Virus record (IMG/VR): IMGVR_UViG_3300048590_000661
Span: 60,599-124,598 of that record
Length of the DNA stretch: 64,000 nucleotides
Direction: 5' to 3' (one strand)
Origin: a virus
The notes under the pieces were generated by a model that saw only the letters and a program-made list of their open reading frames with translations, had not been told where the DNA came from and ran no database searches. Position numbers and translations under genes: made by a program. How positions within the stretch are numbered: position 1 is the first letter of the stretch; the number at the start of each line of letters is the position of its first letter. Shown here piece by piece: positions 1-64,000 of the stretch.

Positions 1-246
1 TCTTTGGTCATTATTTGTGAATAAAATTGGATCAGCATTCTCTAAGTAAAACTGTTTTTCATCTTCAGAATAGTTATTATAATTTAACCAGTCCCCAATA
101 CCACCACCAATATGAAGACTATACCACCACCACCTATTTTCTTCGGGCCAGATAATAAGGGAATCGTGTTGACTAGTTGATAAAATACCATTACCAACAC
201 GTACTATTTGATATTGTTCTGCAATTAGGTTAACAAGATCGCTCAT
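1..246 (-). CDS. Primase-like protein, N-terminal part (runs off the left edge)
   Basis: The reading frame starts at 246 with ATG and stays open to the first base of the window, so only the first 82 residues are visible. Residues around 30-55 read DSLIIWPEEN then WWWYSLHIGG, which resembles the part of phage and DnaG-type primases that follows the CHC2 zinc motif (DSL...P....WYWFS.G.GGD). No zinc cysteines are seen. A consensus promoter lies just upstream. The primase assignment is by motif resemblance only; it could be another small DNA-metabolism protein. Confidence 0.5.
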   Translation of the reverse strand, partial: MSDLVNLIAEQYQIVRVGNGILSTSQHDSLIIWPEENRWWWYSLHIGGGIGDWLNYNNYSEDEKQFYLENADPILFTNNDQR

Positions 247-252
247 ATCAAT

Positions 253-281
253 ATTATACTACACTTTCTATAATTTGTCAA
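253..281 (-). promoter_or_regulatory. Class I promoter for the primase-like gene
   Basis: On the minus strand TTGACA (276-281), 17 bp, TATAAT (253-258). The spacer ends in GTGTAG. It overlaps the stop of the CAP-domain gene and gives only a few bases of leader before the ATG at 246. Confidence 0.8.
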
Positions 282-823
282 GCACCACATTTTACGATGT
301 GAATCACCCAAAAGTAGTTGTTATGCCCTTCACTCATACTTATACCTATTTGGTTAGCTTCTTGAAAAAAACTTGTTAATCCTAACAATATATTTTTATG
401 CCTTTGACTATTCATAAGTGAATTAAATGCTACTGTTGGGTCTTTTGTGCCAATTACTAAAACCTCAACGAAATTACCTTTATCTTCATAAGGAATTTTA
501 CACCCGAACCTTTTAACAATTTCATTAGGATGCTCGCCTGTAGGACTGATATGCGTATAATAATTTTTAAGAGCCATATCATTAGTTTTATATGATGATG
601 ACTTATATAAATTTTGGTTACAAGCAAGTACCCTTTTTTGTTCAGGATGCTTAATTACTAAGTTAAAAAACTCTAACTCATTATCAGTAAAATCACATGG
701 GTTAGTTTTCTCCCTATTAAAAGCTATTGGTATATATGTAGTATATGGTAATGTATCGCCTTGCATATGTACTCCTGGTACTAGTACTATTAAAAATACT
801 AGTACCGATAAAATATTTGCCAT
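278..823 (-). CDS. Secreted CAP/SCP-domain protein
   Basis: 181 residues. The N-terminus (MANILSVLVFLIVLVPGV) is a signal peptide, so the product is exported by the host. The body matches the CAP (SCP/PR-1) superfamily: ALKNYYTHISPTGEHP corresponds to the conserved SHxSPDG-type region, followed by a fitting NSLMNSQRHKNILLG segment (W..S..H..ill). Just after the signal peptide there is a TTYIPIAF segment like the YLP motifs of the other exported proteins in this window. Its role for the phage is unknown; CAP proteins in bacteria are often cell-envelope associated. The ATG lies in TAATG, overlapping the stop of the macrodomain remnant. Confidence 0.75.
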   Translation of the reverse strand: MANILSVLVFLIVLVPGVHMQGDTLPYTTYIPIAFNREKTNPCDFTDNELEFFNLVIKHPEQKRVLACNQNLYKSSSYKTNDMALKNYYTHISPTGEHPNEIVKRFGCKIPYEDKGNFVEVLVIGTKDPTVAFNSLMNSQRHKNILLGLTSFFQEANQIGISMSEGHNNYFWVIHIVKCGA

Positions 824-894
824 TATTTCTGGAAAACTATTACATTAGCAGGTAGCCCATCTAGCAGATATTCTACTTTATCTAATTGTAATTT
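823..894 (-). pseudogene. Remnant of a second macrodomain 3' end
   Basis: A 23-codon piece reading LDKVEYLLDGLPANVIVF then a stop, preceded in frame by TGA. It is clearly homologous to the C-terminus of the intact macrodomain gene at 1693-2142 (IADVEYLLEGLPANVLIF) but differs at several positions. The HNH gene 903-1688 sits exactly between the two ends, which is the pattern expected when an invading homing element brings its own copy of the target gene's 3' end and displaces the original. Confidence 0.75.
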
Positions 895-902
895 TCAAGT
901 AA

Positions 903-1688
903 TTAAATTTGACATGATTTTAAAACTCCCAATAATTCATTGCGATATTTATATTCTTTATTAGTAAATTTTTCTAAATCGTCTAATGTATTAGTTAGTT
1001 TTTTAGGGTATATTTTATGAAAGTCTTCATGGCAAGTTTTGCAAAGTGTGAGTAAATTATATGGCTCAAATTTTAAGTCTGGATAGGTAGCAAAATCAAA
1101 TATATGGTGAACTTCTAAATACCCGCTACATTGGTTACATTTTTGGCATGTATAACCGTCTCTTTCGCGAATTAATGGATTGATTTGTTTTTTTAATATG
1201 GCTCTATCTAATTCGTTTTGAGGGGATATTTTACTATCCCCCTTCCATTTAGGGCTTGCTTCACCAACATTTAACTTATTTCGATTTATTGTTACATCTC
1301 TGTTATAGCATCCGCAAGATTTTGTATCTCCATTTTTCAAACTAAACCCAACAATTACTTTTTCATTTCCGCATGTGCATTTGCATAAATAGTGCCAGTC
1401 ACTACTATTATTTTGTGAATGTTTTGCTATTACTGTCAATCTACCAAATTTTTGCCCTACTAATTCATCAGCTTTAATGGCGTGCCTTTTTGATGTGGCG
1501 CAACTAGTGCAACAAAAACTATAAATTTTACTTGTTAAACTACTTAATGCAACATCATATTCTCTATTGCACAATAAACATTCACAACGAAAATATCTAT
1601 TTTTGCATTTTTTATCTATCTCTTTAATTACTTTCCAATGTTTATTTGGAAGTACTTCACCTGTGGTAATCTCTATAATTCTGCGCAT
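903..1688 (-). CDS. Zinc-ribbon HNH homing-type endonuclease
   Basis: 261 residues, a full-length member of the family repeated across this window. Order: N-terminal strand and treble-clef-like zinc unit (CECLLCNREYDVAL, CCTSCA), a second unit (GQKFGRLTVIAKHSQ, CKCTCGNEKVI, SCGCYNR), then the HNH nuclease core (RDGYTCQKC, LEVHHIFDFATYP, LLTLCKTCHEDFH) and a C-terminal NTLDDLEKF...YKYRNELL segment. Unlike the right-half copies it points the same way as its neighbours and has no ribbon-helix-helix partner. It lies between the intact macrodomain gene and a duplicated macrodomain 3' end, which suggests insertion at that site. Probably a free-standing homing endonuclease that nicks or cuts allelic phage DNA. 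Confidence 0.9.
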   Translation of the reverse strand: MRRIIEITTGEVLPNKHWKVIKEIDKKCKNRYFRCECLLCNREYDVALSSLTSKIYSFCCTSCATSKRHAIKADELVGQKFGRLTVIAKHSQNNSSDWHYLCKCTCGNEKVIVGFSLKNGDTKSCGCYNRDVTINRNKLNVGEASPKWKGDSKISPQNELDRAILKKQINPLIRERDGYTCQKCNQCSGYLEVHHIFDFATYPDLKFEPYNLLTLCKTCHEDFHKIYPKKLTNTLDDLEKFTNKEYKYRNELLGVLKSCQI

Positions 1689-1692
1689 TTGA

Positions 1693-2142
1693 TTATTTTA
1701 ATTTAAATATTAATACATTAGCCGGCAATCCTTCTAATAAATATTCGACATCGGCAATTCGCAAATTACCAAGCCCAATTCCAGGGTAAACAATGCCAAT
1801 TAATTTACTTCTATTTGCATTAGCAAAAATTGTTAATTTACTTAGTGCAAATTTAATAATTTCTACACTACTATTGTCTTTAAAATGGTATTTAGTTTGT
1901 AATGCTCCAATTCGATATTCTGAATTAAATATAAACCCATAAGAATATACACCATTAGTTTTCTTATAGTTAGCCATAATATCACTGCCTAAAAGTGATG
2001 GTAAATAGGGGTACATATCCTTGACTATCCTAGCTGTGCCAGCACCCATTACTAAGTGACCATTACTTTTAACAACACCATTACTTGTAAAACACTTTAC
2101 ATCCACATTGGATGTATATAGGTCTTCATAGATTATGTTCAT
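1693..2142 (-). CDS. Macrodomain protein (ADP-ribose binding/hydrolysis)
   Basis: 149 residues from the start MNIIYEDLYTSNVDVKCFTS; a longer frame begins at 2190 but would overlap the preceding gene and lies outside the macrodomain fold. Visible are the N-terminal strand, the SNGHLVMGAGTARIVKD loop (the N/G-rich ADP-ribose site) and the YPGIGLGNLRIADVEYLLEG segment (phosphate loop plus final helix). It resembles single-domain Appr-1''-p processing or DarG-type macrodomains, which remove ADP-ribose from nucleic acid or protein. In a phage it may counter DarT-type DNA ADP-ribosylation (inference), the more so because a NADAR protein is encoded at 34563. Its 3' end is duplicated beyond the adjacent HNH gene. 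Confidence 0.85.
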   Translation of the reverse strand: MNIIYEDLYTSNVDVKCFTSNGVVKSNGHLVMGAGTARIVKDMYPYLPSLLGSDIMANYKKTNGVYSYGFIFNSEYRIGALQTKYHFKDNSSVEIIKFALSKLTIFANANRSKLIGIVYPGIGLGNLRIADVEYLLEGLPANVLIFKLK

Positions 2143-2146
2143 AGTT

Positions 2147-2401
2147 TTATTGATGATAGATATTTGGTAAATATAATTGACATACGCCATTAACCATATC
2201 TGTACACCCCTTTTCTGGTGTATTAGTGTTCGTTGGTAACGGTTGCAATGTAATACTAATCTTTGTGTTTGTTGGCGTTGGGGTTAACGTAAATAAACTA
2301 AGTGTAGGAGTAACTTGCACCATAGCCACACTATTTGTAAACCCACTATTCATAATTAATACTACAAACCCAATAGTTAGTAATGCTAAAAACTTATTCA
2401 T
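2147..2401 (-). CDS. Small exported protein with TPTPTNT linker and YLP motif
   Basis: 84 residues: a signal peptide (MNKFLALLTIGFVVLIMN), a Thr/Pro-rich linker containing TPTPTNT and PTNTNTP, then a short C-terminal segment with two cysteines and LYLPNIYHQ at the end. I know this layout from secreted proteins of Chloroflexota. It has a good ribosome site (AAAAGGA) before the ATG. Function unknown. Base composition is like the neighbours. Confidence 0.75.
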   Translation of the reverse strand: MNKFLALLTIGFVVLIMNSGFTNSVAMVQVTPTLSLFTLTPTPTNTKISITLQPLPTNTNTPEKGCTDMVNGVCQLYLPNIYHQ

Positions 2402-2416
2402 TATATTCCTTTTCTA

Positions 2417-3622
2417 TTAAAAACCAGCTTGCCCTTCAAGCTCAACTAAATTATACCATTCTACTTTCATTTCATCCCAATTAAATTTAGCGTATATTGA
2501 TGCCTTGTCACCATTCCTATTTTTACTACTATAATATTTGAAGTAATTTTCTCCATTAATGGTTACAGCACTACTAGCTGTCATATTGACTGCATCTTGC
2601 CCAATACTATATGCTAACCCTAAATCTTCTGGCGTAGGTTCATCCGTTTTTGCTGCCCCACGATTCCCTTGTGTAACTGCAAAAACAGGGATTTCATGGT
2701 TAAGCGTAAATAATCTAACGTCCCTGCTAACTTCACCTAATTGTACCGTTTTTTGTGATTGGTCAATTGCGTTTCCTTTACCCATTAAATGTAACCCATC
2801 AATAGCAATAACATCAATTGGTGTATCTAAGTTCTCTAAAATAGGCAATAGTTGACTAGGGTGTGAAATTGTGCCAGCTACCTTAATACGTGGTCCGGTG
2901 TTCGTCTCAGAGTTAAGTGCTACTAATTTATTTCGCTGCTCATCTGTAAATTTTAAGTTGCGGAATAGTTTAGGATTAATCCCTAAACGCATAGCATCTA
3001 ACTTTGCAATAAATTCTCTAGGTGCCATTTCATTAGAGAATACTAAGATATTTTGGTTTTGTGTTTTGTGTAATTTATGTAGTAGATATAATAATAGATT
3101 AGTTTTACCATTCCCTAGCGCACCAAAGATAATATTATAATCACTACTGTGTACTCCACCGAATGTATCATCAAACCATTTAATACCAAATGGGATACGA
3201 GCAGATTCGTCTAGATGTAAATTGCGGTCAAAATCATCATAATCAATAATATCAATTCGTATTGGCTGGCATTTTTTTGTAATGTCTAACAAAAATCCAG
3301 GTTCGTAAATATTTTGTCCACTTTGTTGTGCATTGAGTATTTGGCTCTTAATATACCCTTCTTGTCTATCATTTATGATTGTATCTACAGCGTATTCCAT
3401 TGGAATATCAGTTGCTAAATGGTCAATCCTAAAATGCTTATATTTTTCTTTGAATATATCTAATGAAGGTCGTTGGCCATAAATAGTAGCGAAGTCTTCG
3501 ATAAATTTAATATATTGTTTTTCAACTTCATTAAATAGTACTGGTGGGATTTTCTTTAAGAAAGTATATTCTTTTTTATCTTGTAGACCACGAACTAATA
3601 AGCTATTAAATGTGTACACCAT
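2417..3622 (-). CDS. Replicative DNA helicase, DnaB/RecA-fold
   Basis: 401 residues. The middle contains the DnaB-type ATPase: IPFGIKWFDDTFGGV, then Walker A GALGNGKTN, FSNEMAPREF, the Walker B region DVIAIDGLHLM, and AVTQGNRGA. It probably unwinds the replication fork in a ring. It is slightly shorter than bacterial DnaB and the N-terminal domain is diverged. It overlaps the next upstream gene by one base and is followed upstream by the polymerase gene, forming a replication operon. A second helicase of the SF3 type is encoded at 28642. Confidence 0.88.
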   Translation of the reverse strand: MVYTFNSLLVRGLQDKKEYTFLKKIPPVLFNEVEKQYIKFIEDFATIYGQRPSLDIFKEKYKHFRIDHLATDIPMEYAVDTIINDRQEGYIKSQILNAQQSGQNIYEPGFLLDITKKCQPIRIDIIDYDDFDRNLHLDESARIPFGIKWFDDTFGGVHSSDYNIIFGALGNGKTNLLLYLLHKLHKTQNQNILVFSNEMAPREFIAKLDAMRLGINPKLFRNLKFTDEQRNKLVALNSETNTGPRIKVAGTISHPSQLLPILENLDTPIDVIAIDGLHLMGKGNAIDQSQKTVQLGEVSRDVRLFTLNHEIPVFAVTQGNRGAAKTDEPTPEDLGLAYSIGQDAVNMTASSAVTINGENYFKYYSSKNRNGDKASIYAKFNWDEMKVEWYNLVELEGQAGF

Positions 3623-4140
3623 TATTGAAACTTCTCCATAGAAAAAACCGCTGTATTATAATATGATTGTAATTCTTCAAAAGACTCTTCTGCTAAAGCA
3701 ACTTCTTCACTAGTATCATCAATATATTTAACTACATTAACAAATACATATGTAAATCCTTTATCAACTTTATAATTTTTAAAATTCATAAAATCACTAA
3801 GATTATAGTCCCACCAAAAATCGTTAATAGGGCCGCATAAATACCATTCATTAATCTCATTTTTTAGTAATTCACTATTAAAAAATGAACCTGAAATAGT
3901 TACTTTTAATCGTTTAATATACTTAACTTTACCTAATTTACTATTATCTACCAGTATTTCACCTTCGCCCATCACATGAGATAATCCTGTTGCCAATAAT
4001 GCATAATTTTCTAGCGACATTTTCATATCTACTAACTCATTACCATTAACACCATCGTAAATTCGCAAATATATATGGTCGCAATCCATATTACTATTTA
4101 CTCTACTAATCGTAGCCTTTAGAGGAATACTATTGCCCAT
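3622..4140 (-). CDS. Conserved phage protein of unknown function
   Basis: 172 residues. The start ATISRVNSNMDCDHIYLRIYDG...DMKMSLENYALLATGL matches a pattern I know from many phage hypothetical proteins (I.RV.....D.I.I.I.D..S...F..V.MS.E.FA..LTG). No catalytic motif is visible. It sits between the helicase and polymerase genes and overlaps both, so a role near replication is possible. Confidence 0.75.
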   Translation of the reverse strand: MGNSIPLKATISRVNSNMDCDHIYLRIYDGVNGNELVDMKMSLENYALLATGLSHVMGEGEILVDNSKLGKVKYIKRLKVTISGSFFNSELLKNEINEWYLCGPINDFWWDYNLSDFMNFKNYKVDKGFTYVFVNVVKYIDDTSEEVALAEESFEELQSYYNTAVFSMEKFQ

Positions 4141-7093
4141 ATAATTTAAACCTTTCCTTGAATTTCATGTAGACCTTATTAAACTCATCTTCTGTATAAG
4201 GTAAGCGATATACGCTTTCAGCTAACCCAAATGTGCGATTATTTCTAATCATATATTTTACACCCACGAATGTACCTGCTGGAATAGGTTCACTATTTTC
4301 ATTTACATATGTCCAGAAGTTTCCCATTGGATGTAAATTGTAACTTAAATAAGGATGCCCATTTTTAGTCTTCTTGGTTTTATGACTTTTTACGAACCCT
4401 ATTGCACTATACTGCTTATCAATGCTACCTTCAATTTTGTCTACAATAAATTTATTTGGAATGACAAACTGCATAGCATCAAATTGTAATTCCTCAAACC
4501 CGCCATCTGGAATTTCTTCAACCTTGAATACTTTTGTAATATCTTGTATATCAGGTAAGCCACCAATTTGATATAACCGTCTTAATGTTGACTTATTTAC
4601 TTTACGACCATCTAGTCGTTTAAAATCTTCTAGCGTAGCAAACATCCTATCTTCTAGCATTTCCCTAGTTTCAATAATATGCACTACCCCTTTATCAGAT
4701 AGTCGGTAAATAGTCTGTAGTGGCAAATAAATCTTTTTATCCTTTAGCTCATAATTATCAGTACTAACATTAATATGTGGTAATTCTATTGGAATATTAT
4801 CTTGCACAGCATAATAAAGGATTTTTTGGGCATCTAAATTGCCGTTATGTTTGTCTACCTGTAATAATGCCGTGTAATATTCTGTTGGATAATGATGTAA
4901 ATACCACGCATCTTTGATTGCGTGAAATGCGTAGGCGGCTGCGTGACTGCGGTTAAAACTATATCGAGTATGTGTAAGTAATTCTTTCCATACTTCATCT
5001 AATAGGTGTTTATTCCAAGAATTAACAATACCTAAGTTCATGTATTCAACTTCTACAGCATCCTTTTCTTTGATCCAATCAGGGTCCGTTAATTTCTTTG
5101 CAGACTTTGGTGATAGAATACGTCTAGCCAAATCAGCACCTAATAAACCTGTACCAGTAATTAAGGCATAGATTGACATCACCTGTTCCTGGTAGATAAT
5201 AACGCCATATGTGTCTTTCAGAATAGCGTCAATTTCAGGATGAATAGTACGCTGTCCATTTTCTTTTAATTCGGCGTAAATTTGGGCGGTGCCTGCGTCT
5301 AACGCCCCTGGTCTATATAGGCTAATGGCTGCTACAATATCATTATAATGGGTAGGTTTAATAGCCTTAGTAAGTGAACGAATACCATCACTAGCGTCTA
5401 CTTGGAAAAAACCTAACATCTTACCTTTCTGAAATGTTTCTTGAAACATTTCTAGCGGATAATCTTCAGGATTTTTAGGTGGCATTACACCAGTCAAATT
5501 ATACATCATTCGTTGACGATCAAGCTCACGAATACCTAGGATATCAATCTTTACTACCCCAATTTTACTAAGCTCTTTATCATTTCCTTCAGTAAGACTA
5601 ATAATGCCATTTTCTAGCGGTAATTTAATTGTGGTATTTGTAGAGCCTACCGCACCCGCATGTTGTCCACGTTGGCGAATTTGTCCAATACAAACATTAT
5701 AGAATGTTTCGGCTTCTGGATATTCTTTAGCCAATACTTGAAATGGTTCGCAATCTTCTGTATTATCATATTCACAAATAAGTCGTTCTAGCTTACTAAT
5801 ATCTTTAAATCCAGGAACAGAATCAATATCAAATACTCGAAAGATGTCATGGATTAAAGATTTATGTGAATAGCGAGAATATGTAGATACACCTACCATA
5901 CCCCAACGCTTATTAAGGTACTCTAATACTTTATCACGTTGTAAAGTCTCGATATCTAAATCCACATCAGGGTAATCAGAACGACTAATATTTAAGAACC
6001 GTTCAAATAGAAGACCATATTGAATTGGATCGATGTCTGCGATTCCTAATAGGTAAATTAGATAACTACCACCACCACTACCACGTAAACTAACAAAGAT
6101 GTTTTCACGTTGGCAGAATAACGCTAAATCATAAATGATATATAAGTAATCTAGGAATTTTTTAGATTCAAATACACCATATTCTAATTCAAACCTGTCA
6201 ATACGCTCTTTACTATTACCATCATTACGAAGTTTATTTAGCAAGTAATCACGCATATTACTATATTCTTCATCTGTAATATGCGGTAATTGTGGCTCAT
6301 TTGCTAAGTCAATCTTCTCTACGCTATCAGCAATAGTATTTGTTAATGTTAATGCGTCATCAATAAGTGATTCATATTCATTACCCATGTAATTCATGGC
6401 AAAGGTTTTCATTTCTTCGCCAGTCTTTACATATAGTTCACTACTTGAATAATCAAACCCTTTACGTGCTACTGTTAATTTAGGGTGTAGTGGTGCATAT
6501 TCACCTTTTGCAAAATGACAGTCGTTAGTAATAACAGGTTTAATAGCTAAATCATTACAGACTTGTAAAACGCGGTCTACATAGAGACTTTTATCGTCCA
6601 TAGTAAACATTAGCTCACCGAATACGCTATTACGTCCATATGTATTAACAAGAAAATCTACATATTCATACCCTACATTATAATCTGACATAAATAAAGC
6701 ACTAGCTGGGCAACCTGTCAAAGTAATTAAATCAGCACTATATTCAACCATCATATCAGGCGTAATACATGGCTTCCCCCTATTCATGTTGCCTTGACTA
6801 GCGTTAGATAACTCAATCAAGTTATTAAGCCCATCTTTGGTTTTGGCAAGGATTGTAATATGGTTAGTTTTATCTTCCTTATAACGAAGATAGAACTCGC
6901 AACCAAAGATGGGCTTAATGCCATGCTTTTTACATTGTAGCCAGTGTTGGACTAAATTACCTAACGTGCCATGATCAGTAATCGCTAACGCCTTCTGCCC
7001 AATATTGGCTACATGTGTAATTAGGTCTTCAATGTTGCCCATACCATCAGGAGAAAATTCAGAATGACAATGTAAATGCACAAAGTCTAACAT
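4130..7093 (-). CDS. dnaE: DNA polymerase III alpha subunit (DnaE-type)
   Basis: 987 residues, shorter than bacterial DnaE (about 1160). The N-terminal PHP domain shows HLHCHSEFSPDG and LAITDHGTLG. The palm contains LRGSGGGSYLIYLLGIADID and YPDVDLDIETLQRDK, where the PDVDLD aspartates are the expected catalytic pair; further on are IYQEQVM and the fingers region RSHAAAYAFHAIKDAWYL. The C-terminus carries a short OB-like segment. It synthesises DNA at the phage fork. Use of a family C polymerase rather than family A or B is less common in phages. Confidence 0.93.
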   Translation of the reverse strand: MLDFVHLHCHSEFSPDGMGNIEDLITHVANIGQKALAITDHGTLGNLVQHWLQCKKHGIKPIFGCEFYLRYKEDKTNHITILAKTKDGLNNLIELSNASQGNMNRGKPCITPDMMVEYSADLITLTGCPASALFMSDYNVGYEYVDFLVNTYGRNSVFGELMFTMDDKSLYVDRVLQVCNDLAIKPVITNDCHFAKGEYAPLHPKLTVARKGFDYSSSELYVKTGEEMKTFAMNYMGNEYESLIDDALTLTNTIADSVEKIDLANEPQLPHITDEEYSNMRDYLLNKLRNDGNSKERIDRFELEYGVFESKKFLDYLYIIYDLALFCQRENIFVSLRGSGGGSYLIYLLGIADIDPIQYGLLFERFLNISRSDYPDVDLDIETLQRDKVLEYLNKRWGMVGVSTYSRYSHKSLIHDIFRVFDIDSVPGFKDISKLERLICEYDNTEDCEPFQVLAKEYPEAETFYNVCIGQIRQRGQHAGAVGSTNTTIKLPLENGIISLTEGNDKELSKIGVVKIDILGIRELDRQRMMYNLTGVMPPKNPEDYPLEMFQETFQKGKMLGFFQVDASDGIRSLTKAIKPTHYNDIVAAISLYRPGALDAGTAQIYAELKENGQRTIHPEIDAILKDTYGVIIYQEQVMSIYALITGTGLLGADLARRILSPKSAKKLTDPDWIKEKDAVEVEYMNLGIVNSWNKHLLDEVWKELLTHTRYSFNRSHAAAYAFHAIKDAWYLHHYPTEYYTALLQVDKHNGNLDAQKILYYAVQDNIPIELPHINVSTDNYELKDKKIYLPLQTIYRLSDKGVVHIIETREMLEDRMFATLEDFKRLDGRKVNKSTLRRLYQIGGLPDIQDITKVFKVEEIPDGGFEELQFDAMQFVIPNKFIVDKIEGSIDKQYSAIGFVKSHKTKKTKNGHPYLSYNLHPMGNFWTYVNENSEPIPAGTFVGVKYMIRNNRTFGLAESVYRLPYTEDEFNKVYMKFKERFKLYGQ

Positions 7094-7102
7094 AAGATTC
7101 CT

Positions 7103-8407
7103 TTAGCTCATCGTTTCCAAGTCTACAAATTTTTCACTTTGTTTTGCAATACCTTCAGCTTCAGAAAACATATTACTTTTGAATTTCACAAAATTACATG
7201 CTTCTGTATTATCGTTACGCACTACTACCCCTTCAAGTAAGCCGCCATATGAATAAGGGTTAGCGTTGCAATATTCTAGTACTTTATCCACAATTTCTTT
7301 TGGATTACCTGAATAAATGAACTGGTCTACTAATGGAACAAATAACAGGTTACGTGCTTCACAATATGTCATCAGTTCTTCATATGTGTATTCATAATGC
7401 TTATCATATGGAAAATCTACCGTAATACGATAAACTACTACCTTATATTCTCCAGGTTGACAACCGTAGTCATAATGGTATTGTTTACCATCTAGAGTAT
7501 GAACAGGCATAATAGGTTTGCCATTAGGTAAATAGCCTACAATTTCATAATATACTGTGTGAAAACTTGGTGTGTGCTCAATTAGGCTATTATGGATATC
7601 TACTCGCCAATCTTCGCTTCCATAATATCCCTCTGGAAGCATTTTATTTAAATAGGAATCAAACACGATTCTTCGGCGGCTACCAGATTGGGCTACTGGA
7701 ATTTGAATTTCACTAGTAAACTTAAAATCTAGATTCCATGTCCAATATTCTTTATTCCAGGGTCTAACTAACTTTGTTAAAAAGAAACGCCCAGTTCGCC
7801 CACTCGTACCATGCCATTTTTCTGTAATAGTAATCTTGTCACCTTCTTTAAATTTACCTAGTGCATGAACAAGTTGTGGCGTGTCAATATGTTCTTGGAT
7901 TTGAGAGATACCAATTACTTTAGGTGCAAAGAATTTGCGAATCTTATTAAGAATACTAAAACGGCTTTTCTTGCTAGGATTACTAACGATATTAATATAT
8001 TTCTTTTCAGCAGGCGTAAGGTATTTATTACATAAATGGCGGCCATCTAATTCAGATACTAATTGACCTTCATTTAAATTATAAGAGGAATCTAACTTAA
8101 ATAAAAACCCTTCGCTATATTCACCACGCAACTTAAGGATTTTAACTTTCCCATTAGCCTCAAAGAACCCGTTCCATTTTTCATCCAAGTTATCGGGGTT
8201 TTTGCGATATAGTTTATGCTCTTTTAAGAACCAATCCGATATTTGTGTATCTGGCATAAAATATAAACAAATATCACCATGATTATAGATTCCTTTTTGG
8301 ATAGCAATTTGTGCGCCATTAAAACGATATAATTCTAATTTATCCGCGTTCGGATGGGGAAACTTATTAGTTTCATCAATCGTAATTACTAATGCTTCGT
8401 ATGCCAT
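7103..8407 (-). CDS. RNA ligase with N-terminal OB domain (Rnl5/DraRnl-like)
   Basis: 434 residues. An N-terminal OB-fold-like part (ITIDETNKFPHPNADKLELY) precedes the nucleotidyltransferase domain. Motif I is ITEKWHGTSGRTGR with the adenylated lysine, motif IIIa fits YYEIVGYLPNGKP, motif IV is GLLEGVVVRND and motif V is CNFVKFKS. This order, OB domain first, is that of the Deinococcus-type RNA ligase family. It probably repairs nicked RNA, for example tRNAs cut by host anticodon nucleases. It lies just upstream of the polymerase gene in the same operon. Confidence 0.85.
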   Translation of the reverse strand: MAYEALVITIDETNKFPHPNADKLELYRFNGAQIAIQKGIYNHGDICLYFMPDTQISDWFLKEHKLYRKNPDNLDEKWNGFFEANGKVKILKLRGEYSEGFLFKLDSSYNLNEGQLVSELDGRHLCNKYLTPAEKKYINIVSNPSKKSRFSILNKIRKFFAPKVIGISQIQEHIDTPQLVHALGKFKEGDKITITEKWHGTSGRTGRFFLTKLVRPWNKEYWTWNLDFKFTSEIQIPVAQSGSRRRIVFDSYLNKMLPEGYYGSEDWRVDIHNSLIEHTPSFHTVYYEIVGYLPNGKPIMPVHTLDGKQYHYDYGCQPGEYKVVVYRITVDFPYDKHYEYTYEELMTYCEARNLLFVPLVDQFIYSGNPKEIVDKVLEYCNANPYSYGGLLEGVVVRNDNTEACNFVKFKSNMFSEAEGIAKQSEKFVDLETMS

Positions 8408-8409
8408 AA

Positions 8410-8640
8410 TTAGCCTTTCGTTTCTTGAAAGAAAGAGGTAAACAAATAAACCAACCTAAATGTTAATTGTCGTTTATTTGCATAATCAAAAATACTATAC
8501 CAAGTGAGTGAACCTTTATCGCTAATACTGATTTCTGCAATATTAAAATCTAGTAGTTTAGCGATAGTAATCGCCTCAACACTTGTTGGGAATACATTAA
8601 TAAATTTATTTTTAATTTCGTTTTCTAGCGGCATATTCAT
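8410..8640 (-). CDS. Small protein of unknown function
   Basis: 76 residues, no recognised motif. It starts two bases upstream of the RNA ligase gene's ATG region and is probably translated with it. An 82-base gap without a gene separates it from the next upstream gene. Confidence 0.65.
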   Translation of the reverse strand: MNMPLENEIKNKFINVFPTSVEAITIAKLLDFNIAEISISDKGSLTWYSIFDYANKRQLTFRLVYLFTSFFQETKG

Positions 8641-8722
8641 AGCCTTTTTGAAATAAAAAAGAAAGAATAAATTAATAATATTTTTTCTTATACTTGCAAT
8701 TCTATTCCATATTATATAATAG

Positions 8723-9028
8723 TTAAATCAAATACTGATAAATAGCCTTCTTCAAATTACTATCTAAGTCTAAAAATCCTCTTGGGAACTCTTCACGGTT
8801 TGCTTTATCTTTGCTTAACCGGATTACTTTATCTTCATATAAGAACACTACTTGATTTTGGTGAATATCACCTTGCGCTACCGCTAAATAGACTCGCCAA
8901 AAAATATTTTCAGTAGAGAAAACTAACTCTGTACTAGAATCTTTATGTGCAAGTACCCTGCGATTCACATCTTCAATTTCCCAATCGTTGACAGCAATAC
9001 CATCTTTACTGTATCTCATTTTAATCAT
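8723..9028 (-). CDS. Small protein of unknown function
   Basis: 101 residues, soluble, mixed alpha/beta by appearance, no recognised motif. Its start overlaps the stop of the 108-residue gene at 9025 by four bases (ATGA type), which supports the start and translational coupling. Confidence 0.7.
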   Translation of the reverse strand: MIKMRYSKDGIAVNDWEIEDVNRRVLAHKDSSTELVFSTENIFWRVYLAVAQGDIHQNQVVFLYEDKVIRLSKDKANREEFPRGFLDLDSNLKKAIYQYLI

Positions 9029-9351
9029 AATTTAGTTAAAATTTCCTTTGCGTCTTTAGCATCTAATATGGCAATGTCTTCCATCATTTGTCCACTGTCA
9101 TCAAGCAATACGCCAAACAATAGTCTATTATTAATAGGCATTAATTTAACGACTACTAAATTACCATGTTTATCATAAAAACTATATTGATAGTCATATG
9201 GTAAATTCTGATTAATAAATCGCATTAATGTATGTTTGATATACTCTACATCAGAAGTACCTAAAATAGCTGGTATTGCTGTATAGTCTGTGTGGTATAG
9301 CCCAATTTTAATATTTAAGTCAGAGTGAACTACTATGAAATTATCTTGCAT
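9025..9351 (-). CDS. Small protein of unknown function
   Basis: 108 residues, no recognised motif. Its first codons overlap the end of the RuvC-like gene by about 19 bases, and its stop overlaps the next start, so it belongs to the same tightly coupled operon. Confidence 0.7.
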   Translation of the reverse strand: MQDNFIVVHSDLNIKIGLYHTDYTAIPAILGTSDVEYIKHTLMRFINQNLPYDYQYSFYDKHGNLVVVKLMPINNRLLFGVLLDDSGQMMEDIAILDAKDAKEILTKL

Positions 9352-9821
9352 GTTTTAGGTAGCCTTTCTAACTTATTTTTGTATATAACCATTGCGATTG
9401 CATCAGTATGATTATTTGTTAGTTTAGGAAGTTTATAATACTCTTTTAAATATTCCCAAATAACCATTTTCTTTTTGCTTTTTTTATGTTTAGTTGCAGC
9501 TAGTTTTTCTTTAAGGTCAAATGTTTTTATGAACCAACTTTGATAACTAGTTGGGTTAATTAATTCTATTTTTTTATCTAATTCTAATAATTTGAATTTA
9601 ATATACCCAATTCGCTCTACTAAACTATTTATGGTGGCACTACTATTACCACTACCAAAATAGACAAACTGTTCAATAAGAACGTCTGTATCTTTGCCAA
9701 CAAATTTATTGATAGCTTTGAATTGCGTAATAGGGTTAACACTAGCGATTTCAGTAACCGTTAGACTATTACGATTATATTTACATAACCCCGTAGTAGT
9801 AGCAATATCTAACGCTATCAC
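9333..9821 (-). CDS. RuvC-like Holliday junction resolvase
   Basis: 162 residues, starting at GTG in GTGA, which overlaps the stop of the upstream gene. RNase H-fold features of RuvC are visible: MIALDIATTTGLCKY with the first Asp, VLIEQFVYFG with the Glu, and NNHTDAIAMVIY with the late Asp. It likely resolves branched DNA during replication and recombination. The position beside replication genes agrees. Confidence 0.8.
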   Translation of the reverse strand: MIALDIATTTGLCKYNRNSLTVTEIASVNPITQFKAINKFVGKDTDVLIEQFVYFGSGNSSATINSLVERIGYIKFKLLELDKKIELINPTSYQSWFIKTFDLKEKLAATKHKKSKKKMVIWEYLKEYYKLPKLTNNHTDAIAMVIYKNKLERLPKTCKIIS

Positions 9822-10144
9822 TCAAACACACTTGTGCTTTCTAGAATCTGCTCAGATTGTATAATTTCTGGTAAAACTTCTTTTTTATATATAGTATTTC
9901 CATCTACAGAAACGCCTAATACCTCATTAGTACATTTATCTAAAGTTATTGTACCTGTAATAACTACTGGCTTATTAAGGATTTTTTGTTCTGTAGTAGA
10001 TGAAGAAAACACACCATATATAATCATGTTGTCAAATGATGTAGTTTCTATCCAACAATCTTCTTCTTGTGCGTTACCAATATTGTTAACTAATAATAAA
10101 TAACCTAACAAAATTGCTAATGTAATCGTTAATGGTACTTTCAT
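9818..10144 (-). CDS. Small exported protein
   Basis: 108 residues with a signal peptide (MKVPLTITLAILLGYLLL then NNIGNAQ, a plausible AxA-type cleavage). The mature part has two cysteines (DCWIE, LDKCTNE) that could form a disulfide. No family recognised. It precedes the RuvC-like gene with a GTGA overlap. Confidence 0.65.
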   Translation of the reverse strand: MKVPLTITLAILLGYLLLVNNIGNAQEEDCWIETTSFDNMIIYGVFSSSTTEQKILNKPVVITGTITLDKCTNEVLGVSVDGNTIYKKEVLPEIIQSEQILESTSVFE

Positions 10145-10155
10145 GGTTTTCCCTT

Positions 10156-10193
10156 GCCTAGCTAGGTAGATATATCTTTTTACCTAGCTAGGC
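10156..10193. terminator. Hairpin after the SSB-like gene
   Basis: Perfect 13-bp arms GCCTAGCTAGGTA and TACCTAGCTAGGC with a 12-base loop, just downstream of the stop of the SSB-like gene. It has no clear T-run on the minus strand, so it may partially terminate or protect the highly expressed upstream message. Confidence 0.55.
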
Positions 10194-10211
10194 TAACATC
10201 AAAATATTATA

Positions 10212-11063
10212 CTAAAAGTCAGTTTGCTCACTCTTTTCTAACTTAACGTTTGTAAATACGTTATATCGCTCAACGAACTCTTCCCACGTTAACCCTGTTA
10301 ATCCTGTAATATAGGCACGCACATTATCAGGGTTATATTCACCGCCATTTACTTCCATAAACAACTTTTCAATACCAGAAATTGCATGGGTATGAAGTGC
10401 TGTTACTACTTCATTAAAATCAGGGAAGCTACTAACATCAACAAACGAAAGAACTTCACTGCGGTACTTTTCGTTGTTGTTCTTATTCAACAAATCCTTT
10501 GTTATCTTAAATACTCGCCCGAACATATCAGCATTATCAGAATCTAGAATAGCATCGCGAGTAGCTTCAGACTGGATCTTTTGCATGACACTATCTGTTA
10601 CAATAAGTACCATTGCTTCGCCGTTGGCGATATCATAAGTCTTGCCTGTTTTATTCACCAAAATCACAGGCAAAAACCAATCCGTTTGTGGGCGAGTTTG
10701 TGCAAAACCCTTTCCTTGCCAAATCTGTGCCACACGGTCTGCGCTTTGATCCTTTGCTTTAAGATGTAAACCTAAATCTTCAATCGGATCACCCTTACCA
10801 GTATGCAACCATTGAACATACTTTGAAGTAGTATCAGGTACTTCATGTACATAAATAGAACAATAGCGCTTAGGAAGCGGTGGATGCTCCATAGCCATTA
10901 ATGAATCATCATCCAATTGCAACCCTTTATCACCTACATTCTTACCAAAGAGCGCTACAAAATAATAGTCGCCTTTAGAGAACTTTTCATTTTTGCCACC
11001 ACCAAAATTCTGATATTGTACTGTTGGAGCCATTTTAGGTCGATTTTGAAGAAAACTTGCCAT
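10212..11063 (-). CDS. Probable single-stranded DNA-binding protein
   Basis: 283 residues. The first half is beta-rich with aromatic and basic residues (KGDYYFVALFGKN, RYCSIYVHEVPD, FLPVILVNKTGKTYD) and the C-terminus ends EKSEQTDF, an acidic tail ending in Phe as in SSB proteins. It has its own strong promoter with a 120-base leader and a downstream hairpin, as expected for an abundant structural DNA-binding protein. The assignment is inferred from composition and context, not from a firm family match. Confidence 0.5.
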   Translation of the reverse strand: MASFLQNRPKMAPTVQYQNFGGGKNEKFSKGDYYFVALFGKNVGDKGLQLDDDSLMAMEHPPLPKRYCSIYVHEVPDTTSKYVQWLHTGKGDPIEDLGLHLKAKDQSADRVAQIWQGKGFAQTRPQTDWFLPVILVNKTGKTYDIANGEAMVLIVTDSVMQKIQSEATRDAILDSDNADMFGRVFKITKDLLNKNNNEKYRSEVLSFVDVSSFPDFNEVVTALHTHAISGIEKLFMEVNGGEYNPDNVRAYITGLTGLTWEEFVERYNVFTNVKLEKSEQTDF

Positions 11064-11184
11064 TTTATTATTTATCCTTTTCTTTTAATTTAATGAGTTT
11101 GAAATATTTTTTTAGTATTTTAGTTTAATGTTTAATATATTTTTGTCGTTACTTTTCTCCTTCATAAACGTCTTTCGTCTCTAT

Positions 11185-11213
11185 ATTATACCACAGAACC
11201 ACTAAATTGTCAA
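11185..11213 (-). promoter_or_regulatory. Strong class I promoter for the SSB-like gene
   Basis: Minus strand TTGACA (11208-11213), 17 bp ending in TGTGG, TATAAT (11185-11190): both hexamers are perfect consensus. The leader to the ATG at 11063 is about 115 bases. Confidence 0.88.
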
Positions 11214-11216
11214 GCT

Positions 11217-11654
11217 TTAGTTTTGCTCCACAGGAATACCATAATTAGTGGATTTAATTTTCTCAACAGTTTCTTGGTTAAGTGCCACTCGCCTGTCATA
11301 ATCATTATACATAGTAGGGTTATCAAACCATAAATCATCAAAATCTTTATATTTATCTGGTTCTAAATCTTGGTGAATAAGAACCATTAAATTCCACATG
11401 GCAGCAGTCAAATGCATACTATCAGGAAAATCATTGTCATACATTTCACCAGCTAAATATGCCATAATATGCCGCATAGCACTATTAACTAAAGTAGATT
11501 TCTTTTGCCCTAATGCCCAATTCGGCACCCCATCTGGCGTATTAGGGTATTTTAAACTACCATAGGTTGTATGCTTCATTAATTCAATGATAGTCGACGG
11601 ACTAATACCTGTAAATTCAACTTTAGTTGTATTATAACGTAGTGATTTATTCAT
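11217..11654 (-). CDS. DUF5664-type dATP/dGTP pyrophosphohydrolase-like protein
   Basis: 145 residues from MNKSLRYN; the frame is open further upstream but this ATG overlaps the previous stop (CATGAATAA). Features of the DUF5664 family are visible: RYNTTKVEFTGISP, AMRHIMAYLAGE (the helical R.HL.....GE), LTAAMWNLMVLIHQD. This family is all-alpha and related to MazG-type NTP pyrophosphatases; it is thought to act on purine deoxynucleotides. It fits beside ThyX and ribonucleotide reductase. No partner enzymes for a 2-aminoadenine genome (PurZ, DatZ) were found in this window. Confidence 0.75.
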   Translation of the reverse strand: MNKSLRYNTTKVEFTGISPSTIIELMKHTTYGSLKYPNTPDGVPNWALGQKKSTLVNSAMRHIMAYLAGEMYDNDFPDSMHLTAAMWNLMVLIHQDLEPDKYKDFDDLWFDNPTMYNDYDRRVALNQETVEKIKSTNYGIPVEQN

Positions 11655-11862
11655 GTTTAACGACCACATTTCTAGGGTTAATAATGGTATACATTTCAAA
11701 CGATTCGCTATTATAAATAACAACAATATCTAAATTAGTATTTGAGTAATTAGGGATGTATACTTTACCATTTTCACTACTAGTAAATTGAATAACACCA
11801 TCTACATCAATAAACGCTACTTGTCGCCAATTATCTTTATAGTATTGTATGTCTTTTAGCAT
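11647..11862 (-). CDS. Small protein of unknown function
   Basis: 71 residues, beta-rich appearance, no recognised motif. Its last codons overlap the start of the DUF5664 gene (CATGAATAA), indicating translational coupling. Confidence 0.65.
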   Translation of the reverse strand: MLKDIQYYKDNWRQVAFIDVDGVIQFTSSENGKVYIPNYSNTNLDIVVIYNSESFEMYTIINPRNVVVKHE

Positions 11863-11864
11863 AA

Positions 11865-12086
11865 TTATTTATCCAGTTTCGTAATTTCAAAATAATCATA
11901 AGTTGCTAGCATTATTTTAGTCTCCCAATTCATATCATATTTAATATACAGTAATTTATTTTCTAAATCAATGCAATAAAATAAATTAGTAACTACAAGG
12001 TTTTCTTTAATACTAGTCCATTCTTTATTTACCCAGTATTTAACTGCAATAGCTTTATCCCATACAATTGTCATAGTTTTACTCAA
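11865..12086 (-). CDS. Small protein of unknown function
   Basis: 73 residues, rich in Trp, Tyr and Lys, no recognised motif. It overlaps the next upstream gene by eight bases. Confidence 0.65.
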   Translation of the reverse strand: MSKTMTIVWDKAIAVKYWVNKEWTSIKENLVVTNLFYCIDLENKLLYIKYDMNWETKIMLATYDYFEITKLDK

Positions 12087-12288
12087 TTCTATAGTTAGAA
12101 AATTTAACTAAACTAACAAACCCATTAATATACTCACATTCGATTTCATCATATTCCATTGGGTCTTCACCAGAATCAATTACATTATTAAACATTTCTA
12201 AGTCATCAGTTAACACTACATACCAATGATTATTATTATCAGTCGTTGCTACATATTCTTTAATATATGTACTTGTTTGTTTTTTCAT
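12079..12288 (-). CDS. Small acidic protein of unknown function
   Basis: 69 residues, acidic in the middle (DSGEDPMEYDEIECEYI). No family recognised. Overlaps both neighbours by a few bases. Confidence 0.65.
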   Translation of the reverse strand: MKKQTSTYIKEYVATTDNNNHWYVVLTDDLEMFNNVIDSGEDPMEYDEIECEYINGFVSLVKFSNYRIE

Positions 12289-12662
12289 TCCATATTGCCC
12301 ATCATAAAATCAATACCAACTAACGTTGCAAGTCTATATAAATCGTCCTTTAATGCCGCAGTCGTTAAAACATTAACGATCACAAACCCAGCTACAATAA
12401 CAACATCTGCGTCATTTGTAATAGGCGTAGTAGACAGGTAAAGTTGAGAATTTTCCTTCATCAAACGTAATGTATCTGTATTATCCAATACTTTTTCTAC
12501 TTCATCCGTTGCAACCATTAGTGATGCTTCTGGTGGGCATCCAATACCAGTACCAGTAATCATACAGCCTAGTTTAAGGGCAGTTTCTTCATTAAAGACA
12601 TAATTATTAACAATACACTCTGCATACCACTCTAATTGTTCTAGTTTGTTAGTATAGTTCAT
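12285..12662 (-). CDS. Protein of unknown function
   Basis: 125 residues. The second half contains a hydrophobic stretch (DADVVIVAGFVIVNVLTTAA) that could be buried or a membrane helix. No family recognised. It is next to thyX in the same orientation. Confidence 0.65.
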   Translation of the reverse strand: MNYTNKLEQLEWYAECIVNNYVFNEETALKLGCMITGTGIGCPPEASLMVATDEVEKVLDNTDTLRLMKENSQLYLSTTPITNDADVVIVAGFVIVNVLTTAALKDDLYRLATLVGIDFMMGNME

Positions 12663-12678
12663 GATATTTTCTTCTTTC

Positions 12679-13515
12679 TTAAATAGATAAATTATTTTCT
12701 AAGACTTTTCGATACTGAATACCAATACTTAAATTCCCCGACAATTTCGGAATGTACTCCGAAAACTTGACTTGGTGTTCAAAAGGTGACATATGTTTAT
12801 CTAGCCATAGTTTATCATGTAAACTTTTATCACTTTTCAACTCTGATAGCTTTTCTTGTAGACTATAGCTTGTCCTAGCACATCTAGCAGAACTAATGGC
12901 TAATTGATCTTCAATAAAATAATACGTTTCAGATTGCGTAATAAATGGTAGATGCCATTCGCCTTCCTTTAATATGGTAGGTTTTTGAGTTGTTAAAATA
13001 TATTTAATTTGCCGAGTAGGAACCTGAATTTCAAATTGAGCATTATATGAATCACGTAATGTAATAAAATTGTCCCATTCACTAGCCGTAACAAGATAAT
13101 CAATATAGGCAAATGGCTCAATTAGTCGGTTGGTGTATTGCTTGCTATACCCCATCTTATCTAATAGATAACCATGCGCAATTGCAAAGAAACGTGCAGA
13201 CTTCCAGATTAGTTTAGCGAACTCAGCATGGCAACTAAAGTCAAATTTAGAAGTTTGCATTCCCTTATGATTAAATGGAAATAATTCTGGTACATAACTG
13301 GCATCTTTTGCTAATGTAGAAAAACGCTTTGCTCTAGAAGACGAAACTGACCGTGACATTACTCGATGGACGTTAAATTCACTCAGTACTATTCTAGGCA
13401 GCCTAATTAGAAAAGTAGACACTCGTTTGTTTAGAATTTGACTGTCAGCGATTAACTTCGTAGTAATCTTATCTTCATAAAGATAATCAAATACTTCAAA
13501 TGGATTAGTGTTCAT
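12679..13515 (-). CDS. thyX: FAD-dependent thymidylate synthase ThyX
   Basis: 278 residues from MNTNPFEVFDYL; this ATG overlaps the stop of the upstream gene and fits the family better than an earlier in-frame Met. The signature appears as VHRVMSRSVSSSRA, a variant of the ThyX RHRxxSxNxxSxR motif. Further family features are YKQYTNRLIEP-like and QVPTRQIKY segments and ISSARCARTSY, then HMSPFEHQVKF near the C-terminus (H.SP.EH). It makes dTMP from dUMP using FAD and methylene-tetrahydrofolate. It complements the phage's DUF5664 and NrdJ nucleotide enzymes. Confidence 0.9.
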   Translation of the reverse strand: MNTNPFEVFDYLYEDKITTKLIADSQILNKRVSTFLIRLPRIVLSEFNVHRVMSRSVSSSRAKRFSTLAKDASYVPELFPFNHKGMQTSKFDFSCHAEFAKLIWKSARFFAIAHGYLLDKMGYSKQYTNRLIEPFAYIDYLVTASEWDNFITLRDSYNAQFEIQVPTRQIKYILTTQKPTILKEGEWHLPFITQSETYYFIEDQLAISSARCARTSYSLQEKLSELKSDKSLHDKLWLDKHMSPFEHQVKFSEYIPKLSGNLSIGIQYRKVLENNLSI

Positions 13516-13744
13516 GTAATTTCCAGTGTCGCTTTGCATAAGGTGGTAAAGTCTCAATATGAAAATTATATGGGTTTAATAAAATAGGAATACAAAGTGC
13601 CAATTCAAAGGTACTAATATCTAATTGTGGTGCCCATAAATATGTGTTAGCCGATTGTATTTTTAATATTGATAGGGATGGATAACTATCTACATCAACA
13701 ATATATCTGTTATCTAATTCATCTTTTTTAATGTTAATATTCAT
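13505..13744 (-). CDS. Small protein of unknown function
   Basis: 79 residues from MNINIKKDEL, chosen because its ATG overlaps the stop of the upstream gene. No motif recognised. Its stop overlaps the ATG of thyX. Confidence 0.65.
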   Translation of the reverse strand: MNINIKKDELDNRYIVDVDSYPSLSILKIQSANTYLWAPQLDISTFELALCIPILLNPYNFHIETLPPYAKRHWKLHEH

Positions 13745-13976
13745 CGTATTCGTTCTTTTCATTTGGTAAACATGCTAAGAAATCACCAATTAATAAGTCT
13801 CTTTGTACAAAGTTACTTTGAGTACTATATCGATTTACTAAATCAATACACAAATGTAAAATGTCTAGCCTAGCAGCATTTTCACTATCACTTCCAAGAT
13901 AATCTTCAAAATGGTCTACACAATCTTCTAAATCGCTCAATGTATTTTCAAACCTGCAATAACTCATGTTAGCCAT
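13734..13976 (-). CDS. Conserved small phage protein (MSYCRFENT type)
   Basis: 80 residues. The start MANMSYCRFENTLSDLEDCV is a pattern I recognise from small hypothetical proteins in many phages; function unknown. Likely alpha-helical. A 64-base gap lies upstream; a 17-codon frame (14027 down to 13975) overlaps this start but is too short to claim. Confidence 0.7.
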   Translation of the reverse strand: MANMSYCRFENTLSDLEDCVDHFEDYLGSDSENAARLDILHLCIDLVNRYSTQSNFVQRDLLIGDFLACLPNEKNEYDEY

Positions 13977-14040
13977 TAGTATATATCCTTTTCTTTTTCT
14001 TCAAGAAAGTCAGGGATTAAATATCGCATTAATTTTAACG

Positions 14041-14568
14041 TTACTCATAGTGATAATCACTTTCTAGCCCATCACAATTAAGTAACGATTCAATATCATA
14101 CTGGATTTGACCTATTAGTTTGCGGTATGGTGGATGAATATTAGCGGCTGCTTCTAATTTGTCATAAAGCATATCTAACTTTTCCATGCCTTTATCTGGC
14201 TTATCTTCATTAATAATGACACAACGTTCTGTAGCGAATCGCATAATATTTAATGTATAAATTATATGCTTAAGCGATACATTTTTGCATAACACTTCTG
14301 ATCTATTATAATCGCTAATTGTCCACAACGTCCACAAATCACTTACATATGTTTCTACTTTTACACTAATCGCTAATGAATTTTTAGGCAGTGAACTAAT
14401 ATCATATTTATGTTTTGGTGCGTTATCTACAATATAACACTCATTATATTTAAATTCATCTAATAAAGTAAGAGAAATTACGACATCTTCTAAATCGCCT
14501 AGTAATTCATCATACTCATCCTCTTGATTTTTTGGTAGGCTAGTCAAGTATTCTTTTAAAGTTTGCAT
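14041..14568 (-). CDS. Protein of unknown function
   Basis: 175 residues, acidic, predicted mixed structure, no recognised motif. It follows a small gene at 14571 with a two-base gap. Confidence 0.65.
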   Translation of the reverse strand: MQTLKEYLTSLPKNQEDEYDELLGDLEDVVISLTLLDEFKYNECYIVDNAPKHKYDISSLPKNSLAISVKVETYVSDLWTLWTISDYNRSEVLCKNVSLKHIIYTLNIMRFATERCVIINEDKPDKGMEKLDMLYDKLEAAANIHPPYRKLIGQIQYDIESLLNCDGLESDYHYE

Positions 14569-14570
14569 TG

Positions 14571-14801
14571 CTATTTACTTTCTAGTGCAGAAAGCTCTAA
14601 AATTGTAACACCATGTACGTGGTCAATTAATTCTATACTATAGCTATTATAACTATCCCTATCAAACTTAAACGCAATAGTATATTGTTCTTTAGCTAAT
14701 TCTGCCAGTGTTAATAGACTATTATGCCCAGCAGTACCATGATTAAAAAATTTTTCATAGACTAATGCAAAAGCGATTTCTTTTAGTTGTCGTTCTGTCA
14801 T
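14571..14801 (-). CDS. Small protein of unknown function
   Basis: 76 residues, N-terminal helix (MTERQLKEIAFALVYEKF), no recognised family. Two-base spacing to both neighbours suggests one polycistronic message. Confidence 0.65.
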   Translation of the reverse strand: MTERQLKEIAFALVYEKFFNHGTAGHNSLLTLAELAKEQYTIAFKFDRDSYNSYSIELIDHVHGVTILELSALESK

Positions 14802-14803
14802 AA

Positions 14804-15403
14804 TTAACCTTCCATTTCTTGATAATTCATAATCACAACTTTATCATACCCAAATGTAGCAGCTAAATCCTGCTCCCAAAAGTTAATAACTTTGTAAGTT
14901 AAAATATTATCTTTCGTTCTAAAATTCACAACCGCATTTCCAAACCCCCAACCTTTACCATCTTTGCCCTGGTATGAAACAAAAAAATCTCTAAAAGGTA
15001 ACTCGTCACCTATTTTAATTTCGTTATTCAGCCAACTAGTATCAGGGTTTTCTGTTACCTGCAAATATAATGAGTAACAGAACATTAAGATATCTTCCAT
15101 CGGAATACTTCTGCCACGCTCAAAATATACACTAGAATGAAACCAAAATCTAGCGTTATCATGCCATCCGCCAAGCTCACCACTCCAAAAATCTTCTACA
15201 TTAGCTACTAACCCTGTAAATGGACAAATAGCTATTTCATCAAACTCGCCGTTCATAGCTTGGTAAACTGCATATTTGAATAGTTCGTCGTCGGGATACT
15301 CGCATTCCATGTAATATTTAAATACATCATTTGATATATCTGATGACACAAACCCCAAGTTTGTCTTTTCAATATCTAAGTTTGGGTCAATATTATAGTT
15401 CAT
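14804..15403 (-). CDS. Protein of unknown function
   Basis: 199 residues, rich in aromatic residues, with ICPFTGLVANVEDFWSGELG in the middle. No family recognised. It overlaps the Dam-type methylase gene by eleven bases. Confidence 0.68.
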   Translation of the reverse strand: MNYNIDPNLDIEKTNLGFVSSDISNDVFKYYMECEYPDDELFKYAVYQAMNGEFDEIAICPFTGLVANVEDFWSGELGGWHDNARFWFHSSVYFERGRSIPMEDILMFCYSLYLQVTENPDTSWLNNEIKIGDELPFRDFFVSYQGKDGKGWGFGNAVVNFRTKDNILTYKVINFWEQDLAATFGYDKVVIMNYQEMEG

Positions 15404-16208
15404 AAGTTTGGTTCCTAATCATTAATTCTTTAACAAAATTATCGCTTTGGCTATTAATACTGTAATGTATTCCATCTACTGTTTTAATATTTGCAAAATC
15501 AGAATATAAATCTAATACCGCTTGACAATTATCATATGATAGAACCCATGAAAAATTAGCAGTTTTTAAAGCGGCCGCTAATTCATGATGGTCATCACTA
15601 CTAAACCCATGACTATATAATTTATTACCTTTACCATAATAAGGTGGGTCAATATAATACATAGCGGCCGTTCTATCCATAACATCTAAATAGTTCTTAT
15701 TACTTACTGTTACACTTTCCATTAATGGTGCAATAGTTTTTATTTTATTAACTATCCTCTTAGGGTTCCACCTACAGTCTATTTTATAATTAGACCCCTG
15801 ATTAATACCACCTATAGGGCTACCAGCTTTTTCACCTAAGCCAGAGAAAGACATTTGATGTATTGCAATTTTCATAAAAGCTAAATATACAATATCTGGT
15901 GGATATGCATCCATATTTAGCTGATCTTTAAATTCAAAGAAAGATTCTACAGTAGGTAGAAAATCATTAATTAACTCGCATAGTTCATTGGGGTAATTTT
16001 TTACGCTATACCAAATAGCATATATTCCTAAATTAGCATCATTAATATAGTATTCTTGAAATTTTTTATTTACTAATAAATTAAGAAATACAGCACCAGA
16101 ACCAACAAAAGGTTCTACATATAAGTTTTTATCATAATCTAGAAGAGTAAGGATTACATTTAATAACTTACTTTTACCACCAGGATATCTAAAAAATGGT
16201 TTTGTCAT
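15393..16208 (-). CDS. Dam-type DNA adenine N6-methyltransferase
   Basis: 271 residues, class D12 (Dam/DpnM). The SAM-binding start is FFRYPGGKSKLL, motif I is EPFVGSGAVFLNLL, and the catalytic motif IV is YYIDPPYYG (DPPY). The SYDNC segment toward the end also fits. It likely protects the phage DNA from host restriction or marks it for replication; target sequence not deducible here, GATC would be the usual one. It has its own promoter with a palindromic operator. Confidence 0.92.
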   Translation of the reverse strand: MTKPFFRYPGGKSKLLNVILTLLDYDKNLYVEPFVGSGAVFLNLLVNKKFQEYYINDANLGIYAIWYSVKNYPNELCELINDFLPTVESFFEFKDQLNMDAYPPDIVYLAFMKIAIHQMSFSGLGEKAGSPIGGINQGSNYKIDCRWNPKRIVNKIKTIAPLMESVTVSNKNYLDVMDRTAAMYYIDPPYYGKGNKLYSHGFSSDDHHELAAALKTANFSWVLSYDNCQAVLDLYSDFANIKTVDGIHYSINSQSDNFVKELMIRNQTYEL

Positions 16209-16238
16209 ATCTTTGCTTTCTATGCATATGATAACAAA

Positions 16239-16284
16239 ATCGTGGTATAGATACTATTATACCACGATTCTTTAGGTTTGTCAA
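16239..16284 (-). promoter_or_regulatory. Promoter with 12-bp inverted-repeat operator upstream of the methylase gene
   Basis: Minus strand TTGACA (16279-16284), 17 bp ending in CGTGG, TATAAT (16256-16261). Perfect arms AATCGTGGTATA and TATACCACGATT with an 8-base spacer cover the -10 and the start of the transcript. This could be a repressor site or a 5' hairpin of the RNA. Confidence 0.8.
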
Positions 16285-16306
16285 TGGGGAAGTTTGGGGG
16301 GATGGA

Positions 16307-17332
16307 CTAAAGTAATTTGAGTATAGAGTTTCTAGGGTGGAAATAACCATTATCATCTGCTTCAAATTTATCTATACACATATTAAATGGCAGATATGGT
16401 TTATTGATAGCTTCTAGAATTTCGTCTTTATCGTCTACTCTATTGTATGCAATTTCAATATATTTATAATCATTTCCTAGAACTGCACCCATTTTAATCT
16501 TATCATTTTTTTGAGTTTCTTCTAGCGTACCCCAATGTGGTGGTGGCGTTTCATAATGTTGTTCGCCATGAACTTCTATTACACAATGGTGGTCTGGTAA
16601 ATAGAAATCGAACTTACGCCTTTCAACACCATCAATATCGAAACGTTTTTGTGTTTCAAATTTTATATTATTTTGTATTAAAATTAACGCGACTTTGGCT
16701 TCATATGACGATGCATAGTTAGCAGAAAATTCTTTATTTTTTATACTCTCTGTAGTTCTTCTATGATAATTAATATGGCGTTTAGTAATTGATTTACATA
16801 CTTTACATCTGCAAGTTTTATTCATAAATGCATTGAAAGTTATACTATCTGTAGTTTCACAAACCCTGCAAGTATATGTAATTTTTCTATTTTTATATGT
16901 AATATTATATAATAACCCACCAAATTCTAATGCTTTATTTAGCGCATCTGACAACCATTCTTCATCTGGTTTCATGCGACCATCAACAACACAATATGGA
17001 CAACCAGTATTATTCATGAATATACTTTGTACAGAAGTTTCCCATGATTTATTGCAAGTGTTGCATTGCAATGTTATCCTATCTCTTTTCTTAACACCTT
17101 CTATATGTACTATAGAAAATAAACCTGTCATTAATTCATGAGCATGACTAATACTAGTTGGTAATTTACGAGTACAGCCTGCGCAAACTGTACGCGTCAG
17201 TAATCGACCAAAACGTGTAGTAGTAACATACCCACACTCTAAACAAGAAAGGGCGCATTCTGTATTATACATAAGTTCGCCATCATAAGAAAAAGAAACA
17301 GGAATTTGTAACATTGCAATGCGGTCAATCAT
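16307..17332 (-). CDS. Zinc-ribbon Vsr/EDxHD-like endonuclease
   Basis: 341 residues. Four zinc-ribbon-like units come first: CLECGYVTTT with CAGC, CNTCNKSW with CPYC, CRVCETTD with CKVC. They are followed by a nuclease domain of the Vsr/PD-(D/E)XK fold: SSYEAKVALILIQNNIKFE, RKFDFYLPDHHCVIEVHGEQ and KYIEIAY. This layout is known from phage DUF723/EDxHD homing endonucleases. It sits nine bases after the nrdJ stop, so nrdJ carries both an intron and a neighbouring free-standing endonuclease. Confidence 0.82.
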   Translation of the reverse strand: MIDRIAMLQIPVSFSYDGELMYNTECALSCLECGYVTTTRFGRLLTRTVCAGCTRKLPTSISHAHELMTGLFSIVHIEGVKKRDRITLQCNTCNKSWETSVQSIFMNNTGCPYCVVDGRMKPDEEWLSDALNKALEFGGLLYNITYKNRKITYTCRVCETTDSITFNAFMNKTCRCKVCKSITKRHINYHRRTTESIKNKEFSANYASSYEAKVALILIQNNIKFETQKRFDIDGVERRKFDFYLPDHHCVIEVHGEQHYETPPPHWGTLEETQKNDKIKMGAVLGNDYKYIEIAYNRVDDKDEILEAINKPYLPFNMCIDKFEADDNGYFHPRNSILKLL

Positions 17333-17340
17333 ATATTTTC

Positions 17341-18258
17341 CTATCCGATACTACATGCGGACCATCCGCAATTAGTACAGTGTTCACAACCTTCAGCAAA
17401 TACTACGTTAGAATTATCACACCCACATTTAGAAGTATTTAAGTTAGTAGGGTTTAACTCGCTAAATTTCTTCTTAATTTCAGTGCCATTATTAAGAACT
17501 TGTGATGTACGACTGCCATCACGATATACTGTAATACCTTTACAGCCTAATTTCCAAGCCTTGATAAATCCTTGATAAACATCTTCAACAGTGGCATCAT
17601 TTGGTAAATTAATAGTTTTACTAACACCACTATCAACATATTGTTGCGCTACAGCTTGTGTATTAATATGCTCATCAATAGAAACAGACTTAGGGCCAAT
17701 TACACTGCGGAAATACTCTTTATCGTTATCTTCATGGCTGATATAATAAGTTTGCCCTCGCTCATCTATTCTGGTAAAAGAACCAGAAAAAATAGGCTCA
17801 CAACCACCACCCAATAAATTAGCAATATGGCTAATACTGCCAGTTGGTGCAATTGACTGGCAAGTAATGTTGCGTCGATTTACATGAATACATTTTTCTG
17901 GAACACCACGCAATCTACCTAACATTTCTGATTCATTATAACTTACTTGTTGAATTTTGTCAAGAATTTTAGCCAATAGATCTAATGCATCTTGGCTACC
18001 ATACGCTAATTTCATTTTTAATAGTAAATCAGCATAACCCATAATACCTAACCCAATTGGGCGAAATTGCTCGTATTTATTTTTGAACTTATCATTAGGA
18101 AAAGTGTTAGTAGTACCAACGTTATCTAGAAAAATTGTTGTACGTCTAATTACTCGCTCTAATTCGTCGTAATCAAACTCCCCATTTACAAAGAAATCTT
18201 TGTGGTTTAAATTAATGCTACCTAAATTACAACTTAGGTATGGTGGTAATGGTTGCTC
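17341..18258 (-). CDS. nrdJ: Adenosylcobalamin-dependent ribonucleotide reductase, exon 2
   Basis: The 305-residue C-terminal part. Exon 2 begins EQPLPPYLSCNLGSINL, directly continuing exon 1, which ends ATNPCG; together they restore the active-site NPCGEQ motif. Later features are QSIAPTGSISHIANLLGGG (the P-loop-like TGSIS), NLPNDATVEDVYQGFIKAW, CKGITVYRDGSR, and a C-terminal zinc ribbon CEHCTNCGW. The joined protein is about 553 residues, short for the class. It makes deoxynucleotides with vitamin B12 and works in both oxic and anoxic conditions. Confidence 0.92.
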   Translation of the reverse strand, partial: EQPLPPYLSCNLGSINLNHKDFFVNGEFDYDELERVIRRTTIFLDNVGTTNTFPNDKFKNKYEQFRPIGLGIMGYADLLLKMKLAYGSQDALDLLAKILDKIQQVSYNESEMLGRLRGVPEKCIHVNRRNITCQSIAPTGSISHIANLLGGGCEPIFSGSFTRIDERGQTYYISHEDNDKEYFRSVIGPKSVSIDEHINTQAVAQQYVDSGVSKTINLPNDATVEDVYQGFIKAWKLGCKGITVYRDGSRTSQVLNNGTEIKKKFSELNPTNLNTSKCGCDNSNVVFAEGCEHCTNCGWSACSIG

Positions 18259-19132
18259 CATTTTACTTATATTACTATAAGGATTGGACTATATCTTCAT
18301 AATTTTTAATACTTGTATAGTATTTAAAAATATGTTCCGCACTCGATAAAGTATTGTCAAATCTTTTGTCAGTTTTGTAAAATAACCAAGTCTTGTATTG
18401 AAAAGTAGGTGTGATATATGGGAAAACAAGGTCAATAAATCTTTGCAATCCGTTGCCAATAATTTTAACTCTTGGGTTCCTACTACGACCAGTATTACTA
18501 ACTACTGTTTTGAATGTCAGATTGTATTTTTCATTCATAAAATTAGAGAAATAATCCAATTCATTAAATGAAAAGCTTTCTAAACATAACCACCCAATAT
18601 TTTGTATTTTATCTGCTCGCCTATTTTTTGCATGTTCTAAATATCCATCACCCATCCATATATATGCCAAACATCTAGCATCAATTTTATGTACAACATC
18701 TTTCGTAAGTTCTTTCTTACCATCTGGATAACACCAGTTCGCAAACTTATCGAAGTATGCTGGATAACTAGCCACCATTTTATATGTGTACACACCGAAT
18801 CGTTTATCGAAATAATCATTTTTCCAAATCTTTTTATCACTATTTGGAAATTGAATAAATAAATCAGCACAGTGATTGCGAAAATCTGAATATTTAGATG
18901 TTAAACAAAACCTATTTTTGTAATCAATATACCCATCACTCAATACAAGACCTAATACAGACTGTTTAATTTCACTTGACGTTAACATTCTTTTCCTTTG
19001 AATAGAATTATTTATAACTTTATCTTTAGTCTCTGAACCTTCCTTAACGTATTAAGGATTGGCTGCTGATTGCCCGCTTAGGGTTTCCAGCAATTCACGG
19101 AATTTTTTACATGCGGCAAGCGTTTACCGATG
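18259..19132 (-). ncRNA. Group I self-splicing intron in nrdJ
   Basis: An 874-base intron. Exon 1 ends ...CCATGTGGT and the intron's internal guide GCCGCATG pairs with CATGTGGT over eight positions, with the required U.G wobble at the splice site. The conserved core is present: P/Q element GGGCAATCAGCAGCC (about 19061-19076), R element GGTTCAGAGACTA (19028-19040) and S element AAGATATAGTCC (about 18286-18297), with GACTA/TAGTC forming P7. The intron ends in G before exon 2 GAG. The LAGLIDADG gene lies between R and S (P8 loop) and its end encodes the S element. Confidence 0.93.
18275..18988 (-). CDS. LAGLIDADG homing endonuclease inside the nrdJ intron
   Basis: 237 residues. Two LAGLIDADG-like helices are visible: SVLGLVLSDGYID near residue 10 and RCLAYIWMGDGYL in the middle, so it is a single-chain two-motif enzyme. 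It cuts intronless nrdJ alleles and makes the intron mobile. Its C-terminus YEDIVQSL is encoded by the intron's own S core element, so protein and ribozyme share sequence. Confidence 0.92.
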   Translation of the reverse strand: MLTSSEIKQSVLGLVLSDGYIDYKNRFCLTSKYSDFRNHCADLFIQFPNSDKKIWKNDYFDKRFGVYTYKMVASYPAYFDKFANWCYPDGKKELTKDVVHKIDARCLAYIWMGDGYLEHAKNRRADKIQNIGWLCLESFSFNELDYFSNFMNEKYNLTFKTVVSNTGRSRNPRVKIIGNGLQRFIDLVFPYITPTFQYKTWLFYKTDKRFDNTLSSAEHIFKYYTSIKNYEDIVQSL

Positions 19133-19876
19133 ACCACATGGATTAGTAGCATAAATCTTTTCACCAGCTTCTTTATATGGTGTATTATTATTAATGGTAT
19201 CAGAAAACAATAACCCTGGCTCACCATTTGACCAAGCATTAAGAGCTAGCTTATAAAGTAACGCTGCTTCTTTGCTTGTGTCATTACTAACCGCTTTTTG
19301 CATAAATTCATCTGTAGTCATCATTGACTGATTAAAATTATATAAATCACCCTCTTGACGATTCTTTTTAAGATTAATGAAGTCCTCAATATTAGGGTGT
19401 TCACAATCTAATGTAACCATGAGCGCCATTCCGCGAAAACCTGACTGCGTCATCATATGCATACCTTTTGACACTAATTCAGCATATTTTAATGGACCAT
19501 ACGCGTACCCATGACTACTGCCATTTACTTTAGCCCCTTCATATCGAATAAAACTACCAGTAAACCCGCAACCACCGCCACGTTTAGCTACTTCAGCAAT
19601 ATCTTTAAGTGTTTCAAAATGGTCTTCTAAAGTATCTTCAGTTGGTCCAACTACAAAACAAGCTTGTTTACCAGCATTAGGTTTGCCACTATTCACTAAA
19701 CAAGGTGAATTAGGTAAAAACTTTAAGGTTAGCATATCGTTATATACTTCTGAATAATATTCTGGCTCATCGCCTAAAATATTGTCATTATGCACACGAC
19801 TAACTAACCCTTCCCAATTTTCCCCTGGCATATAATATCGTTGTTTCAATAACTTTTCAGCATTTTCAGATAACAT
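19133..19876 (-). CDS. nrdJ: Adenosylcobalamin-dependent ribonucleotide reductase, exon 1
   Basis: The first 248 residues. The N-terminus (LLKQRYYMPGENWEGLVSRV) fits class II enzymes. FLPNSPCLVNSG and GKQACFVVGPTEDTLEDHFE precede the B12 and substrate-binding region AKRGGGCGFTGSFIR. The exon ends ATNPCG at the intron; reading on into the intron adds only His-Arg before a stop. Unspliced RNA would therefore give a truncated protein without the active site. Confidence 0.92.
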
Positions 19877-19913
19877 CTTTTCCCCTTATAAATTGCTTTA
19901 AAATATAAAAATA

Positions 19914-19986
19914 GAGGCTAAGATGCATACCCCTAGCCTCACTTTGTTGGACTTTTATTTTACCACATTAACTATACTTCTGGCAA
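19914..19986 (-). promoter_or_regulatory. Promoter and leader hairpin upstream of nrdJ
   Basis: Minus strand TTGCCA (19981-19986), 18 bp ending in TGTGG, TAAAAT (19957-19962). The transcript then contains a hairpin GAGGCTA (+ strand 19914-19920) pairing with TAGCCTC (19934-19940), followed on the minus strand by a T-rich tail before the ribosome site. It may serve as terminator for the upstream methylase transcript or as a leader attenuator. Confidence 0.6.
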
Positions 19987-19996
19987 GAAATTTAGC

Positions 19997-20806
19997 TTAA
20001 AGATTTATGCCTTTTAATATATTAGCAATAATATCAACTGTCCACCCATTACCAATTGCTTTGTATCTATTTGATTTTTTAATGCATGATGTATACCCTA
20101 TAGGCAATGTTTGTAATTCTTCACATTCTTCAGGCGTAAGTATTCTAGTTAATATTTTATCTTTCTTTAATTTTTCAAAGCTTGTCGCATTTGCCAATGT
20201 TATATCATTAATAACTCGATATTTAGTGCCTGGAGATTGTGCTGCTAACGTAGGATATTTTCTATAGAATTTAATTTCATCAGTTACATAGCCATGTCCT
20301 AAACGATACAGCCATCCATCATAATATAAATTCTTTTCTTCAATATAATTAATTGGTATATTTGTCCAGTATAATCTTACTCTATTTTGTTTAGACACTA
20401 AACTTGAATTTATTTTTATCGGATTCACACCTAAATATGTAGTTATTATATCTTGATATTGTTGTTTCATATTAACATTTTCCAATAAAAAATACTTAGG
20501 CTTACATTCGTCCAATATACGAACAAATTCAAAAAATAATTTACTCCTTTCATCTTCAAAATTTAACCTTTGTCCAGCAATAGAAAACCCTTGGCATGGA
20601 CTACCACCAATAAGTATATCTATTGGTGGTAATTTATTTACAACTTGCACATTTCCTAATTGTATTGTTTTTGGAAAGTTATACATCGTTACTGCACATG
20701 CATGTTTATCTATTTCAGATGCATAATAGTTACTAATAGGTAAATTTGCTCTATGCAAAGCTAACTGCCCACATGAGATCCCGTCAAATAAACTTAACAC
20801 ATTCAT
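19997..20806 (-). CDS. DNA (cytosine-5) methyltransferase
   Basis: 269 residues. Motif I is MNVLSLFDGISCGQLAL, motif IV with the catalytic Cys is IGGSPCQGFSIAGQ, motif VI is LLENV, and the late AIGNGWTVDIIA fits motif X. The target-recognition part is small, as in Dnmt3-like or phage enzymes. It likely masks the genome from restriction. No partner restriction gene is adjacent, so it acts as an orphan methylase. Confidence 0.9.
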   Translation of the reverse strand: MNVLSLFDGISCGQLALHRANLPISNYYASEIDKHACAVTMYNFPKTIQLGNVQVVNKLPPIDILIGGSPCQGFSIAGQRLNFEDERSKLFFEFVRILDECKPKYFLLENVNMKQQYQDIITTYLGVNPIKINSSLVSKQNRVRLYWTNIPINYIEEKNLYYDGWLYRLGHGYVTDEIKFYRKYPTLAAQSPGTKYRVINDITLANATSFEKLKKDKILTRILTPEECEELQTLPIGYTSCIKKSNRYKAIGNGWTVDIIANILKGINL

Positions 20807-20842
20807 AATTAGCTATTCCAACTTACACGCTTACGCATTTTA

Positions 20843-21322
20843 TTATCCTCTCTTAATAAATGGCATAATTAAGCCAATAGCTTCTTTACCATGTCGAATC
20901 ACTAATGGCAATGTTGGTTTTTTAATATAAAATGTTAATTCCGAATATACTTTATTTAATTTACCTAACATAGCCACAAAGTAAGCGTTGATATATGTTT
21001 GATTACTTTCATCTGCATCGCAAAAACGACAACAAGGATTAGTATAAAATAGCTTTACATCATTCGTCAAATACATTTGAGTATTATTCTCTAATGCTGG
21101 GTTTAATACTAAGCCACTATCAAATACTAAACCAGTGTCATTAATCTTTTGTACTACATTAGGTTCATACTTAGTTTGAAGCATCCAAAAACCATTAGTA
21201 GTCCATCCGTCATGCCGCTTTAAATTAGTATAATCAGCACGCACTTTACTAGCAGTGGGATTAAATATAGTTGTAATATTTTTTAGTGTAGACGTATCAA
21301 AACTTAGAATTGTGTTGCCCAT
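20843..21322 (-). CDS. Protein of unknown function, weakly clamp-like C-terminus
   Basis: 159 residues. The C-terminal segment (YFVAMLGKLNK...TLPLVIRHGKEAIGLIMPF) resembles the end of sliding-clamp-type proteins (P..P..I.......IMP), a pattern also common in unnamed phage proteins. Two cysteines pairs (CCRFC) sit in the middle. I do not claim a clamp function. Confidence 0.6.
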   Translation of the reverse strand: MGNTILSFDTSTLKNITTIFNPTASKVRADYTNLKRHDGWTTNGFWMLQTKYEPNVVQKINDTGLVFDSGLVLNPALENNTQMYLTNDVKLFYTNPCCRFCDADESNQTYINAYFVAMLGKLNKVYSELTFYIKKPTLPLVIRHGKEAIGLIMPFIKRG

Positions 21323-21645
21323 TATATATTTTCCTTAGTTACGATTCCATATTCATCATTAATTGCCAATAATTCTAAATACTCAATTTCATCAATAGGG
21401 TCTTCGCCAGTCCCATTATAAATTTTACAAATTACTTTTTTTAGCTTATTATTTTTATTTGGTCTGCTACCAATACCATCACAAACTTTACATAGCTTAG
21501 TAACGTTAATGCTTTTTTCTGTATCGGGATAAAGCTCTGTATAATATTTATGATAGTAATCTGCCCTCGCTTTAATTTGTTTTATAGTTTCGGCTGAAAA
21601 CCCTACTACACTACTATTGTTATTTAAATACCATACAGAGTACAT
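21322..21645 (-). CDS. Small protein with degenerate DnaJ-type zinc motif
   Basis: 107 residues. CKVCDGIGSRPNKNNK is followed by CKIYNGTGED, which looks like the paired CxxCxGxG motifs of the DnaJ zinc domain with one Cys changed to Tyr in the second. Function unknown. It overlaps its downstream neighbour's start by one base. Confidence 0.65.
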   Translation of the reverse strand: MYSVWYLNNNSSVVGFSAETIKQIKARADYYHKYYTELYPDTEKSINVTKLCKVCDGIGSRPNKNNKLKKVICKIYNGTGEDPIDEIEYLELLAINDEYGIVTKENI

Positions 21646-21651
21646 ATGTGT

Positions 21652-22134
21652 TTATCCTTTAACCAGTGGTAATAAAGTAATGTTATTTAATTCATAGTTT
21701 AATACACCAAACATACTAGTAGATAACACCATATAATGCCCTTCAATTTCTACAGTAATATTAATAGCAGTTACGTAGTTATTATCAAACACTTGCATAA
21801 CAGGGTTATCTAAATTAATTAAATAGATATCTTCTGTATTATCACCCAATAATGTAAGGTTGATGGTATCACCAATTTCTTTTTCACCCAAGTAATACTC
21901 TGTTGTAGATAAAACTGTTGGTGGAATATCAAATTGATATACATCACCTTCGCCATGAACTGTAATATGTGATGTTTTAATATATTGATAGTGATTTTGA
22001 ACACGAATCAAGAACCCAGTATAACCACTTTCTAATACATAGCTATTATCACCACTACCTAAATAAGAAATATTGGTACTTGGTGATAGCGGGGTTAGTA
22101 ATAGTGCTATTGCAAAAATAATATTTAACATCAA
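21652..22134 (-). CDS. Exported protein, paralogue of 23007-23633
   Basis: 160 residues with a signal peptide (MMLNIIFAIALLLTPLSP). The mature start ISYLGSGDNSYVLESGYTGF is homologous to ITFLGEGINTYVLPSGYNGF in the protein at 23007. It ends NITLLPLVKG, the LPLV-type ending seen in Chloroflexota secreted proteins. Beta-rich, probably an extracellular or envelope protein; role unknown. Confidence 0.7.
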   Translation of the reverse strand: MMLNIIFAIALLLTPLSPSTNISYLGSGDNSYVLESGYTGFLIRVQNHYQYIKTSHITVHGEGDVYQFDIPPTVLSTTEYYLGEKEIGDTINLTLLGDNTEDIYLINLDNPVMQVFDNNYVTAINITVEIEGHYMVLSTSMFGVLNYELNNITLLPLVKG

Positions 22135-22448
22135 ATACTCTCTTCCATAATTGGCGCAATATGATCTTCCATAACATATAACGGCTTTAAATACCGATTA
22201 TTGCCATTTTTTAAAATTTGTACCATATGACATGTAATACTTTCTTTAGTTACAAAGTTACTTTCTCGACTACTAGTTTCCCAATCGCGATAATGCTCCC
22301 AGTATCCAGATTTAACGACATTAAAACCAAGATAAATACCTTTTAGCGGCTTATTAAGTTCCTCACTTACCCATGATACCTTATCGCCATTTTTTACCTT
22401 ATTTAGGTAGCCTGTAATTTCTACCTGTTGACCGATCTTAAAACTCAT
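22131..22448 (-). CDS. Small protein of unknown function
   Basis: 105 residues from MSFKIGQQVEITGYLN, whose ATG overlaps the upstream stop. The start looks like a small beta-barrel (IGQQVEITGYLNKVKNGDKV). No family recognised. Confidence 0.65.
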   Translation of the reverse strand: MSFKIGQQVEITGYLNKVKNGDKVSWVSEELNKPLKGIYLGFNVVKSGYWEHYRDWETSSRESNFVTKESITCHMVQILKNGNNRYLKPLYVMEDHIAPIMEESI

Positions 22449-22650
22449 AAATCTCACACTTTCTAATAGTTGCCATTCCATATTCCATACGTTGAATACT
22501 GTTTAAATCTTTCCAAATGGGTCTATATTTTTCTAGTTCCCCATTAACGCAAGCTTGATATTCTAGTGATGGTGGCGGGTTAGGATTTTTAAACATTGTA
22601 CACCCTTGAATACTAAATGTTAGAACAATCGCCAAAACATATTTAAACAT
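22438..22650 (-). CDS. Small lipoprotein
   Basis: 70 residues. Signal peptide with lipobox: YVLAIVLTFSIQGC, then a Pro-rich segment (FKNPNPPPS). It would be anchored to the outer face of the host membrane. Position next to a tiny membrane protein could suggest a lysis or exclusion role, but nothing firm. Confidence 0.65.
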   Translation of the reverse strand: MFKYVLAIVLTFSIQGCTMFKNPNPPPSLEYQACVNGELEKYRPIWKDLNSIQRMEYGMATIRKCEIYEF

Positions 22651-22651
22651 A

Positions 22652-22744
22652 TTATAATAATCCTAAGAACCATAAAATGCTAGTGATACTGCCAATGAAG
22701 TATAAAGCTAATAAGAAATATTGTAAAATTTTATTTCTGTGCAT
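22652..22744 (-). CDS. Tiny membrane protein (30 residues)
   Basis: The 30-residue product begins MHRNKILQYF and continues with one hydrophobic helix. It overlaps the end of the gene at 22731 and its stop overlaps the region before the lipoprotein ATG (TAATATG), the same coupling seen for accepted genes. Function unknown. Confidence 0.5.
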   Translation of the reverse strand: MHRNKILQYFLLALYFIGSITSILWFLGLL

Positions 22745-23003
22745 TAAGCCACTCTTGTAAAATGTCATTACTAAATAATGTATTAATAGGGATACAAACA
22801 TCTTCGCCAGTATATTTACCTCTGGCTACAAAATATTCATGCGTATATTTAAAACTATTATCCCAATCAACTAATCGATCCATAATATTAGCCCTATTAA
22901 TCTCCCAGATTACTTCTAAAATACGAGTATTAATATCGTATTCTATTTCTTCTAGTTTCTCTTTTAAATATAGTGCATAACTAATTGTGGCTTTAGTAAA
23001 CAT
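22731..23003 (-). CDS. Small protein of unknown function
   Basis: 90 residues, helical, no recognised motif. Lies between exported-protein genes with a three-base gap to the upstream gene. Confidence 0.65.
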   Translation of the reverse strand: MFTKATISYALYLKEKLEEIEYDINTRILEVIWEINRANIMDRLVDWDNSFKYTHEYFVARGKYTGEDVCIPINTLFSNDILQEWLNAQK

Positions 23004-23006
23004 ACT

Positions 23007-23633
23007 CTACTCCTTAATACTCGAAAGTCCTTGTTGTTGAGTGGCGATAGGCATATATACACCATATAATTTAGGTTCTAACTCATCACCAATATTACTA
23101 CCTGTTGTAATACAAGCTTTAACGAACCCAATAGAATCATGAGTACGAATAGTATATTCATCAGTTACTTGCACATGGAAAGTAATATAACTAACCATCC
23201 CGTTATTATATGTTGAATATACATGCCCGTCAATAGTACTTACTAACTCTGTTAAGCGATTATCATTTTCATTGTCGTCATCGATAATAACAATATCTAA
23301 TTTAGTACCTGCTTGCAATGTACCTAAATTAATTTGGTCATCATATAAAGTCACCAAAGTTTCTGTAAAAGAACTACTAGCCCATACTCTATTATTCCGA
23401 TGATTAATTTCTACAGTATTTGCATTAACTTTCGTAATCTTAAATGGACGAGTAGTTTTTACTAAAAATCCATTGTATCCGCTAGGCAATACATACGTAT
23501 TAATACCTTCACCTAAAAAGGTAATATCAGGTAAAGTACACGAATTAGATTTTGCATTAGTTTGAAATGCAGAGAAAAGTATAGCAGCCGCTATCAGAAT
23601 TAAAACGAACATAATACGGATAAAGAGCCTCAT
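23007..23633 (-). CDS. Exported protein, paralogue of 21652-22134
   Basis: 208 residues: signal peptide (FIRIMFVLILIAAAILFSAF), a beta-rich body starting ITFLGEGINTYVLPSGYNGF, two cysteines, and near the C-terminus LYGVYMPIATQQQ. The body is homologous to the shorter protein at 21652. Probably displayed on or released from the infected cell; role unknown. Confidence 0.7.
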   Translation of the reverse strand: MRLFIRIMFVLILIAAAILFSAFQTNAKSNSCTLPDITFLGEGINTYVLPSGYNGFLVKTTRPFKITKVNANTVEINHRNNRVWASSSFTETLVTLYDDQINLGTLQAGTKLDIVIIDDDNENDNRLTELVSTIDGHVYSTYNNGMVSYITFHVQVTDEYTIRTHDSIGFVKACITTGSNIGDELEPKLYGVYMPIATQQQGLSSIKE

Positions 23634-23650
23634 AATTTACATTCTTTCTT

Positions 23651-23881
23651 TTAATAAAGTTTCTTTAATTGATATACCTCATCATCCATTAACATATATG
23701 CAGGATATGGTAGAAACGATACACCACCAATGGTTTCGTAAATCCAAACTATACAACAATATTCTACATTTAATCGTTTATAAGAATCTATACACTCACT
23801 AAATGCACTAAAGTAGGGGTCTGTGTCAAGATATTTTTGCGTAAGCTGTAGCCGATATAAAATATAATTTTCTTTTTCCAT
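23651..23881 (-). CDS. Small protein of unknown function
   Basis: 76 residues, rich in Tyr and Leu, no motif recognised. Between two exported-protein genes. Confidence 0.6.
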   Translation of the reverse strand: MEKENYILYRLQLTQKYLDTDPYFSAFSECIDSYKRLNVEYCCIVWIYETIGGVSFLPYPAYMLMDDEVYQLKKLY

Positions 23882-23888
23882 AATTATA

Positions 23889-24386
23889 TTAGCTACTTTC
23901 CAATTTACATTTAGAAGCTACCCCACTTTGTTCTACACCAAATGTAAAAATATGAAACTCATAATCACATTCGGTAAGGCTATCAAAAATCACCATTTGG
24001 TAAAATGGTTCTTCTAACTCTTCGCTATTCAAATGTGTAAATCTAATCACGATAGCATTAGTATATAACCATTGATAGTTTCCACTAAAAACACCTGCTG
24101 TATTGTTAGCTAAGATATGCAAATCTTTATCTAACTTAAATAGTGGATTATCTTCTACATACCACGTACCGTAAATGTTCTCATCAGTTAGTAATGGCAT
24201 ATAAAATGTACTATCATATTCGCCGTTATAGATTACGGCTTTTGGTCTACTTCCACTTAGGAAATATAAATCATTTGCGCCTTCTGTGCCTACATACATA
24301 TTAAAATATGAATTAGATAGATCAGGGTGAGTATTACAACCTACTAAGGTTAAAGTAAGTGCTAGTACTACTAAAAATTTATTCAT
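23889..24386 (-). CDS. Lipoprotein of unknown function
   Basis: 165 residues. Lipobox signal: FLVVLALTLTLVGCNTHP. The mature part is beta-rich with two cysteines near the C-terminus. Likely anchored on the membrane surface. Overlaps the upstream gene by eight bases. Confidence 0.7.
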   Translation of the reverse strand: MNKFLVVLALTLTLVGCNTHPDLSNSYFNMYVGTEGANDLYFLSGSRPKAVIYNGEYDSTFYMPLLTDENIYGTWYVEDNPLFKLDKDLHILANNTAGVFSGNYQWLYTNAIVIRFTHLNSEELEEPFYQMVIFDSLTECDYEFHIFTFGVEQSGVASKCKLESS

Positions 24387-24591
24387 CTAACATTTTCTCC
24401 AATTGTTTAATTTGCTTATGTTTTTCGTCTAACATATTTTGTTGCCATTGTTGAAGTTGATCTATTGCGTAAATGTATTTTACTATCCCTTCGTTAAGTG
24501 GGACACCTAATACTTTGAAGGCAAACTCTAATTGCTTTACAAGCTCATCTATTTTATTTTGGATTACGGTCTGTTCAAAATCTCTGTTCAT
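24379..24591 (-). CDS. Small coiled-coil protein
   Basis: 70 residues from MNRDFEQTV; this ATG overlaps the stop of a tiny upstream frame (CTATGA). Largely helical with QLQQWQQNMLDEKHKQIKQL at the end. Function unknown. Confidence 0.6.
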   Translation of the reverse strand: MNRDFEQTVIQNKIDELVKQLEFAFKVLGVPLNEGIVKYIYAIDQLQQWQQNMLDEKHKQIKQLEKMLDE

Positions 24592-24659
24592 AGTGCCACC
24601 GTTAGTAAAAAGATAAGTGTTACGATACCTGCTAGGATGTTGAATATTGTGTATTGCAT
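24588..24659 (-). CDS. Tiny membrane peptide (23 residues)
   Basis: Reads MQYTIFNILAGIVTLIFLL then TVAL, a single hydrophobic helix. The stop overlaps the next start by ATGA. Small size makes this uncertain, but the coupling resembles real gene junctions here. Confidence 0.4.
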   Translation of the reverse strand: MQYTIFNILAGIVTLIFLLTVAL

Positions 24660-24661
24660 AG

Positions 24662-25417
24662 TTATGACTCACTTTCTGAATAGTATTTATTATACTCTAT
24701 TAACAACTCTTCTCGATACTGGTACTCATGACCTAACCATGATTCTAGGTCGGCTAGGGTGTTGGATAGCTTGGGTAAATAAATTATATGAAAATTTCTA
24801 ATGTGACAATCTTCACATAAAGTAATTAGGTTACTTTCTACACCCCTTAATTCTGGATAAGTAGAGAAGTCGTAAATGTGATGCACGTTTAGATCACCAC
24901 CATATTTAGTACAGTTTTGACAAGTGTAATTATCACGATCACGTATTCGTGGTAAAATTGTTTCAAATATTCTCCCACGAATTATTGAATGTAGTGGTGT
25001 TATACCACCTTGCCAATTAGAACCTAATTCGCCAGTTCTAGAGCATGACCCACAACAAAAACATTGCGATTGGCTTCTTAAATTACTTAATAAATTGTTG
25101 TATATATCCCCACATCTTAAACATCGACAAGTAAATTGACGTTGACCACATCTTTTTTCAATTTCTTCTATAATTTCCCAATCTTTTATCACTTTGCCAG
25201 GAGGCATATCTATTCGTAAGTTGAGCATAGCACAAGGTTTGCATGAAAACCCTTTGTGTGGACGCACTAAGTTACTTATTTTTAATTTATATAAATCACC
25301 ACACAGTAAGCATTCACACAAAAATAACCGCTCTTTTCCTGTTTTATCTAATTCTTCGGTCACTTTCCAGTTTTTAAATACATCACCAACATTTATTGCT
25401 CGTTTTCTATTAGGCAT
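24662..25417 (-). CDS. Zinc-ribbon HNH endonuclease (two tandem N-terminal units)
   Basis: 251 residues. This family member has two similar N-terminal zinc units in tandem (VFKNWKVTEELDKTG...CECLLCGDLYKL and IKDWEIIEEIEKRCG...CRCLRCGDIYNN) instead of the FGRLTVI unit of other copies. The HNH core is RDNYTCQNC, LNVHHIYDFSTYP, LITLCEDCH. It lacks a ribbon-helix-helix partner and is co-oriented with its neighbours between the phosphoesterase gene and a small gene. Confidence 0.9.
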   Translation of the reverse strand: MPNRKRAINVGDVFKNWKVTEELDKTGKERLFLCECLLCGDLYKLKISNLVRPHKGFSCKPCAMLNLRIDMPPGKVIKDWEIIEEIEKRCGQRQFTCRCLRCGDIYNNLLSNLRSQSQCFCCGSCSRTGELGSNWQGGITPLHSIIRGRIFETILPRIRDRDNYTCQNCTKYGGDLNVHHIYDFSTYPELRGVESNLITLCEDCHIRNFHIIYLPKLSNTLADLESWLGHEYQYREELLIEYNKYYSESES

Positions 25418-25432
25418 TATTATTAATAAATA

Positions 25433-26518
25433 TTATCCCTCACTTTCCATAAAAGAACGAAGTGCATACAAGTTACTAAATGGTACAATTCCAAATTCAG
25501 GGTGCAATACCCAACCAATAGCTGTTGTCTTATTACTTTCGCTGAACCCACGTCGCTTGCTATAATCATCATATCGCTTATAAGTATTTGTTAAAAAGGC
25601 ATAATTAGTTTCACCACGAATATTAAATTCTCTAATTAAACTAGATGAATGAATATGTGCCCCTGCCCAAATTTTAGCATCATATGACATGTTTTTGGCG
25701 TTCCGCTCAATTGCGTGAGTAGGATTAAATTGTGAAAATCCATTCCAAATATGACGTAGCACCACACCGCAATGATTAAAATATGGTGTTTTAATACTCA
25801 AAAATAATTCATCATTATCATAGAAACAATTACTCTTAATCTCATTTAGCATATTTAAATTAACATCTAATCCAGAATATGCCTCGCTCCACGCGTTATG
25901 ATTACCCGAAACGAATGCAATTAATCGGTCCTTAATTAGATTCATATACTTACGAGAAATTGCCGCTTCTTCCTCAATAGTGAATCGTCTGTTATGAGAA
26001 ATACTAGTTGTCCAGTTGCCAATAAAGTTATTACTTAAATCACCATTATGTAAAAACCAACAGTTATCAATACTATTAACTAACTCTGCTTCTGTAAACA
26101 TTCCCTTAATATCGGTAGCAGTACCTTTTCCACCTCCTAGGTGCTGATCGCTGGCTAGCACAAATGCCACTGGACCATTAGTATCAATTTCAAAAGTATT
26201 ACTCTTAGCTAAGTTAGCTCTTTCGTCTACTTTGTCAAAGTGACTTACCATCTCCGCATAGAGCTTTTCTTCATCGATTTCATTAGCTTGAATTTCAACC
26301 GTTAAACCAGACATATGAGTAACAGTCTTTTTCACTACCTCACTAATCGCTAAATTAAGCTCACTACTCTCTTCTTGCCGTCGCCGCCATTGGCGTAAAC
26401 TATACCCTAATTCTGGTAGTTTTTCTTGTAGATGTTCATATACTGCTTTTTTAGTAGGGAAACTATTAATGGCGAATTGTGAAAGATATTCGATTACGGC
26501 TTGCTCATTATATTCCAT
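25433..26518 (-). CDS. Metallophosphoesterase
   Basis: 361 residues from MEYNEQAVIEYLSQ; an earlier start would overlap the zinc protein. The first 110 residues are helical and contain SLRQWRRRQEE. The catalytic domain shows ASDQHLGGG, LHNGDLSNN, VSGNHNAWSE, RHIWNGF and GAHIHSS, the five calcineurin-like metal-binding motifs. It could be a phage nuclease or phosphatase; the N-terminal helical domain may bind DNA. Confidence 0.85.
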   Translation of the reverse strand: MEYNEQAVIEYLSQFAINSFPTKKAVYEHLQEKLPELGYSLRQWRRRQEESSELNLAISEVVKKTVTHMSGLTVEIQANEIDEEKLYAEMVSHFDKVDERANLAKSNTFEIDTNGPVAFVLASDQHLGGGKGTATDIKGMFTEAELVNSIDNCWFLHNGDLSNNFIGNWTTSISHNRRFTIEEEAAISRKYMNLIKDRLIAFVSGNHNAWSEAYSGLDVNLNMLNEIKSNCFYDNDELFLSIKTPYFNHCGVVLRHIWNGFSQFNPTHAIERNAKNMSYDAKIWAGAHIHSSSLIREFNIRGETNYAFLTNTYKRYDDYSKRRGFSESNKTTAIGWVLHPEFGIVPFSNLYALRSFMESEG

Positions 26519-26537
26519 GTTAGTTAATTTATCTTTC

Positions 26538-26768
26538 TTATGATCTGTATACAATTGGTAATTTGTACGCCATCTTAATCGGCGTAATTCCATCTAACTT
26601 AGAAGCTAAATATTCTACAAAACACTTAGGGCAAAATACGCTATCTTCTTCATCGATAATAATTTGATTCTTGTAATCTACTCGCATAGTAGCGGTAATA
26701 TATTCATTTTTATCAGCGTCATGTAAAGCCCCACATGATTCACACTTGACTGCTTGAATTGTTTTCAT
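26538..26768 (-). CDS. Small zinc-finger protein
   Basis: 76 residues with CESCGALHDAD and VFCPKCFVEYLA, a four-Cys zinc site bracketing a short beta strand. Function unknown; similar small zinc proteins are frequent in phages. Confidence 0.7.
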   Translation of the reverse strand: MKTIQAVKCESCGALHDADKNEYITATMRVDYKNQIIIDEEDSVFCPKCFVEYLASKLDGITPIKMAYKLPIVYRS

Positions 26769-26769
26769 T

Positions 26770-26961
26770 TTATTCTACCTCATAATATGGGTTATATAAT
26801 TCATCTTCCAATTCATATTCACCATTACAAATGTCACAACAGTTTTCACACACATCTTCATTTTTGCTATTTGTATGAATATCTTCTAACTCTTTCCAAT
26901 TAGGTAATCTTAGTTGTTTGCTGCATTCGTAGCAGTAGATACTTCCATCAATTTTTGGCAT
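26770..26961 (-). CDS. Small zinc-finger protein
   Basis: 63 residues with CYECSKQLRLP and CENCCDICNGEYE, two or more CxxC pairs. Acidic C-terminus (YELEDELYNPYYEVE). Function unknown. Confidence 0.68.
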   Translation of the reverse strand: MPKIDGSIYCYECSKQLRLPNWKELEDIHTNSKNEDVCENCCDICNGEYELEDELYNPYYEVE

Positions 26962-26963
26962 AA

Positions 26964-27323
26964 TTACAAACTTTCTAACTTAGATTCTGTATTGAACAGA
27001 ATATTATTTACAGACTCACCATGAACTAAAAACCAGAACCGCCTATTATAATTAGCTAATCTATTTACATAAAGGTTATATAAATTATGCTGCCGATTAT
27101 CGAGTATTGTAAGGGTTAGCGTTTCATTGCTACTTTTTTCTATATATTTTAATATTTGCTTTTGTGTGGGTAGATTAAACTCTTTAGTTTTAGTAGTTAA
27201 AATAACATGGTTTAAATAAATATTGTCAGTTGCTATTCCTTTATGAATTAAAATAAACCCGTTGTAATTTGTTACATACTTACTGTCTAAAGTATTAATT
27301 AATTCATAGCTAATTTGGTTCAT
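26964..27323 (-). CDS. Protein of unknown function
   Basis: 119 residues, no recognised family. It begins about 20 bases after the 3' end of the split tRNA-Leu and may be read from the same promoter. Confidence 0.65.
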   Translation of the reverse strand: MNQISYELINTLDSKYVTNYNGFILIHKGIATDNIYLNHVILTTKTKEFNLPTQKQILKYIEKSSNETLTLTILDNRQHNLYNLYVNRLANYNRRFWFLVHGESVNNILFNTESKLESL

Positions 27324-27343
27324 ATTAATGTTTTCTTATTCAG

Positions 27344-27368
27344 TGAGCTAGAAGAGAGTCGAACTCTT
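27344..27368 (-). tRNA. tRNA-Leu 3' part (T arm and acceptor strand)
   Basis: Minus strand AAGAG TTCGACT CTCTT is a perfect T stem with a canonical T loop, followed by acceptor strand CTAGCTC and discriminator A. CTAGCTC is fully complementary to GAGCTAG of the 5' part at 27826-27832. The HNH gene reads through it, with its TAG stop lying in the acceptor strand. Confidence 0.75.
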
Positions 27369-27782
27369 ACGCCAAGTGTCGGTAAAACTATGGCAATTAG
27401 GACATAATAATTGTAAATTTTCAATCACATTATTCGTTCTATCACCGTCAATGTGATGTAATTCTAACTTAATTGGATAATCCAACCAAGTTGTAAGCTT
27501 ACATTCTTCGCATTGATTGCCACGCTCGTTAATTAGATGTTTACGAAAATTATACGCTCTGGTATAAGTAGACCAATCTTTTAATTGCCTGCCCTTACTC
27601 CATAATTGTCTAGTCCAATGATCTGTATTTACATTTAATAATTGTAATTTACGATTCATATTAGCATAATTACCACCAACAGGTTTTAGTCCTACGCCCT
27701 TGAGTAACCCTGCCATTGACTTAACATTCTTTGCAATTTCTATTATATCTTCATCTGTATAATTAACAATCCGCTTTGGCAT
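27348..27782 (-). CDS. HNH endonuclease inserted in a tRNA-Leu gene
   Basis: 144 residues, a different HNH subfamily from the zinc-ribbon copies. An N-terminal helical domain (YTDEDIIEIAKNVKSMAGLL) comes first, then the nuclease RGNQCEECKL, LELHHIDGDRTNNVIENLQL, LCPNCHSFTDTWR. The last residues, KSSTLF, are encoded by the tRNA T arm. AAGGAG lies about 15 bases before the ATG. I see no group I core in the insert, so how a tRNA could be made from this locus is unclear. Confidence 0.88.
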   Translation of the reverse strand: MPKRIVNYTDEDIIEIAKNVKSMAGLLKGVGLKPVGGNYANMNRKLQLLNVNTDHWTRQLWSKGRQLKDWSTYTRAYNFRKHLINERGNQCEECKLTTWLDYPIKLELHHIDGDRTNNVIENLQLLCPNCHSFTDTWRKSSTLF

Positions 27783-27799
27783 CTAAAGTAAATTTTACT

Positions 27800-27832
27800 C
27801 CTTAATCACGTCTACCATTCCACCACTAGCTC
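27800..27832 (-). tRNA. tRNA-Leu 5' part (acceptor strand and D arm)
   Basis: Minus strand GAGCTAG TG GTGGAATGGTAGAC is a typical tRNA-Leu start: 7-base acceptor strand, TG at positions 8-9 and a Leu-type D arm. It continues GTGATTAAGG, where TTAA could be part of a UAA anticodon loop, then runs into the HNH gene. A consensus promoter is 30 bases upstream. Confidence 0.75.
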
Positions 27833-27862
27833 AACTTAGCTATTTACTCGCCTATAGCCACT

Positions 27863-27891
27863 ATTTTACCACAGGTTGAAAAGTTTGTCAA
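27863..27891 (-). promoter_or_regulatory. Class I promoter for the tRNA-Leu locus
   Basis: Minus strand TTGACA (27886-27891), 17 bp ending in TGTGG, TAAAAT (27863-27868). Confidence 0.85.
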
Positions 27892-28466
27892 GGGGCAACT
27901 TTATGGTCTGGATAATAGGTATAATAAGCAATTAATAGTTCATTTCTGTATTTATATTCGTAACCTAACCAGCTTTCAAGATCAAATAGTGTATTAGTTT
28001 TATTATTTGGATATATTTTATGAAAATCATCAACATGACAGTGTTTACATAAAGTAATGAGATTGCTTTCTATACAACTTAAGTCTTTATAATTTTGCAT
28101 ATCATAAATATGATGGCAATGTAATTCAGTGTTTTTAGCACCACAATTTTGGCATGTGTTACTATCTCTTTTGCGAATTCTAGACCTCATTTTTTTAATT
28201 ATTTTTTTTCTGTCTTTTTCATTTTTTATTGCAATCCCACCTTTCCAAGAATTAGAGCTGTTACCAGAAGCCTTTTCCTTTCGATAACACCCACACGATC
28301 TTGTACTTCCCCTGGAAAGACTATTACCAACTATTATTTTTTCATTGCCACAATCGCAAATACAATTATATTCCCATTGTTGGTGTTTATTCACAGAATG
28401 TTTACTAATAACAGTTATCCTTCCAAATTTTTGCCCTGTCAAATCTTTACAGCTTGAATAAGTCAT
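27888..28466 (-). CDS. Zinc-ribbon HNH endonuclease, N-terminally shortened
   Basis: 192 residues. It starts directly at the second unit of the family (DLTGQKFGRITVISKHS, CICDCGNEKII, RSCGCY) and lacks the first zinc unit. The HNH core is RDSNTCQNCG, LHCHHIYDMQNYK, LITLCKHCH. No ribbon-helix-helix partner. The start follows a 19-bp inverted repeat; the missing first unit may have been lost when that element formed. Confidence 0.88.
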   Translation of the reverse strand: MTYSSCKDLTGQKFGRITVISKHSVNKHQQWEYNCICDCGNEKIIVGNSLSRGSTRSCGCYRKEKASGNSSNSWKGGIAIKNEKDRKKIIKKMRSRIRKRDSNTCQNCGAKNTELHCHHIYDMQNYKDLSCIESNLITLCKHCHVDDFHKIYPNNKTNTLFDLESWLGYEYKYRNELLIAYYTYYPDHKVAP

Positions 28467-28486
28467 AATACCCCAATATAGTACTC

Positions 28487-28569
28487 ATGAGACACTAAAT
28501 TACAAGTTCAGCGCTTATGTTTTACGCCTGAATTTTTATTATTCTGGTAGTTGTAATTTAGTGTCTCAT
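28487..28569. repeat. 19-bp inverted repeat between HNH and SF3 helicase genes
   Basis: Perfect arms ATGAGACACTAAATTACAA (28487-28505) and its complement (28551-28569) around a 45-base loop containing a smaller TTCAG/CTGAA hairpin. Lies in the only sizeable gap here. Could be a terminator or a small mobile-element relic. Confidence 0.7.
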
Positions 28570-28603
28570 CTGTCTTATTTTTGATTTTATAGGTGTAAAT
28601 CAA

Positions 28604-28633
28604 CAAGACAGATAGCTATTTTTATCTGTCTTG
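28604..28633 (-). terminator. Hairpin with repeated ATCTGTCTT units after the SF3 helicase gene
   Basis: Arms CAAGACAGATA and TATCTGTCTTG (11 bp). The stretch 28567-28652 holds several copies of ATCTGTCTT and one inverted copy, the last overlapping the helicase stop codon. Likely terminator or protein-binding cluster. Confidence 0.6.
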
Positions 28634-28641
28634 CATCTGTC

Positions 28642-30117
28642 TTATCTGTCTTGTAAATTACTTAAACATCTTGCTTGTTTGCCATTAATATAAGACTTCG
28701 TATTAATGCACCCCTTTTGAACAAAATATTGTGTAAACTCTCTTTTATATCGTGGTTGTTCACAATTTTCTAAACACCAATCTTCATACTCTTCATAAAG
28801 TTTACTAAAGAGAACTAAGTCGTTTCTATCTTTAGTAATTGTGTAATTGTACTCAGTAAGGAAATGCCCAATAGTATCTTGTTTGGCTACCATTTCATTA
28901 AGGGCATCAACTAATACTTGTGGGATATCCGGCAGTCTACCTAAGCTAAAATATTCGATAGCACCTTCAACAAACCAATGTAAAATACCTTCAATTTCTG
29001 AAATTAGTTTATCTTCACGATCAAAGTCAATTACACTATAACCTTTAAATACTGGAATAATAATAAACCGATTAAAAAATGCAGGGTCTAGTACATCACC
29101 AATAATCTCAAAGTTTGAAGCAATTACTAACTTAAATTTAGGCTTAATTAGTATTGGTTGCTTATTCTTTTTAGCAGCAGTAATCTTTTCTCTACCGCTA
29201 ATATCTTTAATTAATGCCGCATTATATGTAGCATTTCTATCTGGCTCACTAACCGCCACTACTCGCTTAAATCTACTTTCAGCTAAATCAAACCCTTGAT
29301 CATTGTTTTTGCTTCTGTCTCGCGAAATAGAATTAAAGGGCAATTTAAAAAACAACTCATCAAATAATTTATCTAGGATATTAATAAATAGTGATTTACC
29401 AGAATCTTTTTCGCCAGTTAAAAATAGTGATTTCTTTTCCCTATTCCCACCAATTAATAGATACCCTAATAATACTTTAATGAAGTTTTTTACTTCTGGA
29501 ACATCATAGTGTTTAATTAATTCAGATAGTTGTTTTTCCCATAATGAATAGTCATAAGCTTTATTTTGTTCATATGGAATATCAATCATGTAATTAATCA
29601 TATAACTAGAAGAGTGTGGTAATAATTCACCAGTCTTTAGATTAATAATTCCACTAGTAGTATTAAATAATGTGTCTAATTCGTTAGCCTCAAATACTTC
29701 TTCTTTAATATTTATTCTAGTTTCCTTCAAAAAGAATATAGTAATATTATTAATCCTATTAGTGGTTATTTCACAATTAGCTAATAGACTATTTAACTTG
29801 CTAATTTTATCTTTTAATTCTCGTTTATTATTATCATCTAAATTTTGAGAATAAAGAATGCTATTAAGTTTACTAAGTTCTGAAATTACTAATTTTGCTC
29901 GTAATTTTAATGTTTCAATAACACATTGTTGCAACTTATCTTTAGCTTGATATGGTGTCCAATATTTTTCATAAACAAGTAAAGTACTAGTTAAATCAAT
30001 CTCTTTAAATAAATACCCATAAATTTCATATAGACATTGGTAATGCCCAAAATCATTTTCACTACTGTACAATAATGTGTCACGTTGCTTTTCACTTAGA
30101 CCAACTTCGTTATTCAT
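28642..30117 (-). CDS. SF3 helicase, phage/plasmid primase P4/D5-like C-terminal family
   Basis: 491 residues. The N-terminal third is helical (D5_N-like, with FNTTSGIINLKTGEL near residue 150, the typical NG.LDL.TG region). The ATPase shows Walker A LFLTGEKDSGKSLF, a B-type region FKRVVAVSEPDR, and sensor region KPKFKLVIASNFE; the C-terminal part has EYEDWCLENCEQPRYKREF. It probably loads or acts at an origin. There is no visible primase active site. A DnaB-like helicase is also present at 2417. Confidence 0.85.
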   Translation of the reverse strand: MNNEVGLSEKQRDTLLYSSENDFGHYQCLYEIYGYLFKEIDLTSTLLVYEKYWTPYQAKDKLQQCVIETLKLRAKLVISELSKLNSILYSQNLDDNNKRELKDKISKLNSLLANCEITTNRINNITIFFLKETRINIKEEVFEANELDTLFNTTSGIINLKTGELLPHSSSYMINYMIDIPYEQNKAYDYSLWEKQLSELIKHYDVPEVKNFIKVLLGYLLIGGNREKKSLFLTGEKDSGKSLFINILDKLFDELFFKLPFNSISRDRSKNNDQGFDLAESRFKRVVAVSEPDRNATYNAALIKDISGREKITAAKKNKQPILIKPKFKLVIASNFEIIGDVLDPAFFNRFIIIPVFKGYSVIDFDREDKLISEIEGILHWFVEGAIEYFSLGRLPDIPQVLVDALNEMVAKQDTIGHFLTEYNYTITKDRNDLVLFSKLYEEYEDWCLENCEQPRYKREFTQYFVQKGCINTKSYINGKQARCLSNLQDR

Positions 30118-30187
30118 TTTCGTTTCCTTTTAAATTTGGCAATTTTACTAGTTGTATAGTATATTACCAATAGACGGTAGTTTTGTG

Positions 30188-30215
30188 TACCCTGCTAGTT
30201 AGCCCTAGTAGGGTA
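30188..30215. terminator. Hairpin after the small gene at 30216
   Basis: Arms TACCCTGCTAG and CTAGTAGGGTA with a 6-base loop and one mismatch, directly after the stop of the 59-residue gene. Confidence 0.5.
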
Positions 30216-30395
30216 TTATTTTTCTAATACGCTTTCTAGTACTGCTAATGAACCTAAATCACTAAACTCCTTAGTTAATTCTTCTGTAATTAGGTCATCC
30301 AATAGTTTGACCATACTACACCCTCTTAATGCAGCGAGTACCTTTACTTTCTTTAGCGTACTCACCCAAATCTTCGTTGTTACTTGCGGTTCCAT
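30216..30395 (-). CDS. Small DNA-binding-like protein, first minus-strand gene
   Basis: 59 residues beginning MEPQVTTKIWVSTLKKVKVL. A short strand (VTTKIWVST) followed by two helices (KKVKVLAALRG, SMVKLLDDLITEEL) gives the layout of ribbon-helix-helix or Arc-like repressors. It is the first gene leftward from the divergent promoter region, a usual place for a transcriptional regulator. Function inferred from shape and place. Confidence 0.6.
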   Translation of the reverse strand: MEPQVTTKIWVSTLKKVKVLAALRGCSMVKLLDDLITEELTKEFSDLGSLAVLESVLEK

Positions 30396-30441
30396 TATTC
30401 TTCCTTTACTATGTTAGACTGTTAATATTGCCTACATACAC

Positions 30442-30471
30442 ATTATACAACACATACCATAGTTTTGTCAA
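30442..30471 (-). promoter_or_regulatory. Leftward promoter of the divergent region
   Basis: Minus strand TTGACA (30466-30471), 18 bp ending in GTGTTG, TATAAT (30442-30447). Drives the small regulator gene and perhaps the SF3 helicase. Confidence 0.8.
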
Positions 30472-30528
30472 ATAAGTGTATGCGGTTAGAGTAAAATACT
30501 TATTATCTACTAATTAAAATATTCCCTA

Positions 30529-30557
30529 TTGACAACTATAGGAATGTGTGGTATCAT
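30529..30557 (+). promoter_or_regulatory. Rightward promoter of the divergent region
   Basis: TTGACA (30529-30534), 17 bp ending in TGTGG, TATCAT (30552-30557), 60 bases before the first plus-strand gene. With the leftward promoter it marks the point where gene orientation switches, a plausible early-control region. The 30396-30617 gap holds no gene. Confidence 0.82.
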
Positions 30558-30617
30558 ATATAAGATAATTAATAGTAGTATTAATCTAACCAATAATTAA
30601 AAAGAAAGATATATAAC

Positions 30618-31022
30618 ATGATTGAATTAAAGATTGTAGCAACTAGCGTAGCTGACTTAAACACCCAATTAATGAATATGCTAGGTATTTACCCTACTTG
30701 TGACGAATGTAGTAATGAGGAAGAAGAGTATTCATGTGATTGTGAAGAGTGTAAGGCTAACCGTGAAGTAGAAGCGCCAGATCATTTTATTGATTGGCTG
30801 TTTAATACCACTTACCACGATACTGAAGGGTTTGCGATTTCGATTAGCAAGGCTTATGATGAATACTTTGAATATTATAAAGTAAAATGTCAAGAAGTCA
30901 GTCTTAATGAGGAACCATTAGATATTGAAGACTTTACTGGACTAATGTTAGATAATGGTTTTTATCTCGTTAATACAGATTGTGATAGTTTTTTTGTATT
31001 AGATGAGACTTATGCACAGTAA
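30618..31022 (+). CDS. Acidic protein of unknown function with Cys cluster
   Basis: 134 residues, first gene of the rightward operon. A cysteine cluster CDECSNEEEEYSCDCEEC near residues 28-46 could bind metal. No family recognised. A good AAAGAAAGA ribosome site precedes the ATG. Confidence 0.7.
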   Translation: MIELKIVATSVADLNTQLMNMLGIYPTCDECSNEEEEYSCDCEECKANREVEAPDHFIDWLFNTTYHDTEGFAISISKAYDEYFEYYKVKCQEVSLNEEPLDIEDFTGLMLDNGFYLVNTDCDSFFVLDETYAQ

Positions 31023-31569
31023 TGCTAATATTATTTTAGATAAATTTGCCATATTATTTTCTAGCATATTAACTAACACGGAAACTATTAGGTATTTTTT
31101 ATTAACGACTAAACTGAGAAGGATCGATATTAAGGTATTTAAGATCCTTTCTCAGAATATCCTTAATAAAATAAAATTAAACTTTAGTAATAATATCCTA
31201 GCTAACTGGAACAGTTTTTTACTTCTTCTAACACTATATTCAGTAGATAAAGGGATAATAGATTGTGAGGAAGGTGATATTATTATTTATTCCTTTCTAG
31301 ATAGGTATATGTTTGATAAAGAGTCGTATTATGAAGCCCAGGAAGATTGGGTAGAGATATGCAATATGAGTAATGAGATAGAGTATAACTTCCTACAATT
31401 TATTATGGCGACATTATGTGAAAATAAATATGATTATGCCTTCGTGAATAGTTTTCTAGATGATTTAGATAGTGAATTTAGGGAAAAGATACTAGGGTTT
31501 GTTTACAAAAATGAGCGAGTAAGACAAGGGTTTGATGAATATATCGCTAATATAGAAAATGAGAAATAA
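31012..31569 (+). CDS. Protein of unknown function
   Basis: 185 residues from MHSNANIILDKF (an ATG nine bases earlier is also possible). Helical, hydrophobic patches, no recognised family. Overlaps both neighbours. Confidence 0.65.
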   Translation: MHSNANIILDKFAILFSSILTNTETIRYFLLTTKLRRIDIKVFKILSQNILNKIKLNFSNNILANWNSFLLLLTLYSVDKGIIDCEEGDIIIYSFLDRYMFDKESYYEAQEDWVEICNMSNEIEYNFLQFIMATLCENKYDYAFVNSFLDDLDSEFREKILGFVYKNERVRQGFDEYIANIENEK

Positions 31570-32426
31570 TGGAACAAATTACGAACGCAGAATTTAGCAG
31601 TCTTAATAATATTATTCATAATGGCTTATATGGCATTAAGAAAACTTACATCGATAAGAAGCGAGATTATGCCACTGGTAAAAATGCAGGGTATTGCCCT
31701 AGAATGGCTTACTTAAATTCAAAGATGGAAAATGAGGTTACGTTAGAAGCTTTACCACTTGTTACAGCTTCTATGGGTAAGGCTTATGAAGATATTATGC
31801 TTAAGTCATTACAAGAACAAGGCACATTATTTGGGTATGATTTAACCTTGAATAATAATACGTTTCCAGTACCGCACTTAAATTTTTATGGCACAATTGA
31901 TGCAGTAGTAAAAGATGATAATGAAAAGTTATTTGTAGTAGACTTCAAGACAAAAAACTCAGTAGATGATGATACGAAAGCTACACCGGCAGATATTGCA
32001 CAACTATCTTCTTATTGTGCATTAACTGGCTTACCTGGAAGTTTAATCTATTTATCACGCAAGGTCAATGAGAGCTATAACACTATTGGGTATAAAGTTG
32101 TCCAACTTGATATTGATTACAAACATATTCTCCATATCATGTTCTTTTCTAGCCTATGTATTAGAAATAATATTTTGCCACCAAAGCCAAAGAATTTCAA
32201 AAAAACTGTCCACTGCTCATACTGTTCATTTTTACCATTTTGCTATGAGGATAAAGAAATCCCATTTGCCTATAATAATGTAACTAAAGAAGCCTATGAG
32301 GAAAGTGAAAAATACGCAATAGATTACTTTACTAATATTGACGAGCATCGAGAACGTTTTATTAATAAGGTAAAAAGTAACGAATTACGTGGATATTACT
32401 TTAAGTCTCTTGAAGAAAGAAATTAA
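31569..32426 (+). CDS. PD-(D/E)XK nuclease with four-Cys cluster (Cas4/RecB-like)
   Basis: 285 residues. Nuclease motifs are NFYGTIDAVVKD and LFVVDFKTKN (D...DxK), followed by QLSSYCALTG (the QL..Y motif of RecB-type nucleases). One Cys near the N-terminus (GYCPRMAYL) and three near the C-terminus (HCSYCSFLPFC) match the four ligands of the iron-sulfur cluster in Cas4 and AddB. Likely a 5' or end-processing exonuclease in phage recombination. There is no CRISPR array or Cas1 nearby. Confidence 0.82.
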   Translation: MEQITNAEFSSLNNIIHNGLYGIKKTYIDKKRDYATGKNAGYCPRMAYLNSKMENEVTLEALPLVTASMGKAYEDIMLKSLQEQGTLFGYDLTLNNNTFPVPHLNFYGTIDAVVKDDNEKLFVVDFKTKNSVDDDTKATPADIAQLSSYCALTGLPGSLIYLSRKVNESYNTIGYKVVQLDIDYKHILHIMFFSSLCIRNNILPPKPKNFKKTVHCSYCSFLPFCYEDKEIPFAYNNVTKEAYEESEKYAIDYFTNIDEHRERFINKVKSNELRGYYFKSLEERN

Positions 32427-32432
32427 CCTATC

Positions 32433-32741
32433 ATGAAAGTATCCGTAAACGTAGAAGATTGGGAAAATAACTATATAGAGTTTCATGAATCTGATACATG
32501 GAATATGGATAGTATTTTAGGCTACATAATTCTTAATTCGCTAATTGAGTTTCGTAAACACGCTACAGAAGGAACACCACAGGGGATAGAAAGTAATGAT
32601 GAATGGTTAGTTATTTTAGATAGCATGATTAGTAGTTTTGATTTGATTCAAGATGATATTATGAACTATCACGACCATGAAGAAACTATCAACTTAGGTC
32701 TTAATAACTTCGCTAAGTATTTACCTAGTTTGTGGACATAA
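32433..32741 (+). CDS. Protein of unknown function
   Basis: 102 residues, acidic, helical, no recognised motif. Seven bases after the nuclease gene. Confidence 0.65.
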   Translation: MKVSVNVEDWENNYIEFHESDTWNMDSILGYIILNSLIEFRKHATEGTPQGIESNDEWLVILDSMISSFDLIQDDIMNYHDHEETINLGLNNFAKYLPSLWT

Positions 32742-32743
32742 AT

Positions 32744-33049
32744 ATGATTAAAGAAAATATTAGTATTGATGAAGTAGTAACATTATTAAATGAAATGCTT
32801 TCGTTAGATATTGGCGCTACAGCCGCCTTATTAGCAAATAGGGTGCCATGTAATAGTGATTTAGTTAACCATCCAACTATTCAAGTGGATACCCAACATG
32901 GGGTTTATTTTGTTGGATTACTAGGTGTAATTAATGGGTTATTTGGTGTAAACGAAGATAATCAAGGCGCAATAGGGTATGTATTTGAAGACGATTATAA
33001 TAGTGGTGGACGTAAATTAGTTAGGTTTCAAAAAATGAAATATGATTAG
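32744..33049 (+). CDS. Protein of unknown function
   Basis: 101 residues from ATG at 32744; a GTG at 32732 could add four residues but lies inside the previous gene. The sequence NGLFGVNEDNQGAIGYVFED suggests beta structure. No family recognised. Confidence 0.65.
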   Translation: MIKENISIDEVVTLLNEMLSLDIGATAALLANRVPCNSDLVNHPTIQVDTQHGVYFVGLLGVINGLFGVNEDNQGAIGYVFEDDYNSGGRKLVRFQKMKYD

Positions 33050-33128
33050 TTTAAGTTTTGAAATAGATGGGTACTTTTGGTAGACTAGTGGTAGGTAACG
33101 TAAATAACTATTCAGGAGAAGAATAAAA

Positions 33129-33449
33129 TTGTTTAATCTATTTTCAAATATTGACGTTTTAGCAAAGAGTATCCAAGATTTAGTAACTCGCATCACTACA
33201 TTTACCAATTCTCTTACGACTACGCTTAATGCGTTAGTTGAAAAAGTTGATAATTTAGTTGAAACGGTTACTGACGAAATTGAAGATTTTGTAGAACCTA
33301 TGCCAGTTGTTAATATCAAACTCGAAGACGGAACTGTATTTTCAAATGCAGTAATTTCTATTGATGAGGGTCTACTAAATATTTCTGTTACTGATGGCGA
33401 AAAAACAGAATTATATGTAACTAATCTTGGCTTCATTGCTAAAGTTTAA
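33129..33449 (+). CDS. Small coiled-coil protein, TTG start
   Basis: 106 residues. It starts with TTG preceded by a strong AGGAGAAG ribosome site. Residues 10-55 form a coiled coil (ITTFTNSLTTTLNALVEKVD), followed by a small beta domain. Last plus-strand gene before the first reversed RHH-HNH cassette. Confidence 0.65.
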   Translation: MFNLFSNIDVLAKSIQDLVTRITTFTNSLTTTLNALVEKVDNLVETVTDEIEDFVEPMPVVNIKLEDGTVFSNAVISIDEGLLNISVTDGEKTELYVTNLGFIAKV

Positions 33450-33450
33450 T

Positions 33451-33493
33451 AAATTAATACACTAATAGCTGGTTACTATTAGTGTATTAATTT
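33451..33493. terminator. Bidirectional hairpin terminator, cassette 1
   Basis: Perfect 18-bp arms AAATTAATACACTAATAG and complement with a 7-base loop, between convergent genes. T/A-rich arms give T-runs on both strands, so it should stop transcription from both sides. Confidence 0.88.
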
Positions 33494-34253
33494 ATGTATT
33501 ATAATATTCGTTGTATATTTCTAATAGTTCATTACGATATTTGTATTCTTTACCCATCCAATCTTCTAAATCGGTTAGGGTATTAGGTTGTCTATTTGAG
33601 TAAATATAATGAAAATCATACATATGGCAGTTTTCACATAACGTGACGAGATTCGCTTCTTCAAATCTTAATTCAGTGTAATTGCTAAAATCAAAGATAT
33701 GATGACAATTTAATTCGGCACCTTGCATATTACATTTCTGACAAGTAAATTCGTCTCTTTCACGAATAATAGGGTTTATAATAGAAGATAAATAATTTCT
33801 ATCTATTCTATTTCTTCCAGTTATCCCGCCCTTCCAAAAATTACTGTTTTCACCAGAATGAGCGCTAATAAGTCTTTCTTTATGGTAGCACCCGCACGAA
33901 GTAGTGTTAGAACTTTGTAAATTATTGCCGCGAATTACCTTTTCATTACCACAATCACAAATACAATTGTAGTCCCACCTACCACGGTTATATTGTGAGT
34001 GTTTGCTAATAACTATTAAACGACCAAATCTTTGCCCTGTTAAATCATTAGAGTGAGCGCAAGACCGACAGCAAAAACTATTGTTTGTCTTTCTTAATTC
34101 ATTTAATCCAATTTCATAATTTTTCCTACATAACATACATTCGCATAAAAAATATCTTTCTTTTCCTCGTTTTTCTGTTTCTTTAATTACTTTCCAATGT
34201 TTATTGGGAAATGTATCACCTGGATTAATTTCTATTTTCTTTCTACCCATCAT
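33492..34253 (-). CDS. Zinc-ribbon HNH endonuclease, cassette 1
   Basis: 253 residues, full family layout: IEINPGDTFPNKHWKVIKE, CECMLCRKNYEIGL with CCRSCA, QRFGRLIVISKHSQ with CICDCGNEKVI and CGCY, then HNH RDEFTCQKCN, LNCHHIFDFSNYT, LVTLCENCH, and the C-terminal NTLTDLEDWMGKEYKYRNEL. It is reversed relative to the surrounding operon and its start overlaps the ribbon-helix-helix gene at 34243. Probably a homing endonuclease kept under control of that partner (inference). Confidence 0.92.
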   Translation of the reverse strand: MMGRKKIEINPGDTFPNKHWKVIKETEKRGKERYFLCECMLCRKNYEIGLNELRKTNNSFCCRSCAHSNDLTGQRFGRLIVISKHSQYNRGRWDYNCICDCGNEKVIRGNNLQSSNTTSCGCYHKERLISAHSGENSNFWKGGITGRNRIDRNYLSSIINPIIRERDEFTCQKCNMQGAELNCHHIFDFSNYTELRFEEANLVTLCENCHMYDFHYIYSNRQPNTLTDLEDWMGKEYKYRNELLEIYNEYYNT

Positions 34254-34407
34254 TTACCTCAATACCATTTTTTTCAGCATAGTCACGAATGGCGAGTTCT
34301 AGAATAGAGGGTTTCGTAATATTCAGTTTTTCAGATAGTTTTTCTAATAACTTCTTTGCCTTGACTGAAAAACGGATACTAGTTGGGTCTGCTTTATTGA
34401 TCTTCAT
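34243..34407 (-). CDS. Ribbon-helix-helix protein, cassette 1
   Basis: 54 residues beginning MKINKADPTSIRFSVKAKKL. A strand (PTSIRFS), helix (KAKKLLEKLSEKLN) and helix (TKPSILELAIRDYAEK) give a CopG/Arc-type fold. It overlaps the HNH start by eleven bases, so the two are translationally coupled. A TTGCAA-17-TACAAT promoter lies upstream on the minus strand. It likely binds its own promoter or the endonuclease site. Confidence 0.82.
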   Translation of the reverse strand: MKINKADPTSIRFSVKAKKLLEKLSEKLNITKPSILELAIRDYAEKNGIEVNDG

Positions 34408-34491
34408 ATTTTCTCCTAATAGAATAAGTATTTATTACATAGCTACATTGTAACACATTATGGATTATTTTGCAAATTAATAATTACATGC

Positions 34492-34520
34492 TTGACTTAT
34501 TTTAGTTTTTGATGTATACT
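34492..34520 (+). promoter_or_regulatory. Promoter restarting plus-strand transcription after cassette 1
   Basis: TTGACT (34492-34497), 17 bp, TATACT (34515-34520), about 40 bases before the NADAR gene. Divergent from the cassette promoter. Confidence 0.8.
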
Positions 34521-34562
34521 ATTCATATCAATCAAAGTTAATCTTTTAGAAAGCAGAATACC

Positions 34563-35069
34563 ATGATTACAGATTTTAGTTTAGATGGTCGTCATTGGTT
34601 CCTTAATAACTATTCAATTTCACCTCTGATTATTAATCAAGAATATTTAGCCCCAAGTATTGCACATGCTTTTCATGCTCTAATGGCTGCTACGCCTAAA
34701 GATATGGTTCGCATTGTTACTGCTAGAACGCCAAGTGAAGCTACTAGAATGGGGTTAAAATTACTACGTGAAGGTAAAGTTCGGAAAGACTATAATGAAG
34801 TATTTTACAACACAATGAAACAGTTAATTAACCAGAAGTTCAATAAACCAGAGTTTAAAGAGCTATTATTAACTACTGGTGATCAACTACTTCTTAATGT
34901 TAACGAATATTCAGATCGCTATTGGGGTGTTGTTATTGAATTACCTAATTATGCTAGTTTAGACCAATTAGGTAATGTAAGTATTGGGCCACAATATGTA
35001 GGCTTTAACAAGTTGGGCAAGCTAATCATGGAAGTACGTGAAGAGCTAAAGGAAGAAAATCATGTTTAG
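34563..35069 (+). CDS. NADAR (YbiA-like) domain protein
   Basis: 168 residues. The family pattern is clear: WFLNNYSISPLIINQEYLAP (the LSNFYPSP..Y.G..YPS region), AHAFHALMA, ARTPSEATRMG, the KF..PEFKELLLTTGDQLLL block, DRYWGVV, and NKLGKLIMEVREEL at the end. NADAR proteins cleave ADP-ribose N-glycosidic bonds, including ADP-ribosylated guanine made by DarT1-type toxins. With the macrodomain at 1693 it suggests a phage answer to DNA ADP-ribosylation. Confidence 0.85.
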   Translation: MITDFSLDGRHWFLNNYSISPLIINQEYLAPSIAHAFHALMAATPKDMVRIVTARTPSEATRMGLKLLREGKVRKDYNEVFYNTMKQLINQKFNKPEFKELLLTTGDQLLLNVNEYSDRYWGVVIELPNYASLDQLGNVSIGPQYVGFNKLGKLIMEVREELKEENHV

Positions 35070-35358
35070 CAAACCAGTATATGAATTAGATATTTCCCAC
35101 GAATTTAGTAATTTAGCTGCCCAATTAGATGATGAATTAACTTCACATGATAGTTTTAGGTTTTATTCTGGTAGTTATGATATTAGCCCTAAAATAGACG
35201 CAGTACATAATTGGTGTTTAGATAGTAGTGTTCCCACAAACTATAAAGTAGGAAATGAGATGATTCTATTCCTACATAAATTAGAGATATATGATTTTAC
35301 TTTACCGTCTGATTTCCTTTTATTCTTAATTAAGCCCGACCTAGTTTTTGGTGCTTGA
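35062..35358 (+). CDS. Protein of unknown function
   Basis: 98 residues, overlapping the NADAR gene by eight bases. No recognised motif. Its stop overlaps the promoter of the tRNA-Ile-like gene. Confidence 0.65.
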   Translation: MFSKPVYELDISHEFSNLAAQLDDELTSHDSFRFYSGSYDISPKIDAVHNWCLDSSVPTNYKVGNEMILFLHKLEIYDFTLPSDFLLFLIKPDLVFGA

Positions 35359-35383
35359 CAACCGTTTCAAAGTGTGGTAAACT
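35355..35383 (+). promoter_or_regulatory. Class I promoter for the tRNA-Ile-like region
   Basis: TTGACA (35355-35360), 17 bp ending in GTGTGG, TAAACT (35378-35383). Confidence 0.85.
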
Positions 35384-35410
35384 ATATACGTGGCGTTACT
35401 GGTGGAGTGA

Positions 35411-35447
35411 GGGCAGTTAGGTTATGTAATCTAGTTGCCCTAGTTTT
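35411..35447 (+). terminator. Hairpin with T-run in the leader before the tRNA
   Basis: GGGCAGTTAG pairs over 10 positions (two G.U) with CTAGTTGCCC, then TAGTTTTTAT. It would release an RNA of about 55 bases from the promoter at 35355, or act as an attenuator before the tRNA. Confidence 0.6.
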
Positions 35448-35452
35448 TATAT

Positions 35453-35525
35453 GCGGGGATAAGTTAATTAGTAAAACTGCCATTCTTATACAGTGGAATT
35501 ACCCGTGCAAGTCGGGTTCCCCGTA
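35453..35525 (+). tRNA. tRNA-Ile(UAU)-like gene with unusual D and T loops
   Basis: A full cloverleaf folds: acceptor GCGGGGA/TCCCCGT (one G.U), U8 A9, D stem AGTT/AACT, anticodon stem CCATT/AGTGG with loop CTTATAC (anticodon TAT at 35487-35489, reading AUA), 4-base variable loop, T stem ACCCG/CGGGT with loop TGCAAGT. The D loop AATTAGTAA lacks the usual GG and the T loop has G at position 55, so the normal D-T loop contact is missing. AUA is a common codon in this AT-rich genome, so such a tRNA would be useful. No CCA is encoded. Confidence 0.7.
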
Positions 35526-35556
35526 CTACTCAAAAAAATAAAAGGAATAAATAACT

Positions 35557-35817
35557 ATGAACTTTCAATTAGACATCACTATTAACAAGACTCACAACAA
35601 TATTCCACATTGGGTAAACTATATCGCCATTGATTTTAATGGTGGTATTCATGGGTATGAAAATGAGCCTTTTCCAGCAAGGGATTTAATATGGGTAGTA
35701 GATAATGGTCGGCAAGTAAATTTATCTTATGTAGATTTGTATAGCAAATATTGGTTAGGCAGTGTGGAAGTAAATAACTGGACGGAAACCCTAATTGGAC
35801 TAAATGAAAGTGATTAG
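35557..35817 (+). CDS. Protein of unknown function
   Basis: 86 residues, rich in Trp, Tyr and Asn, likely beta structure. Strong AAAGGAAT ribosome site. First gene after the tRNA-like gene. Confidence 0.65.
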   Translation: MNFQLDITINKTHNNIPHWVNYIAIDFNGGIHGYENEPFPARDLIWVVDNGRQVNLSYVDLYSKYWLGSVEVNNWTETLIGLNESD

Positions 35818-35819
35818 TT

Positions 35820-36056
35820 ATGCTCTATACAGAAGATAAAGTCATTGGGCTAGTAAGTAAATTATCTAATGACCCTTCATCTAGCGCTATTGAAGATTTA
35901 GTTATGAATATTGTATTTGACTATGAAAATGAATTACGTAGATATAAAGATAACTCACTATTCTTGGCTTTAGAATTAGCGACTGCACACGATAAAATAA
36001 ATAAGCTTATTAGTGTAGTAAGTCATGATATTCAAATAACTGAAAGGCTACTTTAA
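35820..36056 (+). CDS. Small helical protein of unknown function
   Basis: 78 residues, mostly helical, no recognised motif. Overlaps the next start by one base. Confidence 0.65.
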   Translation: MLYTEDKVIGLVSKLSNDPSSSAIEDLVMNIVFDYENELRRYKDNSLFLALELATAHDKINKLISVVSHDIQITERLL

Positions 36057-36493
36057 TGAATACTTTTTATATGTTAATGCGAATTACCCAAGATTCATTA
36101 AGAGACTTATGTAAAGAAATGATTGCATTAGATGATGAAGAATTTAATGGTAAAACTTACCTAAGTTACATGCAATCATTAAAGCCCGATTCTGGCAGTA
36201 ATCAGTGGGTGAGTTTTAAGTTAGGGAAGCGGTTTACTTTTGAACCAATTTTCAATGATTTTGGCGTATCGGAGTGGATGGACAACGAAAAAATCAGTGA
36301 ACTTTGCCATGACACCTTGCTAAATGAACTATCCGTTATGATGGGTAATCAATACGAAATTATCACAGTATGGAAGGCGCATTATGATATTAGCTATAGT
36401 TACTTTGGTGACGAAGATTGTGAATTGATTTTAGAATTTCTTGGCGAATTAGATGGTGAAAAATTACACATCGTTGTAAAGGACTTTAACTAA
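36056..36493 (+). CDS. Protein of unknown function
   Basis: 145 residues, acidic, no recognised motif. Shares single-base TAATG overlaps with both neighbours, indicating a coupled operon. Confidence 0.65.
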   Translation: MNTFYMLMRITQDSLRDLCKEMIALDDEEFNGKTYLSYMQSLKPDSGSNQWVSFKLGKRFTFEPIFNDFGVSEWMDNEKISELCHDTLLNELSVMMGNQYEIITVWKAHYDISYSYFGDEDCELILEFLGELDGEKLHIVVKDFN

Positions 36494-37560
36494 TGCTTTA
36501 CATTCCAGAAAAGATTAAAATTGGTTTTCAAAATAGGTCTGACACTTACACAGGTAAATTGGGATATATTATCTACTTTGACGAGCGTGGAAAATTGCGT
36601 AAAGAACAATCATGGAATAATTGGAGAAATAAAGATATTGAACCACAAGAATTTGATAATGTGCCGGTCAATGGTTTCGTACTAAATAAAAAAGCCGGTG
36701 ATTATTCTGGCTATTATGGCAATCACCGTAAAGCGTACTCGCGTGTCTACGATCCCCGCGGATTTGAAATCGAAATCACGATAGAGAACCTATTATTTAT
36801 TTTAGAGAATTGCACAAGTACTAAAGGTAAAGGTCTTGAAGGGGAGTTTGTATATAGTTGGAAAGGTAAAGACCTAATTCTTTTACCTGTGGAATCGCCG
36901 GATTATAAAAATGTTAAATTACATAGTCGCCTAATTAATAAAGATGAGAAAATCAAGGCGAAAGATTTAATAGTAGGTGCTACCTATATTGATAAGAATA
37001 AAGAAGAATATATCAATATAGGTAGGTTTGATAAATTTAGCCTCGATTACAGAAGCCAAAAATCAGAAAATAAAGGCAAGCACTATTATTTTGCTAGGGC
37101 TTATACTAGTCGTGATGGCACAAATACCTATCAAATACATTATTTTAAGTCTATTAGTAACAAGTTCATTAGTTGCATAAATGAAGAATGCACACCAGAA
37201 TACCCAATTATCTTTGAGCAAATAGAAAGTAGTTTAGACTATTGCCCTATTGATGAAAACTTATCTAAATATACCAAGTATAGTTTTGATGAGTTTAGAC
37301 TATTGCTTCTTGAAAGAAGTTGGTACGATAGGCGATTCTTTGATAAAGACCATAATATTATACAAGTAGAGGCTAAATATGGTTATGGTGGTAATAATCA
37401 TGGTAAATACGAAATTAGCTGGATAAATGACAAACGAATACGTACTTGGGAAACATACACCGCACAAGAATTATTCGTCAAATATGCGCCAATGTATAAA
37501 GAAAGTTATTTAGCTAACGGAAAGTTTTATAAATCTACAAAATATACGGAGAAAGATTAA
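36493..37560 (+). CDS. Conserved phage protein of unknown function
   Basis: 355 residues. The N-terminal half (KIGFQNRSDTYTGKLGYIIY, GFVLNKKAGDYSG, RVYDPRGFEIEITIENLLFI) matches a block I recognise in proteins of many unrelated tailed phages, where the function is not established. Beta-rich. The second half is less conserved. Confidence 0.75.
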   Translation: MLYIPEKIKIGFQNRSDTYTGKLGYIIYFDERGKLRKEQSWNNWRNKDIEPQEFDNVPVNGFVLNKKAGDYSGYYGNHRKAYSRVYDPRGFEIEITIENLLFILENCTSTKGKGLEGEFVYSWKGKDLILLPVESPDYKNVKLHSRLINKDEKIKAKDLIVGATYIDKNKEEYINIGRFDKFSLDYRSQKSENKGKHYYFARAYTSRDGTNTYQIHYFKSISNKFISCINEECTPEYPIIFEQIESSLDYCPIDENLSKYTKYSFDEFRLLLLERSWYDRRFFDKDHNIIQVEAKYGYGGNNHGKYEISWINDKRIRTWETYTAQELFVKYAPMYKESYLANGKFYKSTKYTEKD

Positions 37561-37562
37561 CT

Positions 37563-37967
37563 ATGAACAACAATGATGAAAAGATTTTAAAGTTACGTGA
37601 ACAAATTGCAGCTAAAAAGGCTTTATTAAATACTGCCACAAAAACAAGCCTTAAAACTAACCTAGTACTTCACCTTGAAGAAAAGACATATAACCTTAAT
37701 GTGCTTCCCGCTGCTGATTTAGGTATGTTAACTATTCGGCTTAATATGTATAAAATTTCTGCTAGTGACTTAAAGCTAACTGATGTAGTTATTTCAGGCT
37801 ATGCTATTGATGATTGGCTAGAAGATATCTTTGCTAAGGTTAATTATGTAAACACGAAAGCTGAAAAATTGAAGTTGGCAGAGATGGAAAAGCGGCTAGC
37901 AGAATTGCTTTCTAATGATAAGAAGATCGAATTGGAGCTAAGTAACTTAGAAAAGGAATTAGGTTAA
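37563..37967 (+). CDS. Coiled-coil protein of unknown function
   Basis: 134 residues. Helices at both ends (EKILKLREQIAAKKALL and AEMEKRLAELLSNDKKIELE) flank a small central domain. One-base overlap with the next gene. Confidence 0.68.
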   Translation: MNNNDEKILKLREQIAAKKALLNTATKTSLKTNLVLHLEEKTYNLNVLPAADLGMLTIRLNMYKISASDLKLTDVVISGYAIDDWLEDIFAKVNYVNTKAEKLKLAEMEKRLAELLSNDKKIELELSNLEKELG

Positions 37968-38434
37968 TGAGTGACCACATTAGTGCTAGTGCTGACGAAC
38001 TAATGCGTCAAGCCGATTGGACAGCAGATAAATGGTTTAATACAGCTATTAAAATCATTGACGATGAATTTGGCAAAGGGTATGCTACTATTGGTGAAGC
38101 TCAATGGGGTTCTTTTCAACTTATTAAAGAGCAAAAAGAAAAAGAACGGCTAGAAAAGATTGCCAGATTAGAAGCAGAAACGGTTGCCAAGTTTGATGAA
38201 TTAGAAAACAATTATATTACTAGCACAGATTCTATTACTGCCGATATGTTTTGCCAGTTGTGTGATAAGTATAATGTGGAAATTCCAGCTAGAACTAAGG
38301 GATTTATTCTTAAGAACGTTTCTGAAATTACACGTACTAAAGGATTCTATATTACCAGTAACAACAATAAAGCTACCGTTAATGTGTTTCGATATATTGA
38401 CCGACTGAATAAAAAATTAGATAATAAGGAATAA
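37967..38434 (+). CDS. Protein of unknown function with coiled coil
   Basis: 155 residues. The middle (IKEQKEKERLEKIARLEAET) is a charged helix. No family recognised. Confidence 0.65.
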   Translation: MSDHISASADELMRQADWTADKWFNTAIKIIDDEFGKGYATIGEAQWGSFQLIKEQKEKERLEKIARLEAETVAKFDELENNYITSTDSITADMFCQLCDKYNVEIPARTKGFILKNVSEITRTKGFYITSNNNKATVNVFRYIDRLNKKLDNKE

Positions 38435-38440
38435 TATATT

Positions 38441-38617
38441 ATGTTAACTAAAGCAAATTGGTATGCGCAATTAGATGACTTATTCGTAAATGAGTTCGGT
38501 ATTGGGTGGGAAGATATGGAAGATTATACATGGGAAAGCTTGCGTGAAGATGGCTATTCACCACAAGAAGCATTTGATGACTATCTAGAATATTCTGATT
38601 ACTTTGATGAGGAATAA
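38441..38617 (+). CDS. Small acidic protein (58 residues)
   Basis: Begins MLTKANWYAQLDDLFVNEFG and ends YSDYFDEE; rich in Asp, Glu and Tyr. Too short for most gene callers but has a good AAGGAATAATAT ribosome site and fills the gap exactly. Highly acidic small phage proteins are often DNA mimics, but that is only a possibility. Confidence 0.6.
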   Translation: MLTKANWYAQLDDLFVNEFGIGWEDMEDYTWESLREDGYSPQEAFDDYLEYSDYFDEE

Positions 38618-38620
38618 ATT

Positions 38621-38806
38621 ATGCTAATTAATGATAAAGCAGCGTTAAAACTTCTCGAATATTGCAAAGAAATACTAGAAGAGGCAGAATCAAAAATGGA
38701 AAAATATGCAGATGACGATTTCCATAGAGTTTATAATTTTGGTCAAATTGACGCATTTAATGAGATATTGAAGGTTCTAAAACTAATTAATGGTGATTTA
38801 TGCTAA
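38621..38806 (+). CDS. Small helical protein
   Basis: 61 residues, helical (LLEYCKEILEEAESKMEKYA), no recognised motif. Overlaps the next gene by seven bases. Confidence 0.62.
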   Translation: MLINDKAALKLLEYCKEILEEAESKMEKYADDDFHRVYNFGQIDAFNEILKVLKLINGDLC

Positions 38807-39021
38807 TAATCTCACTCTATATCAGTGGTGTAATATATGTCACTGGAAAAGTTTATCATAGCTACATGAATAGCGAATTGTATTTTGATAATTTAAGCCG
38901 TGAAATGGATAATATGCTATTTAGCTATCCATTATTATTCTGCGCATTGATTGGTTTGGGGTGGCCTTATACTATCGTGAGATTTTCATTGATGGGGGTA
39001 TTATTCAAATGGGATGCTTAA
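38800..39021 (+). CDS. Small membrane protein
   Basis: 73 residues with two hydrophobic segments (ISLYISGVIYVTGKVY and LLFCALIGLGWPYTIVRFSL). Function unknown. Confidence 0.62.
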   Translation: MLIISLYISGVIYVTGKVYHSYMNSELYFDNLSREMDNMLFSYPLLFCALIGLGWPYTIVRFSLMGVLFKWDA

Positions 39022-39263
39022 AATGTAGTTCGCCAACTAATAGAACACTTTGTGATGATTGCGTAATTGAACTAGATAACCTTAGTGATTGTATTTCGTT
39101 GATTAAAGATCTGTATATTAAAATTGAGCAACTAGAAAAAGAAAACAAAGAATTAAATAGTGATAGCCAAATGCTATTAGCCCTAGAAGTTTGCGGGGTG
39201 GATAATTGGAGTGGTTACGATGACGCTATGCAATACTTAGAAGATGGTGGGCTAGATGAATAA
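39009..39263 (+). CDS. Zinc-ribbon and coiled-coil protein
   Basis: 84 residues from MGCLKCSSPTNRTLCDDC, a four-Cys zinc ribbon, then a coiled coil (IKIEQLEKENKELNSDSQ). The ATG lies inside the end of the membrane protein gene (AAATGGGATGCTTAA). Function unknown. Confidence 0.65.
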   Translation: MGCLKCSSPTNRTLCDDCVIELDNLSDCISLIKDLYIKIEQLEKENKELNSDSQMLLALEVCGVDNWSGYDDAMQYLEDGGLDE

Positions 39264-39411
39264 AGAAAAATCGGCATACGAATTTATGTTCAAGCACCCA
39301 CAACTTAGAGAATATATAATCGTAGATAATACCCCACGGAAGATGTATAACAGATTAGCCTTTTATGGTTATTTTTATGAAAACGGGAAGTGGGTTAAAA
39401 AGGAGAAATAG
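39256..39411 (+). CDS. Small protein (51 residues)
   Basis: Begins MNKEKSAYEFMFKHPQLREY and ends basic (KWVKKEK). Its ATG overlaps the previous gene by eight bases. No family recognised. Confidence 0.55.
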   Translation: MNKEKSAYEFMFKHPQLREYIIVDNTPRKMYNRLAFYGYFYENGKWVKKEK

Positions 39412-39415
39412 CAAT

Positions 39416-39589
39416 ATGGCTTCACCTTTAAAAGTATGCCGATGTGAACAATGTAGTTATATACTGCGCACTAAAGAGGGTGATTATTGGATGACTGGTC
39501 TTAACCGCAAATTTAGACGTAAGAATAAACAACTTTTAAAGATGGGCAAAGAGCCAGCTATTAAGATATCAGTTCCTTATTTGGGGTAG
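39416..39589 (+). CDS. Small basic zinc-motif protein
   Basis: 57 residues from MASPLKVCRCEQCSYILRT; the ATG follows the previous stop with AAAGGAGAA before it. One CxCxxC group and a basic middle (NRKFRRKNKQLLK) suggest nucleic-acid binding. Confidence 0.62.
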   Translation: MASPLKVCRCEQCSYILRTKEGDYWMTGLNRKFRRKNKQLLKMGKEPAIKISVPYLG

Positions 39590-39602
39590 AAAGAAGAATA
39601 TT

Positions 39603-39935
39603 ATGACAATGAGTTATAAGCAATATATGGCAATTAGAATCTATGACAATTTTGTTAACGTAGATAAGTTAGGATTCGTTACTAATACACACACTGGTAC
39701 ATATTCACATAGTCTAGCCACCAATAAAATTGGATGTGCCATTGGATGCCTGTTGCCACCGTTGTTAGCTGAGAAATTAGAAGATATTACTGAGCGGTAT
39801 GACCAATATTTGATTTATGATATTTTAACATTTTTAAGCCCAACTACACCAGAGGATATTTTAGTATTGTATGAAATTAAGCAGATTTTAGAATATGATG
39901 GTAATGACCAATTATTAGAGTTAGATAGTTTGTAA
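39603..39935 (+). CDS. Conserved small phage protein
   Basis: 110 residues. The segment IGCAIGCLLPPLLAEKLEDI resembles phage hypotheticals containing (C/S)AIG.L......A. Function unknown. Confidence 0.65.
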   Translation: MTMSYKQYMAIRIYDNFVNVDKLGFVTNTHTGTYSHSLATNKIGCAIGCLLPPLLAEKLEDITERYDQYLIYDILTFLSPTTPEDILVLYEIKQILEYDGNDQLLELDSL

Positions 39936-40002
39936 CTTATGCATGATATCAGTAATACCTATGATGAGTTTATGTCCTATTTGAAAGGGGTAATTGAAGA
40001 TA

Positions 40003-40689
40003 ATGGCTATGCGTTTAATTAGTGCCCATAATAGCAGTAACGATAAAGAAGTAGTTGGCTTTAAAAGCACAGAGTGGCATGATTACCTTACTTGTGCTTA
40101 TGACTTCTTTGCAGAACACCTATTTGAACAAGTATTTAATCAAAAGTTGCCTGATGCTATTATAACTTTAGGGCACAAAAGTACGGCAAGAGGATACTAC
40201 TGGCCCGAAATTTTCAAAGATGTGGCCGAAAGTCGCCAATTGCCAGAAATATCTATTTGTTGGAATAGTTTACGTAATGATACAAAGACAATTTTATCGA
40301 CGCTTTGTCACGAGATGGCCCACCACTATCAATATGCTTATGGCAAGCCTGGAAAAGGCGCATACCACAACCGTGAATTTGCGATGATCATGTTATCAAT
40401 TGGTTTGAAAGCTTACTCGATTCTAGATCACACAAAGATGACCGGAAATAAAGTTAGTCATGTAGTATTAGAAAATGCCAAATTTGATGTTGTAGCTAAT
40501 GAGTTTATTAAGGAATATGGCGACTTCGCACTTGCGCAGGGTGAAATTCCATTTATGATGAAACAAGAAGTAAAACGGCGACCAGTATTTTCTTGTAATT
40601 GTGGTAATGAAATGACTATCCCTAAAAATTTGATTGATGTGGTAGAAATTAAGTGTAAGGTTTGTGGTGAAATTTTAAAGTCTATTTAG
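40003..40689 (+). CDS. SprT-like zinc metalloprotease domain protein
   Basis: 228 residues from MAMRLISAHN (a TTG nine bases upstream is less likely). The active-site motif is STLCHEMAHHYQYAYGK (HExxH), with a further His in AYHNREFA, and a C-terminal zinc ribbon CNCGNEMTIP...CKVCGEIL. SprT-like enzymes degrade proteins crosslinked to DNA. Last plus-strand gene before cassette 2. Confidence 0.85.
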   Translation: MAMRLISAHNSSNDKEVVGFKSTEWHDYLTCAYDFFAEHLFEQVFNQKLPDAIITLGHKSTARGYYWPEIFKDVAESRQLPEISICWNSLRNDTKTILSTLCHEMAHHYQYAYGKPGKGAYHNREFAMIMLSIGLKAYSILDHTKMTGNKVSHVVLENAKFDVVANEFIKEYGDFALAQGEIPFMMKQEVKRRPVFSCNCGNEMTIPKNLIDVVEIKCKVCGEILKSI

Positions 40690-40692
40690 TTT

Positions 40693-40736
40693 AGTATGCC
40701 TATTTATATAAATTAATTTATATAAATAGGCATACT
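40693..40736. terminator. 44-bp perfect palindrome, terminator of cassette 2
   Basis: AGTATGCCTATTTATATAAA and following bases to 40714 are mirrored exactly by 40715-40736: 22-bp arms with no loop spacing. It separates the SprT-like gene and the reversed HNH gene; in RNA it folds as a bidirectional terminator. Confidence 0.88.
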
Positions 40737-40739
40737 AAT

Positions 40740-41300
40740 TTAATAGAATTGATTATATAAGTCTAAAAGTTCATGTCTATATTTATATTCAACACCTAAC
40801 CAATCTTCCAAATCGATTAATGTGTTAGTATCATATGTTTTATATATTCTATGGAAGTCATTTAAATGGCAATTAATGCACAGTGTAATTAAATTGCATG
40901 GTTCACAAGCCAAGTTATAATAGTTTTGCATATCAAAAATATGGTGGCAGTTAAAATTACCTCCTTTATTATCACCACATTTCTGGCAAGTAAATCCGTC
41001 TCTTTCTCTTACTAATGGGTTTATCTCAACTGCAATTTTTCGCCTAAGTAATTCTGTTTCTGTTGAAATACCACCTTTCCATGATGGATTATTTTCGCCT
41101 AGTTTAGCACAAGACCTACAACAAAAACAACTATTTTTATTTCGTAAATCATTTAACCGGACTTCGTATTCTCTACCACAAAGTAAACACTCACATAAAA
41201 AATATCTTTGTATTCCTCTTTTTTCTATTTCCGCAATGACTTTCCAATGTTTATTGGGGAATGTATCACCTGGGTTAATTTCTAATTTTTTGCACATCAT
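40740..41300 (-). CDS. Zinc-ribbon HNH endonuclease, cassette 2 (short form)
   Basis: 186 residues. It has the first zinc unit (LEINPGDTFPNKHWKVIAE, CECLLCGREYEVRL, CCRSCAK) but lacks the FGRLTVI unit, going straight to the HNH core (RDGFTCQKCG, FNCHHIFDMQNYY, LITLCINCH). ATG chosen at 41300; it overlaps the ribbon-helix-helix gene end by about 26 bases. Reversed relative to neighbours. Confidence 0.9.
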   Translation of the reverse strand: MMCKKLEINPGDTFPNKHWKVIAEIEKRGIQRYFLCECLLCGREYEVRLNDLRNKNSCFCCRSCAKLGENNPSWKGGISTETELLRRKIAVEINPLVRERDGFTCQKCGDNKGGNFNCHHIFDMQNYYNLACEPCNLITLCINCHLNDFHRIYKTYDTNTLIDLEDWLGVEYKYRHELLDLYNQFY

Positions 41301-41457
41301 CAACCTCCAAACTATACTTAGCTGCCAATTCTCTAATAGCTAGTTCAATTGTGCCAGGACGTGTTAACCCTAATTTATCTTCTAACCTATCTAGAAGATA
41401 ATCGGCATTTGGGGTTAATCGCAAACTAAATGGGTCTAGCTTTTTTTGTTTTTTCAT
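41275..41457 (-). CDS. Ribbon-helix-helix protein, cassette 2
   Basis: 60 residues. The order strand (DPFSLRLT), helix (NADYLLDRLEDKLG), helix (RPGTIELAIRELAAKY) fits CopG-type regulators. The stop lies inside the HNH gene. A TACAAT box 10 bases before the ATG suggests a near-leaderless message. Confidence 0.82.
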   Translation of the reverse strand: MKKQKKLDPFSLRLTPNADYLLDRLEDKLGLTRPGTIELAIRELAAKYSLEVDDVQKIRN

Positions 41458-41512
41458 ACTACTATTGTACTACAAAAGTATACCCACCTACAAATTAATA
41501 AAAAGTAGCGCA

Positions 41513-41541
41513 TTGACAAATATTGTAAAGTGTGGTATAAT
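41513..41541 (+). promoter_or_regulatory. Perfect class I promoter after cassette 2
   Basis: TTGACA (41513-41518), 17 bp ending in GTGTGG, TATAAT (41536-41541), 40 bases before the nucleotidyltransferase gene. Confidence 0.9.
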
Positions 41542-41577
41542 AGATAATTAATTCAATAAACAGCAAAGGAATAGCTT

Positions 41578-42273
41578 ATGACCATCGACAAAGCACTAGA
41601 CCACGTTAGAACTATTTATCCTAATATCTTACGTGCCAACTACTACGGTTCACACCAGTTCGGTCTTGAAAACGAAAATAGCGACATTGACCTATTGGTG
41701 GTAGTTTCTCGTGATTATAGTTTCTATACTTCTCTAAAGGAAAAAGATTTATCTATTAAGTCAATTAAATTTGACGGTGTAGATATTCAACTAATGGATA
41801 TTAGGCGTTATTTGCAACTAATTGAATCGAGTAATTTTGTAACATTAGTTAGCCTTTATAATCCTATTTATGTAAATCCTTTCTATAATCGTGTATTTGA
41901 TATTAATGTTGCAGATTTTAACCTAAATAAAATCGGGCACCATTTGTTAGGTATGTGCGTAAGTAATAGGCAAAAGTTGTATATGCGTGCGTATTGTATG
42001 TTGTTTTTAGAGTATATTATGAGTTATAAGGCGTTACCAAGCAGTTTAGATCATAACATGTTGCTAGTAAATTATAACCTAGTGCTTTCCAATATCCTTG
42101 ACAACAAAAAATATGGTACGCCATTACATTTTGACGAAGTTACTTCGCCATATTCTCATGATAATATTAATAATGTACTAACCGATACTAATAGCCCTAA
42201 TTGTAACGTGTTATGGGCTAATCATCTAGAAAATCTTAGACAAGAAAGCAGACGAACTTATGTCAATCGATGA
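41578..42273 (+). CDS. Nucleotidyltransferase (Pol beta/MNT fold)
   Basis: 231 residues. The catalytic motif is ANYYGSHQFGLENENSDIDL (GS...DxD), followed by a third acidic strand DIQLMDI. A helical C-terminal domain follows. Substrate unknown; relatives transfer NMPs to proteins, tRNA or small molecules. Confidence 0.8.
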   Translation: MTIDKALDHVRTIYPNILRANYYGSHQFGLENENSDIDLLVVVSRDYSFYTSLKEKDLSIKSIKFDGVDIQLMDIRRYLQLIESSNFVTLVSLYNPIYVNPFYNRVFDINVADFNLNKIGHHLLGMCVSNRQKLYMRAYCMLFLEYIMSYKALPSSLDHNMLLVNYNLVLSNILDNKKYGTPLHFDEVTSPYSHDNINNVLTDTNSPNCNVLWANHLENLRQESRRTYVNR

Positions 42274-42700
42274 ACGAATTAACCTACAATATAATATCCT
42301 AAAGATGTTTGGCAGTTATTATAAATTAGCAACTGCTATCGCTGAAGGTAACGACAAAGAGGCCAAATCACAAATAACTAATTTATTTTACTATTTATAT
42401 AACCTATATATCTCTTTATCTAGCCATGAGGAATTTGAGTTAGCTATTACTTCTTTTATGCAGAACCTAGAAAAAATGGAAGGCGTTGAAGAGGAAACGA
42501 TAATCTCATTAATTACTACTATTGGCAGATATGTTACTGGTTATCTATTTGATGAAGTTGCTAACCTAATCACTGAAGAAGCTGAATTTAACAATATTGC
42601 GATGTTAATCCAGCTTGACCTATTGATGCAATATTGCCTTATTGCAATGGCTTTCTATGACTTAGAAATCACAGATATGTACACAGAAAAGGATAACTAA
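42260..42700 (+). CDS. Helical protein of unknown function
   Basis: 146 residues, almost entirely helical. Overlaps the nucleotidyltransferase by 14 bases, so it may be its partner. No motif. Confidence 0.65.
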   Translation: MSIDERINLQYNILKMFGSYYKLATAIAEGNDKEAKSQITNLFYYLYNLYISLSSHEEFELAITSFMQNLEKMEGVEEETIISLITTIGRYVTGYLFDEVANLITEEAEFNNIAMLIQLDLLMQYCLIAMAFYDLEITDMYTEKDN

Positions 42701-42702
42701 TT

Positions 42703-43272
42703 ATGAACTTAAATGAGTATATTAGTGGAACTTTAGAGACTTGGCAAGATAACCCAATTGACCTTTATCCAAAAGAAGAGTATAACCTTAGACTTCAGAA
42801 AGCTAATGCCTTAATCGGTTTAGCCAACGAATTTTTTGAAACTATTGAAGATGAAAATATCTCACCAGATGAATTAGGGGATATCCTTTATTATGTCGTA
42901 ATTGGATATCAGAAGTTTAATATTGATACATTAGATGAGCTAATTACGACGCTTAATAATTTTGTCAGTAACATTATTAGCCCAACGGATTTAGTAGTCC
43001 TATCAGAATCTAAAAAATACCAATTACAGGCTATGTTAGTTTCTGGCGATTACTTTAATAATGTTAAAAAGACATTGTTTCGTAAAGGTAAAGAATTTGA
43101 TATTAACTTCATTAGTGACCTATTATCTGAAATGCTATTCTTCATTTTCCTAATGGCAGAACGTAATAATTATACTATTTATGAAATTATGGAAATGAAC
43201 TATGATAAGTTGCATGACTTGACTAACTTGGAAAAACGTGGATTGGAATTAAAGGACAATGAACCCGAATAG
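42703..43272 (+). CDS. Helical protein of unknown function
   Basis: 189 residues, acidic and helical, with hydrophobic segment MLFFIFLMAERNNYT near the end. The ELGDILYYVVIG segment weakly recalls MazG-like proteins, but the E..ED pattern is incomplete, so I do not assign it. Confidence 0.62.
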   Translation: MNLNEYISGTLETWQDNPIDLYPKEEYNLRLQKANALIGLANEFFETIEDENISPDELGDILYYVVIGYQKFNIDTLDELITTLNNFVSNIISPTDLVVLSESKKYQLQAMLVSGDYFNNVKKTLFRKGKEFDINFISDLLSEMLFFIFLMAERNNYTIYEIMEMNYDKLHDLTNLEKRGLELKDNEPE

Positions 43273-43642
43273 GTTTTATCGTATTGCAAGAGAACTTGCT
43301 AATTTAGAATTTGCGCTCGATAATACTAAAGTTAATGTTCATATTTCTATAATTACTTGGGGCAAAAGTTACTCAATTGGCATTAATAATGAAAAAAGCC
43401 ACCCTGATATATATTATAATTATGCGCCGTTTAAGACAATGTTGCATAGCGAAAAAGCGGCACACATTAAATGCAAATTTATTTCAGATAAACCAAAGAC
43501 ACTCATCAATTTTCGGTTCAGCCGTAGCAAAAATATACCATTAATGAGTCGGCCCTGTAGCGATTGTCTCGAATGGTGCGCAAAAGAATTTGAACATATT
43601 TATTATTCAGATTTTGATGGACAATTGGTTAAGCTATACTAA
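43259..43642 (+). CDS. Cytidine deaminase-fold protein
   Basis: 127 residues. Zinc deaminase motifs are visible: LHSEKAAHIKCK (HxE) and SRPCSDCLEWCAKEFEHIYY (PCxxC). The spacing of about 40 residues fits deaminases. The substrate could be a nucleotide, tRNA or DNA base; not deducible. Last plus-strand gene before cassette 3. Confidence 0.72.
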   Translation: MNPNRFYRIARELANLEFALDNTKVNVHISIITWGKSYSIGINNEKSHPDIYYNYAPFKTMLHSEKAAHIKCKFISDKPKTLINFRFSRSKNIPLMSRPCSDCLEWCAKEFEHIYYSDFDGQLVKLY

Positions 43643-43645
43643 TGC

Positions 43646-43684
43646 CTACACCTAACTAAATAACTAGCATTTAGTTAGGTGTAG
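43646..43684. terminator. Bidirectional hairpin terminator, cassette 3
   Basis: Perfect 16-bp arms CTACACCTAACTAAAT and ATTTAGTTAGGTGTAG with a 7-base loop between convergent genes. Confidence 0.87.
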
Positions 43685-43689
43685 TTAAT

Positions 43690-44436
43690 TTAATTGTAAT
43701 ATAAATTATATGAGCGTATTAATTCAGAGCGATATGAAAATTCGTGGCCTAAAAACACTTCTAAATCATTTAATGTATTCGTACCATGCACTGGGTAAAC
43801 AGCATGGAAATCGTCGTGACAATTTTTGCAAAGTGTGATAAGGTTATCTATTTCAAATCTTAGTTCTTCATAGGTAGCAAAATCGAATATATGATGAACT
43901 TCTAGCCATCCTTTGTATTGGCTACACTTTTGGCAAGTATACTTATCTCTTTCGCGAACTAGTGGGTTGATAATGTTAAATAAATGGTTTCTATCTAATT
44001 GGTTTTGGGGTGTAATCCCACCTCTCCAATTAGGATGGTTTTCACCAGAATTGGTTTCGATACTTCTTTCTTTATTATAACACCCACACGATTGAGTATT
44101 CCCATTTTTCAGAGATGACGACAATACTATTTTTTCATTACCACAATCGCAAATACAATTGTACTTCCACCTACCATTTTTATATTGCGAATGCTTACTA
44201 ATAATGGTTAATCTGCCAAATTTTTGGCCCGTTAAATCTTGAGAAATAGCGCAAGACCTGCAACAAAAACATTCGTCTTTTTTCCTTAAACTATTTAATT
44301 CTAACTTATATTCTCTATTACATAATAAGCATTCACAAGAAAAACACCTGTTCCCATTCTTTTTTTCTACCTCCCTAATTACTCGCCAATGTTTGTTTTC
44401 AAATGTATCGCCAGGGTTAATTTCTAATTTTTTCAT
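43690..44436 (-). CDS. Zinc-ribbon HNH endonuclease, cassette 3
   Basis: 248 residues from MKKLEINPGDTFENKHWRVI. Full layout: CECLLCNREYKLEL, CCRSCA, QKFGRLTIISKHSQ, CICDCGNEKIV, CGCY, HNH core RDKYTCQKC, LEVHHIFDFATYE, LITLCKNCHDDFH, and the C-terminal NTLNDLEVFLGHEF. Its start lies inside the ribbon-helix-helix gene. Reversed relative to neighbours. Confidence 0.92.
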   Translation of the reverse strand: MKKLEINPGDTFENKHWRVIREVEKKNGNRCFSCECLLCNREYKLELNSLRKKDECFCCRSCAISQDLTGQKFGRLTIISKHSQYKNGRWKYNCICDCGNEKIVLSSSLKNGNTQSCGCYNKERSIETNSGENHPNWRGGITPQNQLDRNHLFNIINPLVRERDKYTCQKCSQYKGWLEVHHIFDFATYEELRFEIDNLITLCKNCHDDFHAVYPVHGTNTLNDLEVFLGHEFSYRSELIRSYNLYYN

Positions 44437-44587
44437 TATTTTTTCTCTCTTGATTCTCATGAAATTCGCGAAGTGCTAATTCAATAATAAATGTCTTTGA
44501 AGTGCCAAATTCCGTCGAATAAATATTTAGTATATTGTCAGACGTTTCACTTAATCGCACACCAGTTTGGCGTTTATTCTTTTTCAT
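44417..44587 (-). CDS. Ribbon-helix-helix protein, cassette 3
   Basis: 56 residues beginning MKKNKRQTGVRLSETSDNIL. Strand (QTGVRLS), helix (SDNILNIYSTEFG), helix (KTFIIELALREFHE). Its end NNEKIRN is encoded in a different frame of the HNH start. Minus-strand promoter TTGCAA-17-TATACT upstream. Confidence 0.8.
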   Translation of the reverse strand: MKKNKRQTGVRLSETSDNILNIYSTEFGTSKTFIIELALREFHENQERKNNEKIRN

Positions 44588-44668
44588 TATTGTATCCTTT
44601 AATTTTATAATTTGATTATTTACTTATAATAGTATACCATAGAGTTATACATATTGCAAATTTATGAT

Positions 44669-44734
44669 CGTATGTAAAGCGTAGGCTAGTCGTAGTCTTA
44701 GCGTCAAGTTAGGCAACGTAAAACATGGTATACT
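44669..44734 (+). promoter_or_regulatory. Class II promoter with 11-bp phased CGTA repeats (copy A)
   Basis: CGTA units start at 44669, 44680 and 44691, then CGTCAAGTTA at 44702, each exactly 11 bp apart. TATACT starts at 44729, 27 bp after the CGTC. No TTGACA. Drives the gene at 44779. Confidence 0.85.
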
Positions 44735-44778
44735 ATAGGTAGGGACGTAAATAAGTTACTAGATAAAGGAAAATAATC

Positions 44779-44997
44779 ATGGCTAGATTTGGCGTTGGTG
44801 ATATTGTAACTATTAAAACCAATCCATCAATATCAACAAAAGAAGATGTCACTATTGATGATATTGAAGTAGCTTGTGATGGTGATTCAGAGTTAAAAGC
44901 AGTCGTCACTATTATGCATGAAGATAAGACCGTTACTACAGTAGGGATTTTCCAATTGGCAATGTGGATTAATAACTATACAGATAGAAAGCGATAA
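44779..44997 (+). CDS. Conserved small phage protein
   Basis: 72 residues. ARFGVGDIVTIKTNPSI and VVTIMHEDKTVTT form a small beta-barrel-like pattern seen in many phage hypotheticals (FGVGD.V.IK..P). Function unknown. First gene after a class II promoter. Confidence 0.7.
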   Translation: MARFGVGDIVTIKTNPSISTKEDVTIDDIEVACDGDSELKAVVTIMHEDKTVTTVGIFQLAMWINNYTDRKR

Positions 44998-45003
44998 ATA
45001 ATT

Positions 45004-45477
45004 ATGCAAAGTCCACCGCAACATATTATTAAGTTCATGCGTAAGTATAATAAGTTAGCCACTTTCCAAGATAACCTACTTACATCAACTAATCATTTTG
45101 GTCAAATTGTCACCTATCAGTTTGACTATGAGGAAGATGGGGCTTATTTTAATAGTGGCACTTCTTTAGAGCCAGTTACTAAACTATTACCAAATGACTA
45201 TTTAGACTACACTATTCGTAAATTAGCCAATAGTAAAGTAGCTGGTATTGATGTTACTAACGCATTACGTGTTAGAAACTTTACTAATAGCTATTACCAT
45301 CTTAGTATCGCTAATATCAATTTCAGTATGTATAAAGCTGCATACAATAGGGCATATTCTATTACAGAATGGGGTTTGCGGATAAATATGTATTATACTG
45401 GTGAACATTTGATTATGTCATATTTAGATGGTAAATTAAAGGTATTTTTGCCCATAGATTATACATTTTTCACGTAG
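45004..45477 (+). CDS. Protein of unknown function
   Basis: 157 residues, rich in Tyr and Asn, mixed structure, no recognised motif. Confidence 0.65.
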   Translation: MQSPPQHIIKFMRKYNKLATFQDNLLTSTNHFGQIVTYQFDYEEDGAYFNSGTSLEPVTKLLPNDYLDYTIRKLANSKVAGIDVTNALRVRNFTNSYYHLSIANINFSMYKAAYNRAYSITEWGLRINMYYTGEHLIMSYLDGKLKVFLPIDYTFFT

Positions 45478-45522
45478 TCGTAACGAACTAAATTCACTAC
45501 TATAAATAAGGAATAAAATATC

Positions 45523-45642
45523 ATGGTATACAAACTACTAATTCCAGTGGCTTTTAAAGACGACAATATTATTTACGAAATCTTCTATAGCGACGTTATT
45601 ATTGAAGGCGCTATTATCTTGGAGGAATTTAAAATTGATTAA
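45523..45642 (+). CDS. Small protein (39 residues)
   Basis: Begins MVYKLLIPVAFKDDNIIYEI. AAGGAATAAAATATC precedes the ATG. The segment reads as beta strands. Its end overlaps the TTG start of the next small gene. Confidence 0.5.
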   Translation: MVYKLLIPVAFKDDNIIYEIFYSDVIIEGAIILEEFKID

Positions 45643-45760
45643 AGAAACATGGCGATTTATTAATTATACTTTAGGGCTTGTATACCTATATGACCCTCCA
45701 TATATTCATGCACTTCTTAACTTTTGGACAATCTTTCTATTAACAAGAAATTGGGGATAA
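45635..45760 (+). CDS. Small hydrophobic protein, TTG start (41 residues)
   Basis: Begins with TTG after a strong GGAGGA ribosome site (MIKETWRFINYTLGLVYLYD). Ends with a hydrophobic helix ALLNFWTIFLLTRNWG, probably membrane bound. Start overlaps the previous stop. Confidence 0.5.
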   Translation: MIKETWRFINYTLGLVYLYDPPYIHALLNFWTIFLLTRNWG

Positions 45761-45761
45761 A

Positions 45762-45944
45762 ATGACAAATGTTACTCATTGGGGCTATACATTCTCTGAA
45801 CTGAATATGATTCTAAAGTGGACTAAATTACCCATACTATATTTAGCCTCAATGAGTAATGGGGCTGCTTTAGAATTAGGTTGTAATGAAGAAACTGCCG
45901 AATTATTTCTACAAGAAGTCAAGGGATATTATGATGCTAAATAA
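45762..45944 (+). CDS. Small protein of unknown function
   Basis: 60 residues. AALELGCNEETAELFLQEV is a helix-turn-helix-like pair of helices but not a firm match. Overlaps the next start. Confidence 0.6.
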   Translation: MTNVTHWGYTFSELNMILKWTKLPILYLASMSNGAALELGCNEETAELFLQEVKGYYDAK

Positions 45945-46260
45945 CTTACTAAAAATGTTGTATATCAAATACCCTAATAAACTAGTGGGTGGCGTAATTT
46001 ATTTAGACGAATATAACGCTATTATTAACACTATTAGTAATTTAGATGGCGAAGTGACGGTTACTGAAGACATGATTATTTTACCTCATGAACTACTGCA
46101 CTTTGTACATATGCCATACCTTAGTTTTAAGGATGAAATATCGTTAGCTAGTTTTAATAGTTATACCCTAGAATTAGCGATGAATAAATTAGTTTATCCG
46201 TTGACTAATTATATCGTTAATGATAGTGAGCCTATTTATGTTAGTGAGCTATTTAGATAA
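45931..46260 (+). CDS. Protein of unknown function
   Basis: 109 residues from MMLNNLLKML, preceded by AAGGGA. No recognised motif. Confidence 0.65.
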   Translation: MMLNNLLKMLYIKYPNKLVGGVIYLDEYNAIINTISNLDGEVTVTEDMIILPHELLHFVHMPYLSFKDEISLASFNSYTLELAMNKLVYPLTNYIVNDSEPIYVSELFR

Positions 46261-46271
46261 AGGAAAGTATT

Positions 46272-46829
46272 ATGTCAAACAAAAAATATACATCAGTTAT
46301 TGAGTTTTACGTTAATGAAGTACTGCCACTAGTTAGCGAAGGCGCTAAATTTGTGGCGATAGATAGTGATTTTGATGTTTGTGAATACACAAAGAAACCT
46401 GAATTTAGTGATAATGGCGCTATAAGGTATTCTTATTTCAAGTTATCAACTTATGATAGTGAATATCGCAAACTACTTAATGCAGAACGCTTTTTTGATA
46501 GTGCGCTAAACTTTAGTGAAACATGTGTTTCTATTGAGCTATTAGAAAATTATAAAGCTTGTAGCAATATCGAATTTATGAATAAGCCAGCGGTTAAATT
46601 TGATGTACTTGGTGCTATTCCATTTGTTGAAGCTAAAAAGAACTGGTTTACTTCGCAATCTGGTATCGAGCTAGGCTATTTAAGTAAATATCAAGTAATT
46701 GACTTGGTTGCTTACTTTGAAAGCTTGTATGATGGGGATAACTTTCATACCGTTATGTCAGATAGTTGTATTGTAATGTACTTGGCAGGTAATGTGCTTA
46801 TTCATGCGGTATTGGTAGAAAGTGCTTAA
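46272..46829 (+). CDS. Protein of unknown function
   Basis: 185 residues, acidic, mixed structure, no recognised motif. AAAGGAAAG ribosome site; one-base overlap with the next gene. Confidence 0.65.
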   Translation: MSNKKYTSVIEFYVNEVLPLVSEGAKFVAIDSDFDVCEYTKKPEFSDNGAIRYSYFKLSTYDSEYRKLLNAERFFDSALNFSETCVSIELLENYKACSNIEFMNKPAVKFDVLGAIPFVEAKKNWFTSQSGIELGYLSKYQVIDLVAYFESLYDGDNFHTVMSDSCIVMYLAGNVLIHAVLVESA

Positions 46830-47179
46830 TGGTGGAAATAGGTTTTAATGACAGGTTTGACAACTTAATCATTGGGCTTGCGAATGATCAAATGTGGTTT
46901 TTAACTAAGGAAAAAATAAATTCCTATAGGTTTGCCTCTTGGGTGTCGGACAAAAGAGGGTTTAATTTTTCTATCGTCTTCAAACCTGAATTTTCTCTTT
47001 GTGCGATTCATAATTCGTTTAAAATAACCATACACAAGGATATTTTGCATAGTTCAGGGCTGAAGACGGAATTATCACAAATCAATATTTACAATAGATC
47101 GGCAAATCTTCGGTCAGAGCTTGAATATTACTGGTTTGTGCAGCTTTATTTTCTTCATAAAGAATTATTTCGATGTTAA
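46829..47179 (+). CDS. Protein of unknown function
   Basis: 116 residues, ATG in TAATGG overlapping the previous stop. No motif. Last plus-strand gene before cassette 4, its stop lying in the terminator arm. Confidence 0.62.
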   Translation: MVEIGFNDRFDNLIIGLANDQMWFLTKEKINSYRFASWVSDKRGFNFSIVFKPEFSLCAIHNSFKITIHKDILHSSGLKTELSQINIYNRSANLRSELEYYWFVQLYFLHKELFRC

Positions 47180-47226
47180 ATTAGGTGTATAAGGTAGGTT
47201 ATTAATTTATCTTATACACCTAATTT
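47178..47226. terminator. Bidirectional hairpin terminator, cassette 4
   Basis: Perfect 16-bp arms AAATTAGGTGTATAAG and CTTATACACCTAATTT with a 17-base loop between convergent genes. Confidence 0.86.
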
Positions 47227-47228
47227 AA

Positions 47229-47996
47229 TTAACAATAATAATATTCGTAGTAATTTAATAATGTTTGGCGATATTTATACTCATGGACTAACCAATTTTC
47301 CAAATCAAATAGTGTATTTGTTAGGCTTGTAGGATAGATAGAATGAAAATTATCATGGCACCGCTTACAAAGTGTAATTAGATTGCTTTCTTCAAATCGC
47401 AATTCTTCATAAGTTGCAAAATCAAATATATGATGAACATTTAGCCATCCTTTGTGTTGATTGCAATTTTGGCAAGTGTAGTTATCACGTTCTCTAATTA
47501 TTCGATTTATTTGTTTTAATTTGGTTCGATCAAGCTTATTTTTTGGTGAAATTCCGCCTTTCCAATTTCTATTATTTTCACCAGAATTTAGTTCACTAGA
47601 CCGCTCTATTTTAAGGCACCCGCAAGATTTAATGCCACCATTAGTCAGTTGGCTACCGGTTACTATGCTTATGGTCAAACAATCACATTGGCATAAATAG
47701 CGCCACCTACCATGCGTATCTTGTGAATGTTTTTCTAATACTAATAACCTATTGAATTTTTGTCCTATTAATTCGTCAGCCTTAATTTCATGATATTTAG
47801 AAATCGCGCAAGAGTTACAACAATACCATCCATTTTTACGCCTTAAACTATTCAGTGCAACTTCGTATTCTCTATTACACAATAAGCACAAACAAAGAAA
47901 ATGTCTATGTTTACCTTTTTTATCTACTTCTCTAATTACTTCCCAATGTTTATTTGGAAATGTATCGCCTGGATTAATTTCTAGTCTTTTCGGCAT
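47229..47996 (-). CDS. Zinc-ribbon HNH endonuclease, cassette 4
   Basis: 255 residues, full layout: LEINPGDTFPNKHWEVI, CLCLLCNREYEVAL, CCNSCA, QKFNRLLVLEKHSQ, CQCDCLTISIV, CGCL, HNH RDNYTCQNCN, LNVHHIFDFATYE, LITLCKRCHDNFH. In the second unit CGNEK is changed to CLTIS, a small departure. Reversed relative to neighbours and overlapping its ribbon-helix-helix partner. Confidence 0.92.
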   Translation of the reverse strand: MPKRLEINPGDTFPNKHWEVIREVDKKGKHRHFLCLCLLCNREYEVALNSLRRKNGWYCCNSCAISKYHEIKADELIGQKFNRLLVLEKHSQDTHGRWRYLCQCDCLTISIVTGSQLTNGGIKSCGCLKIERSSELNSGENNRNWKGGISPKNKLDRTKLKQINRIIRERDNYTCQNCNQHKGWLNVHHIFDFATYEELRFEESNLITLCKRCHDNFHSIYPTSLTNTLFDLENWLVHEYKYRQTLLNYYEYYYC

Positions 47997-48150
47997 TATT
48001 ATCTTCCTCTACTTCATTACTCTTTGCATAATGGCGAATAGCAAGTTCAAGAATTGCAGGTTTTGAAATATCTAATTTCTCAGATAGTTTATCAAGTAAA
48101 TTTTTGGCAGTATTAGAGAAACGAATGCTTGTTGGATTGTTTTTATTCAT
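47974..48150 (-). CDS. Ribbon-helix-helix protein, cassette 4
   Basis: 58 residues beginning MNKNNPTSIRFSNTAKNLLD. Very close to the cassette 1 protein (PTSIRFS, LLDKLSEKLDISKPAILELA), so these two cassettes are the nearest relatives. The end is read in another frame of the HNH start. Confidence 0.82.
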   Translation of the reverse strand: MNKNNPTSIRFSNTAKNLLDKLSEKLDISKPAILELAIRHYAKSNEVEEDNNAEKTRN

Positions 48151-48278
48151 GTCGTCTTTTTCCTTTTAGTTTGTATAGATTAATGTATATCTCAATTGTA
48201 TCATATTTCAAATACACACTCCTAATTTATGAATATTAGGCTATATTACTGTATTATCAATCAGAAAGATTATATATT

Positions 48279-48818
48279 ATGCTAAAATCAACTATGTCTA
48301 TTCATGAACTAATTTCAATGGTAAAATCATTGAGCGGGGTTCTTGTTGGTAGCAGAATGATGGGTTGTAACTCTATAACGTCAGATTACGACTTCCTTGT
48401 TTTATATCGCCAAGAAGCAATTGATGAACTAATCAAGTTTGGGTTTAATCTTGTTATTGGGTTGCCTGAAGATGGTGAATATTACTATAGCGATAATCTA
48501 GTAACATTCTATCGTGCATATTCTAGTGAAGGTATCAAGATAGAAGTTCAAGTAGCGCCAACACTAGATTTAATGAATATAATTTATGACACATACATGA
48601 CCTTGCGTGAAAATAGTACGTACAAATTACTTATGAAGCCGTTTAGACAGTTTCTATATTTAACTACGCTTGATGACAAAATCCAACGTTCCATTTTAGT
48701 ATCAAATGAAGTAAAAGAAATTTCGCGGAACATGGTCTATAATAGTCAAGGTGTAATATTTACCCAATTACAAACTATTTTTAGTAATTCAGTAGGAGAA
48801 AATGAGATTACTTTCTAA
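48279..48818 (+). CDS. Nucleotidyltransferase-like protein
   Basis: 179 residues. Motif LVGSRMMGCNSITSDYDFLV (GS...DxD) and EGIKIEVQVAP with the third acidic residue place it in the Pol beta/MNT superfamily, in a branch found in phages. As with the gene at 41578 it lies directly after an RHH-HNH cassette. Substrate unknown. Confidence 0.76.
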   Translation: MLKSTMSIHELISMVKSLSGVLVGSRMMGCNSITSDYDFLVLYRQEAIDELIKFGFNLVIGLPEDGEYYYSDNLVTFYRAYSSEGIKIEVQVAPTLDLMNIIYDTYMTLRENSTYKLLMKPFRQFLYLTTLDDKIQRSILVSNEVKEISRNMVYNSQGVIFTQLQTIFSNSVGENEITF

Positions 48819-50007
48819 CACCGATCCACATTTATCTATTCGCCTAGACCGACCAGTCCATAGCCGAAGACGACGAAGATATAAGCGTAAAAATAATCAA
48901 ACCATATCTATTAATTCCACTTTAATCGTGAATGAAAAATCAGAAAGAGTGGAATTAATAGTATTTGCTCTACAATTCTCGACAATAGAATTTTTGTTAT
49001 TGGAGAAGTTGTTAGCTTTCCCTCTCAACAGAAAATACAAAATTTCTTTTGAAGAAGCTTTTTACGATAAACATCACTATTTTTTAGAGATAGAGAACAC
49101 TCATAAAGTAAATCCTAGAATAATTCTCGCTGCATTTGAATTAGGTATTAAAATAACTCATAAAGATAACCTATTAACTTTTGAAGCTAATGAAATACAA
49201 TTTAACGATTTCATTCAACAAGTATTCATACTTTTATTTTGTCATATTAGTCAGCATGACGACTATTTAATCTCTGAGAAAGTTATTAATAGAATACGTC
49301 GATACACTAGAAAATGGTTAAAAAAGTTATCACCAAATTCTAAGGCATATTTTAAAAAAACCATAAAAGTGCCTAAAAATAACTTCATAAAATTCTTGCG
49401 AGAAAATAATAAGCCTAAAATAAAAAAACTTAATTGCATTGAAGAAGTCGTAGACCTTATTAATAGTCTAAATATCTCATCTATGATTGATATCGGCATA
49501 GCTAATAATGGTATCATCTGTTATGCCATTGCTCATTATAATAAGCATATTCAAGTAACAGGAATTAGTGAGGATAATAATAAGGTAATAGTAGCTCGAC
49601 AAGCTAAACCAACATATAAGGGTAAAGTATTGGATGGTGCTTATTATAAGAATCTAGTATTTATTCAAGCTAACCCTTTATTACCTATAATCTGTAATTA
49701 TGCACCAGTTGACCTATTAGTTATTAGCGATGGAAATACTGAAGGGTTAGAAAATGTTATAAATGATTATTATAAGCCCAGGTATATAATCGCTATTACT
49801 GACGATAAGGTAACATTAACAGAATTAGAGCAGAATAATAGCCTGTCTAAATGGCAAAAGTTTTATGAAGAATTTACAAAAGATGACCCATATAAAATTA
49901 GGGCTATTAACGAAGGTCTTTGCCACCTAAATACTTTTAATGGCGATTTCCAAAAGTTATATGAAGAATCGCTAGAAAATTACCGTCAACGTAGGCTAAA
50001 CGTATAG
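48802..50007 (+). CDS. Protein of unknown function with Rossmann-like C-terminal half
   Basis: 401 residues. The first part is basic (RPVHSRRRRRYKRKNNQ). The second half reads SSMIDIGIANNGIICYAIAH, VTGISEDNNKVIVARQAKP and YAPVDLLVISDGN, like motifs of a SAM-dependent methyltransferase (motif I, acidic strand 2, strand 4), but the glycines of motif I are poor. Its 3' end contains the first CGTA units of the next class II promoter. Confidence 0.65.
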   Translation: MRLLSNTDPHLSIRLDRPVHSRRRRRYKRKNNQTISINSTLIVNEKSERVELIVFALQFSTIEFLLLEKLLAFPLNRKYKISFEEAFYDKHHYFLEIENTHKVNPRIILAAFELGIKITHKDNLLTFEANEIQFNDFIQQVFILLFCHISQHDDYLISEKVINRIRRYTRKWLKKLSPNSKAYFKKTIKVPKNNFIKFLRENNKPKIKKLNCIEEVVDLINSLNISSMIDIGIANNGIICYAIAHYNKHIQVTGISEDNNKVIVARQAKPTYKGKVLDGAYYKNLVFIQANPLLPIICNYAPVDLLVISDGNTEGLENVINDYYKPRYIIAITDDKVTLTELEQNNSLSKWQKFYEEFTKDDPYKIRAINEGLCHLNTFNGDFQKLYEESLENYRQRRLNV

Positions 50008-50055
50008 ATAGCGTATGGCAAACGTCAAGTAAAGCATCGAAAAGCATGGTATAAT
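49990..50055 (+). promoter_or_regulatory. Class II promoter with phased CGTA repeats (copy B)
   Basis: CGTA units at 49990, 50001 and 50012, CGTCAAGTAA at 50023, all 11 bp apart; TATAAT at 50050, 27 bp after the CGTC. The first units lie inside the end of the preceding gene. Confidence 0.86.
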
Positions 50056-50106
50056 ATGGGTAGGCAAGAAAATAAACGTGTAGGATAAGAAAAGGAAAAT
50101 AATATC

Positions 50107-50316
50107 ATGGAAAGCAAAAGCGAATCACTTATCGGAATGAAGCTAACCGCTATTGAATTTATGGAAGATGGCGAATCATTAAAAATGACCTTTGATAATG
50201 ATGATTCGGAAGCTGTTGTAATTGTTAAATCGACACTTCAACCTAATACACCTAAAGGGCACGAATTACAAATGTATATGGAAAAAGTAACTGTTGAAAA
50301 ATGTCGGCTAATTTAA
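50107..50316 (+). CDS. Small protein of unknown function
   Basis: 69 residues, beta-rich (LIGMKLTAIEFMEDGESLKM). First gene after class II promoter B with AAAGGAAAATAATATC before the ATG. Confidence 0.65.
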   Translation: MESKSESLIGMKLTAIEFMEDGESLKMTFDNDDSEAVVIVKSTLQPNTPKGHELQMYMEKVTVEKCRLI

Positions 50317-50331
50317 AAAGGAAAAATAATC

Positions 50332-50484
50332 ATGTTAGCAGATATTGTTTTGGGTGTTGCATTTGTTTATATGCTTAGTATGGCAGTATTCGTTAATGCT
50401 AGGGACTCGGTAGCATTCTTGTTTTTTCGATTTGTACCATTTTTGATTAGTTTGGGATTGGGATATATTTTGTTCGTTGCTTAA
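50332..50484 (+). CDS. Small membrane protein (50 residues)
   Basis: Begins MLADIVLGVAFVYMLSMAVF; two hydrophobic helices, the second VPFLIS then LGLGYILFVA. AAAGGAAAAATAATC ribosome site. Function unknown. Confidence 0.58.
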   Translation: MLADIVLGVAFVYMLSMAVFVNARDSVAFLFFRFVPFLISLGLGYILFVA

Positions 50485-50508
50485 TTAAAATAAAGGAAAG
50501 TAATAATC

Positions 50509-50859
50509 ATGGAAATCTTAAAAGAATTTGAAGGTAAAGTGTTAGAGAACGTTACCTATAATAAAGAAGATGAAATATTAACTTTCTATTTTACTAATGG
50601 TGATGTTTATGAAATGTTTCACGAACAAGATTGTTGCGAATCTGTTTATCTTGAAGATGGGTATGATGACCTTATGTTTTTAATTGGTCAAGAAATTTTA
50701 CAGGCTTATGTAACTAGTAATAGTGGCGATGATGATGGCGGAACATATACCTATACATATTACAACATCAGCACATTTCTTAATAGTGCCACACTTCGTT
50801 GGTACGGGTCTAGCAATGGGTACTATTCAGAAGCGGTAGATATTCAGAAAGTAGGGTAA
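50509..50859 (+). CDS. DUF7448-like phage protein
   Basis: 116 residues. FEGKVLENVTYNKEDEILTF and MFHEQDCCESVYLEDGYDDL match a conserved phage family (H.QDCCE.V.IED..GDL..LIG). Function unknown, beta-rich. Confidence 0.72.
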   Translation: MEILKEFEGKVLENVTYNKEDEILTFYFTNGDVYEMFHEQDCCESVYLEDGYDDLMFLIGQEILQAYVTSNSGDDDGGTYTYTYYNISTFLNSATLRWYGSSNGYYSEAVDIQKVG

Positions 50860-50863
50860 TATC

Positions 50864-51082
50864 ATGGAATCCATTATTAATATTCTAAAACGTGAAATTG
50901 AGTTAGCCCAAATATTTATTGACTTGAATAAAGAAACACCTAGTAATGAAGATTATCAATATTATCTTGGTAGATATACATTAGGCACCGCTATTTTAGA
51001 AGAGTTAGTAAAGGTACACGCTATTAATATTCAAATGGCTGGATTAATCGAAAAATTAATGACTAGAGAGTTTGGGGAATAA
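50864..51082 (+). CDS. Small helical protein
   Basis: 72 residues, all helical. Shares the layout M..II..L..E...A......T..P.Y..YLG.Y..... with the gene at 52791, so the two may be paralogues. Confidence 0.62.
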   Translation: MESIINILKREIELAQIFIDLNKETPSNEDYQYYLGRYTLGTAILEELVKVHAINIQMAGLIEKLMTREFGE

Positions 51083-51086
51083 TATC

Positions 51087-51248
51087 ATGACTATTAAACA
51101 AGGGTATTGGGTAATTTGGCGGCAAAAGAACGGTAAAATGTCAGAGAAATTTTTTGAACGGTATTGGGAAGCGCAACAGAAAAGACAGGATTTAATTCGT
51201 AAAAGTTTTACTGATGTTTCTATGCAAGTTGGAGTTAATAAGAAATAG
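51087..51248 (+). CDS. Small basic protein (53 residues)
   Basis: Begins MTIKQGYWVIWRQKNGKMSE; basic, helical, no motif. Starts four bases after the previous stop. Confidence 0.55.
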   Translation: MTIKQGYWVIWRQKNGKMSEKFFERYWEAQQKRQDLIRKSFTDVSMQVGVNKK

Positions 51249-51258
51249 GAATAATAAA

Positions 51259-51690
51259 ATGCTAAATCGACTATTTGACCTAATTAATCACCGTGATATT
51301 ATTAAAGACCAAAAGGAACATATAATTGCCATTAACGATGTTATTCAGTCACAAAAGAAGTCATTAGAGCTACGCCAACAAGAAGCAACAGTATTGCAAA
51401 AAATAATCGATATCAAAGATGAACGAATTACACAATTAGAAGCTGCATTAGAAAATAGTATTAAAGTATTAGACCTGATTGAAAGTATACGCCAAAAAGA
51501 ATTTGTGGTTGCTTTCTCTAAAACCTTTGACGTAAAAGAAATTGAAACTGGCGTTTACGTTATTAAACTAACCGAAGTACAATATCCATTAGTTGTTGGT
51601 ATTTTTCTATTTCATGGCTATGAATATGCAGGTTGTGATACCTTTGTCAATAAAAGCACAAATACTAATGTATTATTTGAGGTAGTTTAG
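51259..51690 (+). CDS. Coiled-coil protein
   Basis: 143 residues from MLNRLFDLINH. Residues 20-85 form a long coiled coil (QKKSLELRQQEATVLQKI), then a small beta domain. Function unknown. Confidence 0.65.
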   Translation: MLNRLFDLINHRDIIKDQKEHIIAINDVIQSQKKSLELRQQEATVLQKIIDIKDERITQLEAALENSIKVLDLIESIRQKEFVVAFSKTFDVKEIETGVYVIKLTEVQYPLVVGIFLFHGYEYAGCDTFVNKSTNTNVLFEVV

Positions 51691-51697
51691 CTAGAAT

Positions 51698-52201
51698 ATG
51701 GAACTAATTATGAAAAACATTATTAATTTTCAAAACAATTGTGAAGAATTAATTTATATCGTTACTCAAAACACAGATGATTTAACATATAAATTTATTA
51801 ATGTATATTATTCCGAAGATTTCTCGCAACTAGAAAAGTATTTGCGGAAAGTCACTAATAAGCTTACTAAATTATCACTTTCTGATGATGATCTAAAATT
51901 ATCCATTCAATACTATTTTGCTAAGTTCGCCTTGAATAATAATTTATATCCTGATGTATTTCCAGAATTACCAAATATGCTAACTAGTAGTGTAATTAAT
52001 TTAGGCAATAAAATTATTGATGTGTTTGCCATTGATAAATACTATTACAGTGAATCGAAAAATAAATTAATTAGTATTATGGAAATGGCTACAAAGCATA
52101 TTCATAATTCCGTGAATAAAAAACTAAAAAATAATGAAATTGATGAAGAATTGACGGAACTAATTAATGAATTAGTAGATCGGGTAAAAGAAGATGGGTA
52201 A
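51698..52201 (+). CDS. Helical protein of unknown function
   Basis: 167 residues (a second ATG at 51710 is possible). Rich in Asn and Leu, helical; no motif. Overlaps the next gene by eight bases. Confidence 0.62.
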   Translation: MELIMKNIINFQNNCEELIYIVTQNTDDLTYKFINVYYSEDFSQLEKYLRKVTNKLTKLSLSDDDLKLSIQYYFAKFALNNNLYPDVFPELPNMLTSSVINLGNKIIDVFAIDKYYYSESKNKLISIMEMATKHIHNSVNKKLKNNEIDEELTELINELVDRVKEDG

Positions 52202-52478
52202 AGTAATCGCTAGTAAAGCAGTAAACGAAAATACAGGAATGAGTATTTTTGATGAATTGAAAATCACGCATAACTTATACCAAAACTATAGTCGTCATTA
52301 TGACATTTTATCCTTAGGAAATAACCTAGAAGAGTTCGTTAGATATTTCTATGCTTATTTTTATGAAGATTATATGTTAAGTGATAATTGGGTAAAAGGT
52401 AGAGCAAAACAAATAGCGGATTTATTCGCTTATGATTATATGCAACAGTTTATTTTAAAAGATGAATACCAATCGTAG
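52194..52478 (+). CDS. Protein of unknown function
   Basis: 94 residues, helical, aromatic-rich, no motif. Its stop overlaps the first CGTA unit of class II promoter C. Confidence 0.62.
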   Translation: MGKVIASKAVNENTGMSIFDELKITHNLYQNYSRHYDILSLGNNLEEFVRYFYAYFYEDYMLSDNWVKGRAKQIADLFAYDYMQQFILKDEYQS

Positions 52479-52528
52479 GGTAATCGTATGCTTCCCGTCA
52501 AGTTAGGAACTGCTATTCGTGATATACT
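52474..52528 (+). promoter_or_regulatory. Class II promoter with phased CGTA repeats (copy C)
   Basis: CGTA units at 52474 and 52485, CGTCAAGTTA at 52496; TATACT at 52523, again 27 bp after the CGTC. Confidence 0.85.
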
Positions 52529-52574
52529 ATGAGTAGAGAAGCAAATAGTTAAATTAGTGAAAAGGGAAATAATA

Positions 52575-52778
52575 ATGGCTATTCAAATTGGTTCAAAAGT
52601 AAAATATAATCGTAATTTTCTTAATAATATCCATGCTGATAAAACAGACGATATCTGGCGCGAAACTGGGATTGTAGAAGAAATTAAAGGCGAAGGTAAA
52701 ACTAAACGTGCTGTAGTAGTTTGGGAAGATGAAACAACTAATACGGCATTACTTTCTAACTTAACTATTTTAGACTAA
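52575..52778 (+). CDS. Conserved small phage protein
   Basis: 67 residues from MAIQIGSKVKYNRNFLNNIH, preceded by AAAGGGAAATAATA. The pattern IGSKVKY...FL and VVVWEDE...LLSNLTIL is common in phage hypotheticals, a small beta barrel. Function unknown. Confidence 0.7.
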   Translation: MAIQIGSKVKYNRNFLNNIHADKTDDIWRETGIVEEIKGEGKTKRAVVVWEDETTNTALLSNLTILD

Positions 52779-52790
52779 AGGCGAATAATC

Positions 52791-52949
52791 ATGGAACAAA
52801 TTATTACCAAACTTACACTTGAAATGAAATATTCAATTTTGATGATGGAAGTTTATGCCAGCGATACAAATGACCCATATTATATGTATTATTTAGGGCA
52901 GTATAACTTGGCGAATAGTCTGCTATCATATGTATTAGGTGATATTTAA
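52791..52949 (+). CDS. Small helical protein (52 residues)
   Basis: Begins MEQIITKLTLEMKYSILMME. Similar in layout to the gene at 50864. AAAGGCGAATAATC before the ATG, the same sequence that precedes the gene at 53064. Confidence 0.55.
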   Translation: MEQIITKLTLEMKYSILMMEVYASDTNDPYYMYYLGQYNLANSLLSYVLGDI

Positions 52950-53063
52950 AAGGAAGATAATTATAGGTATCCCAATCGCAGTCTATTTTATTACTGGTAT
53001 TTTTCTATTTGTATACCATTGTTGTTACTTAGTAATTAAAAATACTATTAAAGGCGAATAATC

Positions 53064-53687
53064 ATGCAAATTATCTCAGATACACATTGCGAATATGAAG
53101 TATTAATTAGTCATATCAAAAACACCACAGAAGAAAACATAATCCTATTAGGTGATCATGGGTTTGGTCTTGATTACATGGGCTTGCCTTTTACGACCAA
53201 GTTTTTATCTCAAATGTTTCCTAATAAGTATTTTTGGGCGATTAGTGGCAATCACGATAATCAAGCATTTATGACTAACGAACCAAATGTATACACTATT
53301 ACTACAAAATCTGGCCCACAAATTTTCTATATTGAAGGTAAAGATATCTTAATGATTCCAGGTGCTTATTCGTATGATAAGAATTTACAACTGATGCAAA
53401 GCTCATGGTACGAAGATGAGCAAATGTCATGGCAAAGATGGGCGAAGTTTTTAAATGAGTTTAAAGTAATGCCGTTTGATGTGATTATGTCACATGATAC
53501 CAGTATTGTTAATTATTACCTGTCTTATCGTAAGACTGATGAATCATTGACTAGTAATGGGCTAGAATATATCTATAATACTTTCCCGACTATTCCAAAG
53601 TATTCAGGCCATTTGCATAATAGTTTCTATAATAGCAGACTTAATAATATTGGGTTAGGCATTAATCAAAGCTTGCTTCTTATTTAG
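53064..53687 (+). CDS. Metallophosphoesterase
   Basis: 207 residues. Calcineurin-like motifs in order: ISDTHCEYE, ILLGDHGFG, AISGNHDNQAF, VIMSHDTS, YSGHLHNS. A compact single-domain enzyme; could act on nucleotides, RNA ends or cyclic signals. Not closely related in sequence to the larger one at 25433. Confidence 0.82.
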   Translation: MQIISDTHCEYEVLISHIKNTTEENIILLGDHGFGLDYMGLPFTTKFLSQMFPNKYFWAISGNHDNQAFMTNEPNVYTITTKSGPQIFYIEGKDILMIPGAYSYDKNLQLMQSSWYEDEQMSWQRWAKFLNEFKVMPFDVIMSHDTSIVNYYLSYRKTDESLTSNGLEYIYNTFPTIPKYSGHLHNSFYNSRLNNIGLGINQSLLLI

Positions 53688-53703
53688 AAAGTGAGAAAGT
53701 ATC

Positions 53704-54330
53704 ATGTTAGTATATCGCTTAGAAATAGAAGGTGGTGGCCCATATTGGTTAAGTGATAGCGCAGAATATATTACTGAATTAAGTTGGTATAAAAATATGC
53801 TTACACAGCATAATGAGAAGGAAAGCCACCCAATTATTAGAGAAGATATTAGAGGATTCGCTAATTTAGGAAATAGCTATATTTGTGGGTTTTCTTCGCC
53901 AACAGATTTAGTAAGATGGTTTGGTCTGTATCTATTTGGGTTTGATAGCGTTAATGCAGAAATTGTTACCTATGAATCCAATAATGTTATTCATGCAGAT
54001 AGTGGTCGGCAATTGGCTTTTGATTCCGTTACTTCACAAGTTGTTCGGCGTGAATCTATATCTGACTTTTTAACTGCTCAGTTCTTTGATATTAAAGCGC
54101 TATTAGTTGCAAAGCGCAAATTTAACACATTATTCACCAATGGCTTTACTTCAGACGATATAGTATTAGAGGCTTTTCATAATAATCTCATTAATGATAT
54201 TACCTTCATTATGGATGAGTTATTATTTTTAGAGAATTATGGAATACTTAATCCAGACTTTTCTACCGCTGGAGATTACTTGAAATACATTTTACTAATT
54301 GATAAAGTAGTTAATATTTTGGAGAGTTAA
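53704..54330 (+). CDS. Protein of unknown function
   Basis: 208 residues. SPTDLVRWFGLYLFGFDSVN in the first half; helical C-terminal part. No family recognised. Confidence 0.65.
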   Translation: MLVYRLEIEGGGPYWLSDSAEYITELSWYKNMLTQHNEKESHPIIREDIRGFANLGNSYICGFSSPTDLVRWFGLYLFGFDSVNAEIVTYESNNVIHADSGRQLAFDSVTSQVVRRESISDFLTAQFFDIKALLVAKRKFNTLFTNGFTSDDIVLEAFHNNLINDITFIMDELLFLENYGILNPDFSTAGDYLKYILLIDKVVNILES

Positions 54331-54335
54331 TAACT

Positions 54336-54539
54336 ATGGGAAATAAAACGTACAACACTAACAGTAACGGCGAATTTAAATACGAACCACCAAAAAATAT
54401 ACAATTTTATTATAATGAAGTTTTAAATACAGACGGTGTGCGTAATATTAATGGCGATGAATTTTTGACGCTTGATTTAACGAGGGATAACACAAGGCCA
54501 AATACATACACCACAGGAAATGTTAAAAGTCTTAACTAA
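54336..54539 (+). CDS. Small protein of unknown function
   Basis: 67 residues, Asn and Thr-rich, probably disordered, no motif. Last plus-strand gene before cassette 5. Confidence 0.55.
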   Translation: MGNKTYNTNSNGEFKYEPPKNIQFYYNEVLNTDGVRNINGDEFLTLDLTRDNTRPNTYTTGNVKSLN

Positions 54540-54544
54540 AATAA

Positions 54545-54590
54545 TATGGCTAATTTTTAGCAACTTTAATAAAAGCAAAAATTAGCCATA
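54545..54590. terminator. Bidirectional hairpin terminator, cassette 5
   Basis: Perfect 14-bp arms TATGGCTAATTTTT and AAAAATTAGCCATA with an 18-base loop. Confidence 0.82.
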
Positions 54591-54610
54591 AAAAGTTTTT
54601 GTATATTTTT

Positions 54611-54772
54611 TCACAAAGAAAGAACAAGAGTTTGCCGATATTTATATTCATTGCCGCACAATAAACACTTACATAGAAAATATCTTTGTATTCCTCTTTT
54701 ATCTATTTCTTTAACTACTTCCCAATGCTTACCTGGGAATGTATCACCTGGATTAATTTCTAATTTTTTCAT
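54611..54772 (-). pseudogene. Deleted HNH endonuclease remnant, cassette 5
   Basis: 53 codons: the intact family start MKKLEINPGDTFPGKHWEVV and CKCLLCGNEY run directly into YKYRQTL, the C-terminal end of full-length copies (HEYKYRQTLL). About 190 codons including all the HNH core are missing. The join lies at the EY codons shared by both places, so slippage at microhomology is likely. The hairpin and partner gene remain. Confidence 0.85.
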
Positions 54773-54911
54773 TATCTTTATCGTATCTTTTTTCTTCAAA
54801 TTCACGAAGGGCTAATTCAACAATTGCAGTTTTACTTATCCCTAGCTTATTATAATATTTATCTAGAATCTCATCAGTGGCAAGAATATAAAATTTGCTT
54901 GGTTGCCACAT
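54753..54911 (-). CDS. Ribbon-helix-helix protein, cassette 5
   Basis: 52 residues beginning MWQPSKFYILATDEILDKYY, then LGISKTAIVELALREFEE. The two helices are intact, the N-terminal strand is changed relative to other copies. It persists although its HNH partner is destroyed, which hints at a function of its own or at recent decay. Confidence 0.7.
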   Translation of the reverse strand: MWQPSKFYILATDEILDKYYNKLGISKTAIVELALREFEEKRYDKDNEKIRN

Positions 54912-55023
54912 AGATTAACCGAAAAACACGAATTACCTATTTATACATGGTTAGGTCTTACTATTGGTCTTTTTGTAAACATGGAATTACAAACCATTAA
55001 TATATTTGAAAAGGAATAATAAT

Positions 55024-55518
55024 ATGCCTAGTATTTATGTAGCATCACTTGCAGATTATAATAATGGCAATCTTTTTGGTGTTTGGATTGATGCTGATTT
55101 AGATGTTGACGATATGCAAGAAGCTATCCATTTAATGTTAAAAGAGTCTAAATATCAACCAGCAGAAGATTGGGCTATTCATGATAGTGAGGGGTTTGGT
55201 AACGTTTCTATTTCTGAAAATATGTCATTAGAAAGCATTTCGATTATTGCGCAATTACTAGAAAAACACGATAATGATCTAGTAGCAGAATTAATTGAAT
55301 ATTATAATGACCTAAATGTTGTAGAAGATGAATTAGCGAATAAACTATATGGCGTGTATGATGGGTATGAAGAATTTGCTAAAGAATTACTATCACATAT
55401 TGAAGTGCCAAAAGAATTAGATGGTTATATTGATTGGGATTTTATCGGTCAAAATAAAGCCGATACGGAATTTAATAGCTTTATGATTAATGATACACTT
55501 TATGTATTTTCTTCTTAA
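55024..55518 (+). CDS. ardA: ArdA antirestriction protein
   Basis: 164 residues from MPSIYVASLADYNNGNLFGV. The ArdA pattern is clear: the N-terminal strand and W-x-D (WIDADLD), EDWAIHDSEGFGN, two acidic domains, GVYDGYEEFAKELL, and YIDWDFIG near the C-terminus. ArdA mimics DNA and blocks type I restriction enzymes. It follows the decayed cassette 5 and has a weak AAGGAATAATA ribosome site. Confidence 0.88.
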   Translation: MPSIYVASLADYNNGNLFGVWIDADLDVDDMQEAIHLMLKESKYQPAEDWAIHDSEGFGNVSISENMSLESISIIAQLLEKHDNDLVAELIEYYNDLNVVEDELANKLYGVYDGYEEFAKELLSHIEVPKELDGYIDWDFIGQNKADTEFNSFMINDTLYVFSS

Positions 55519-55765
55519 TTTAGATGAAGTAATTAAAGATGTAGCACATAATATGAATACTAATACCACTGTTATGTTCGTGGTGAATAATAACGAATAC
55601 CTTGTGACTTCTGACCATTACAGAATTTCGCTATTTCATATTAAAGACGGTACAAAAGTTTTAATCATGTGTATTAATACTCACAATAGTAAAGCAGAAA
55701 TTGACTTTAGTTATATTTACGATGGACTTGTAGCATCAAAATTAATGGCAGAAATATTTAAGTAA
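55502..55765 (+). CDS. Small protein of unknown function
   Basis: 87 residues from MYFLLNLDEVIK, overlapping the end of ardA by 17 bases (a start at 55490 is also possible). Beta-rich, no motif. Confidence 0.62.
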   Translation: MYFLLNLDEVIKDVAHNMNTNTTVMFVVNNNEYLVTSDHYRISLFHIKDGTKVLIMCINTHNSKAEIDFSYIYDGLVASKLMAEIFK

Positions 55766-55781
55766 TAGGAGAAAAAATAAC

Positions 55782-55925
55782 ATGAGTCAAAGTTTAGATC
55801 AAATTCAAAAAGATAATAAAGACCATTTTGATGTAATAGAGCGAGTTGCAGATAAGGCAAAAGAGGCCCAACAAGCAGTAGATGATTATAAGGCTAAGAA
55901 TACTAATCAAGGAGATAAAACATAA
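55782..55925 (+). CDS. Small coiled-coil protein (47 residues)
   Basis: Begins MSQSLDQIQKDNKDHFDVIE; charged helix, AGGAGAAAAAATAAC ribosome site. Its stop overlaps the next start (TAATG). Confidence 0.58.
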   Translation: MSQSLDQIQKDNKDHFDVIERVADKAKEAQQAVDDYKAKNTNQGDKT

Positions 55926-56071
55926 TGGGTAATAAATGGGATGAACTGGAAGACCTAAAAGAAGCTAGAAGGCAGCATGAAGAAAATATGCGACGTATTA
56001 GGGAAGCAGAAGAAGCAGCAAAAAGAGCACAAGAACAAATAAAAAACCTGCCAGAAGAAAAACCTAAGTAA
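55925..56071 (+). CDS. Small coiled-coil protein (48 residues)
   Basis: Begins MGNKWDELEDLKEARRQHEE; a single charged helix with Glu/Arg/Ala repeats. Coupled to the previous gene; the two may form a heteromer. Its stop lies in the cassette 6 terminator arm. Confidence 0.58.
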   Translation: MGNKWDELEDLKEARRQHEENMRRIREAEEAAKRAQEQIKNLPEEKPK

Positions 56072-56130
56072 ATAAAATAGCCGTAAATAATATTAACTAG
56101 AAACTAATATTATTTACGGCTATTTTATTT
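56070..56130. terminator. Bidirectional hairpin terminator, cassette 6
   Basis: Perfect 26-bp arms (56070-56095 and 56105-56130) with a 9-base loop, the longest in the window. It contains the stop codons of both converging genes. Confidence 0.9.
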
Positions 56131-56862
56131 ACGATATATCTCTAATAATTCATTTCTATATTGATATTCTTTATTCATCCAAGTTTCCAAATCTGATAAA
56201 GTGTTAGTCCCTATATTTGTATATATAGAATGAAAATTTTTATGGCAGTCAAAACATAAAGTGATTAAATTAGCTATTTCAAGTCGCGATTCTAAATACG
56301 TAGCAAAGTCAAAAATGTGATGAACATCTAACCTTACATTATATTGCCCACAATTTTGGCAAGTATTATTATCTCGTTTTTTAATTATAGGGTTAATATA
56401 CGTGCTTAGTTTTATTCTATCTGCAATAGTTTCTGAATTTAACCCCCCTTTCCAATTATGATGTTTGTCACCAGAACGAATTTCACTAAGTACTTCTTTG
56501 TTATAGCAAGTGCATGAAGAAATTTCACCACTTTTTAAATGCGCACCTGAAATAACCTTTTCTTCCCCACAGTCACAAATACATAAATACCGCCATGCGC
56601 CAGATTTAAACTGCGAATGTTTACTAATAACAGTTAATCTACCAAAGTTTTGCCCTCTTAAATCATCAGAATAAGCGCAAGATCGACAACAAAAACTGAT
56701 ATTTTTACTTTGTAAACTAATTAAACTGACATTATATTCCCTATTGCATAACAAACATTCACATGAAAAATATCTTTGTATTCCCCGTTTTTCTATCTCC
56801 TTAATTACTTTCCAGTTTTTAAAAATATCACCTGGGTTAATTTCTAGTTTATTTCTGCCCAT
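56125..56862 (-). CDS. Zinc-ribbon HNH endonuclease, cassette 6
   Basis: 245 residues from MGRNKLEINPGDIFKNWKVI (a GTG nine bases upstream is possible). Full layout: CECLLCNREYNVSL, CCRSCA, QNFGRLTVISKHSQ, CICDCGEEKVI, CTCY, HNH RDNNTCQNCG, LDVHHIFDFATYL, LITLCFDCHKNFH. Its last residues are encoded in the terminator arm. Reversed relative to neighbours. Confidence 0.92.
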   Translation of the reverse strand: MGRNKLEINPGDIFKNWKVIKEIEKRGIQRYFSCECLLCNREYNVSLISLQSKNISFCCRSCAYSDDLRGQNFGRLTVISKHSQFKSGAWRYLCICDCGEEKVISGAHLKSGEISSCTCYNKEVLSEIRSGDKHHNWKGGLNSETIADRIKLSTYINPIIKKRDNNTCQNCGQYNVRLDVHHIFDFATYLESRLEIANLITLCFDCHKNFHSIYTNIGTNTLSDLETWMNKEYQYRNELLEIYRK

Positions 56863-57007
56863 CTTTTTCACCTTCTAATTTATCATAAACACGCAACGCC
56901 ATTTCGAAAATTGACGTCTTTGTTACGCCTAATTTTTTAGAATACTTTTCTAAAATTTCTTTTGCCTCTTTTGTTAGTCGCACCGCTGTTTGTTTCTTAT
57001 TCATCAT
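56849..57007 (-). CDS. Ribbon-helix-helix protein, cassette 6
   Basis: 52 residues beginning MMNKKQTAVRLTKEAKEILE. Strand (QTAVRLT), helix (EAKEILEKYSKKLG), helix (KTSIFEMALRVYDKL). It overlaps the HNH start by 14 bases. Minus-strand promoter TTGTAT-17-TATAAT upstream. Confidence 0.82.
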   Translation of the reverse strand: MMNKKQTAVRLTKEAKEILEKYSKKLGVTKTSIFEMALRVYDKLEGEKDGQK

Positions 57008-57543
57008 TATTTTCCTTTATTTTGTTAGTTATATACACCTAACTGATTATACTATATAGTTATACATTATACAAAATTAATGAAAAATTGGTACATTTGT
57101 TCTATTTTTGAAGGTGCCATTTTCACCTTAAAATGGTGATCAAAACTGGCATAGTCTTTTCGCGGAAATCGTGAAAATTAAAATTAAATGAGAAAAAAGT
57201 TTCTCGATATTTCTTCGATAACTTAACACTGTATACCTTTCCAGTAAGAAAATTTGTTCTATTTGCTCGAGGTATGCGCTATTTTCTCGATTACTTTGCT
57301 ATATATCGACCGTTATCGATAAATAACCTGGAAAATACCCTATTAATATAGGTGTAAACGTCCACCATTGCACGAAAATAAGCGCAGTATACATATACAT
57401 CAAAAAAGCATAAAGACAATTGATAAAGCGCTTTATCAACGGCTATATAGAATGTTAGTTATAAGCTTATATAGATAGATAGCGCTGGTCTAGTCTCTAT
57501 AGCAGCACTATCTATATTATAGGGAAAATAGACTTTTTTGTAT
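57008..57543. other. Noncoding control region, possible origin
   Basis: No gene was seen. It contains a 20-bp perfect palindrome TTGATAAAGCGCTTTATCAA (57420-57439), a hairpin CCATTTT/AAAATGG near 57118, several TCGAT/TCGATAA repeats between 57200 and 57340, and an imperfect stem GATAGCGCT/AGCACTATC near 57480-57520. The mixture of palindromes and short repeats would fit an origin or regulatory centre (inference). Confidence 0.5.
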
Positions 57544-57609
57544 CGTAGGGTAAACGTATAATTTGCGTAGGGTAAACGTCAAGTTAGATGTAAAAAAGCA
57601 TGATATCAT
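57544..57609 (+). promoter_or_regulatory. Class II promoter with phased CGTA repeats (copy D)
   Basis: CGTA units at 57544, 57555 and 57566, CGTCAAGTTA at 57577, all 11 bp apart; TATCAT at 57604, 27 bp after the CGTC. Two of the units are identical CGTAGGGTAAA. Confidence 0.86.
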
Positions 57610-57659
57610 GTAATTACGAACGAAAACAAGCGAGTGACTAGAAAAACGGAGTATATAAA

Positions 57660-57884
57660 ATGCCGCGAATGCTGACAACTGACGAACAAGATATCTATTT
57701 TGCACTATTAAACGAGGAAGTTAAACCGTTAATTGTAACTTATGCAAAAGGTAAGTTAAGCGATCAAAATTTTCATGAAGCAAGTCTCGCAATACTAAAT
57801 AAAATAGACGACGATATTTTGTATTTTATCATTGCCGAGTATATCCACGCTGCGCAGTTAGTAATTAATACTCCGTTTGATTAA
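57660..57884 (+). CDS. Small protein of unknown function
   Basis: 74 residues, helical, acidic, no motif. First gene after promoter D. Confidence 0.65.
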   Translation: MPRMLTTDEQDIYFALLNEEVKPLIVTYAKGKLSDQNFHEASLAILNKIDDDILYFIIAEYIHAAQLVINTPFD

Positions 57885-57942
57885 TAGGTACGGCAGCACC
57901 AACACAATTTTTTCTCAACTAACACAAGAAAGATAACTAACC

Positions 57943-58149
57943 ATGAATACGATTACACTAGAATTTACACTCGAAGAAATTAACGCAGTACTGGAAGCGC
58001 TTGATATGTTGGGAAGTCTGCGTTTTTACTCTGAAAAGATGCACACGTTAAAAAATCATATCGACGCACAAACAGATTTACGCTCCGCTGCCCAACTACA
58101 ACCCGACCTAACAGAAAAGTTTGCTATTGCGCTTGAATCACTTGCATAA
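57943..58149 (+). CDS. Small helical protein of unknown function
   Basis: 68 residues (TLEFTLEEINAVLEALDMLG). The leader TAACACAAGAAAGATAACTAACC before its ATG, in two pieces of under 20 bases, is repeated before the next gene, so both share a translation signal. Confidence 0.66.
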   Translation: MNTITLEFTLEEINAVLEALDMLGSLRFYSEKMHTLKNHIDAQTDLRSAAQLQPDLTEKFAIALESLA

Positions 58150-58198
58150 TTTTTATATCGTCTTTTAACTTAATCTAACACAAGAAAGATAACTAACC

Positions 58199-58957
58199 AT
58201 GAATACGCAACCAACCACTAACACAAATAACACTCAACTTTCACAAAATAAGTATAATGTAACTATGGAAAATACAACAGGCAAGCGCGGTCGCAGCACT
58301 TTTAATGGTTCACTAGCTATCGAAAAAATGGTGCCTACTTGTTATGAACCTGTTACACGTATTGCGCAAGATATGGCAAGTATGAACCTGCAAGCATGTT
58401 TCAATTATCCTAGTTCACGGTTTAACGGTAAGATGATTTACGATACTTTCGTCAAACAGTATACTGAAGTTCTAAACCTGTCTGAAGTAGCTACTCAACA
58501 TACCGATATTTTCGGCCACGCTTACAAGGTCCACAAGTTTATGTATACTGGCGAAAATAGCGTCAATGAAGATACAGAGGAAGAAGAAGAAGATAAGGAA
58601 GTAGAATTTCATACTGAAGAGGATGTGAAAGAGAATTTTGAACTTGCAATCGCCAAGCTACTGGAAACAATGCAGGCGAATGATACCTATAAGTTACTTG
58701 CACAGCCTGTAACTGATGCACTTAAAGCAGCGAACAATAGTAGTATTCTATTCGCTACTATGTCGCAATATGGCGCAGTCACAAAGTCACGCAAAACAGC
58801 AGCGGTTGAGCCAAAGGTGTATTATCTATATATCCTAGTTGCTCAAGATCATGACACCCCACGTATTGACGCACGCTTAGCACTTGGCACGAAAGATAAT
58901 TCAGATATCAGTACGGTTATTGCACTATACAAGAATTACATCATGACTGAAGTGTAA
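58199..58957 (+). CDS. Protein of unknown function
   Basis: 252 residues. N-terminal Thr/Asn/Gln-rich tail, basic patch GKRGRSTFNG, a very acidic linker (NEDTEEEEEDKEVEF) and a C-terminal alpha/beta domain (VEPKVYYLYILVAQD). No family recognised. It is followed by switching hairpins. Confidence 0.7.
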   Translation: MNTQPTTNTNNTQLSQNKYNVTMENTTGKRGRSTFNGSLAIEKMVPTCYEPVTRIAQDMASMNLQACFNYPSSRFNGKMIYDTFVKQYTEVLNLSEVATQHTDIFGHAYKVHKFMYTGENSVNEDTEEEEEDKEVEFHTEEDVKENFELAIAKLLETMQANDTYKLLAQPVTDALKAANNSSILFATMSQYGAVTKSRKTAAVEPKVYYLYILVAQDHDTPRIDARLALGTKDNSDISTVIALYKNYIMTEV

Positions 58958-58967
58958 TATAATAAAA

Positions 58968-59086
58968 GATAATAAGCTATAGCAGATGTATAGCTTATTA
59001 TCTCACTTAAGCATATAATCGGGCCAATTATCTAGCAAAATAGGCCAAATTTGTTAGCGGATTATATGCTTACGTGAGATAATAAG
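58968..59086 (+). promoter_or_regulatory. Mutually exclusive hairpins (terminator or attenuator)
   Basis: Hairpin 1: GATAATAAGCTATA (58968-58981) with TATAGCTTATTATC (58989-59002). Hairpin 2: 58994-59020 with 59060-59086, 27 bp with one mismatch. They share 58994-59002, so only one can form at a time. Confidence 0.72.
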
Positions 59087-59114
59087 TATATGCCATAGAA
59101 TAGGTAATAGCGCT

Positions 59115-59270
59115 ATGTACATAACTAAAATTAATAACTTACCAGTTCCCCCTATCTTTGTTACAGACGAACAAGCAATCTATACTATGCTGCATGTAAT
59201 GCAAGCTAAGTCAATTACATGGAAATATAATGGTACACGTCAATTAGAGCATACACTAGAAAGCGAATAA
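59115..59270 (+). CDS. Small protein (51 residues)
   Basis: Begins MYITKINNLPVPPIFVTDEQ. No motif. Directly after the switching hairpins, which could control it. Confidence 0.55.
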   Translation: MYITKINNLPVPPIFVTDEQAIYTMLHVMQAKSITWKYNGTRQLEHTLESE

Positions 59271-59275
59271 TACTT

Positions 59276-59455
59276 ATGATGCATCAAATATTGCAAAGTG
59301 AAAATGTAGAATTAGAACAAGATACCATACAAACGATATCAGAAGAAAGTGAATGTATCTTTTGTGGGTGCGCTCTGTATGTCGGAGATATTGCGTATTA
59401 TGATATTAACGATAATATATACTGTTCTGTAAAATGTGCCCAACTAGATACATAG
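59276..59455 (+). CDS. Small zinc-ribbon protein (59 residues)
   Basis: Begins MMHQILQSENVELEQD. CIFCGCALYVGD and IYCSVKCAQL form a four-Cys site like those of MYM/treble-clef-type zinc ribbons. Function unknown. Confidence 0.6.
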   Translation: MMHQILQSENVELEQDTIQTISEESECIFCGCALYVGDIAYYDINDNIYCSVKCAQLDT

Positions 59456-59467
59456 GATAACTAACGT

Positions 59468-59716
59468 ATGCCATTAGATAACGTATTTTTTACCGACATA
59501 CACGATCTAAATTCTAATAACTATGTACATATAGAATCTAGATCGTGTAATTTAGAGATTGAGTTTATCTCAACACTATTACAGTATATAAGCGAAGGGT
59601 ATAGAATTATCGATGTAGTCAACTATAAGTCTGTTGGTCTATATGTTACTACGCTAGTTAGTAGCCAAACAGATTTACATATTACACTAAAGCTGTGTAC
59701 AAATGGAGTAAAATAA
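59468..59716 (+). CDS. Small protein of unknown function
   Basis: 82 residues, beta-rich, no motif. Overlaps the leader of the next gene. Confidence 0.62.
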   Translation: MPLDNVFFTDIHDLNSNNYVHIESRSCNLEIEFISTLLQYISEGYRIIDVVNYKSVGLYVTTLVSSQTDLHITLKLCTNGVK

Positions 59717-59718
59717 CT

Positions 59719-60036
59719 ATGCAAGCTACAATTAATACTACTATCGTATATCCTGTAAAAGCAGACAAGTATAAAAGTTATGCTATCCATAGAATATTAA
59801 TTTTCGATAGTGATAAGCAAACTTTTAAACATGGCAAACAATGGACAGTTACGCACTTAGAAACAGGTTACAACGTAGGGTTACATTTCCCTACTCGCAA
59901 AATTGCACGGCAATTCGTAACAGAATTACAAGCTATTAACCTTACTTTTGAATGGAGTACAATTCTTAACCAGTTTACAGGTAGTCTTACTCCTGAAATT
60001 CAAACCCTACTCAACAAGTATAAACAGAGTAACTAA
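59719..60036 (+). CDS. Protein of unknown function
   Basis: 105 residues from MQATINTTIVYPV. KQWTVTHLETGYNVGLHFPT resembles a small beta domain with a following helix. No family recognised. Confidence 0.64.
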   Translation: MQATINTTIVYPVKADKYKSYAIHRILIFDSDKQTFKHGKQWTVTHLETGYNVGLHFPTRKIARQFVTELQAINLTFEWSTILNQFTGSLTPEIQTLLNKYKQSN

Positions 60037-60038
60037 CC

Positions 60039-60233
60039 ATGCACTATTACATCGTACCTATTAACCATCCTACATATACGCATGGAGTATACGCTCAAAA
60101 TAAACTAGTAAGGGATAGTAGGTTAGTTTTTACAGGCAATTTTACAGCTTGCGTACTAGAAAGACTCACACTTACACAATCTAAAGTAATACCACGTATA
60201 CAACCTAAAGCAAAAGGAAATAGGGTAAGATGA
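60039..60233 (+). CDS. Small basic protein
   Basis: 64 residues, basic, ending KAKGNRVR. No motif. Overlaps the next gene by four bases. Confidence 0.6.
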   Translation: MHYYIVPINHPTYTHGVYAQNKLVRDSRLVFTGNFTACVLERLTLTQSKVIPRIQPKAKGNRVR

Positions 60234-60481
60234 GATATACCAGAAAACAGTTAAAAACAGACATAGAACAAGTAAATACTTTTTTATCTGACAAAAATAT
60301 TGATATCGTAGTAATTATAGAAAGTAGGACAACGCATATAAATATTGATATTGCCACAAACGAACAAGCAAAAAGATATACAACTATAGGTCAAATTGCA
60401 AGCGGTACACCTTCGCAATGTATAACAAAAGTGTATGCGTGGTTAGGTAGACAATTCTTATTTAACCGTTTCCCATTTTAA
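60230..60481 (+). CDS. Small protein of unknown function
   Basis: 83 residues, coupled by an ATGA overlap. Alpha/beta appearance, no motif. Confidence 0.6.
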   Translation: MRYTRKQLKTDIEQVNTFLSDKNIDIVVIIESRTTHINIDIATNEQAKRYTTIGQIASGTPSQCITKVYAWLGRQFLFNRFPF

Positions 60482-60585
60482 CAGGCAAGGTTACACGATA
60501 GCCAACAGTATAGTAGTATATGCCATAATATTATCTATCGTGTAACCTACTGCCCTATATGTCAATTGAGAAAAAGAATAGAATA

Positions 60586-60783
60586 ATGGCAGAGCAAGAA
60601 TTTTTACAACGTGCGCAACAGATAGCTATAGCGAATAACTTGACGACAGATATTAATACATATAGTGTATTATCTAATGGCTATACTATCTCTTCATTGC
60701 AGACTGATCTATATAATGTACCACTACTAATCGTTACTTACTCCCAAGGTTGGTTAACTACTACACTAGCGCAAGCGATATAA
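60586..60783 (+). CDS. Small protein of unknown function
   Basis: 65 residues from MAEQEFLQRAQQ (an ATG at 60559 would add nine residues). No motif. Confidence 0.58.
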   Translation: MAEQEFLQRAQQIAIANNLTTDINTYSVLSNGYTISSLQTDLYNVPLLIVTYSQGWLTTTLAQAI

Positions 60784-60810
60784 CTATACTAAAGATACAA
60801 GGAAGGTATT

Positions 60811-61029
60811 ATGCAATTACGTATGTTAGCTATTAATGGTTCACTAGATAAGTATATATGCGTCAATAATACTGTAATAGGTAGATTGACGCTAGCTTAC
60901 CCAGGTGACTTAGATAAATGGATGATAGCGGATAGCAAAGAAAACTATTTACATACAGGATTCACTACTGCTATGTATGGTAAATCACTAAAACTATGGC
61001 GTATAGGGGTAAAGAATTATATGTCATAA
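60811..61029 (+). CDS. Small protein of unknown function
   Basis: 72 residues. Last gene of the rightward half; AAGGAAGG ribosome site. No motif. Confidence 0.6.
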   Translation: MQLRMLAINGSLDKYICVNNTVIGRLTLAYPGDLDKWMIADSKENYLHTGFTTAMYGKSLKLWRIGVKNYMS

Positions 61030-61152
61030 CTTAGTCTAGTTGACATAATAACCTAGCTAATACATGAGTATATAGGCTATACGTGCAAGCTTAATCCCAT
61101 TATCTTAATATCTCAAAATGAGATATTATATATTAAATAGGCGGTAACTAAC

Positions 61153-61205
61153 ATAAGTAATTACTTATATCTCTTATCTATTTACATATAAGTAATTACT
61201 TATAT
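61153..61205. repeat. Pair of AAGTAATTACTT palindromes
   Basis: ATAAGTAATTACTTAT (61153-61168) and ATATAAGTAATTACTTATAT (61186-61205), about three helical turns apart centre to centre. Looks like two operator sites for one protein. No gene lies here. Confidence 0.7.
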
Positions 61206-61277
61206 CACCTATTATCTGTATCGATGGGGTATATTACATATACTCTATTGCACAAAATAACCTAATTATTTACACTG

Positions 61278-61310
61278 CCCTATTAGATATCTAATAGGGT
61301 TTTATTTTGC
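61278..61310 (+). terminator. Terminator of the rightward operon
   Basis: CCCTATTAGAT and ATCTAATAGGG, a perfect 22-bp palindrome, followed by TTTTATTTT. Confidence 0.85.
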
Positions 61311-61338
61311 CTACTGGCTAAATTATTTAATTAGGTTA

Positions 61339-61536
61339 ATTATACAGTTAGTCTCAACTAAAAAATTATTTAATCCTATTTAATTATATAGTTAACTGGC
61401 GGATTAATACAGGTTAATAGTATAGTTAGCCTAGCTTAATTAATTAGTTAAATAGGGTTAATACTTTAATTAAGCTAGGCTGACTAATTAGTTAATACAG
61501 GTTAAATAATTTTTTAGTTGAGACTAACTGGATAAT
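61339..61536. repeat. Nested long inverted repeats
   Basis: Outer arms 61345-61373 and 61502-61530 are perfect over 29 bp (extending to about 36 with one mismatch). Inner arms AGCCTAGCTTAATTAA (61428-61443) and complement (61466-61481). TTAATACAGGTTAA occurs twice as well. No gene. Between convergent operons. The stretch 61537-61686 holds nothing I can name. Confidence 0.8.
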
Positions 61537-61686
61537 TAATGGCAATTAAATTGATTTTTAGCCGCAACTAAAATTCCTATTAGGCGAGGATAAGGCGCTT
61601 GGGCCTATGGAAAAATTCTAGGTAAAATTTTCTTAATTATAAATCGTGATTTACGAAAATAATTTGGGATAACTATCTCCATATAT

Positions 61687-61732
61687 CGTATGGCAATCGT
61701 AGGAAACAAAATAAGCATATATGTGTTATAAT
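61687..61732 (+). promoter_or_regulatory. Class II-like promoter of the small RNA (copy E)
   Basis: CGTA units at 61687 and 61698, 11 bp apart; TATAAT at 61727. The last unit is 29 rather than 27 bp from the -10 and reads CGTAGG, so this is a variant member. Confidence 0.68.
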
Positions 61733-61738
61733 ATATTT

Positions 61739-61892
61739 ACTCCATCGACTTGCGTAGTTGAAATAAAAATTCCTACAACGGATGGTAAATAATAATATAG
61801 ATAAACTCGCTAAGTTAGCCCAAAGGGCAAGTATAGCGAAATGAAGCCACGGACTGATGGAAGGCAATCTTCTATCTATCGGTGGTTTTTTT
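61739..61892 (+). ncRNA. Structured small RNA of about 150 bases
   Basis: It starts after a class II-like promoter and ends in a hairpin followed by seven T (GATGGAAG with CTTCTATC, closed by CCAC/GTGG). Inside are CCATC/GATGG (61742-61746, 61781-61785), TCGCTA/TAGCGA (61807-61812, 61834-61839) and GCCC-AAA-GGGC. It holds no convincing reading frame. I do not recognise the family. Confidence 0.7.
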
Positions 61893-62055
61893 GTGTGGGA
61901 TATTGTGGGATAGAATTTTTAAAAGAGGAATGTTTGTATAGAAAATAGTAAAAGTAATAAAGTTAGTTTTTAACTTTTGGAAAATATGTGTGTGGAAAAA
62001 TATATACACTCACACGAGACGAGGCGATTGTAACGAGGATTTCAATATTAAGTAG

Positions 62056-62180
62056 TTATACTTATTATAATACCAATACGTTATTGACGTTATCATATTA
62101 TAATAAGTATAATTAATTAATATAACTAGTACAACTAAAGAAGATGACGTTATTATTGCCTACTATACTTATTATACTAA
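62056..62180. repeat. Repeats downstream of the HTH gene
   Basis: TTATACTTATTATAATA (62056-62072) and its exact complement (62096-62112), a third copy TATACTTATTATACTA near 62164, and GACGTTAT twice (about 62085 and 62146). Related sequences lie at the promoter of the HTH gene. From 61893 to 62055 no feature was seen. Confidence 0.7.
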
Positions 62181-62423
62181 TACTCTGTGGTCTAATACTT
62201 TATCCTCTATCATCTTTCTAACTTGTGAATCAGTGAAGACGCGGTATCGCCCAATTTTAAATTTTGGTGCCTCTATCTTATTATCTAGAATTAGCTTCCT
62301 TAGCCAGATAATAGAAATATTAAAGTAATCTGCTAGCTCTTGTGAAGTAATAATCCACTCTGCACCTAACACTTCTGCTACCTTTTCACGGTTTTCTAAA
62401 ACATTTTTTTCACTTAGTCTCAT
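62172..62423 (-). CDS. Helix-turn-helix DNA-binding protein (excisionase/MerR-like)
   Basis: 83 residues. WIITSQELADYFNISIIWLR is a helix-turn-helix, followed by a wing (KIEAPKFKIGRYRVFTDSQV) as in excisionase-type proteins. Flanked on both sides by repeated TACTTATTATA and GACGTTAT sequences, so it probably regulates itself. Confidence 0.78.
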   Translation of the reverse strand: MRLSEKNVLENREKVAEVLGAEWIITSQELADYFNISIIWLRKLILDNKIEAPKFKIGRYRVFTDSQVRKMIEDKVLDHRVLV

Positions 62424-62447
62424 AATATTTTCTCTTTTCTTGTTAAA

Positions 62448-62515
62448 ATGACGTTATCTACTTATTTCACTGCCTTTACTTATTATACTATAAGATAGCG
62501 ATAAAGTCAAATTGA
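62448..62515 (-). promoter_or_regulatory. Promoter of the HTH gene with overlapping repeats
   Basis: Minus strand TTGACT, 17 bp, TATAAT, with the -10 inside TATAATAAGTA, the same element repeated downstream of the gene, and a GACGTTAT copy near 62452. Confidence 0.7.
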
Positions 62516-62579
62516 GCTATAAGTGATTTGTTTATCGCTCAAAATGAAAACTATGCTGTTAAAATTTTCTGGGAATTTT

Positions 62580-62954
62580 TTAGAGGAAACTAAAACTGGT
62601 AGAGGAAAAGTAAAACTCAATTCTATCAATTATTTCATCGGCATTATTAAAACTATTCTTTATCCAAACCTCTGGATTCTTAGCTCCTTTACTTCTGTTA
62701 CAACTTCTACAAGCTATAACAGTATTAGAATACGTTAAGCCTTCAAGTACTGTATAATTATCTTCGTGAATATCATCGGATTCTTTGAGGCTAATATAGT
62801 GATCAAATTCTAGACTATTAGGATATCCTTTTTCTAAAGTTAGTTCTTTAGCGCAATATGCGCAAGAGTTATTGAAATAGTGTAAAAGAAAAGGAAGGTC
62901 TTGGTGGTCTACATAGGATATATTATTAGATTTTCTAGCTTGTCTTTTGTTCAT
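62580..62954 (-). CDS. HNH endonuclease (different subfamily)
   Basis: 124 residues: CAYCAKELTLEKG, LEFDHYISLKESD and TVIACRSCNRSKG form a classical HNH with two CxxC pairs (C..C, DH, N..H-like C..C). Not related to the cassette family; no RHH partner. Overlaps the next upstream gene. Confidence 0.85.
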   Translation of the reverse strand: MNKRQARKSNNISYVDHQDLPFLLHYFNNSCAYCAKELTLEKGYPNSLEFDHYISLKESDDIHEDNYTVLEGLTYSNTVIACRSCNRSKGAKNPEVWIKNSFNNADEIIDRIEFYFSSTSFSFL

Positions 62955-63264
62955 ACGTTAATACTATTCTAAGTAAAAGATCATAATATGTATGCCTAGT
63001 TATAAAATTAATCAAAGGCAAAAATGACGGAAGTAATTCTATAAGGCTAGTATTGAAGGTCATTAAGTTATGACTATAATTATATTTCCATACCAATGTG
63101 TCAGCGTCATTAGACATAATAGTAGTTGTTATTGTTTGGTTCTTTAACTCAATACTAAATACTGGTTCTTGCATTGTTCTATAAATATATTTCTTATTAG
63201 TTATTAGCTCTTTAAAAATCTTTTTAACTGTGTATTCGTCAATTACTTTCATATTATGTATCAT
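62935..63264 (-). CDS. Member of a tandem paralogue family
   Basis: 109 residues. The C-terminal pattern LLPSFLPLINFITRH resembles YILPLMNRLL and YLLPLMNKLI of the next two genes. Beta-rich N-terminal half, helical end. Function unknown. Confidence 0.62.
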   Translation of the reverse strand: MIHNMKVIDEYTVKKIFKELITNKKYIYRTMQEPVFSIELKNQTITTTIMSNDADTLVWKYNYSHNLMTFNTSLIELLPSFLPLINFITRHTYYDLLLRIVLTYEQKTS

Positions 63265-63266
63265 AT

Positions 63267-63527
63267 TTATCTACTTTCGTATTGTAATAGCCTATTCATT
63301 AGTGGTAAAATATATTCTATTAAAGGCGTATATTCGTATATTTCTATTTCTTTACGCGTTAGATTAATAGTACATAACAATATATCTTTTCTTTTTCCTA
63401 TTAGGTCTACTAAAATATTATTATAGTTATCTAAATCAAACCAAATTACTTTCTTATCATACACTACCGTTATATATTTTTTAGTTTTGAATACTTCATA
63501 ATATAGTTCTACGTCTTCTTTATCCAT
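63267..63527 (-). CDS. Member of a tandem paralogue family
   Basis: 86 residues. Shares TINLTRKEIEIYEYTPLIEY then ILPLMNRLLQY with its neighbours. Overlaps the next upstream gene by eight bases. Function unknown. Confidence 0.64.
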   Translation of the reverse strand: MDKEDVELYYEVFKTKKYITVVYDKKVIWFDLDNYNNILVDLIGKRKDILLCTINLTRKEIEIYEYTPLIEYILPLMNRLLQYESR

Positions 63528-63933
63528 TAGAGGTTAATATACTTTCTTCTGTTAGGACTATTAGTTCGTTTAGTTTTACGTCTTTAATATTTTTTTCTTT
63601 TAAGTATTCTAATAGGTCAATTATGTTAGAGAATAATTCCAAGTTAGTTTCTATTGTTGTTGGTTTAGAATATATCTCTATTAATTTATTCATTAGTGGT
63701 AGTAGATAAACATATAATTCATGATTACCGTCAAAGTCAATTTCTTTAGTTTCTAGATTAATATTTCCTAAATACATCTTTTGTGGATATTCTGGACTAT
63801 CGAATACTAATGTAATAATAGGAAGTGGTGAATCCATAGTTATATCAATCGCTATTCTTTTATTAGGGTACATTATGGATGCATACTTATACTTAATAAA
63901 ATCTGTAAGTGCTTGTTTTAATTCATTATTCAT
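63520..63933 (-). CDS. Member of a tandem paralogue family
   Basis: 137 residues, the longest copy: NINLETKEIDFDGNHELYVY then LLPLMNKLIEIY, followed by an extra helical tail. Function unknown. Confidence 0.65.
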   Translation of the reverse strand: MNNELKQALTDFIKYKYASIMYPNKRIAIDITMDSPLPIITLVFDSPEYPQKMYLGNINLETKEIDFDGNHELYVYLLPLMNKLIEIYSKPTTIETNLELFSNIIDLLEYLKEKNIKDVKLNELIVLTEESILTSNG

Positions 63934-64000
63934 AAGATAATAATCTTTCTAATAGTGGAATTAAGTAGTTAAATACTTTTTTATCTAAAAAGTTTATAAA
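63926..64000 (-). CDS. Fourth paralogue, C-terminal part (runs off the right edge)
   Basis: 24 codons ending FNYLIPLLERLLSYE, the same C-terminal pattern as the three genes before it. The stop overlaps the next ATG. Confidence 0.6.
   Translation of the reverse strand, partial: FINFLDKKVFNYLIPLLERLLSYE

Follow-up and report, generated by a model that had tools for sequence, protein, structure and literature searches.

A viral tRNA-Leu gene apparently split and inactivated by a phrog_10822-type HNH homing endonuclease gene

The window analysed here is a 64,000-nucleotide stretch (positions 60,599 to 124,598) of a viral contig 124,598 bases long, IMG/VR record IMGVR_UViG_3300048590_000661. It carries, entirely on the minus strand, a 489-base unit (27832-27344) in which a 435-base HNH open reading frame (ORF) is enclosed by a 5' part of tRNA-Leu type (27832-27808) and a 3' part (27368-27344). 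The unit opens with the 5' acceptor strand GAGCTAG of a former tRNA-Leu (27826-27832), followed by positions 8-9 and a Leu-type D arm (TGGTGGAATGGTAGACGT, 27808-27825). A 25-base leader (27783-27807) then occupies the place expected for the anticodon arm; it carries a Shine-Dalgarno-like AAGGAG at 27803-27798, 15 nt upstream of the ATG, and folds no better than shuffled sequences. The HNH gene (27348-27782) reads on through the T arm AAGAG-TTCGACT-CTCTT (27352-27368), which doubles as its final codons, into the 3' acceptor strand CTAGCTC (27351-27345), where its TAG stop falls (27350-27348). A73 (27344) ends the unit, and CCA is not encoded. The acceptor strands pair at 7/7 positions and the T stem at 5/5. 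The acceptor, D, and T arms are present, and the anticodon and variable arms are absent.

A promoter-like sequence, TTGACA-17-TAAAAT with a TG preceding the −10 element (an extended −10), lies 5' of the tRNA at 27863-27891 on the minus strand. It is assigned by consensus match alone (11 of 12 bases). Of the 14 sites that reach a threshold of 9/12, where shuffled sequences lead one to expect 11.0, it scores highest. When the 5' part was compared with 589 distinct tRNAs from the surveyed loci described below, the best 12 matches were all tRNA-Leu, as were 30 of the best 40, against a background of 96/589. The initial annotation, which described two halves of a tRNA-Leu with complementary acceptor strands around an HNH gene that stops in the acceptor strand behind a consensus promoter, is borne out on each of these points; it did not state the strand. 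Three different HNH genes lie inside a 4-kb section of the window (24662-25417, 27348-27782, and 27888-28466, all minus), and the stop codon of the last overlaps the promoter-like site.

The 144-amino-acid product matches phrog_10822 over residues 4-140 (E 2.4e-32), and both PF01844 (HNH) and PF13392 (HNH_3) score above their cut-offs. Its HNH motif is intact, with H110, N122, C127, N129, C130, and H131 invariant in alignment A3. In a structural model, the N-terminal part is helical and the C-terminal part HNH-like; searched against the PDB, the model gave no match below E 0.001. Together, the Pfam and PHROGs matches, the alignments, and the model point to an HNH homing endonuclease. The window protein also matches, by tblastn, the HegA gene of T5, which is located among the T5 tRNA genes.

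Relatives of this protein are commonly found beside tRNA genes. A first survey covered close IMG/VR relatives on 15 distinct contigs, 10 of which have a tRNA-Leu at most 100 nt from the HNH gene; in L002, L003, and L017 this tRNA-Leu(UAA) contains an intron of ~200 nt. Small introns beside the relatives L003, L017, L084, and L110 score as group I in Rfam. A larger survey comprised 80 loci, of which 30 hold full-length and 50 partial relatives. A tRNA lies within 100 nt of, or surrounds, 27 of the 30 full-length genes (16 of them Leu), compared with 37/85 control ORFs of at least 100 aa from the same 30 loci, a conservative control since the surveyed loci are tRNA-rich. Among partial relatives, 34/50 are near a tRNA (12 Leu) and 10/50 have no tRNA in the stretch. 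The linkage to Leu is not exclusive, as 11 of the 27 near full-length cases involve other isotypes or odd calls.

Seven of the 80 loci place the ORF within an intron-bearing tRNA call (L063, L066, L067, L071, L072, L073, and L078). These seven introns fall short of the Rfam gathering score for group I introns; by eye, those of L063, L066, L071, L072, and L073 contain GTAGAGACTA...ATAGTCCAGAC motifs common to the Rfam-scoring introns. The window gene shares its HNH family and its host gene with L063, L066, L072, and other HNH genes in tRNA-Leu introns. Unlike that type, in which an intact anticodon arm surrounds the intron, the window has neither a ribozyme nor an anticodon arm.

The layout of the window, with a 5' half, an HNH gene, a 3' half, and no recognisable anticodon, recurs independently in three more loci: L028/L033, L031, and L081. 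These were sought by scanning for HNH genes that end just before a T arm and from the survey. Acceptor pairing is 7/7 in L028, L031, and L081, as in the window, and the T stem has 5/5 pairs in L028 and 4/5 in both L031 and L081. L028 and L031 are confirmed members of phrog_10822, and L081, a full-length relative from the survey, is presumably one as well. L027 is a shorter counterpart of L028/L033 whose contig starts too late to include an upstream acceptor partner. Three pattern scans returned 24 stretches (2, 7, and 15), 17 of which have T stems of three pairs or fewer and were set aside as chance. The remaining seven, with L011 recognised by eye, reduce to four cases (L010/L011, L027/L028/L033, L031, and L040), and a 7/7 upstream acceptor partner is present in L010/L011, L027/L028/L033 (except L027), and L031. 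The HNH gene of L010/L011 belongs to a family other than phrog_10822.

The strongest evidence that tRNA-Leu genes are the target of this family comes from comparing occupied and empty sites in other phages. Within Ounavirinae, the tRNA stretch that surrounds the HNH gene of phage Maleficent is matched by 259 records, 10 of them with a coverage of 80% or more. Citrobacter phage Mordin lacks the HNH gene and has a tRNA-Leu(UAG) that starts GGGAGATTGAC GGTAATTGG. Maleficent, whose flanks are 99-100% identical to those of Mordin on both sides, retains the 11 bases GGGAGATTGAC, continues with the HNH gene and its own diverged tRNA-Leu(UAG), and rejoins Mordin at TACCA. The phages pSJ21, SP22, and EcSzw-2 have a junction like that of Maleficent when compared with Felix O1, whose tRNA starts GGGAGATTGAT. 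A similar difference, reaching further upstream, separates the tRNA-Leu(UAG) genes of the Otagovirus phages phiPsa347 and psageK4. The Mordin/Maleficent and Felix O1 junctions show, at the level of sequence, that a phrog_10822-family member inserted inside a tRNA-Leu gene in Ounavirinae and substituted its own version.

These phages are distant from the window virus, and their outcome differs from that in the window, since the cassette brings its own tRNA. No sister genome was found through relatives of the neighbouring genes or of the flanking DNA, so for lack of a close relative with an uninterrupted tRNA, insertion is not established by an empty site in the window lineage. The flanking-DNA search returned a single weak match, present in two records of the same phage, to an HNH gene of Vibrio phage SBP1 that has no tRNA in its vicinity; it was discarded.

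Taken together, the locus is quite probably a phage tRNA-Leu gene invaded by a phrog_10822-family HNH homing endonuclease gene, a selfish element that destroyed its own target. We infer that the HNH protein cleaves tRNA-Leu genes and homes into them. The nuclease would recognise such genes and nick or cut them, and repair off an HNH-bearing allele would then copy the HNH gene into the break, an outcome seen in relatives. Elsewhere, tRNA function survives because the cassette brings either an intact tRNA-Leu or a group I intron. In the window, the anticodon and variable arms have been lost, and the 124.6 kb record shows no tRNA-Leu to replace the lost one; Ile(TAT), at 35453-35526, is the only other tRNA recognised there. 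At the level of sequence, the tRNA is therefore dead. The HNH gene now lies behind the tRNA promoter with its own ribosome-binding-site-like sequence, and probably uses this promoter. The T arm and acceptor strand may in the same way have been taken into use, as they supply the final HNH codons and stop.

Simple decay of a dead tRNA does not predict one feature of the locus, perfect acceptor and T arms alongside a missing anticodon arm, except where the event is a recent one. An improbable alternative is that the acceptor-T helix has been kept on purpose, in a tRNA-like transcript with an HNH ORF replacing the anticodon arm. RNase P and 3' tRNA nucleases would trim the ends of this transcript and thereby shape or stabilise the HNH mRNA. 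The loci would then represent a class of phage 'tRNA-shaped messengers', in which HNH homing genes replaced the anticodon and variable arms and the tRNA maturation machinery sets the mRNA ends; this, too, seems improbable. As part of the same idea, the promoter, 3' end, and stop codon would all derive from a tRNA. Such an architecture has a counterpart in tmRNA, where a tRNA-like acceptor/T domain is combined with an ORF in place of the anticodon arm, as in the window unit. Unlike tmRNA, the window unit encodes a 144-amino-acid nuclease and no tag, and neither ARAGORN nor Rfam detects a tmRNA in the window.

In favour of this idea, the acceptor helix is retained in all four anticodon-less cases (the window, L028/L033, L031, and L081), each with four or five T-stem pairs and an unrecognisable anticodon arm. 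However, these loci were identified by their T arms, and the sample is therefore biased towards intact ones. In the structure predicted for the 489-nt unit, the acceptor strands are closed, but the T arm is missing from this minimum-energy fold, whose stability is nothing unusual (z -1.56), and translation of the ORF passes through the T arm. The anticodon-less loci are well suited to a clean test of mRNA shaping by tRNA processing enzymes.

Less likely by some distance is that an unrecognised, HNH-carrying intron is spliced out to produce a working tRNA-Leu. Related HNH genes do lie inside introns of tRNA-Leu anticodon loops, and both outer arms are intact in the window. However, ARAGORN and Rfam call no tRNA at the split unit. 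The Rfam Intron_gpI model has no match in the window, and neither it nor the Rfam tRNA model matches 27300-27900 at E values up to 10, in agreement with the initial annotation, which saw no group I core. Joins between the 5' and 3' parts were checked for a canonical anticodon arm. Under the strict test, window joinings gave 0 arms, while four of four tRNA-Leu controls with group I-type introns (L063, L072, L066, and L017) recovered a Leu arm with its CTTAAAA loop; two controls were re-run. A relaxed test of the window gave 44 arms at 4/5 pairs (shuffled mean 37.1) and 7 at 5/5 (shuffled mean 3.9), none of which has a Leu anticodon even at 4/5 pairs. As the initial annotation stated, the anticodon and variable arms are not intact.

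The anticodon-arm test was used in place of ARAGORN on artificially joined parts, because the latter calls a tRNA so often, for some 50% or more of the joins in most cases and for the controls as well, that it does not discriminate. Low-threshold ARAGORN, which reports 251 'genes' in the window and includes the split unit with a stop anticodon, was not used either. In addition, HNH homology reaches about TDTWRK, next to the T stem, so the T stem directly follows the nuclease and leaves no space on that side for a variable arm or a ribozyme. Since no excision restores a Leu anticodon arm, while the intron controls do, a spliced tRNA is very unlikely. With its anticodon and variable arms missing, no group I core, and no excision that yields a Leu anticodon, the tRNA-Leu reads as dead. 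The initial annotation had offered a choice between removal of an unusual intron and a dead tRNA whose promoter feeds the endonuclease. The former is disfavoured because there is no Rfam group I or tRNA match and no joining with a Leu anticodon arm; the latter is better supported, with expression of the endonuclease presumed. Beyond the reach of that annotation were the link of this HNH family to tRNA-Leu genes and the empty-site comparison in other phages, in which a member lies inserted in tRNA-Leu.

The weakest alternative, that the two parts are remnants of two different dead tRNAs or a chance match, draws some weight from the 7 of 100 order-1 resampled genomes with a match to the strict split-tRNA motif (paired T arm, 7/7 acceptor, U8, and D-loop pattern), but it hardly accounts for the 7/7 acceptor pairing, the Leu-type D arm, and the promoter in place. 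That motif occurs at a single place in the 124,598-base record, the split unit, and the resampling did not require an HNH ORF between the halves. Because a tRNA-linked HNH family lies exactly between the parts, and the same layout is repeated in three other lineages, a chance origin of the arrangement is not credible on these sequence comparisons.

Mobile nuclease genes have been described near phage tRNA genes before. The available passages of one source list T4 SegB in a tRNA region, for tRNA-Arg/tRNA-Ile (PMC2988022), and those of another describe SegB as often near tRNAs and reported to amplify a tRNA segment (PMC13096335). HNH genes are also noted within viral tRNA clusters in the accessible part of a survey (PMC6409571). 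T4 SegB and T5 HegA are free-standing homing endonucleases of phages, and like theirs the window gene can be viewed as a mobile nuclease gene that occupies a tRNA region. SegB is a GIY-YIG nuclease in an intergenic position, in contrast to the window gene, which is of the HNH type and lies inside a tRNA whose anticodon arm is lost. A second parallel is found in T4-like phages, where, in the passages available, Aeh1 mobE splits nrdA and T4 mobA splits a topoisomerase gene (PMC2988022); in both, as far as those passages go, an HNH homing gene sits in a functional gene region and leaves two pieces. The protein pieces left by mobE and mobA reassemble, whereas in the window the host gene is a tRNA, its middle is lost, and reassembly looks impossible. 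A literature search, with subscription papers mostly outside its reach, returned no description of a phage tRNA gene with an HNH gene inside it, and the passages available on SegB, mobE/mobA, and viral tRNA clusters do not mention a tRNA whose middle has been replaced by an HNH gene.

Phages carry many tRNA genes, and such genes are conserved targets. Invasion by the phrog_10822 family has several outcomes: an HNH gene within a tRNA-Leu intron, an HNH gene adjoining an intron-bearing tRNA-Leu, an HNH gene accompanied by a replacement tRNA-Leu, so that the isoacceptor is restored, and, in the window, an HNH gene in an unrestored tRNA. Provided that the nuclease does cut tRNA-Leu genes, its homing would help to explain the swap and loss of phage tRNA repertoires.

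Several other loci combine HNH genes with partial tRNAs. In L010 (4979-5618, minus), and likewise in L011, a tRNA-Thr(UGU) is split past its anticodon arm by a second, intact tRNA-Thr(UGU) and an HNH gene; the order is the 5' half with the anticodon arm, the intact tRNA-Thr(UGU), the HNH gene, and the 3' half. The anticodon stem of L010 has one mismatch and fails the strict test. L040 (2300-2620, a Vicingus serpentipes MAG) has a short HNH C-terminal remnant that passes into the T arm and acceptor of an orphan 3' part, beside an intact tRNA-Tyr, and is probably a decayed case; its acceptor candidate was not counted, being part of the adjacent tRNA-Tyr. L116 combines a half-tRNA, an HNH gene, and an intact tRNA, L099 an intact tRNA, an HNH gene, and an orphan 3' half, and L005 a half-tRNA followed by a degenerate HNH gene and an intact tRNA-Leu. 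L061 and L106 were dropped as half-tRNA cases, as the tRNAs on both sides are intact. L012 (1428-1634, minus) contains a tRNA-Leu-type 5' part and an 8-base perfect acceptor (TAAGCTAG/CTAGCTTA) around ~190 nt, with neither a canonical T arm nor an ORF. In L118 (1897-2230), a tRNA-Phe(GAA) call with a 258-nt intron lies 39 nt past the HNH gene. L025 (2646-2780) and L026 (434-569) have tRNA anticodon loops with an insert of ~47-50 nt, far below the size of a group I intron, and joining the flanks of the insert in L025 gives a normal-looking Leu-type arm.

Follow-up and report, generated by a model that had tools for sequence, protein, structure and literature searches.

Phased CGTA promoters and their gene blocks

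The window, a stretch of 64,000 nucleotides taken from the virus record IMGVR_UViG_3300048590_000661, carries four predicted promoters. All four lie in the right arm, on the + strand, and each heads a block of genes.

44669..44734, + strand: predicted promoter 1; CGTA units at 44669, 44680 and 44691, CGTCAAGTTA at 44702, extended -10 TGGTATACT with hexamer at 44729-44734; 46.7 bits (host-trained matrix)
44779..47179, + strand: gene block 1; ORFs, small genes of unknown function; terminator-like hairpin after it at 47181-47223
49990..50055, + strand: predicted promoter 2; CGTA units at 49990, 50001 and 50012, CGTCAAGTAA at 50023, extended -10 TGGTATAAT with hexamer at 50050-50055; 45.5 bits
50107..52478, + strand: gene block 2; ORFs, small genes of unknown function
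52474..52528, + strand: predicted promoter 3; CGTA units at 52474 and 52485, CGTCAAGTTA at 52496, extended -10 TGATATACT with hexamer at 52523-52528; 47.9 bits
52575..56071, + strand: gene block 3; metallophosphoesterase at 53064-53687, ArdA antirestriction gene at 55006-55518
57544..57609, + strand: predicted promoter 4; CGTA units at 57544, 57555 and 57566, CGTCAAGTTA at 57577, extended -10 TGATATCAT with hexamer at 57604-57609; 39.3 bits
57660..61029, + strand: gene block 4; small genes of unknown function; terminator-like hairpin at 61277-61300
61687..61732, + strand: proposed fifth variant; a pair of CGTA units 11 bp apart, with the CGTC unit missing and the spacing wrong; judged to lie outside the system
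62172..62423, - strand: HTH_17 (MerR/Xis/BldC-like) protein; weak Pfam HTH_17 match (E=6.6e-5), below the curated cut-off

The arrays at 44669, 49990, 52474 and 57544 consist of CGTA-N7 units phased at 11 bp and followed by CGTCAAGT, which starts at 44702, 50023, 52496 and 57577. At all four sites the hexamer of the extended -10 starts exactly 27 bp after the start of CGTCAAGT; the hexamers are TATACT, TATAAT, TATACT and TATCAT, respectively, each with TG one base upstream. An earlier note on this DNA had described four promoters with this exact phasing and distance, and all four are exact. The lack of a TTGACA box, also claimed there, is borne out; AAGTTA- or AAGTAA-like letters stand in its place, 16-18 bp upstream of the -10. 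A fixed distance of 27 bp to the -10, conserved in the host promoters described below, combined with an absent -35 consensus is the sequence layout of an activator-dependent (class II) promoter. The string GTCAAG was also considered as a TTGAC box in reverse, serving a divergent promoter; inspected by eye, the other strand has no conserved -10.

The first gene downstream of promoter 1 is at 44779 and has the Shine-Dalgarno sequence AAAGGA. Promoter 2 overlaps the 3' end of ORF 48802-50007, and promoter 3 overlaps the stop codon of ORF 52194-52478. Promoter 3 has the top matrix score of the genome; its next unit, 11 bp upstream, is degenerate (TGA), as is likewise seen in host promoters (TGT).

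The arrays are far more frequent than expected by chance. CGTA-N7-CGT matches 15 times in the window (2.1 expected), while the longer pattern CGTA-N7-CGTCAAG-N20-TAnnnT matches four times in the window and never in 100 simulated windows, for a chance expectation of about zero. A scan of the remaining part of the 124,598-bp virus record gave no further site. When a matrix built from 120 host promoters only is applied, the four phage sites score 39-48 bits; the next best site scores -10.8 and the shuffled maximum is -8.9. Within the promoter, CGTCAAG and the extended -10 vary least. The phage also contains near-perfect TTGACA-17/18-TATAAT promoters, at 41513 and 30471.

The proposed fifth variant at 61687 does not belong with the others. 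It lacks the CGTC(AAGT) unit, its TATAAT is at the wrong distance, and it scores -18 bits vs +39 to +48. The small RNA proposed downstream of it has little support of its own (fold z = -0.16 for the short segment and z = -2.9 for a longer segment of 129 nt).

The same promoter in Chloroflexota and in other phages

In 84,980 prokaryote species, the array pattern is found at 119 loci, of which 113 are titled Chloroflexota, mostly Anaerolineae. Three of the other six (in two records) lie on phage-like contigs, and the remaining three are apparently due to chance. The search pattern for these loci was taken from the phage; independent evidence therefore comes only from positions outside the pattern, the taxonomic restriction and the RNA downstream. 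The host element has four 11-bp units, the last being CGTCAAGT/C, which ends 16 bp before the extended -10.

At least 106 of the 119 loci are predicted to drive one conserved RNA of about 70 nt, in which an anti-Shine-Dalgarno stretch, CUUCUCCUCCUU, is left unpaired and a stem-loop covaries; compensatory changes occur at all ten pairs of this stem-loop. Ten host genomes have one to three array sites each, and the second and third copies also appear to drive paralogous RNAs. In eight host genomes, the array is present two or three times, almost always ahead of copies of the RNA: with up to three mismatches allowed there are 17 sites, 15 of which are RNA genes, and zero control matches. A methylated-DNA methyltransferase-like gene lies upstream at 56 loci. 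At 49 loci there is a common gene about 190 bp downstream, which is prephenate dehydrogenase-like in those read. Cultured strains carrying the RNA are Longilinea arvoryzae KOME-1, Anaerolinea thermolimosa IMO-1 and Ornatilinea apprima P3M-1. No copy of the RNA was found in phages G000 and G001.

This RNA appears to be a previously undescribed, conserved regulatory family which is not a recognised Rfam family. Seven host loci gave no small-RNA match at the Rfam gathering threshold; the best sub-threshold match was anti-hemB (32.7 of 49.5 bits, in one genome), and the comparison in another host genome gave no plausible match. Literature searches for the promoter or the RNA found nothing, and no published regulatory small RNA in Anaerolineae was found in the literature searched. 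The RNA resembles the alphaproteobacterial alpha-r14/'cuckoo' RNAs (NfeR1, Sinorhizobium), which are stress-type small RNAs with a conserved unpaired anti-Shine-Dalgarno motif and sequence-variable stems (PMC10746234). Those RNAs have three hairpins with CCUCCUCCC, whereas the host RNA has one CUUCUCCUCCUU stretch and one stem-loop; its ar14 Rfam score is 16.7 bits against a cut-off of 58.8.

The promoters recur in other, very distant phages. Phage G001 (52 kb), whose proteins are only distantly similar to those of the window phage, contains 12 sites of 20-56 bits with the host-trained matrix. G002 (60% G+C) has one site of 39.8 bits, and phage-like contigs in two metagenome bins have three and five more. 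The viruses which carry the promoter range from 32 to 60% G+C. One further candidate, G003/L084, has a single site with a matrix score of -17.9 and is not counted. Viral contigs matching a single-unit pattern are not counted as relatives either, since these are almost only chance matches in coding regions. BLAST with the consensus promoter gave matches to the -10 end only. By DNA, the window phage has no named relative among 50,697 phage records, and its DNA polymerase shares only about 27-29% identity with those of known phages.

The arrays had been taken for a phage activation system. The activator-dependent layout and the recurrence in other phages support the activation part of this claim; the system is not specific to phages, because the same promoter is conserved, in over 100 copies, across Chloroflexota chromosomes, mainly of Anaerolineae, ahead of a small-RNA family. 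Since the phage promoters are built exactly like those of the Anaerolineae small RNAs, the virus, which itself has no host label, most likely infects Anaerolineae-type bacteria (phylum Chloroflexota); this assignment is based on the motif.

Candidate readers of the arrays

The putative activator is most likely encoded by the host, as suggested by the conserved host promoters and by the lack of a recognisable activator in G001 despite its 12 promoters. Pfam searches on the scanned proteins of G000 or G001 found no response regulator, AraC-type protein or sigma factor. The activator is probably a response regulator of the OmpR/PhoB type which binds the 11-bp units; phages and hosts alike have up to four such units in tandem direct repeat, about 11 bp from one to the next. 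Each host has 7-22 OmpR-type proteins. Six are conserved in four genomes bearing the small RNA, and none is linked to the sites: there is no conserved regulator neighbourhood at the host RNA loci, and no array was found ahead of a regulator gene in eight host genomes.

Units of 11 bp in direct repeat are typical of OmpR-family regulators, among them PhoP and GlnR (PMC6988585) and CiaR (PMC3091779). The Streptomyces PHO/GlnR boxes share with the arrays tandem 11-nt repeats, a conserved GT-containing core and arrangement in arrays of two or more; their core is GTTCACC, in contrast to CGTAGGG/CGTCAAG here, and they regulate metabolic genes rather than a small RNA family and phage operons. A close parallel in layout is the promoter of the streptococcal csRNAs, regulated by CiaR of the OmpR family. 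There, too, direct repeats of 11-bp period (TTTAAG-N5-TTTAAG) take the place of the -35 at a conserved distance from the -10, and several paralogous small RNAs have single-stranded anti-Shine-Dalgarno stretches and a terminator hairpin (PMC3091779). The arrays do not match the CiaR pattern. They have CGTA/CGTC-N7 units, up to four instead of two, and 16 bp separate the end of the last unit from the -10 where the second CiaR repeat ends 10 bp before it; contact with the polymerase would thus be arranged differently. They also occur in another phylum, have a putative regulator and are used by phages too.

Could the activator be encoded by the phage? A small HTH_17 (BldC/excisionase-like) protein such as that of ORF 62172-62423 could multimerise head-to-tail on the repeats, mimic the host factor and turn on the right-arm operons; no other HTH-type protein was found in that arm. 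There is a second weak HTH_17 match among the remaining phage proteins, and BldC-type MerR-like proteins bind variable numbers of direct repeats as cooperative head-to-tail multimers (PMC5859096). However, BldC units are 9 bp long and based on AATT (PMC5859096), while the period here is 11 bp with a CGTA core; G001 has 12 sites and no HTH_17 match among its scanned proteins; and the element precedes a chromosomal small RNA in more than 100 hosts. A phage activator is therefore quite improbable.

Only slightly better is the prospect that no dedicated activator exists. The Anaerolineae polymerase would then recognise the arrays directly, as a strong UP-like promoter: an unusual sigma region 4 would bind CGTCAAG, with a 20-bp spacer between it and the -10, and alpha C-terminal domains would bind the units upstream. 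In UP elements, too, the sub-sites are spaced by about one helical turn, and the invariance of CGTCAAG and the extended -10 suits this account. It is unlikely, since as many as four phased units, sequence-specific and GC-containing, are more than two alpha subunits bind, and in eight host genomes the array is almost confined to one RNA family, which differs from the behaviour of a general promoter element. In addition, the TTGACA promoters at 41513 and 30471 indicate that the ordinary polymerase does not need the array. Least probable is that the arrays are operators of a repressor which silences the extended -10 promoter, for example in lysogeny or for as long as a host signal lasts. A promoter with an extended -10 can function even if it has no -35, and the position suits steric repression; the invariant 27-bp distance and absent -35 fit activation, as a repressor needs no fixed distance, and no integrase or repressor gene was recognised in a non-exhaustive scan of the proteins.

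Proposed regulation and its significance

We therefore consider it likely that the four sites are activator-dependent promoters of host type, served by an existing host activator and adopted by phages. The activator, likely of the OmpR/PhoB family, would bind head-to-tail on one DNA face, with one dimer per two units, replace the -35 contact and recruit host sigma-A RNA polymerase. The four phage copies would each start a block of small genes in the right arm, one with ardA. Since the phage carries host-type promoters at the head of these blocks, they could be transcribed without an activator of phage making, following the host signal behind the small RNA.

A more tentative, rather doubtful extension concerns translation. 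The right-arm ribosome-binding sites of the phage (AAAGGAAAAT, AAAAGGGAAAT and ACGGAGTAT) do not contain the GGAGGAGAAG stretch with which the host small RNA would pair. The regulator of the translation-blocking anti-Shine-Dalgarno RNAs may thus also start phage genes which escape this block, and so phage messages would be favoured exactly when host messages are repressed.

What emerges for the large, mostly uncultured Anaerolineae appears to be a promoter class, together with a small regulon and a family of structured small RNAs. The promoter is a sequence signature which can link uncultured viruses to Chloroflexota hosts regardless of base composition. It can now be tested whether unrelated phages each came independently to place genes under a single host regulatory pathway, and the cultured strains that carry the RNA allow direct experiments.

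Array promoters of the right arm

In the window (32% G+C; positions 60,599-124,598 of the virus record), four plus-strand sites carry CGTA units at an exact 11-bp period followed by CGTCAAGT. In each, the -10 hexamer has TG in front of it and begins exactly 27 bp past the CGTC start, and AAGTTA or AAGTAA occupies the -35 hexamer position. The arrays, their fixed distance to the -10 and the lack of a TTGACA box, as described by the earlier note at 44669, 49990, 52474 and 57544, are therefore exact. Confinement to the right half also holds, as a pattern scan finds no array site in the left half of the 124,598-bp genome. CGTA-N7-CGT has 15 matches in the window against 2.1 expected; the full pattern has four, and none in 100 windows from second-order simulations. 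The fifth variant proposed at 61687 is dropped: it has two CGTA units, lacks the CGTC unit and the 27-bp spacing, and its matrix score is at background level.

Features of the window phage
44702, 50023, 52496, 57577 (+): CGTC unit starts
50001-50007: array overlapping upstream gene end, stop codon TAG within CGTA unit (CGTATAG)
52474-52478: the same, CGTAG
41513-41541 (+): near-perfect TTGACA-17/18-TATAAT promoter
30442-30471 (-): near-perfect TTGACA-17/18-TATAAT promoter
55006-55518: ArdA antirestriction protein, block 3 (Pfam E = 6.6e-26)
33492-34407, 40740-41303, 43690-44587, 47229-48150, 56125-57007 (-): HNH endonuclease genes
43646-43684, 47181-47223, 56077-56123: long, nearly perfect hairpins, 16-20 pairs

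The paralogous HNH genes oppose the surrounding operons. Several are preceded by a gene for a ribbon-helix-helix-like protein of about 55 aa; the pair resembles a selfish element of two genes that occurs repeatedly. The hairpins sit at 3' junctions, where rightward operons meet leftward HNH genes, and are probably bidirectional terminators.

The element and its small RNA in Chloroflexota

A scan of 84,980 prokaryote species gave at least 119 loci. Among the matches listed, 113 of 119 are Chloroflexota-titled, mostly Anaerolineae; of the other six, three are the phage-like contigs described below (two records) and three are seemingly chance matches. At least 106 of the 119 listed loci share one layout: array, extended -10 and short intergenic RNA. 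Ten Anaerolineae genomes have one to three sites each with a one-unit pattern; additional sites there end CGTCAAGC and also drive paralogous RNAs. A 40-bp pattern with three mismatches allowed finds 17 sites in eight genomes and no control matches: 15 belong to RNA genes, and for one neither a gene nor a -10 is evident. The remaining one, a diverged copy in Longilinea arvoryzae (L246:1501-1600), lies in front of a small lipoprotein-like gene, not an RNA, and keeps the 27-bp distance to the -10. Upstream of host copies, degenerate units remain in 11-bp phase (CGTTGTGTTTC-CGTGCATCAAA-CGTAGGG-CGTCAAG), so the complete element has four units. The pattern occurs in only 20 of 251 sampled Chloroflexota genomes, as would be expected if only part of the phylum carries it.

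The host RNA reads GUAAGGUGAUUUCUCUUCUCCUCCUUUCAA or a close variant, then a stem-loop, usually with loop UCGGCGU, in at least 106 of the 119 listed loci (L154:1805-1899; L133 about 3350-3450 (-); L183:5742-5836 (-); about 100 more). Copies usually number one to three per genome. The protein genes 3' of it vary between loci, so it is read as a small RNA and not as a leader; a methylated-DNA methyltransferase-like gene often adjoins it. In a 46-copy alignment the CUUCUCCU stretch hardly varies and is left unpaired; in the stem, compensatory changes occur at each of the ten pairs, none of which is broken more than once. Since CUUCUCCUCCUU is complementary to AAGGAGGAGAAG, a translation-blocking anti-SD role would be the obvious one. 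A resemblance to anti-hemB in one genome stayed below threshold (32.7 bits against a cut-off of 49.5) and did not recur in another. At Rfam curated thresholds the RNA has no match (one locus holds an unrelated T-box elsewhere), and open-access papers yielded no description of this promoter or RNA. Judged by its sequence, it is an undescribed Anaerolineae small-RNA family with a predicted anti-SD stretch, CUUCUCCUCCUU, and a 10-bp stem that covaries and carries the loop UCGGCGU.

Array promoters in other phages

A weight matrix was made from 120 host promoters only (consensus TGT.gg.caAt-CGTAGGGtAAt-CGTAGGgTAag-CGTCAAGTA-N15-TGnTAnnnT) and applied to phages. The four window-phage sites score 47.9, 46.7, 45.5 and 39.3 bits, against less than -10 for the rest of the 124.6-kb genome and maxima of -19 to -9 in five shuffles, a link that is partly circular because the phage-derived core pattern fetched the host loci. 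The extra conserved letters, taxonomic restriction and downstream RNA are non-circular.

The earlier note proposed a scan of related phages; the pattern recurs in other viruses. Among 2.9 million viral contigs, the three-unit pattern has five sites in G001 (IMGVR_UViG_3300024520_000102, 52 kb, 40-44% G+C) and one in G002 (IMGVR_UViG_3300009285_002135, 60% G+C), and in each case the -10 lies at 27 bp. IMGVR_UViG_3300002231_001505 (52% G+C) was picked up in addition by a stricter pattern. With the matrix, G001 has 12 sites of 20-56 bits on both strands. It shares only distant homologues of a few proteins with the window phage (mostly 23-39% identity), so the promoter was not simply inherited with the genome. 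Low-G+C phage-like contigs with several array promoters also occur in metagenome bins labelled Bacteroidota and Proteobacteria (L091, JAKQEK010000294.1; L182 and L201, RXKA01). Some encode homologues of window-phage proteins (about 26-34% identity); the contigs are probably misbinned Anaerolineae phages.

Proposed activator and its probable source

Same-face repeats abutting polymerase, the missing -35, the fixed distance and the extended -10 together suggest that ordinary sigma-A polymerase transcribes from these sites with the help of an activator. Since the phage also has canonical TTGACA promoters, outside the right-arm blocks, the array is a second promoter class. Its period and tandem layout match those of OmpR/PhoB-family response regulators, whose PhoP and GlnR boxes are tandem repeats of the same period (PMC6988585); BldC units, in contrast, are 9 bp with AATT (PMC5859096). 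The closest known parallel is the streptococcal CiaR-csRNA system, which combines an OmpR-type regulator, repeats of 11-bp period in place of the -35, and a set of paralogous small RNAs of anti-SD type (PMC3091779). The array system differs from it in sequence, unit number, spacing to the -10 and phylum, and is thus an analogue of it, not a member. The alpha-r14/'cuckoo' RNAs resemble the host RNA in principle only (PMC10746234).

Of the window-phage and G001 proteins scanned with Pfam, none is recognised as an OmpR/PhoB-type regulator, as an AraC-type protein or as a sigma factor; weak HTH_17 proteins number two in the former and none in the latter. The element precedes a chromosomal RNA in more than 100 bacteria, which makes a host-encoded activator the most likely one. 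Four genomes bearing the small RNA encode 7-22 OmpR-type proteins each; six are common to all four by reciprocal best hits and are candidates, no more.

The earlier reading of an undescribed phage activation system stands as to predicted activator-type promoters; it fails as to phage specificity, the same element being present in Chloroflexota chromosomes. The array is better read as a putative host promoter class adopted by phages. Each of the four promoters heads a small-gene block, and ArdA-type antirestriction is of use early. A host-supplied activator reading the arrays would allow the blocks to be expressed without phage protein synthesis.
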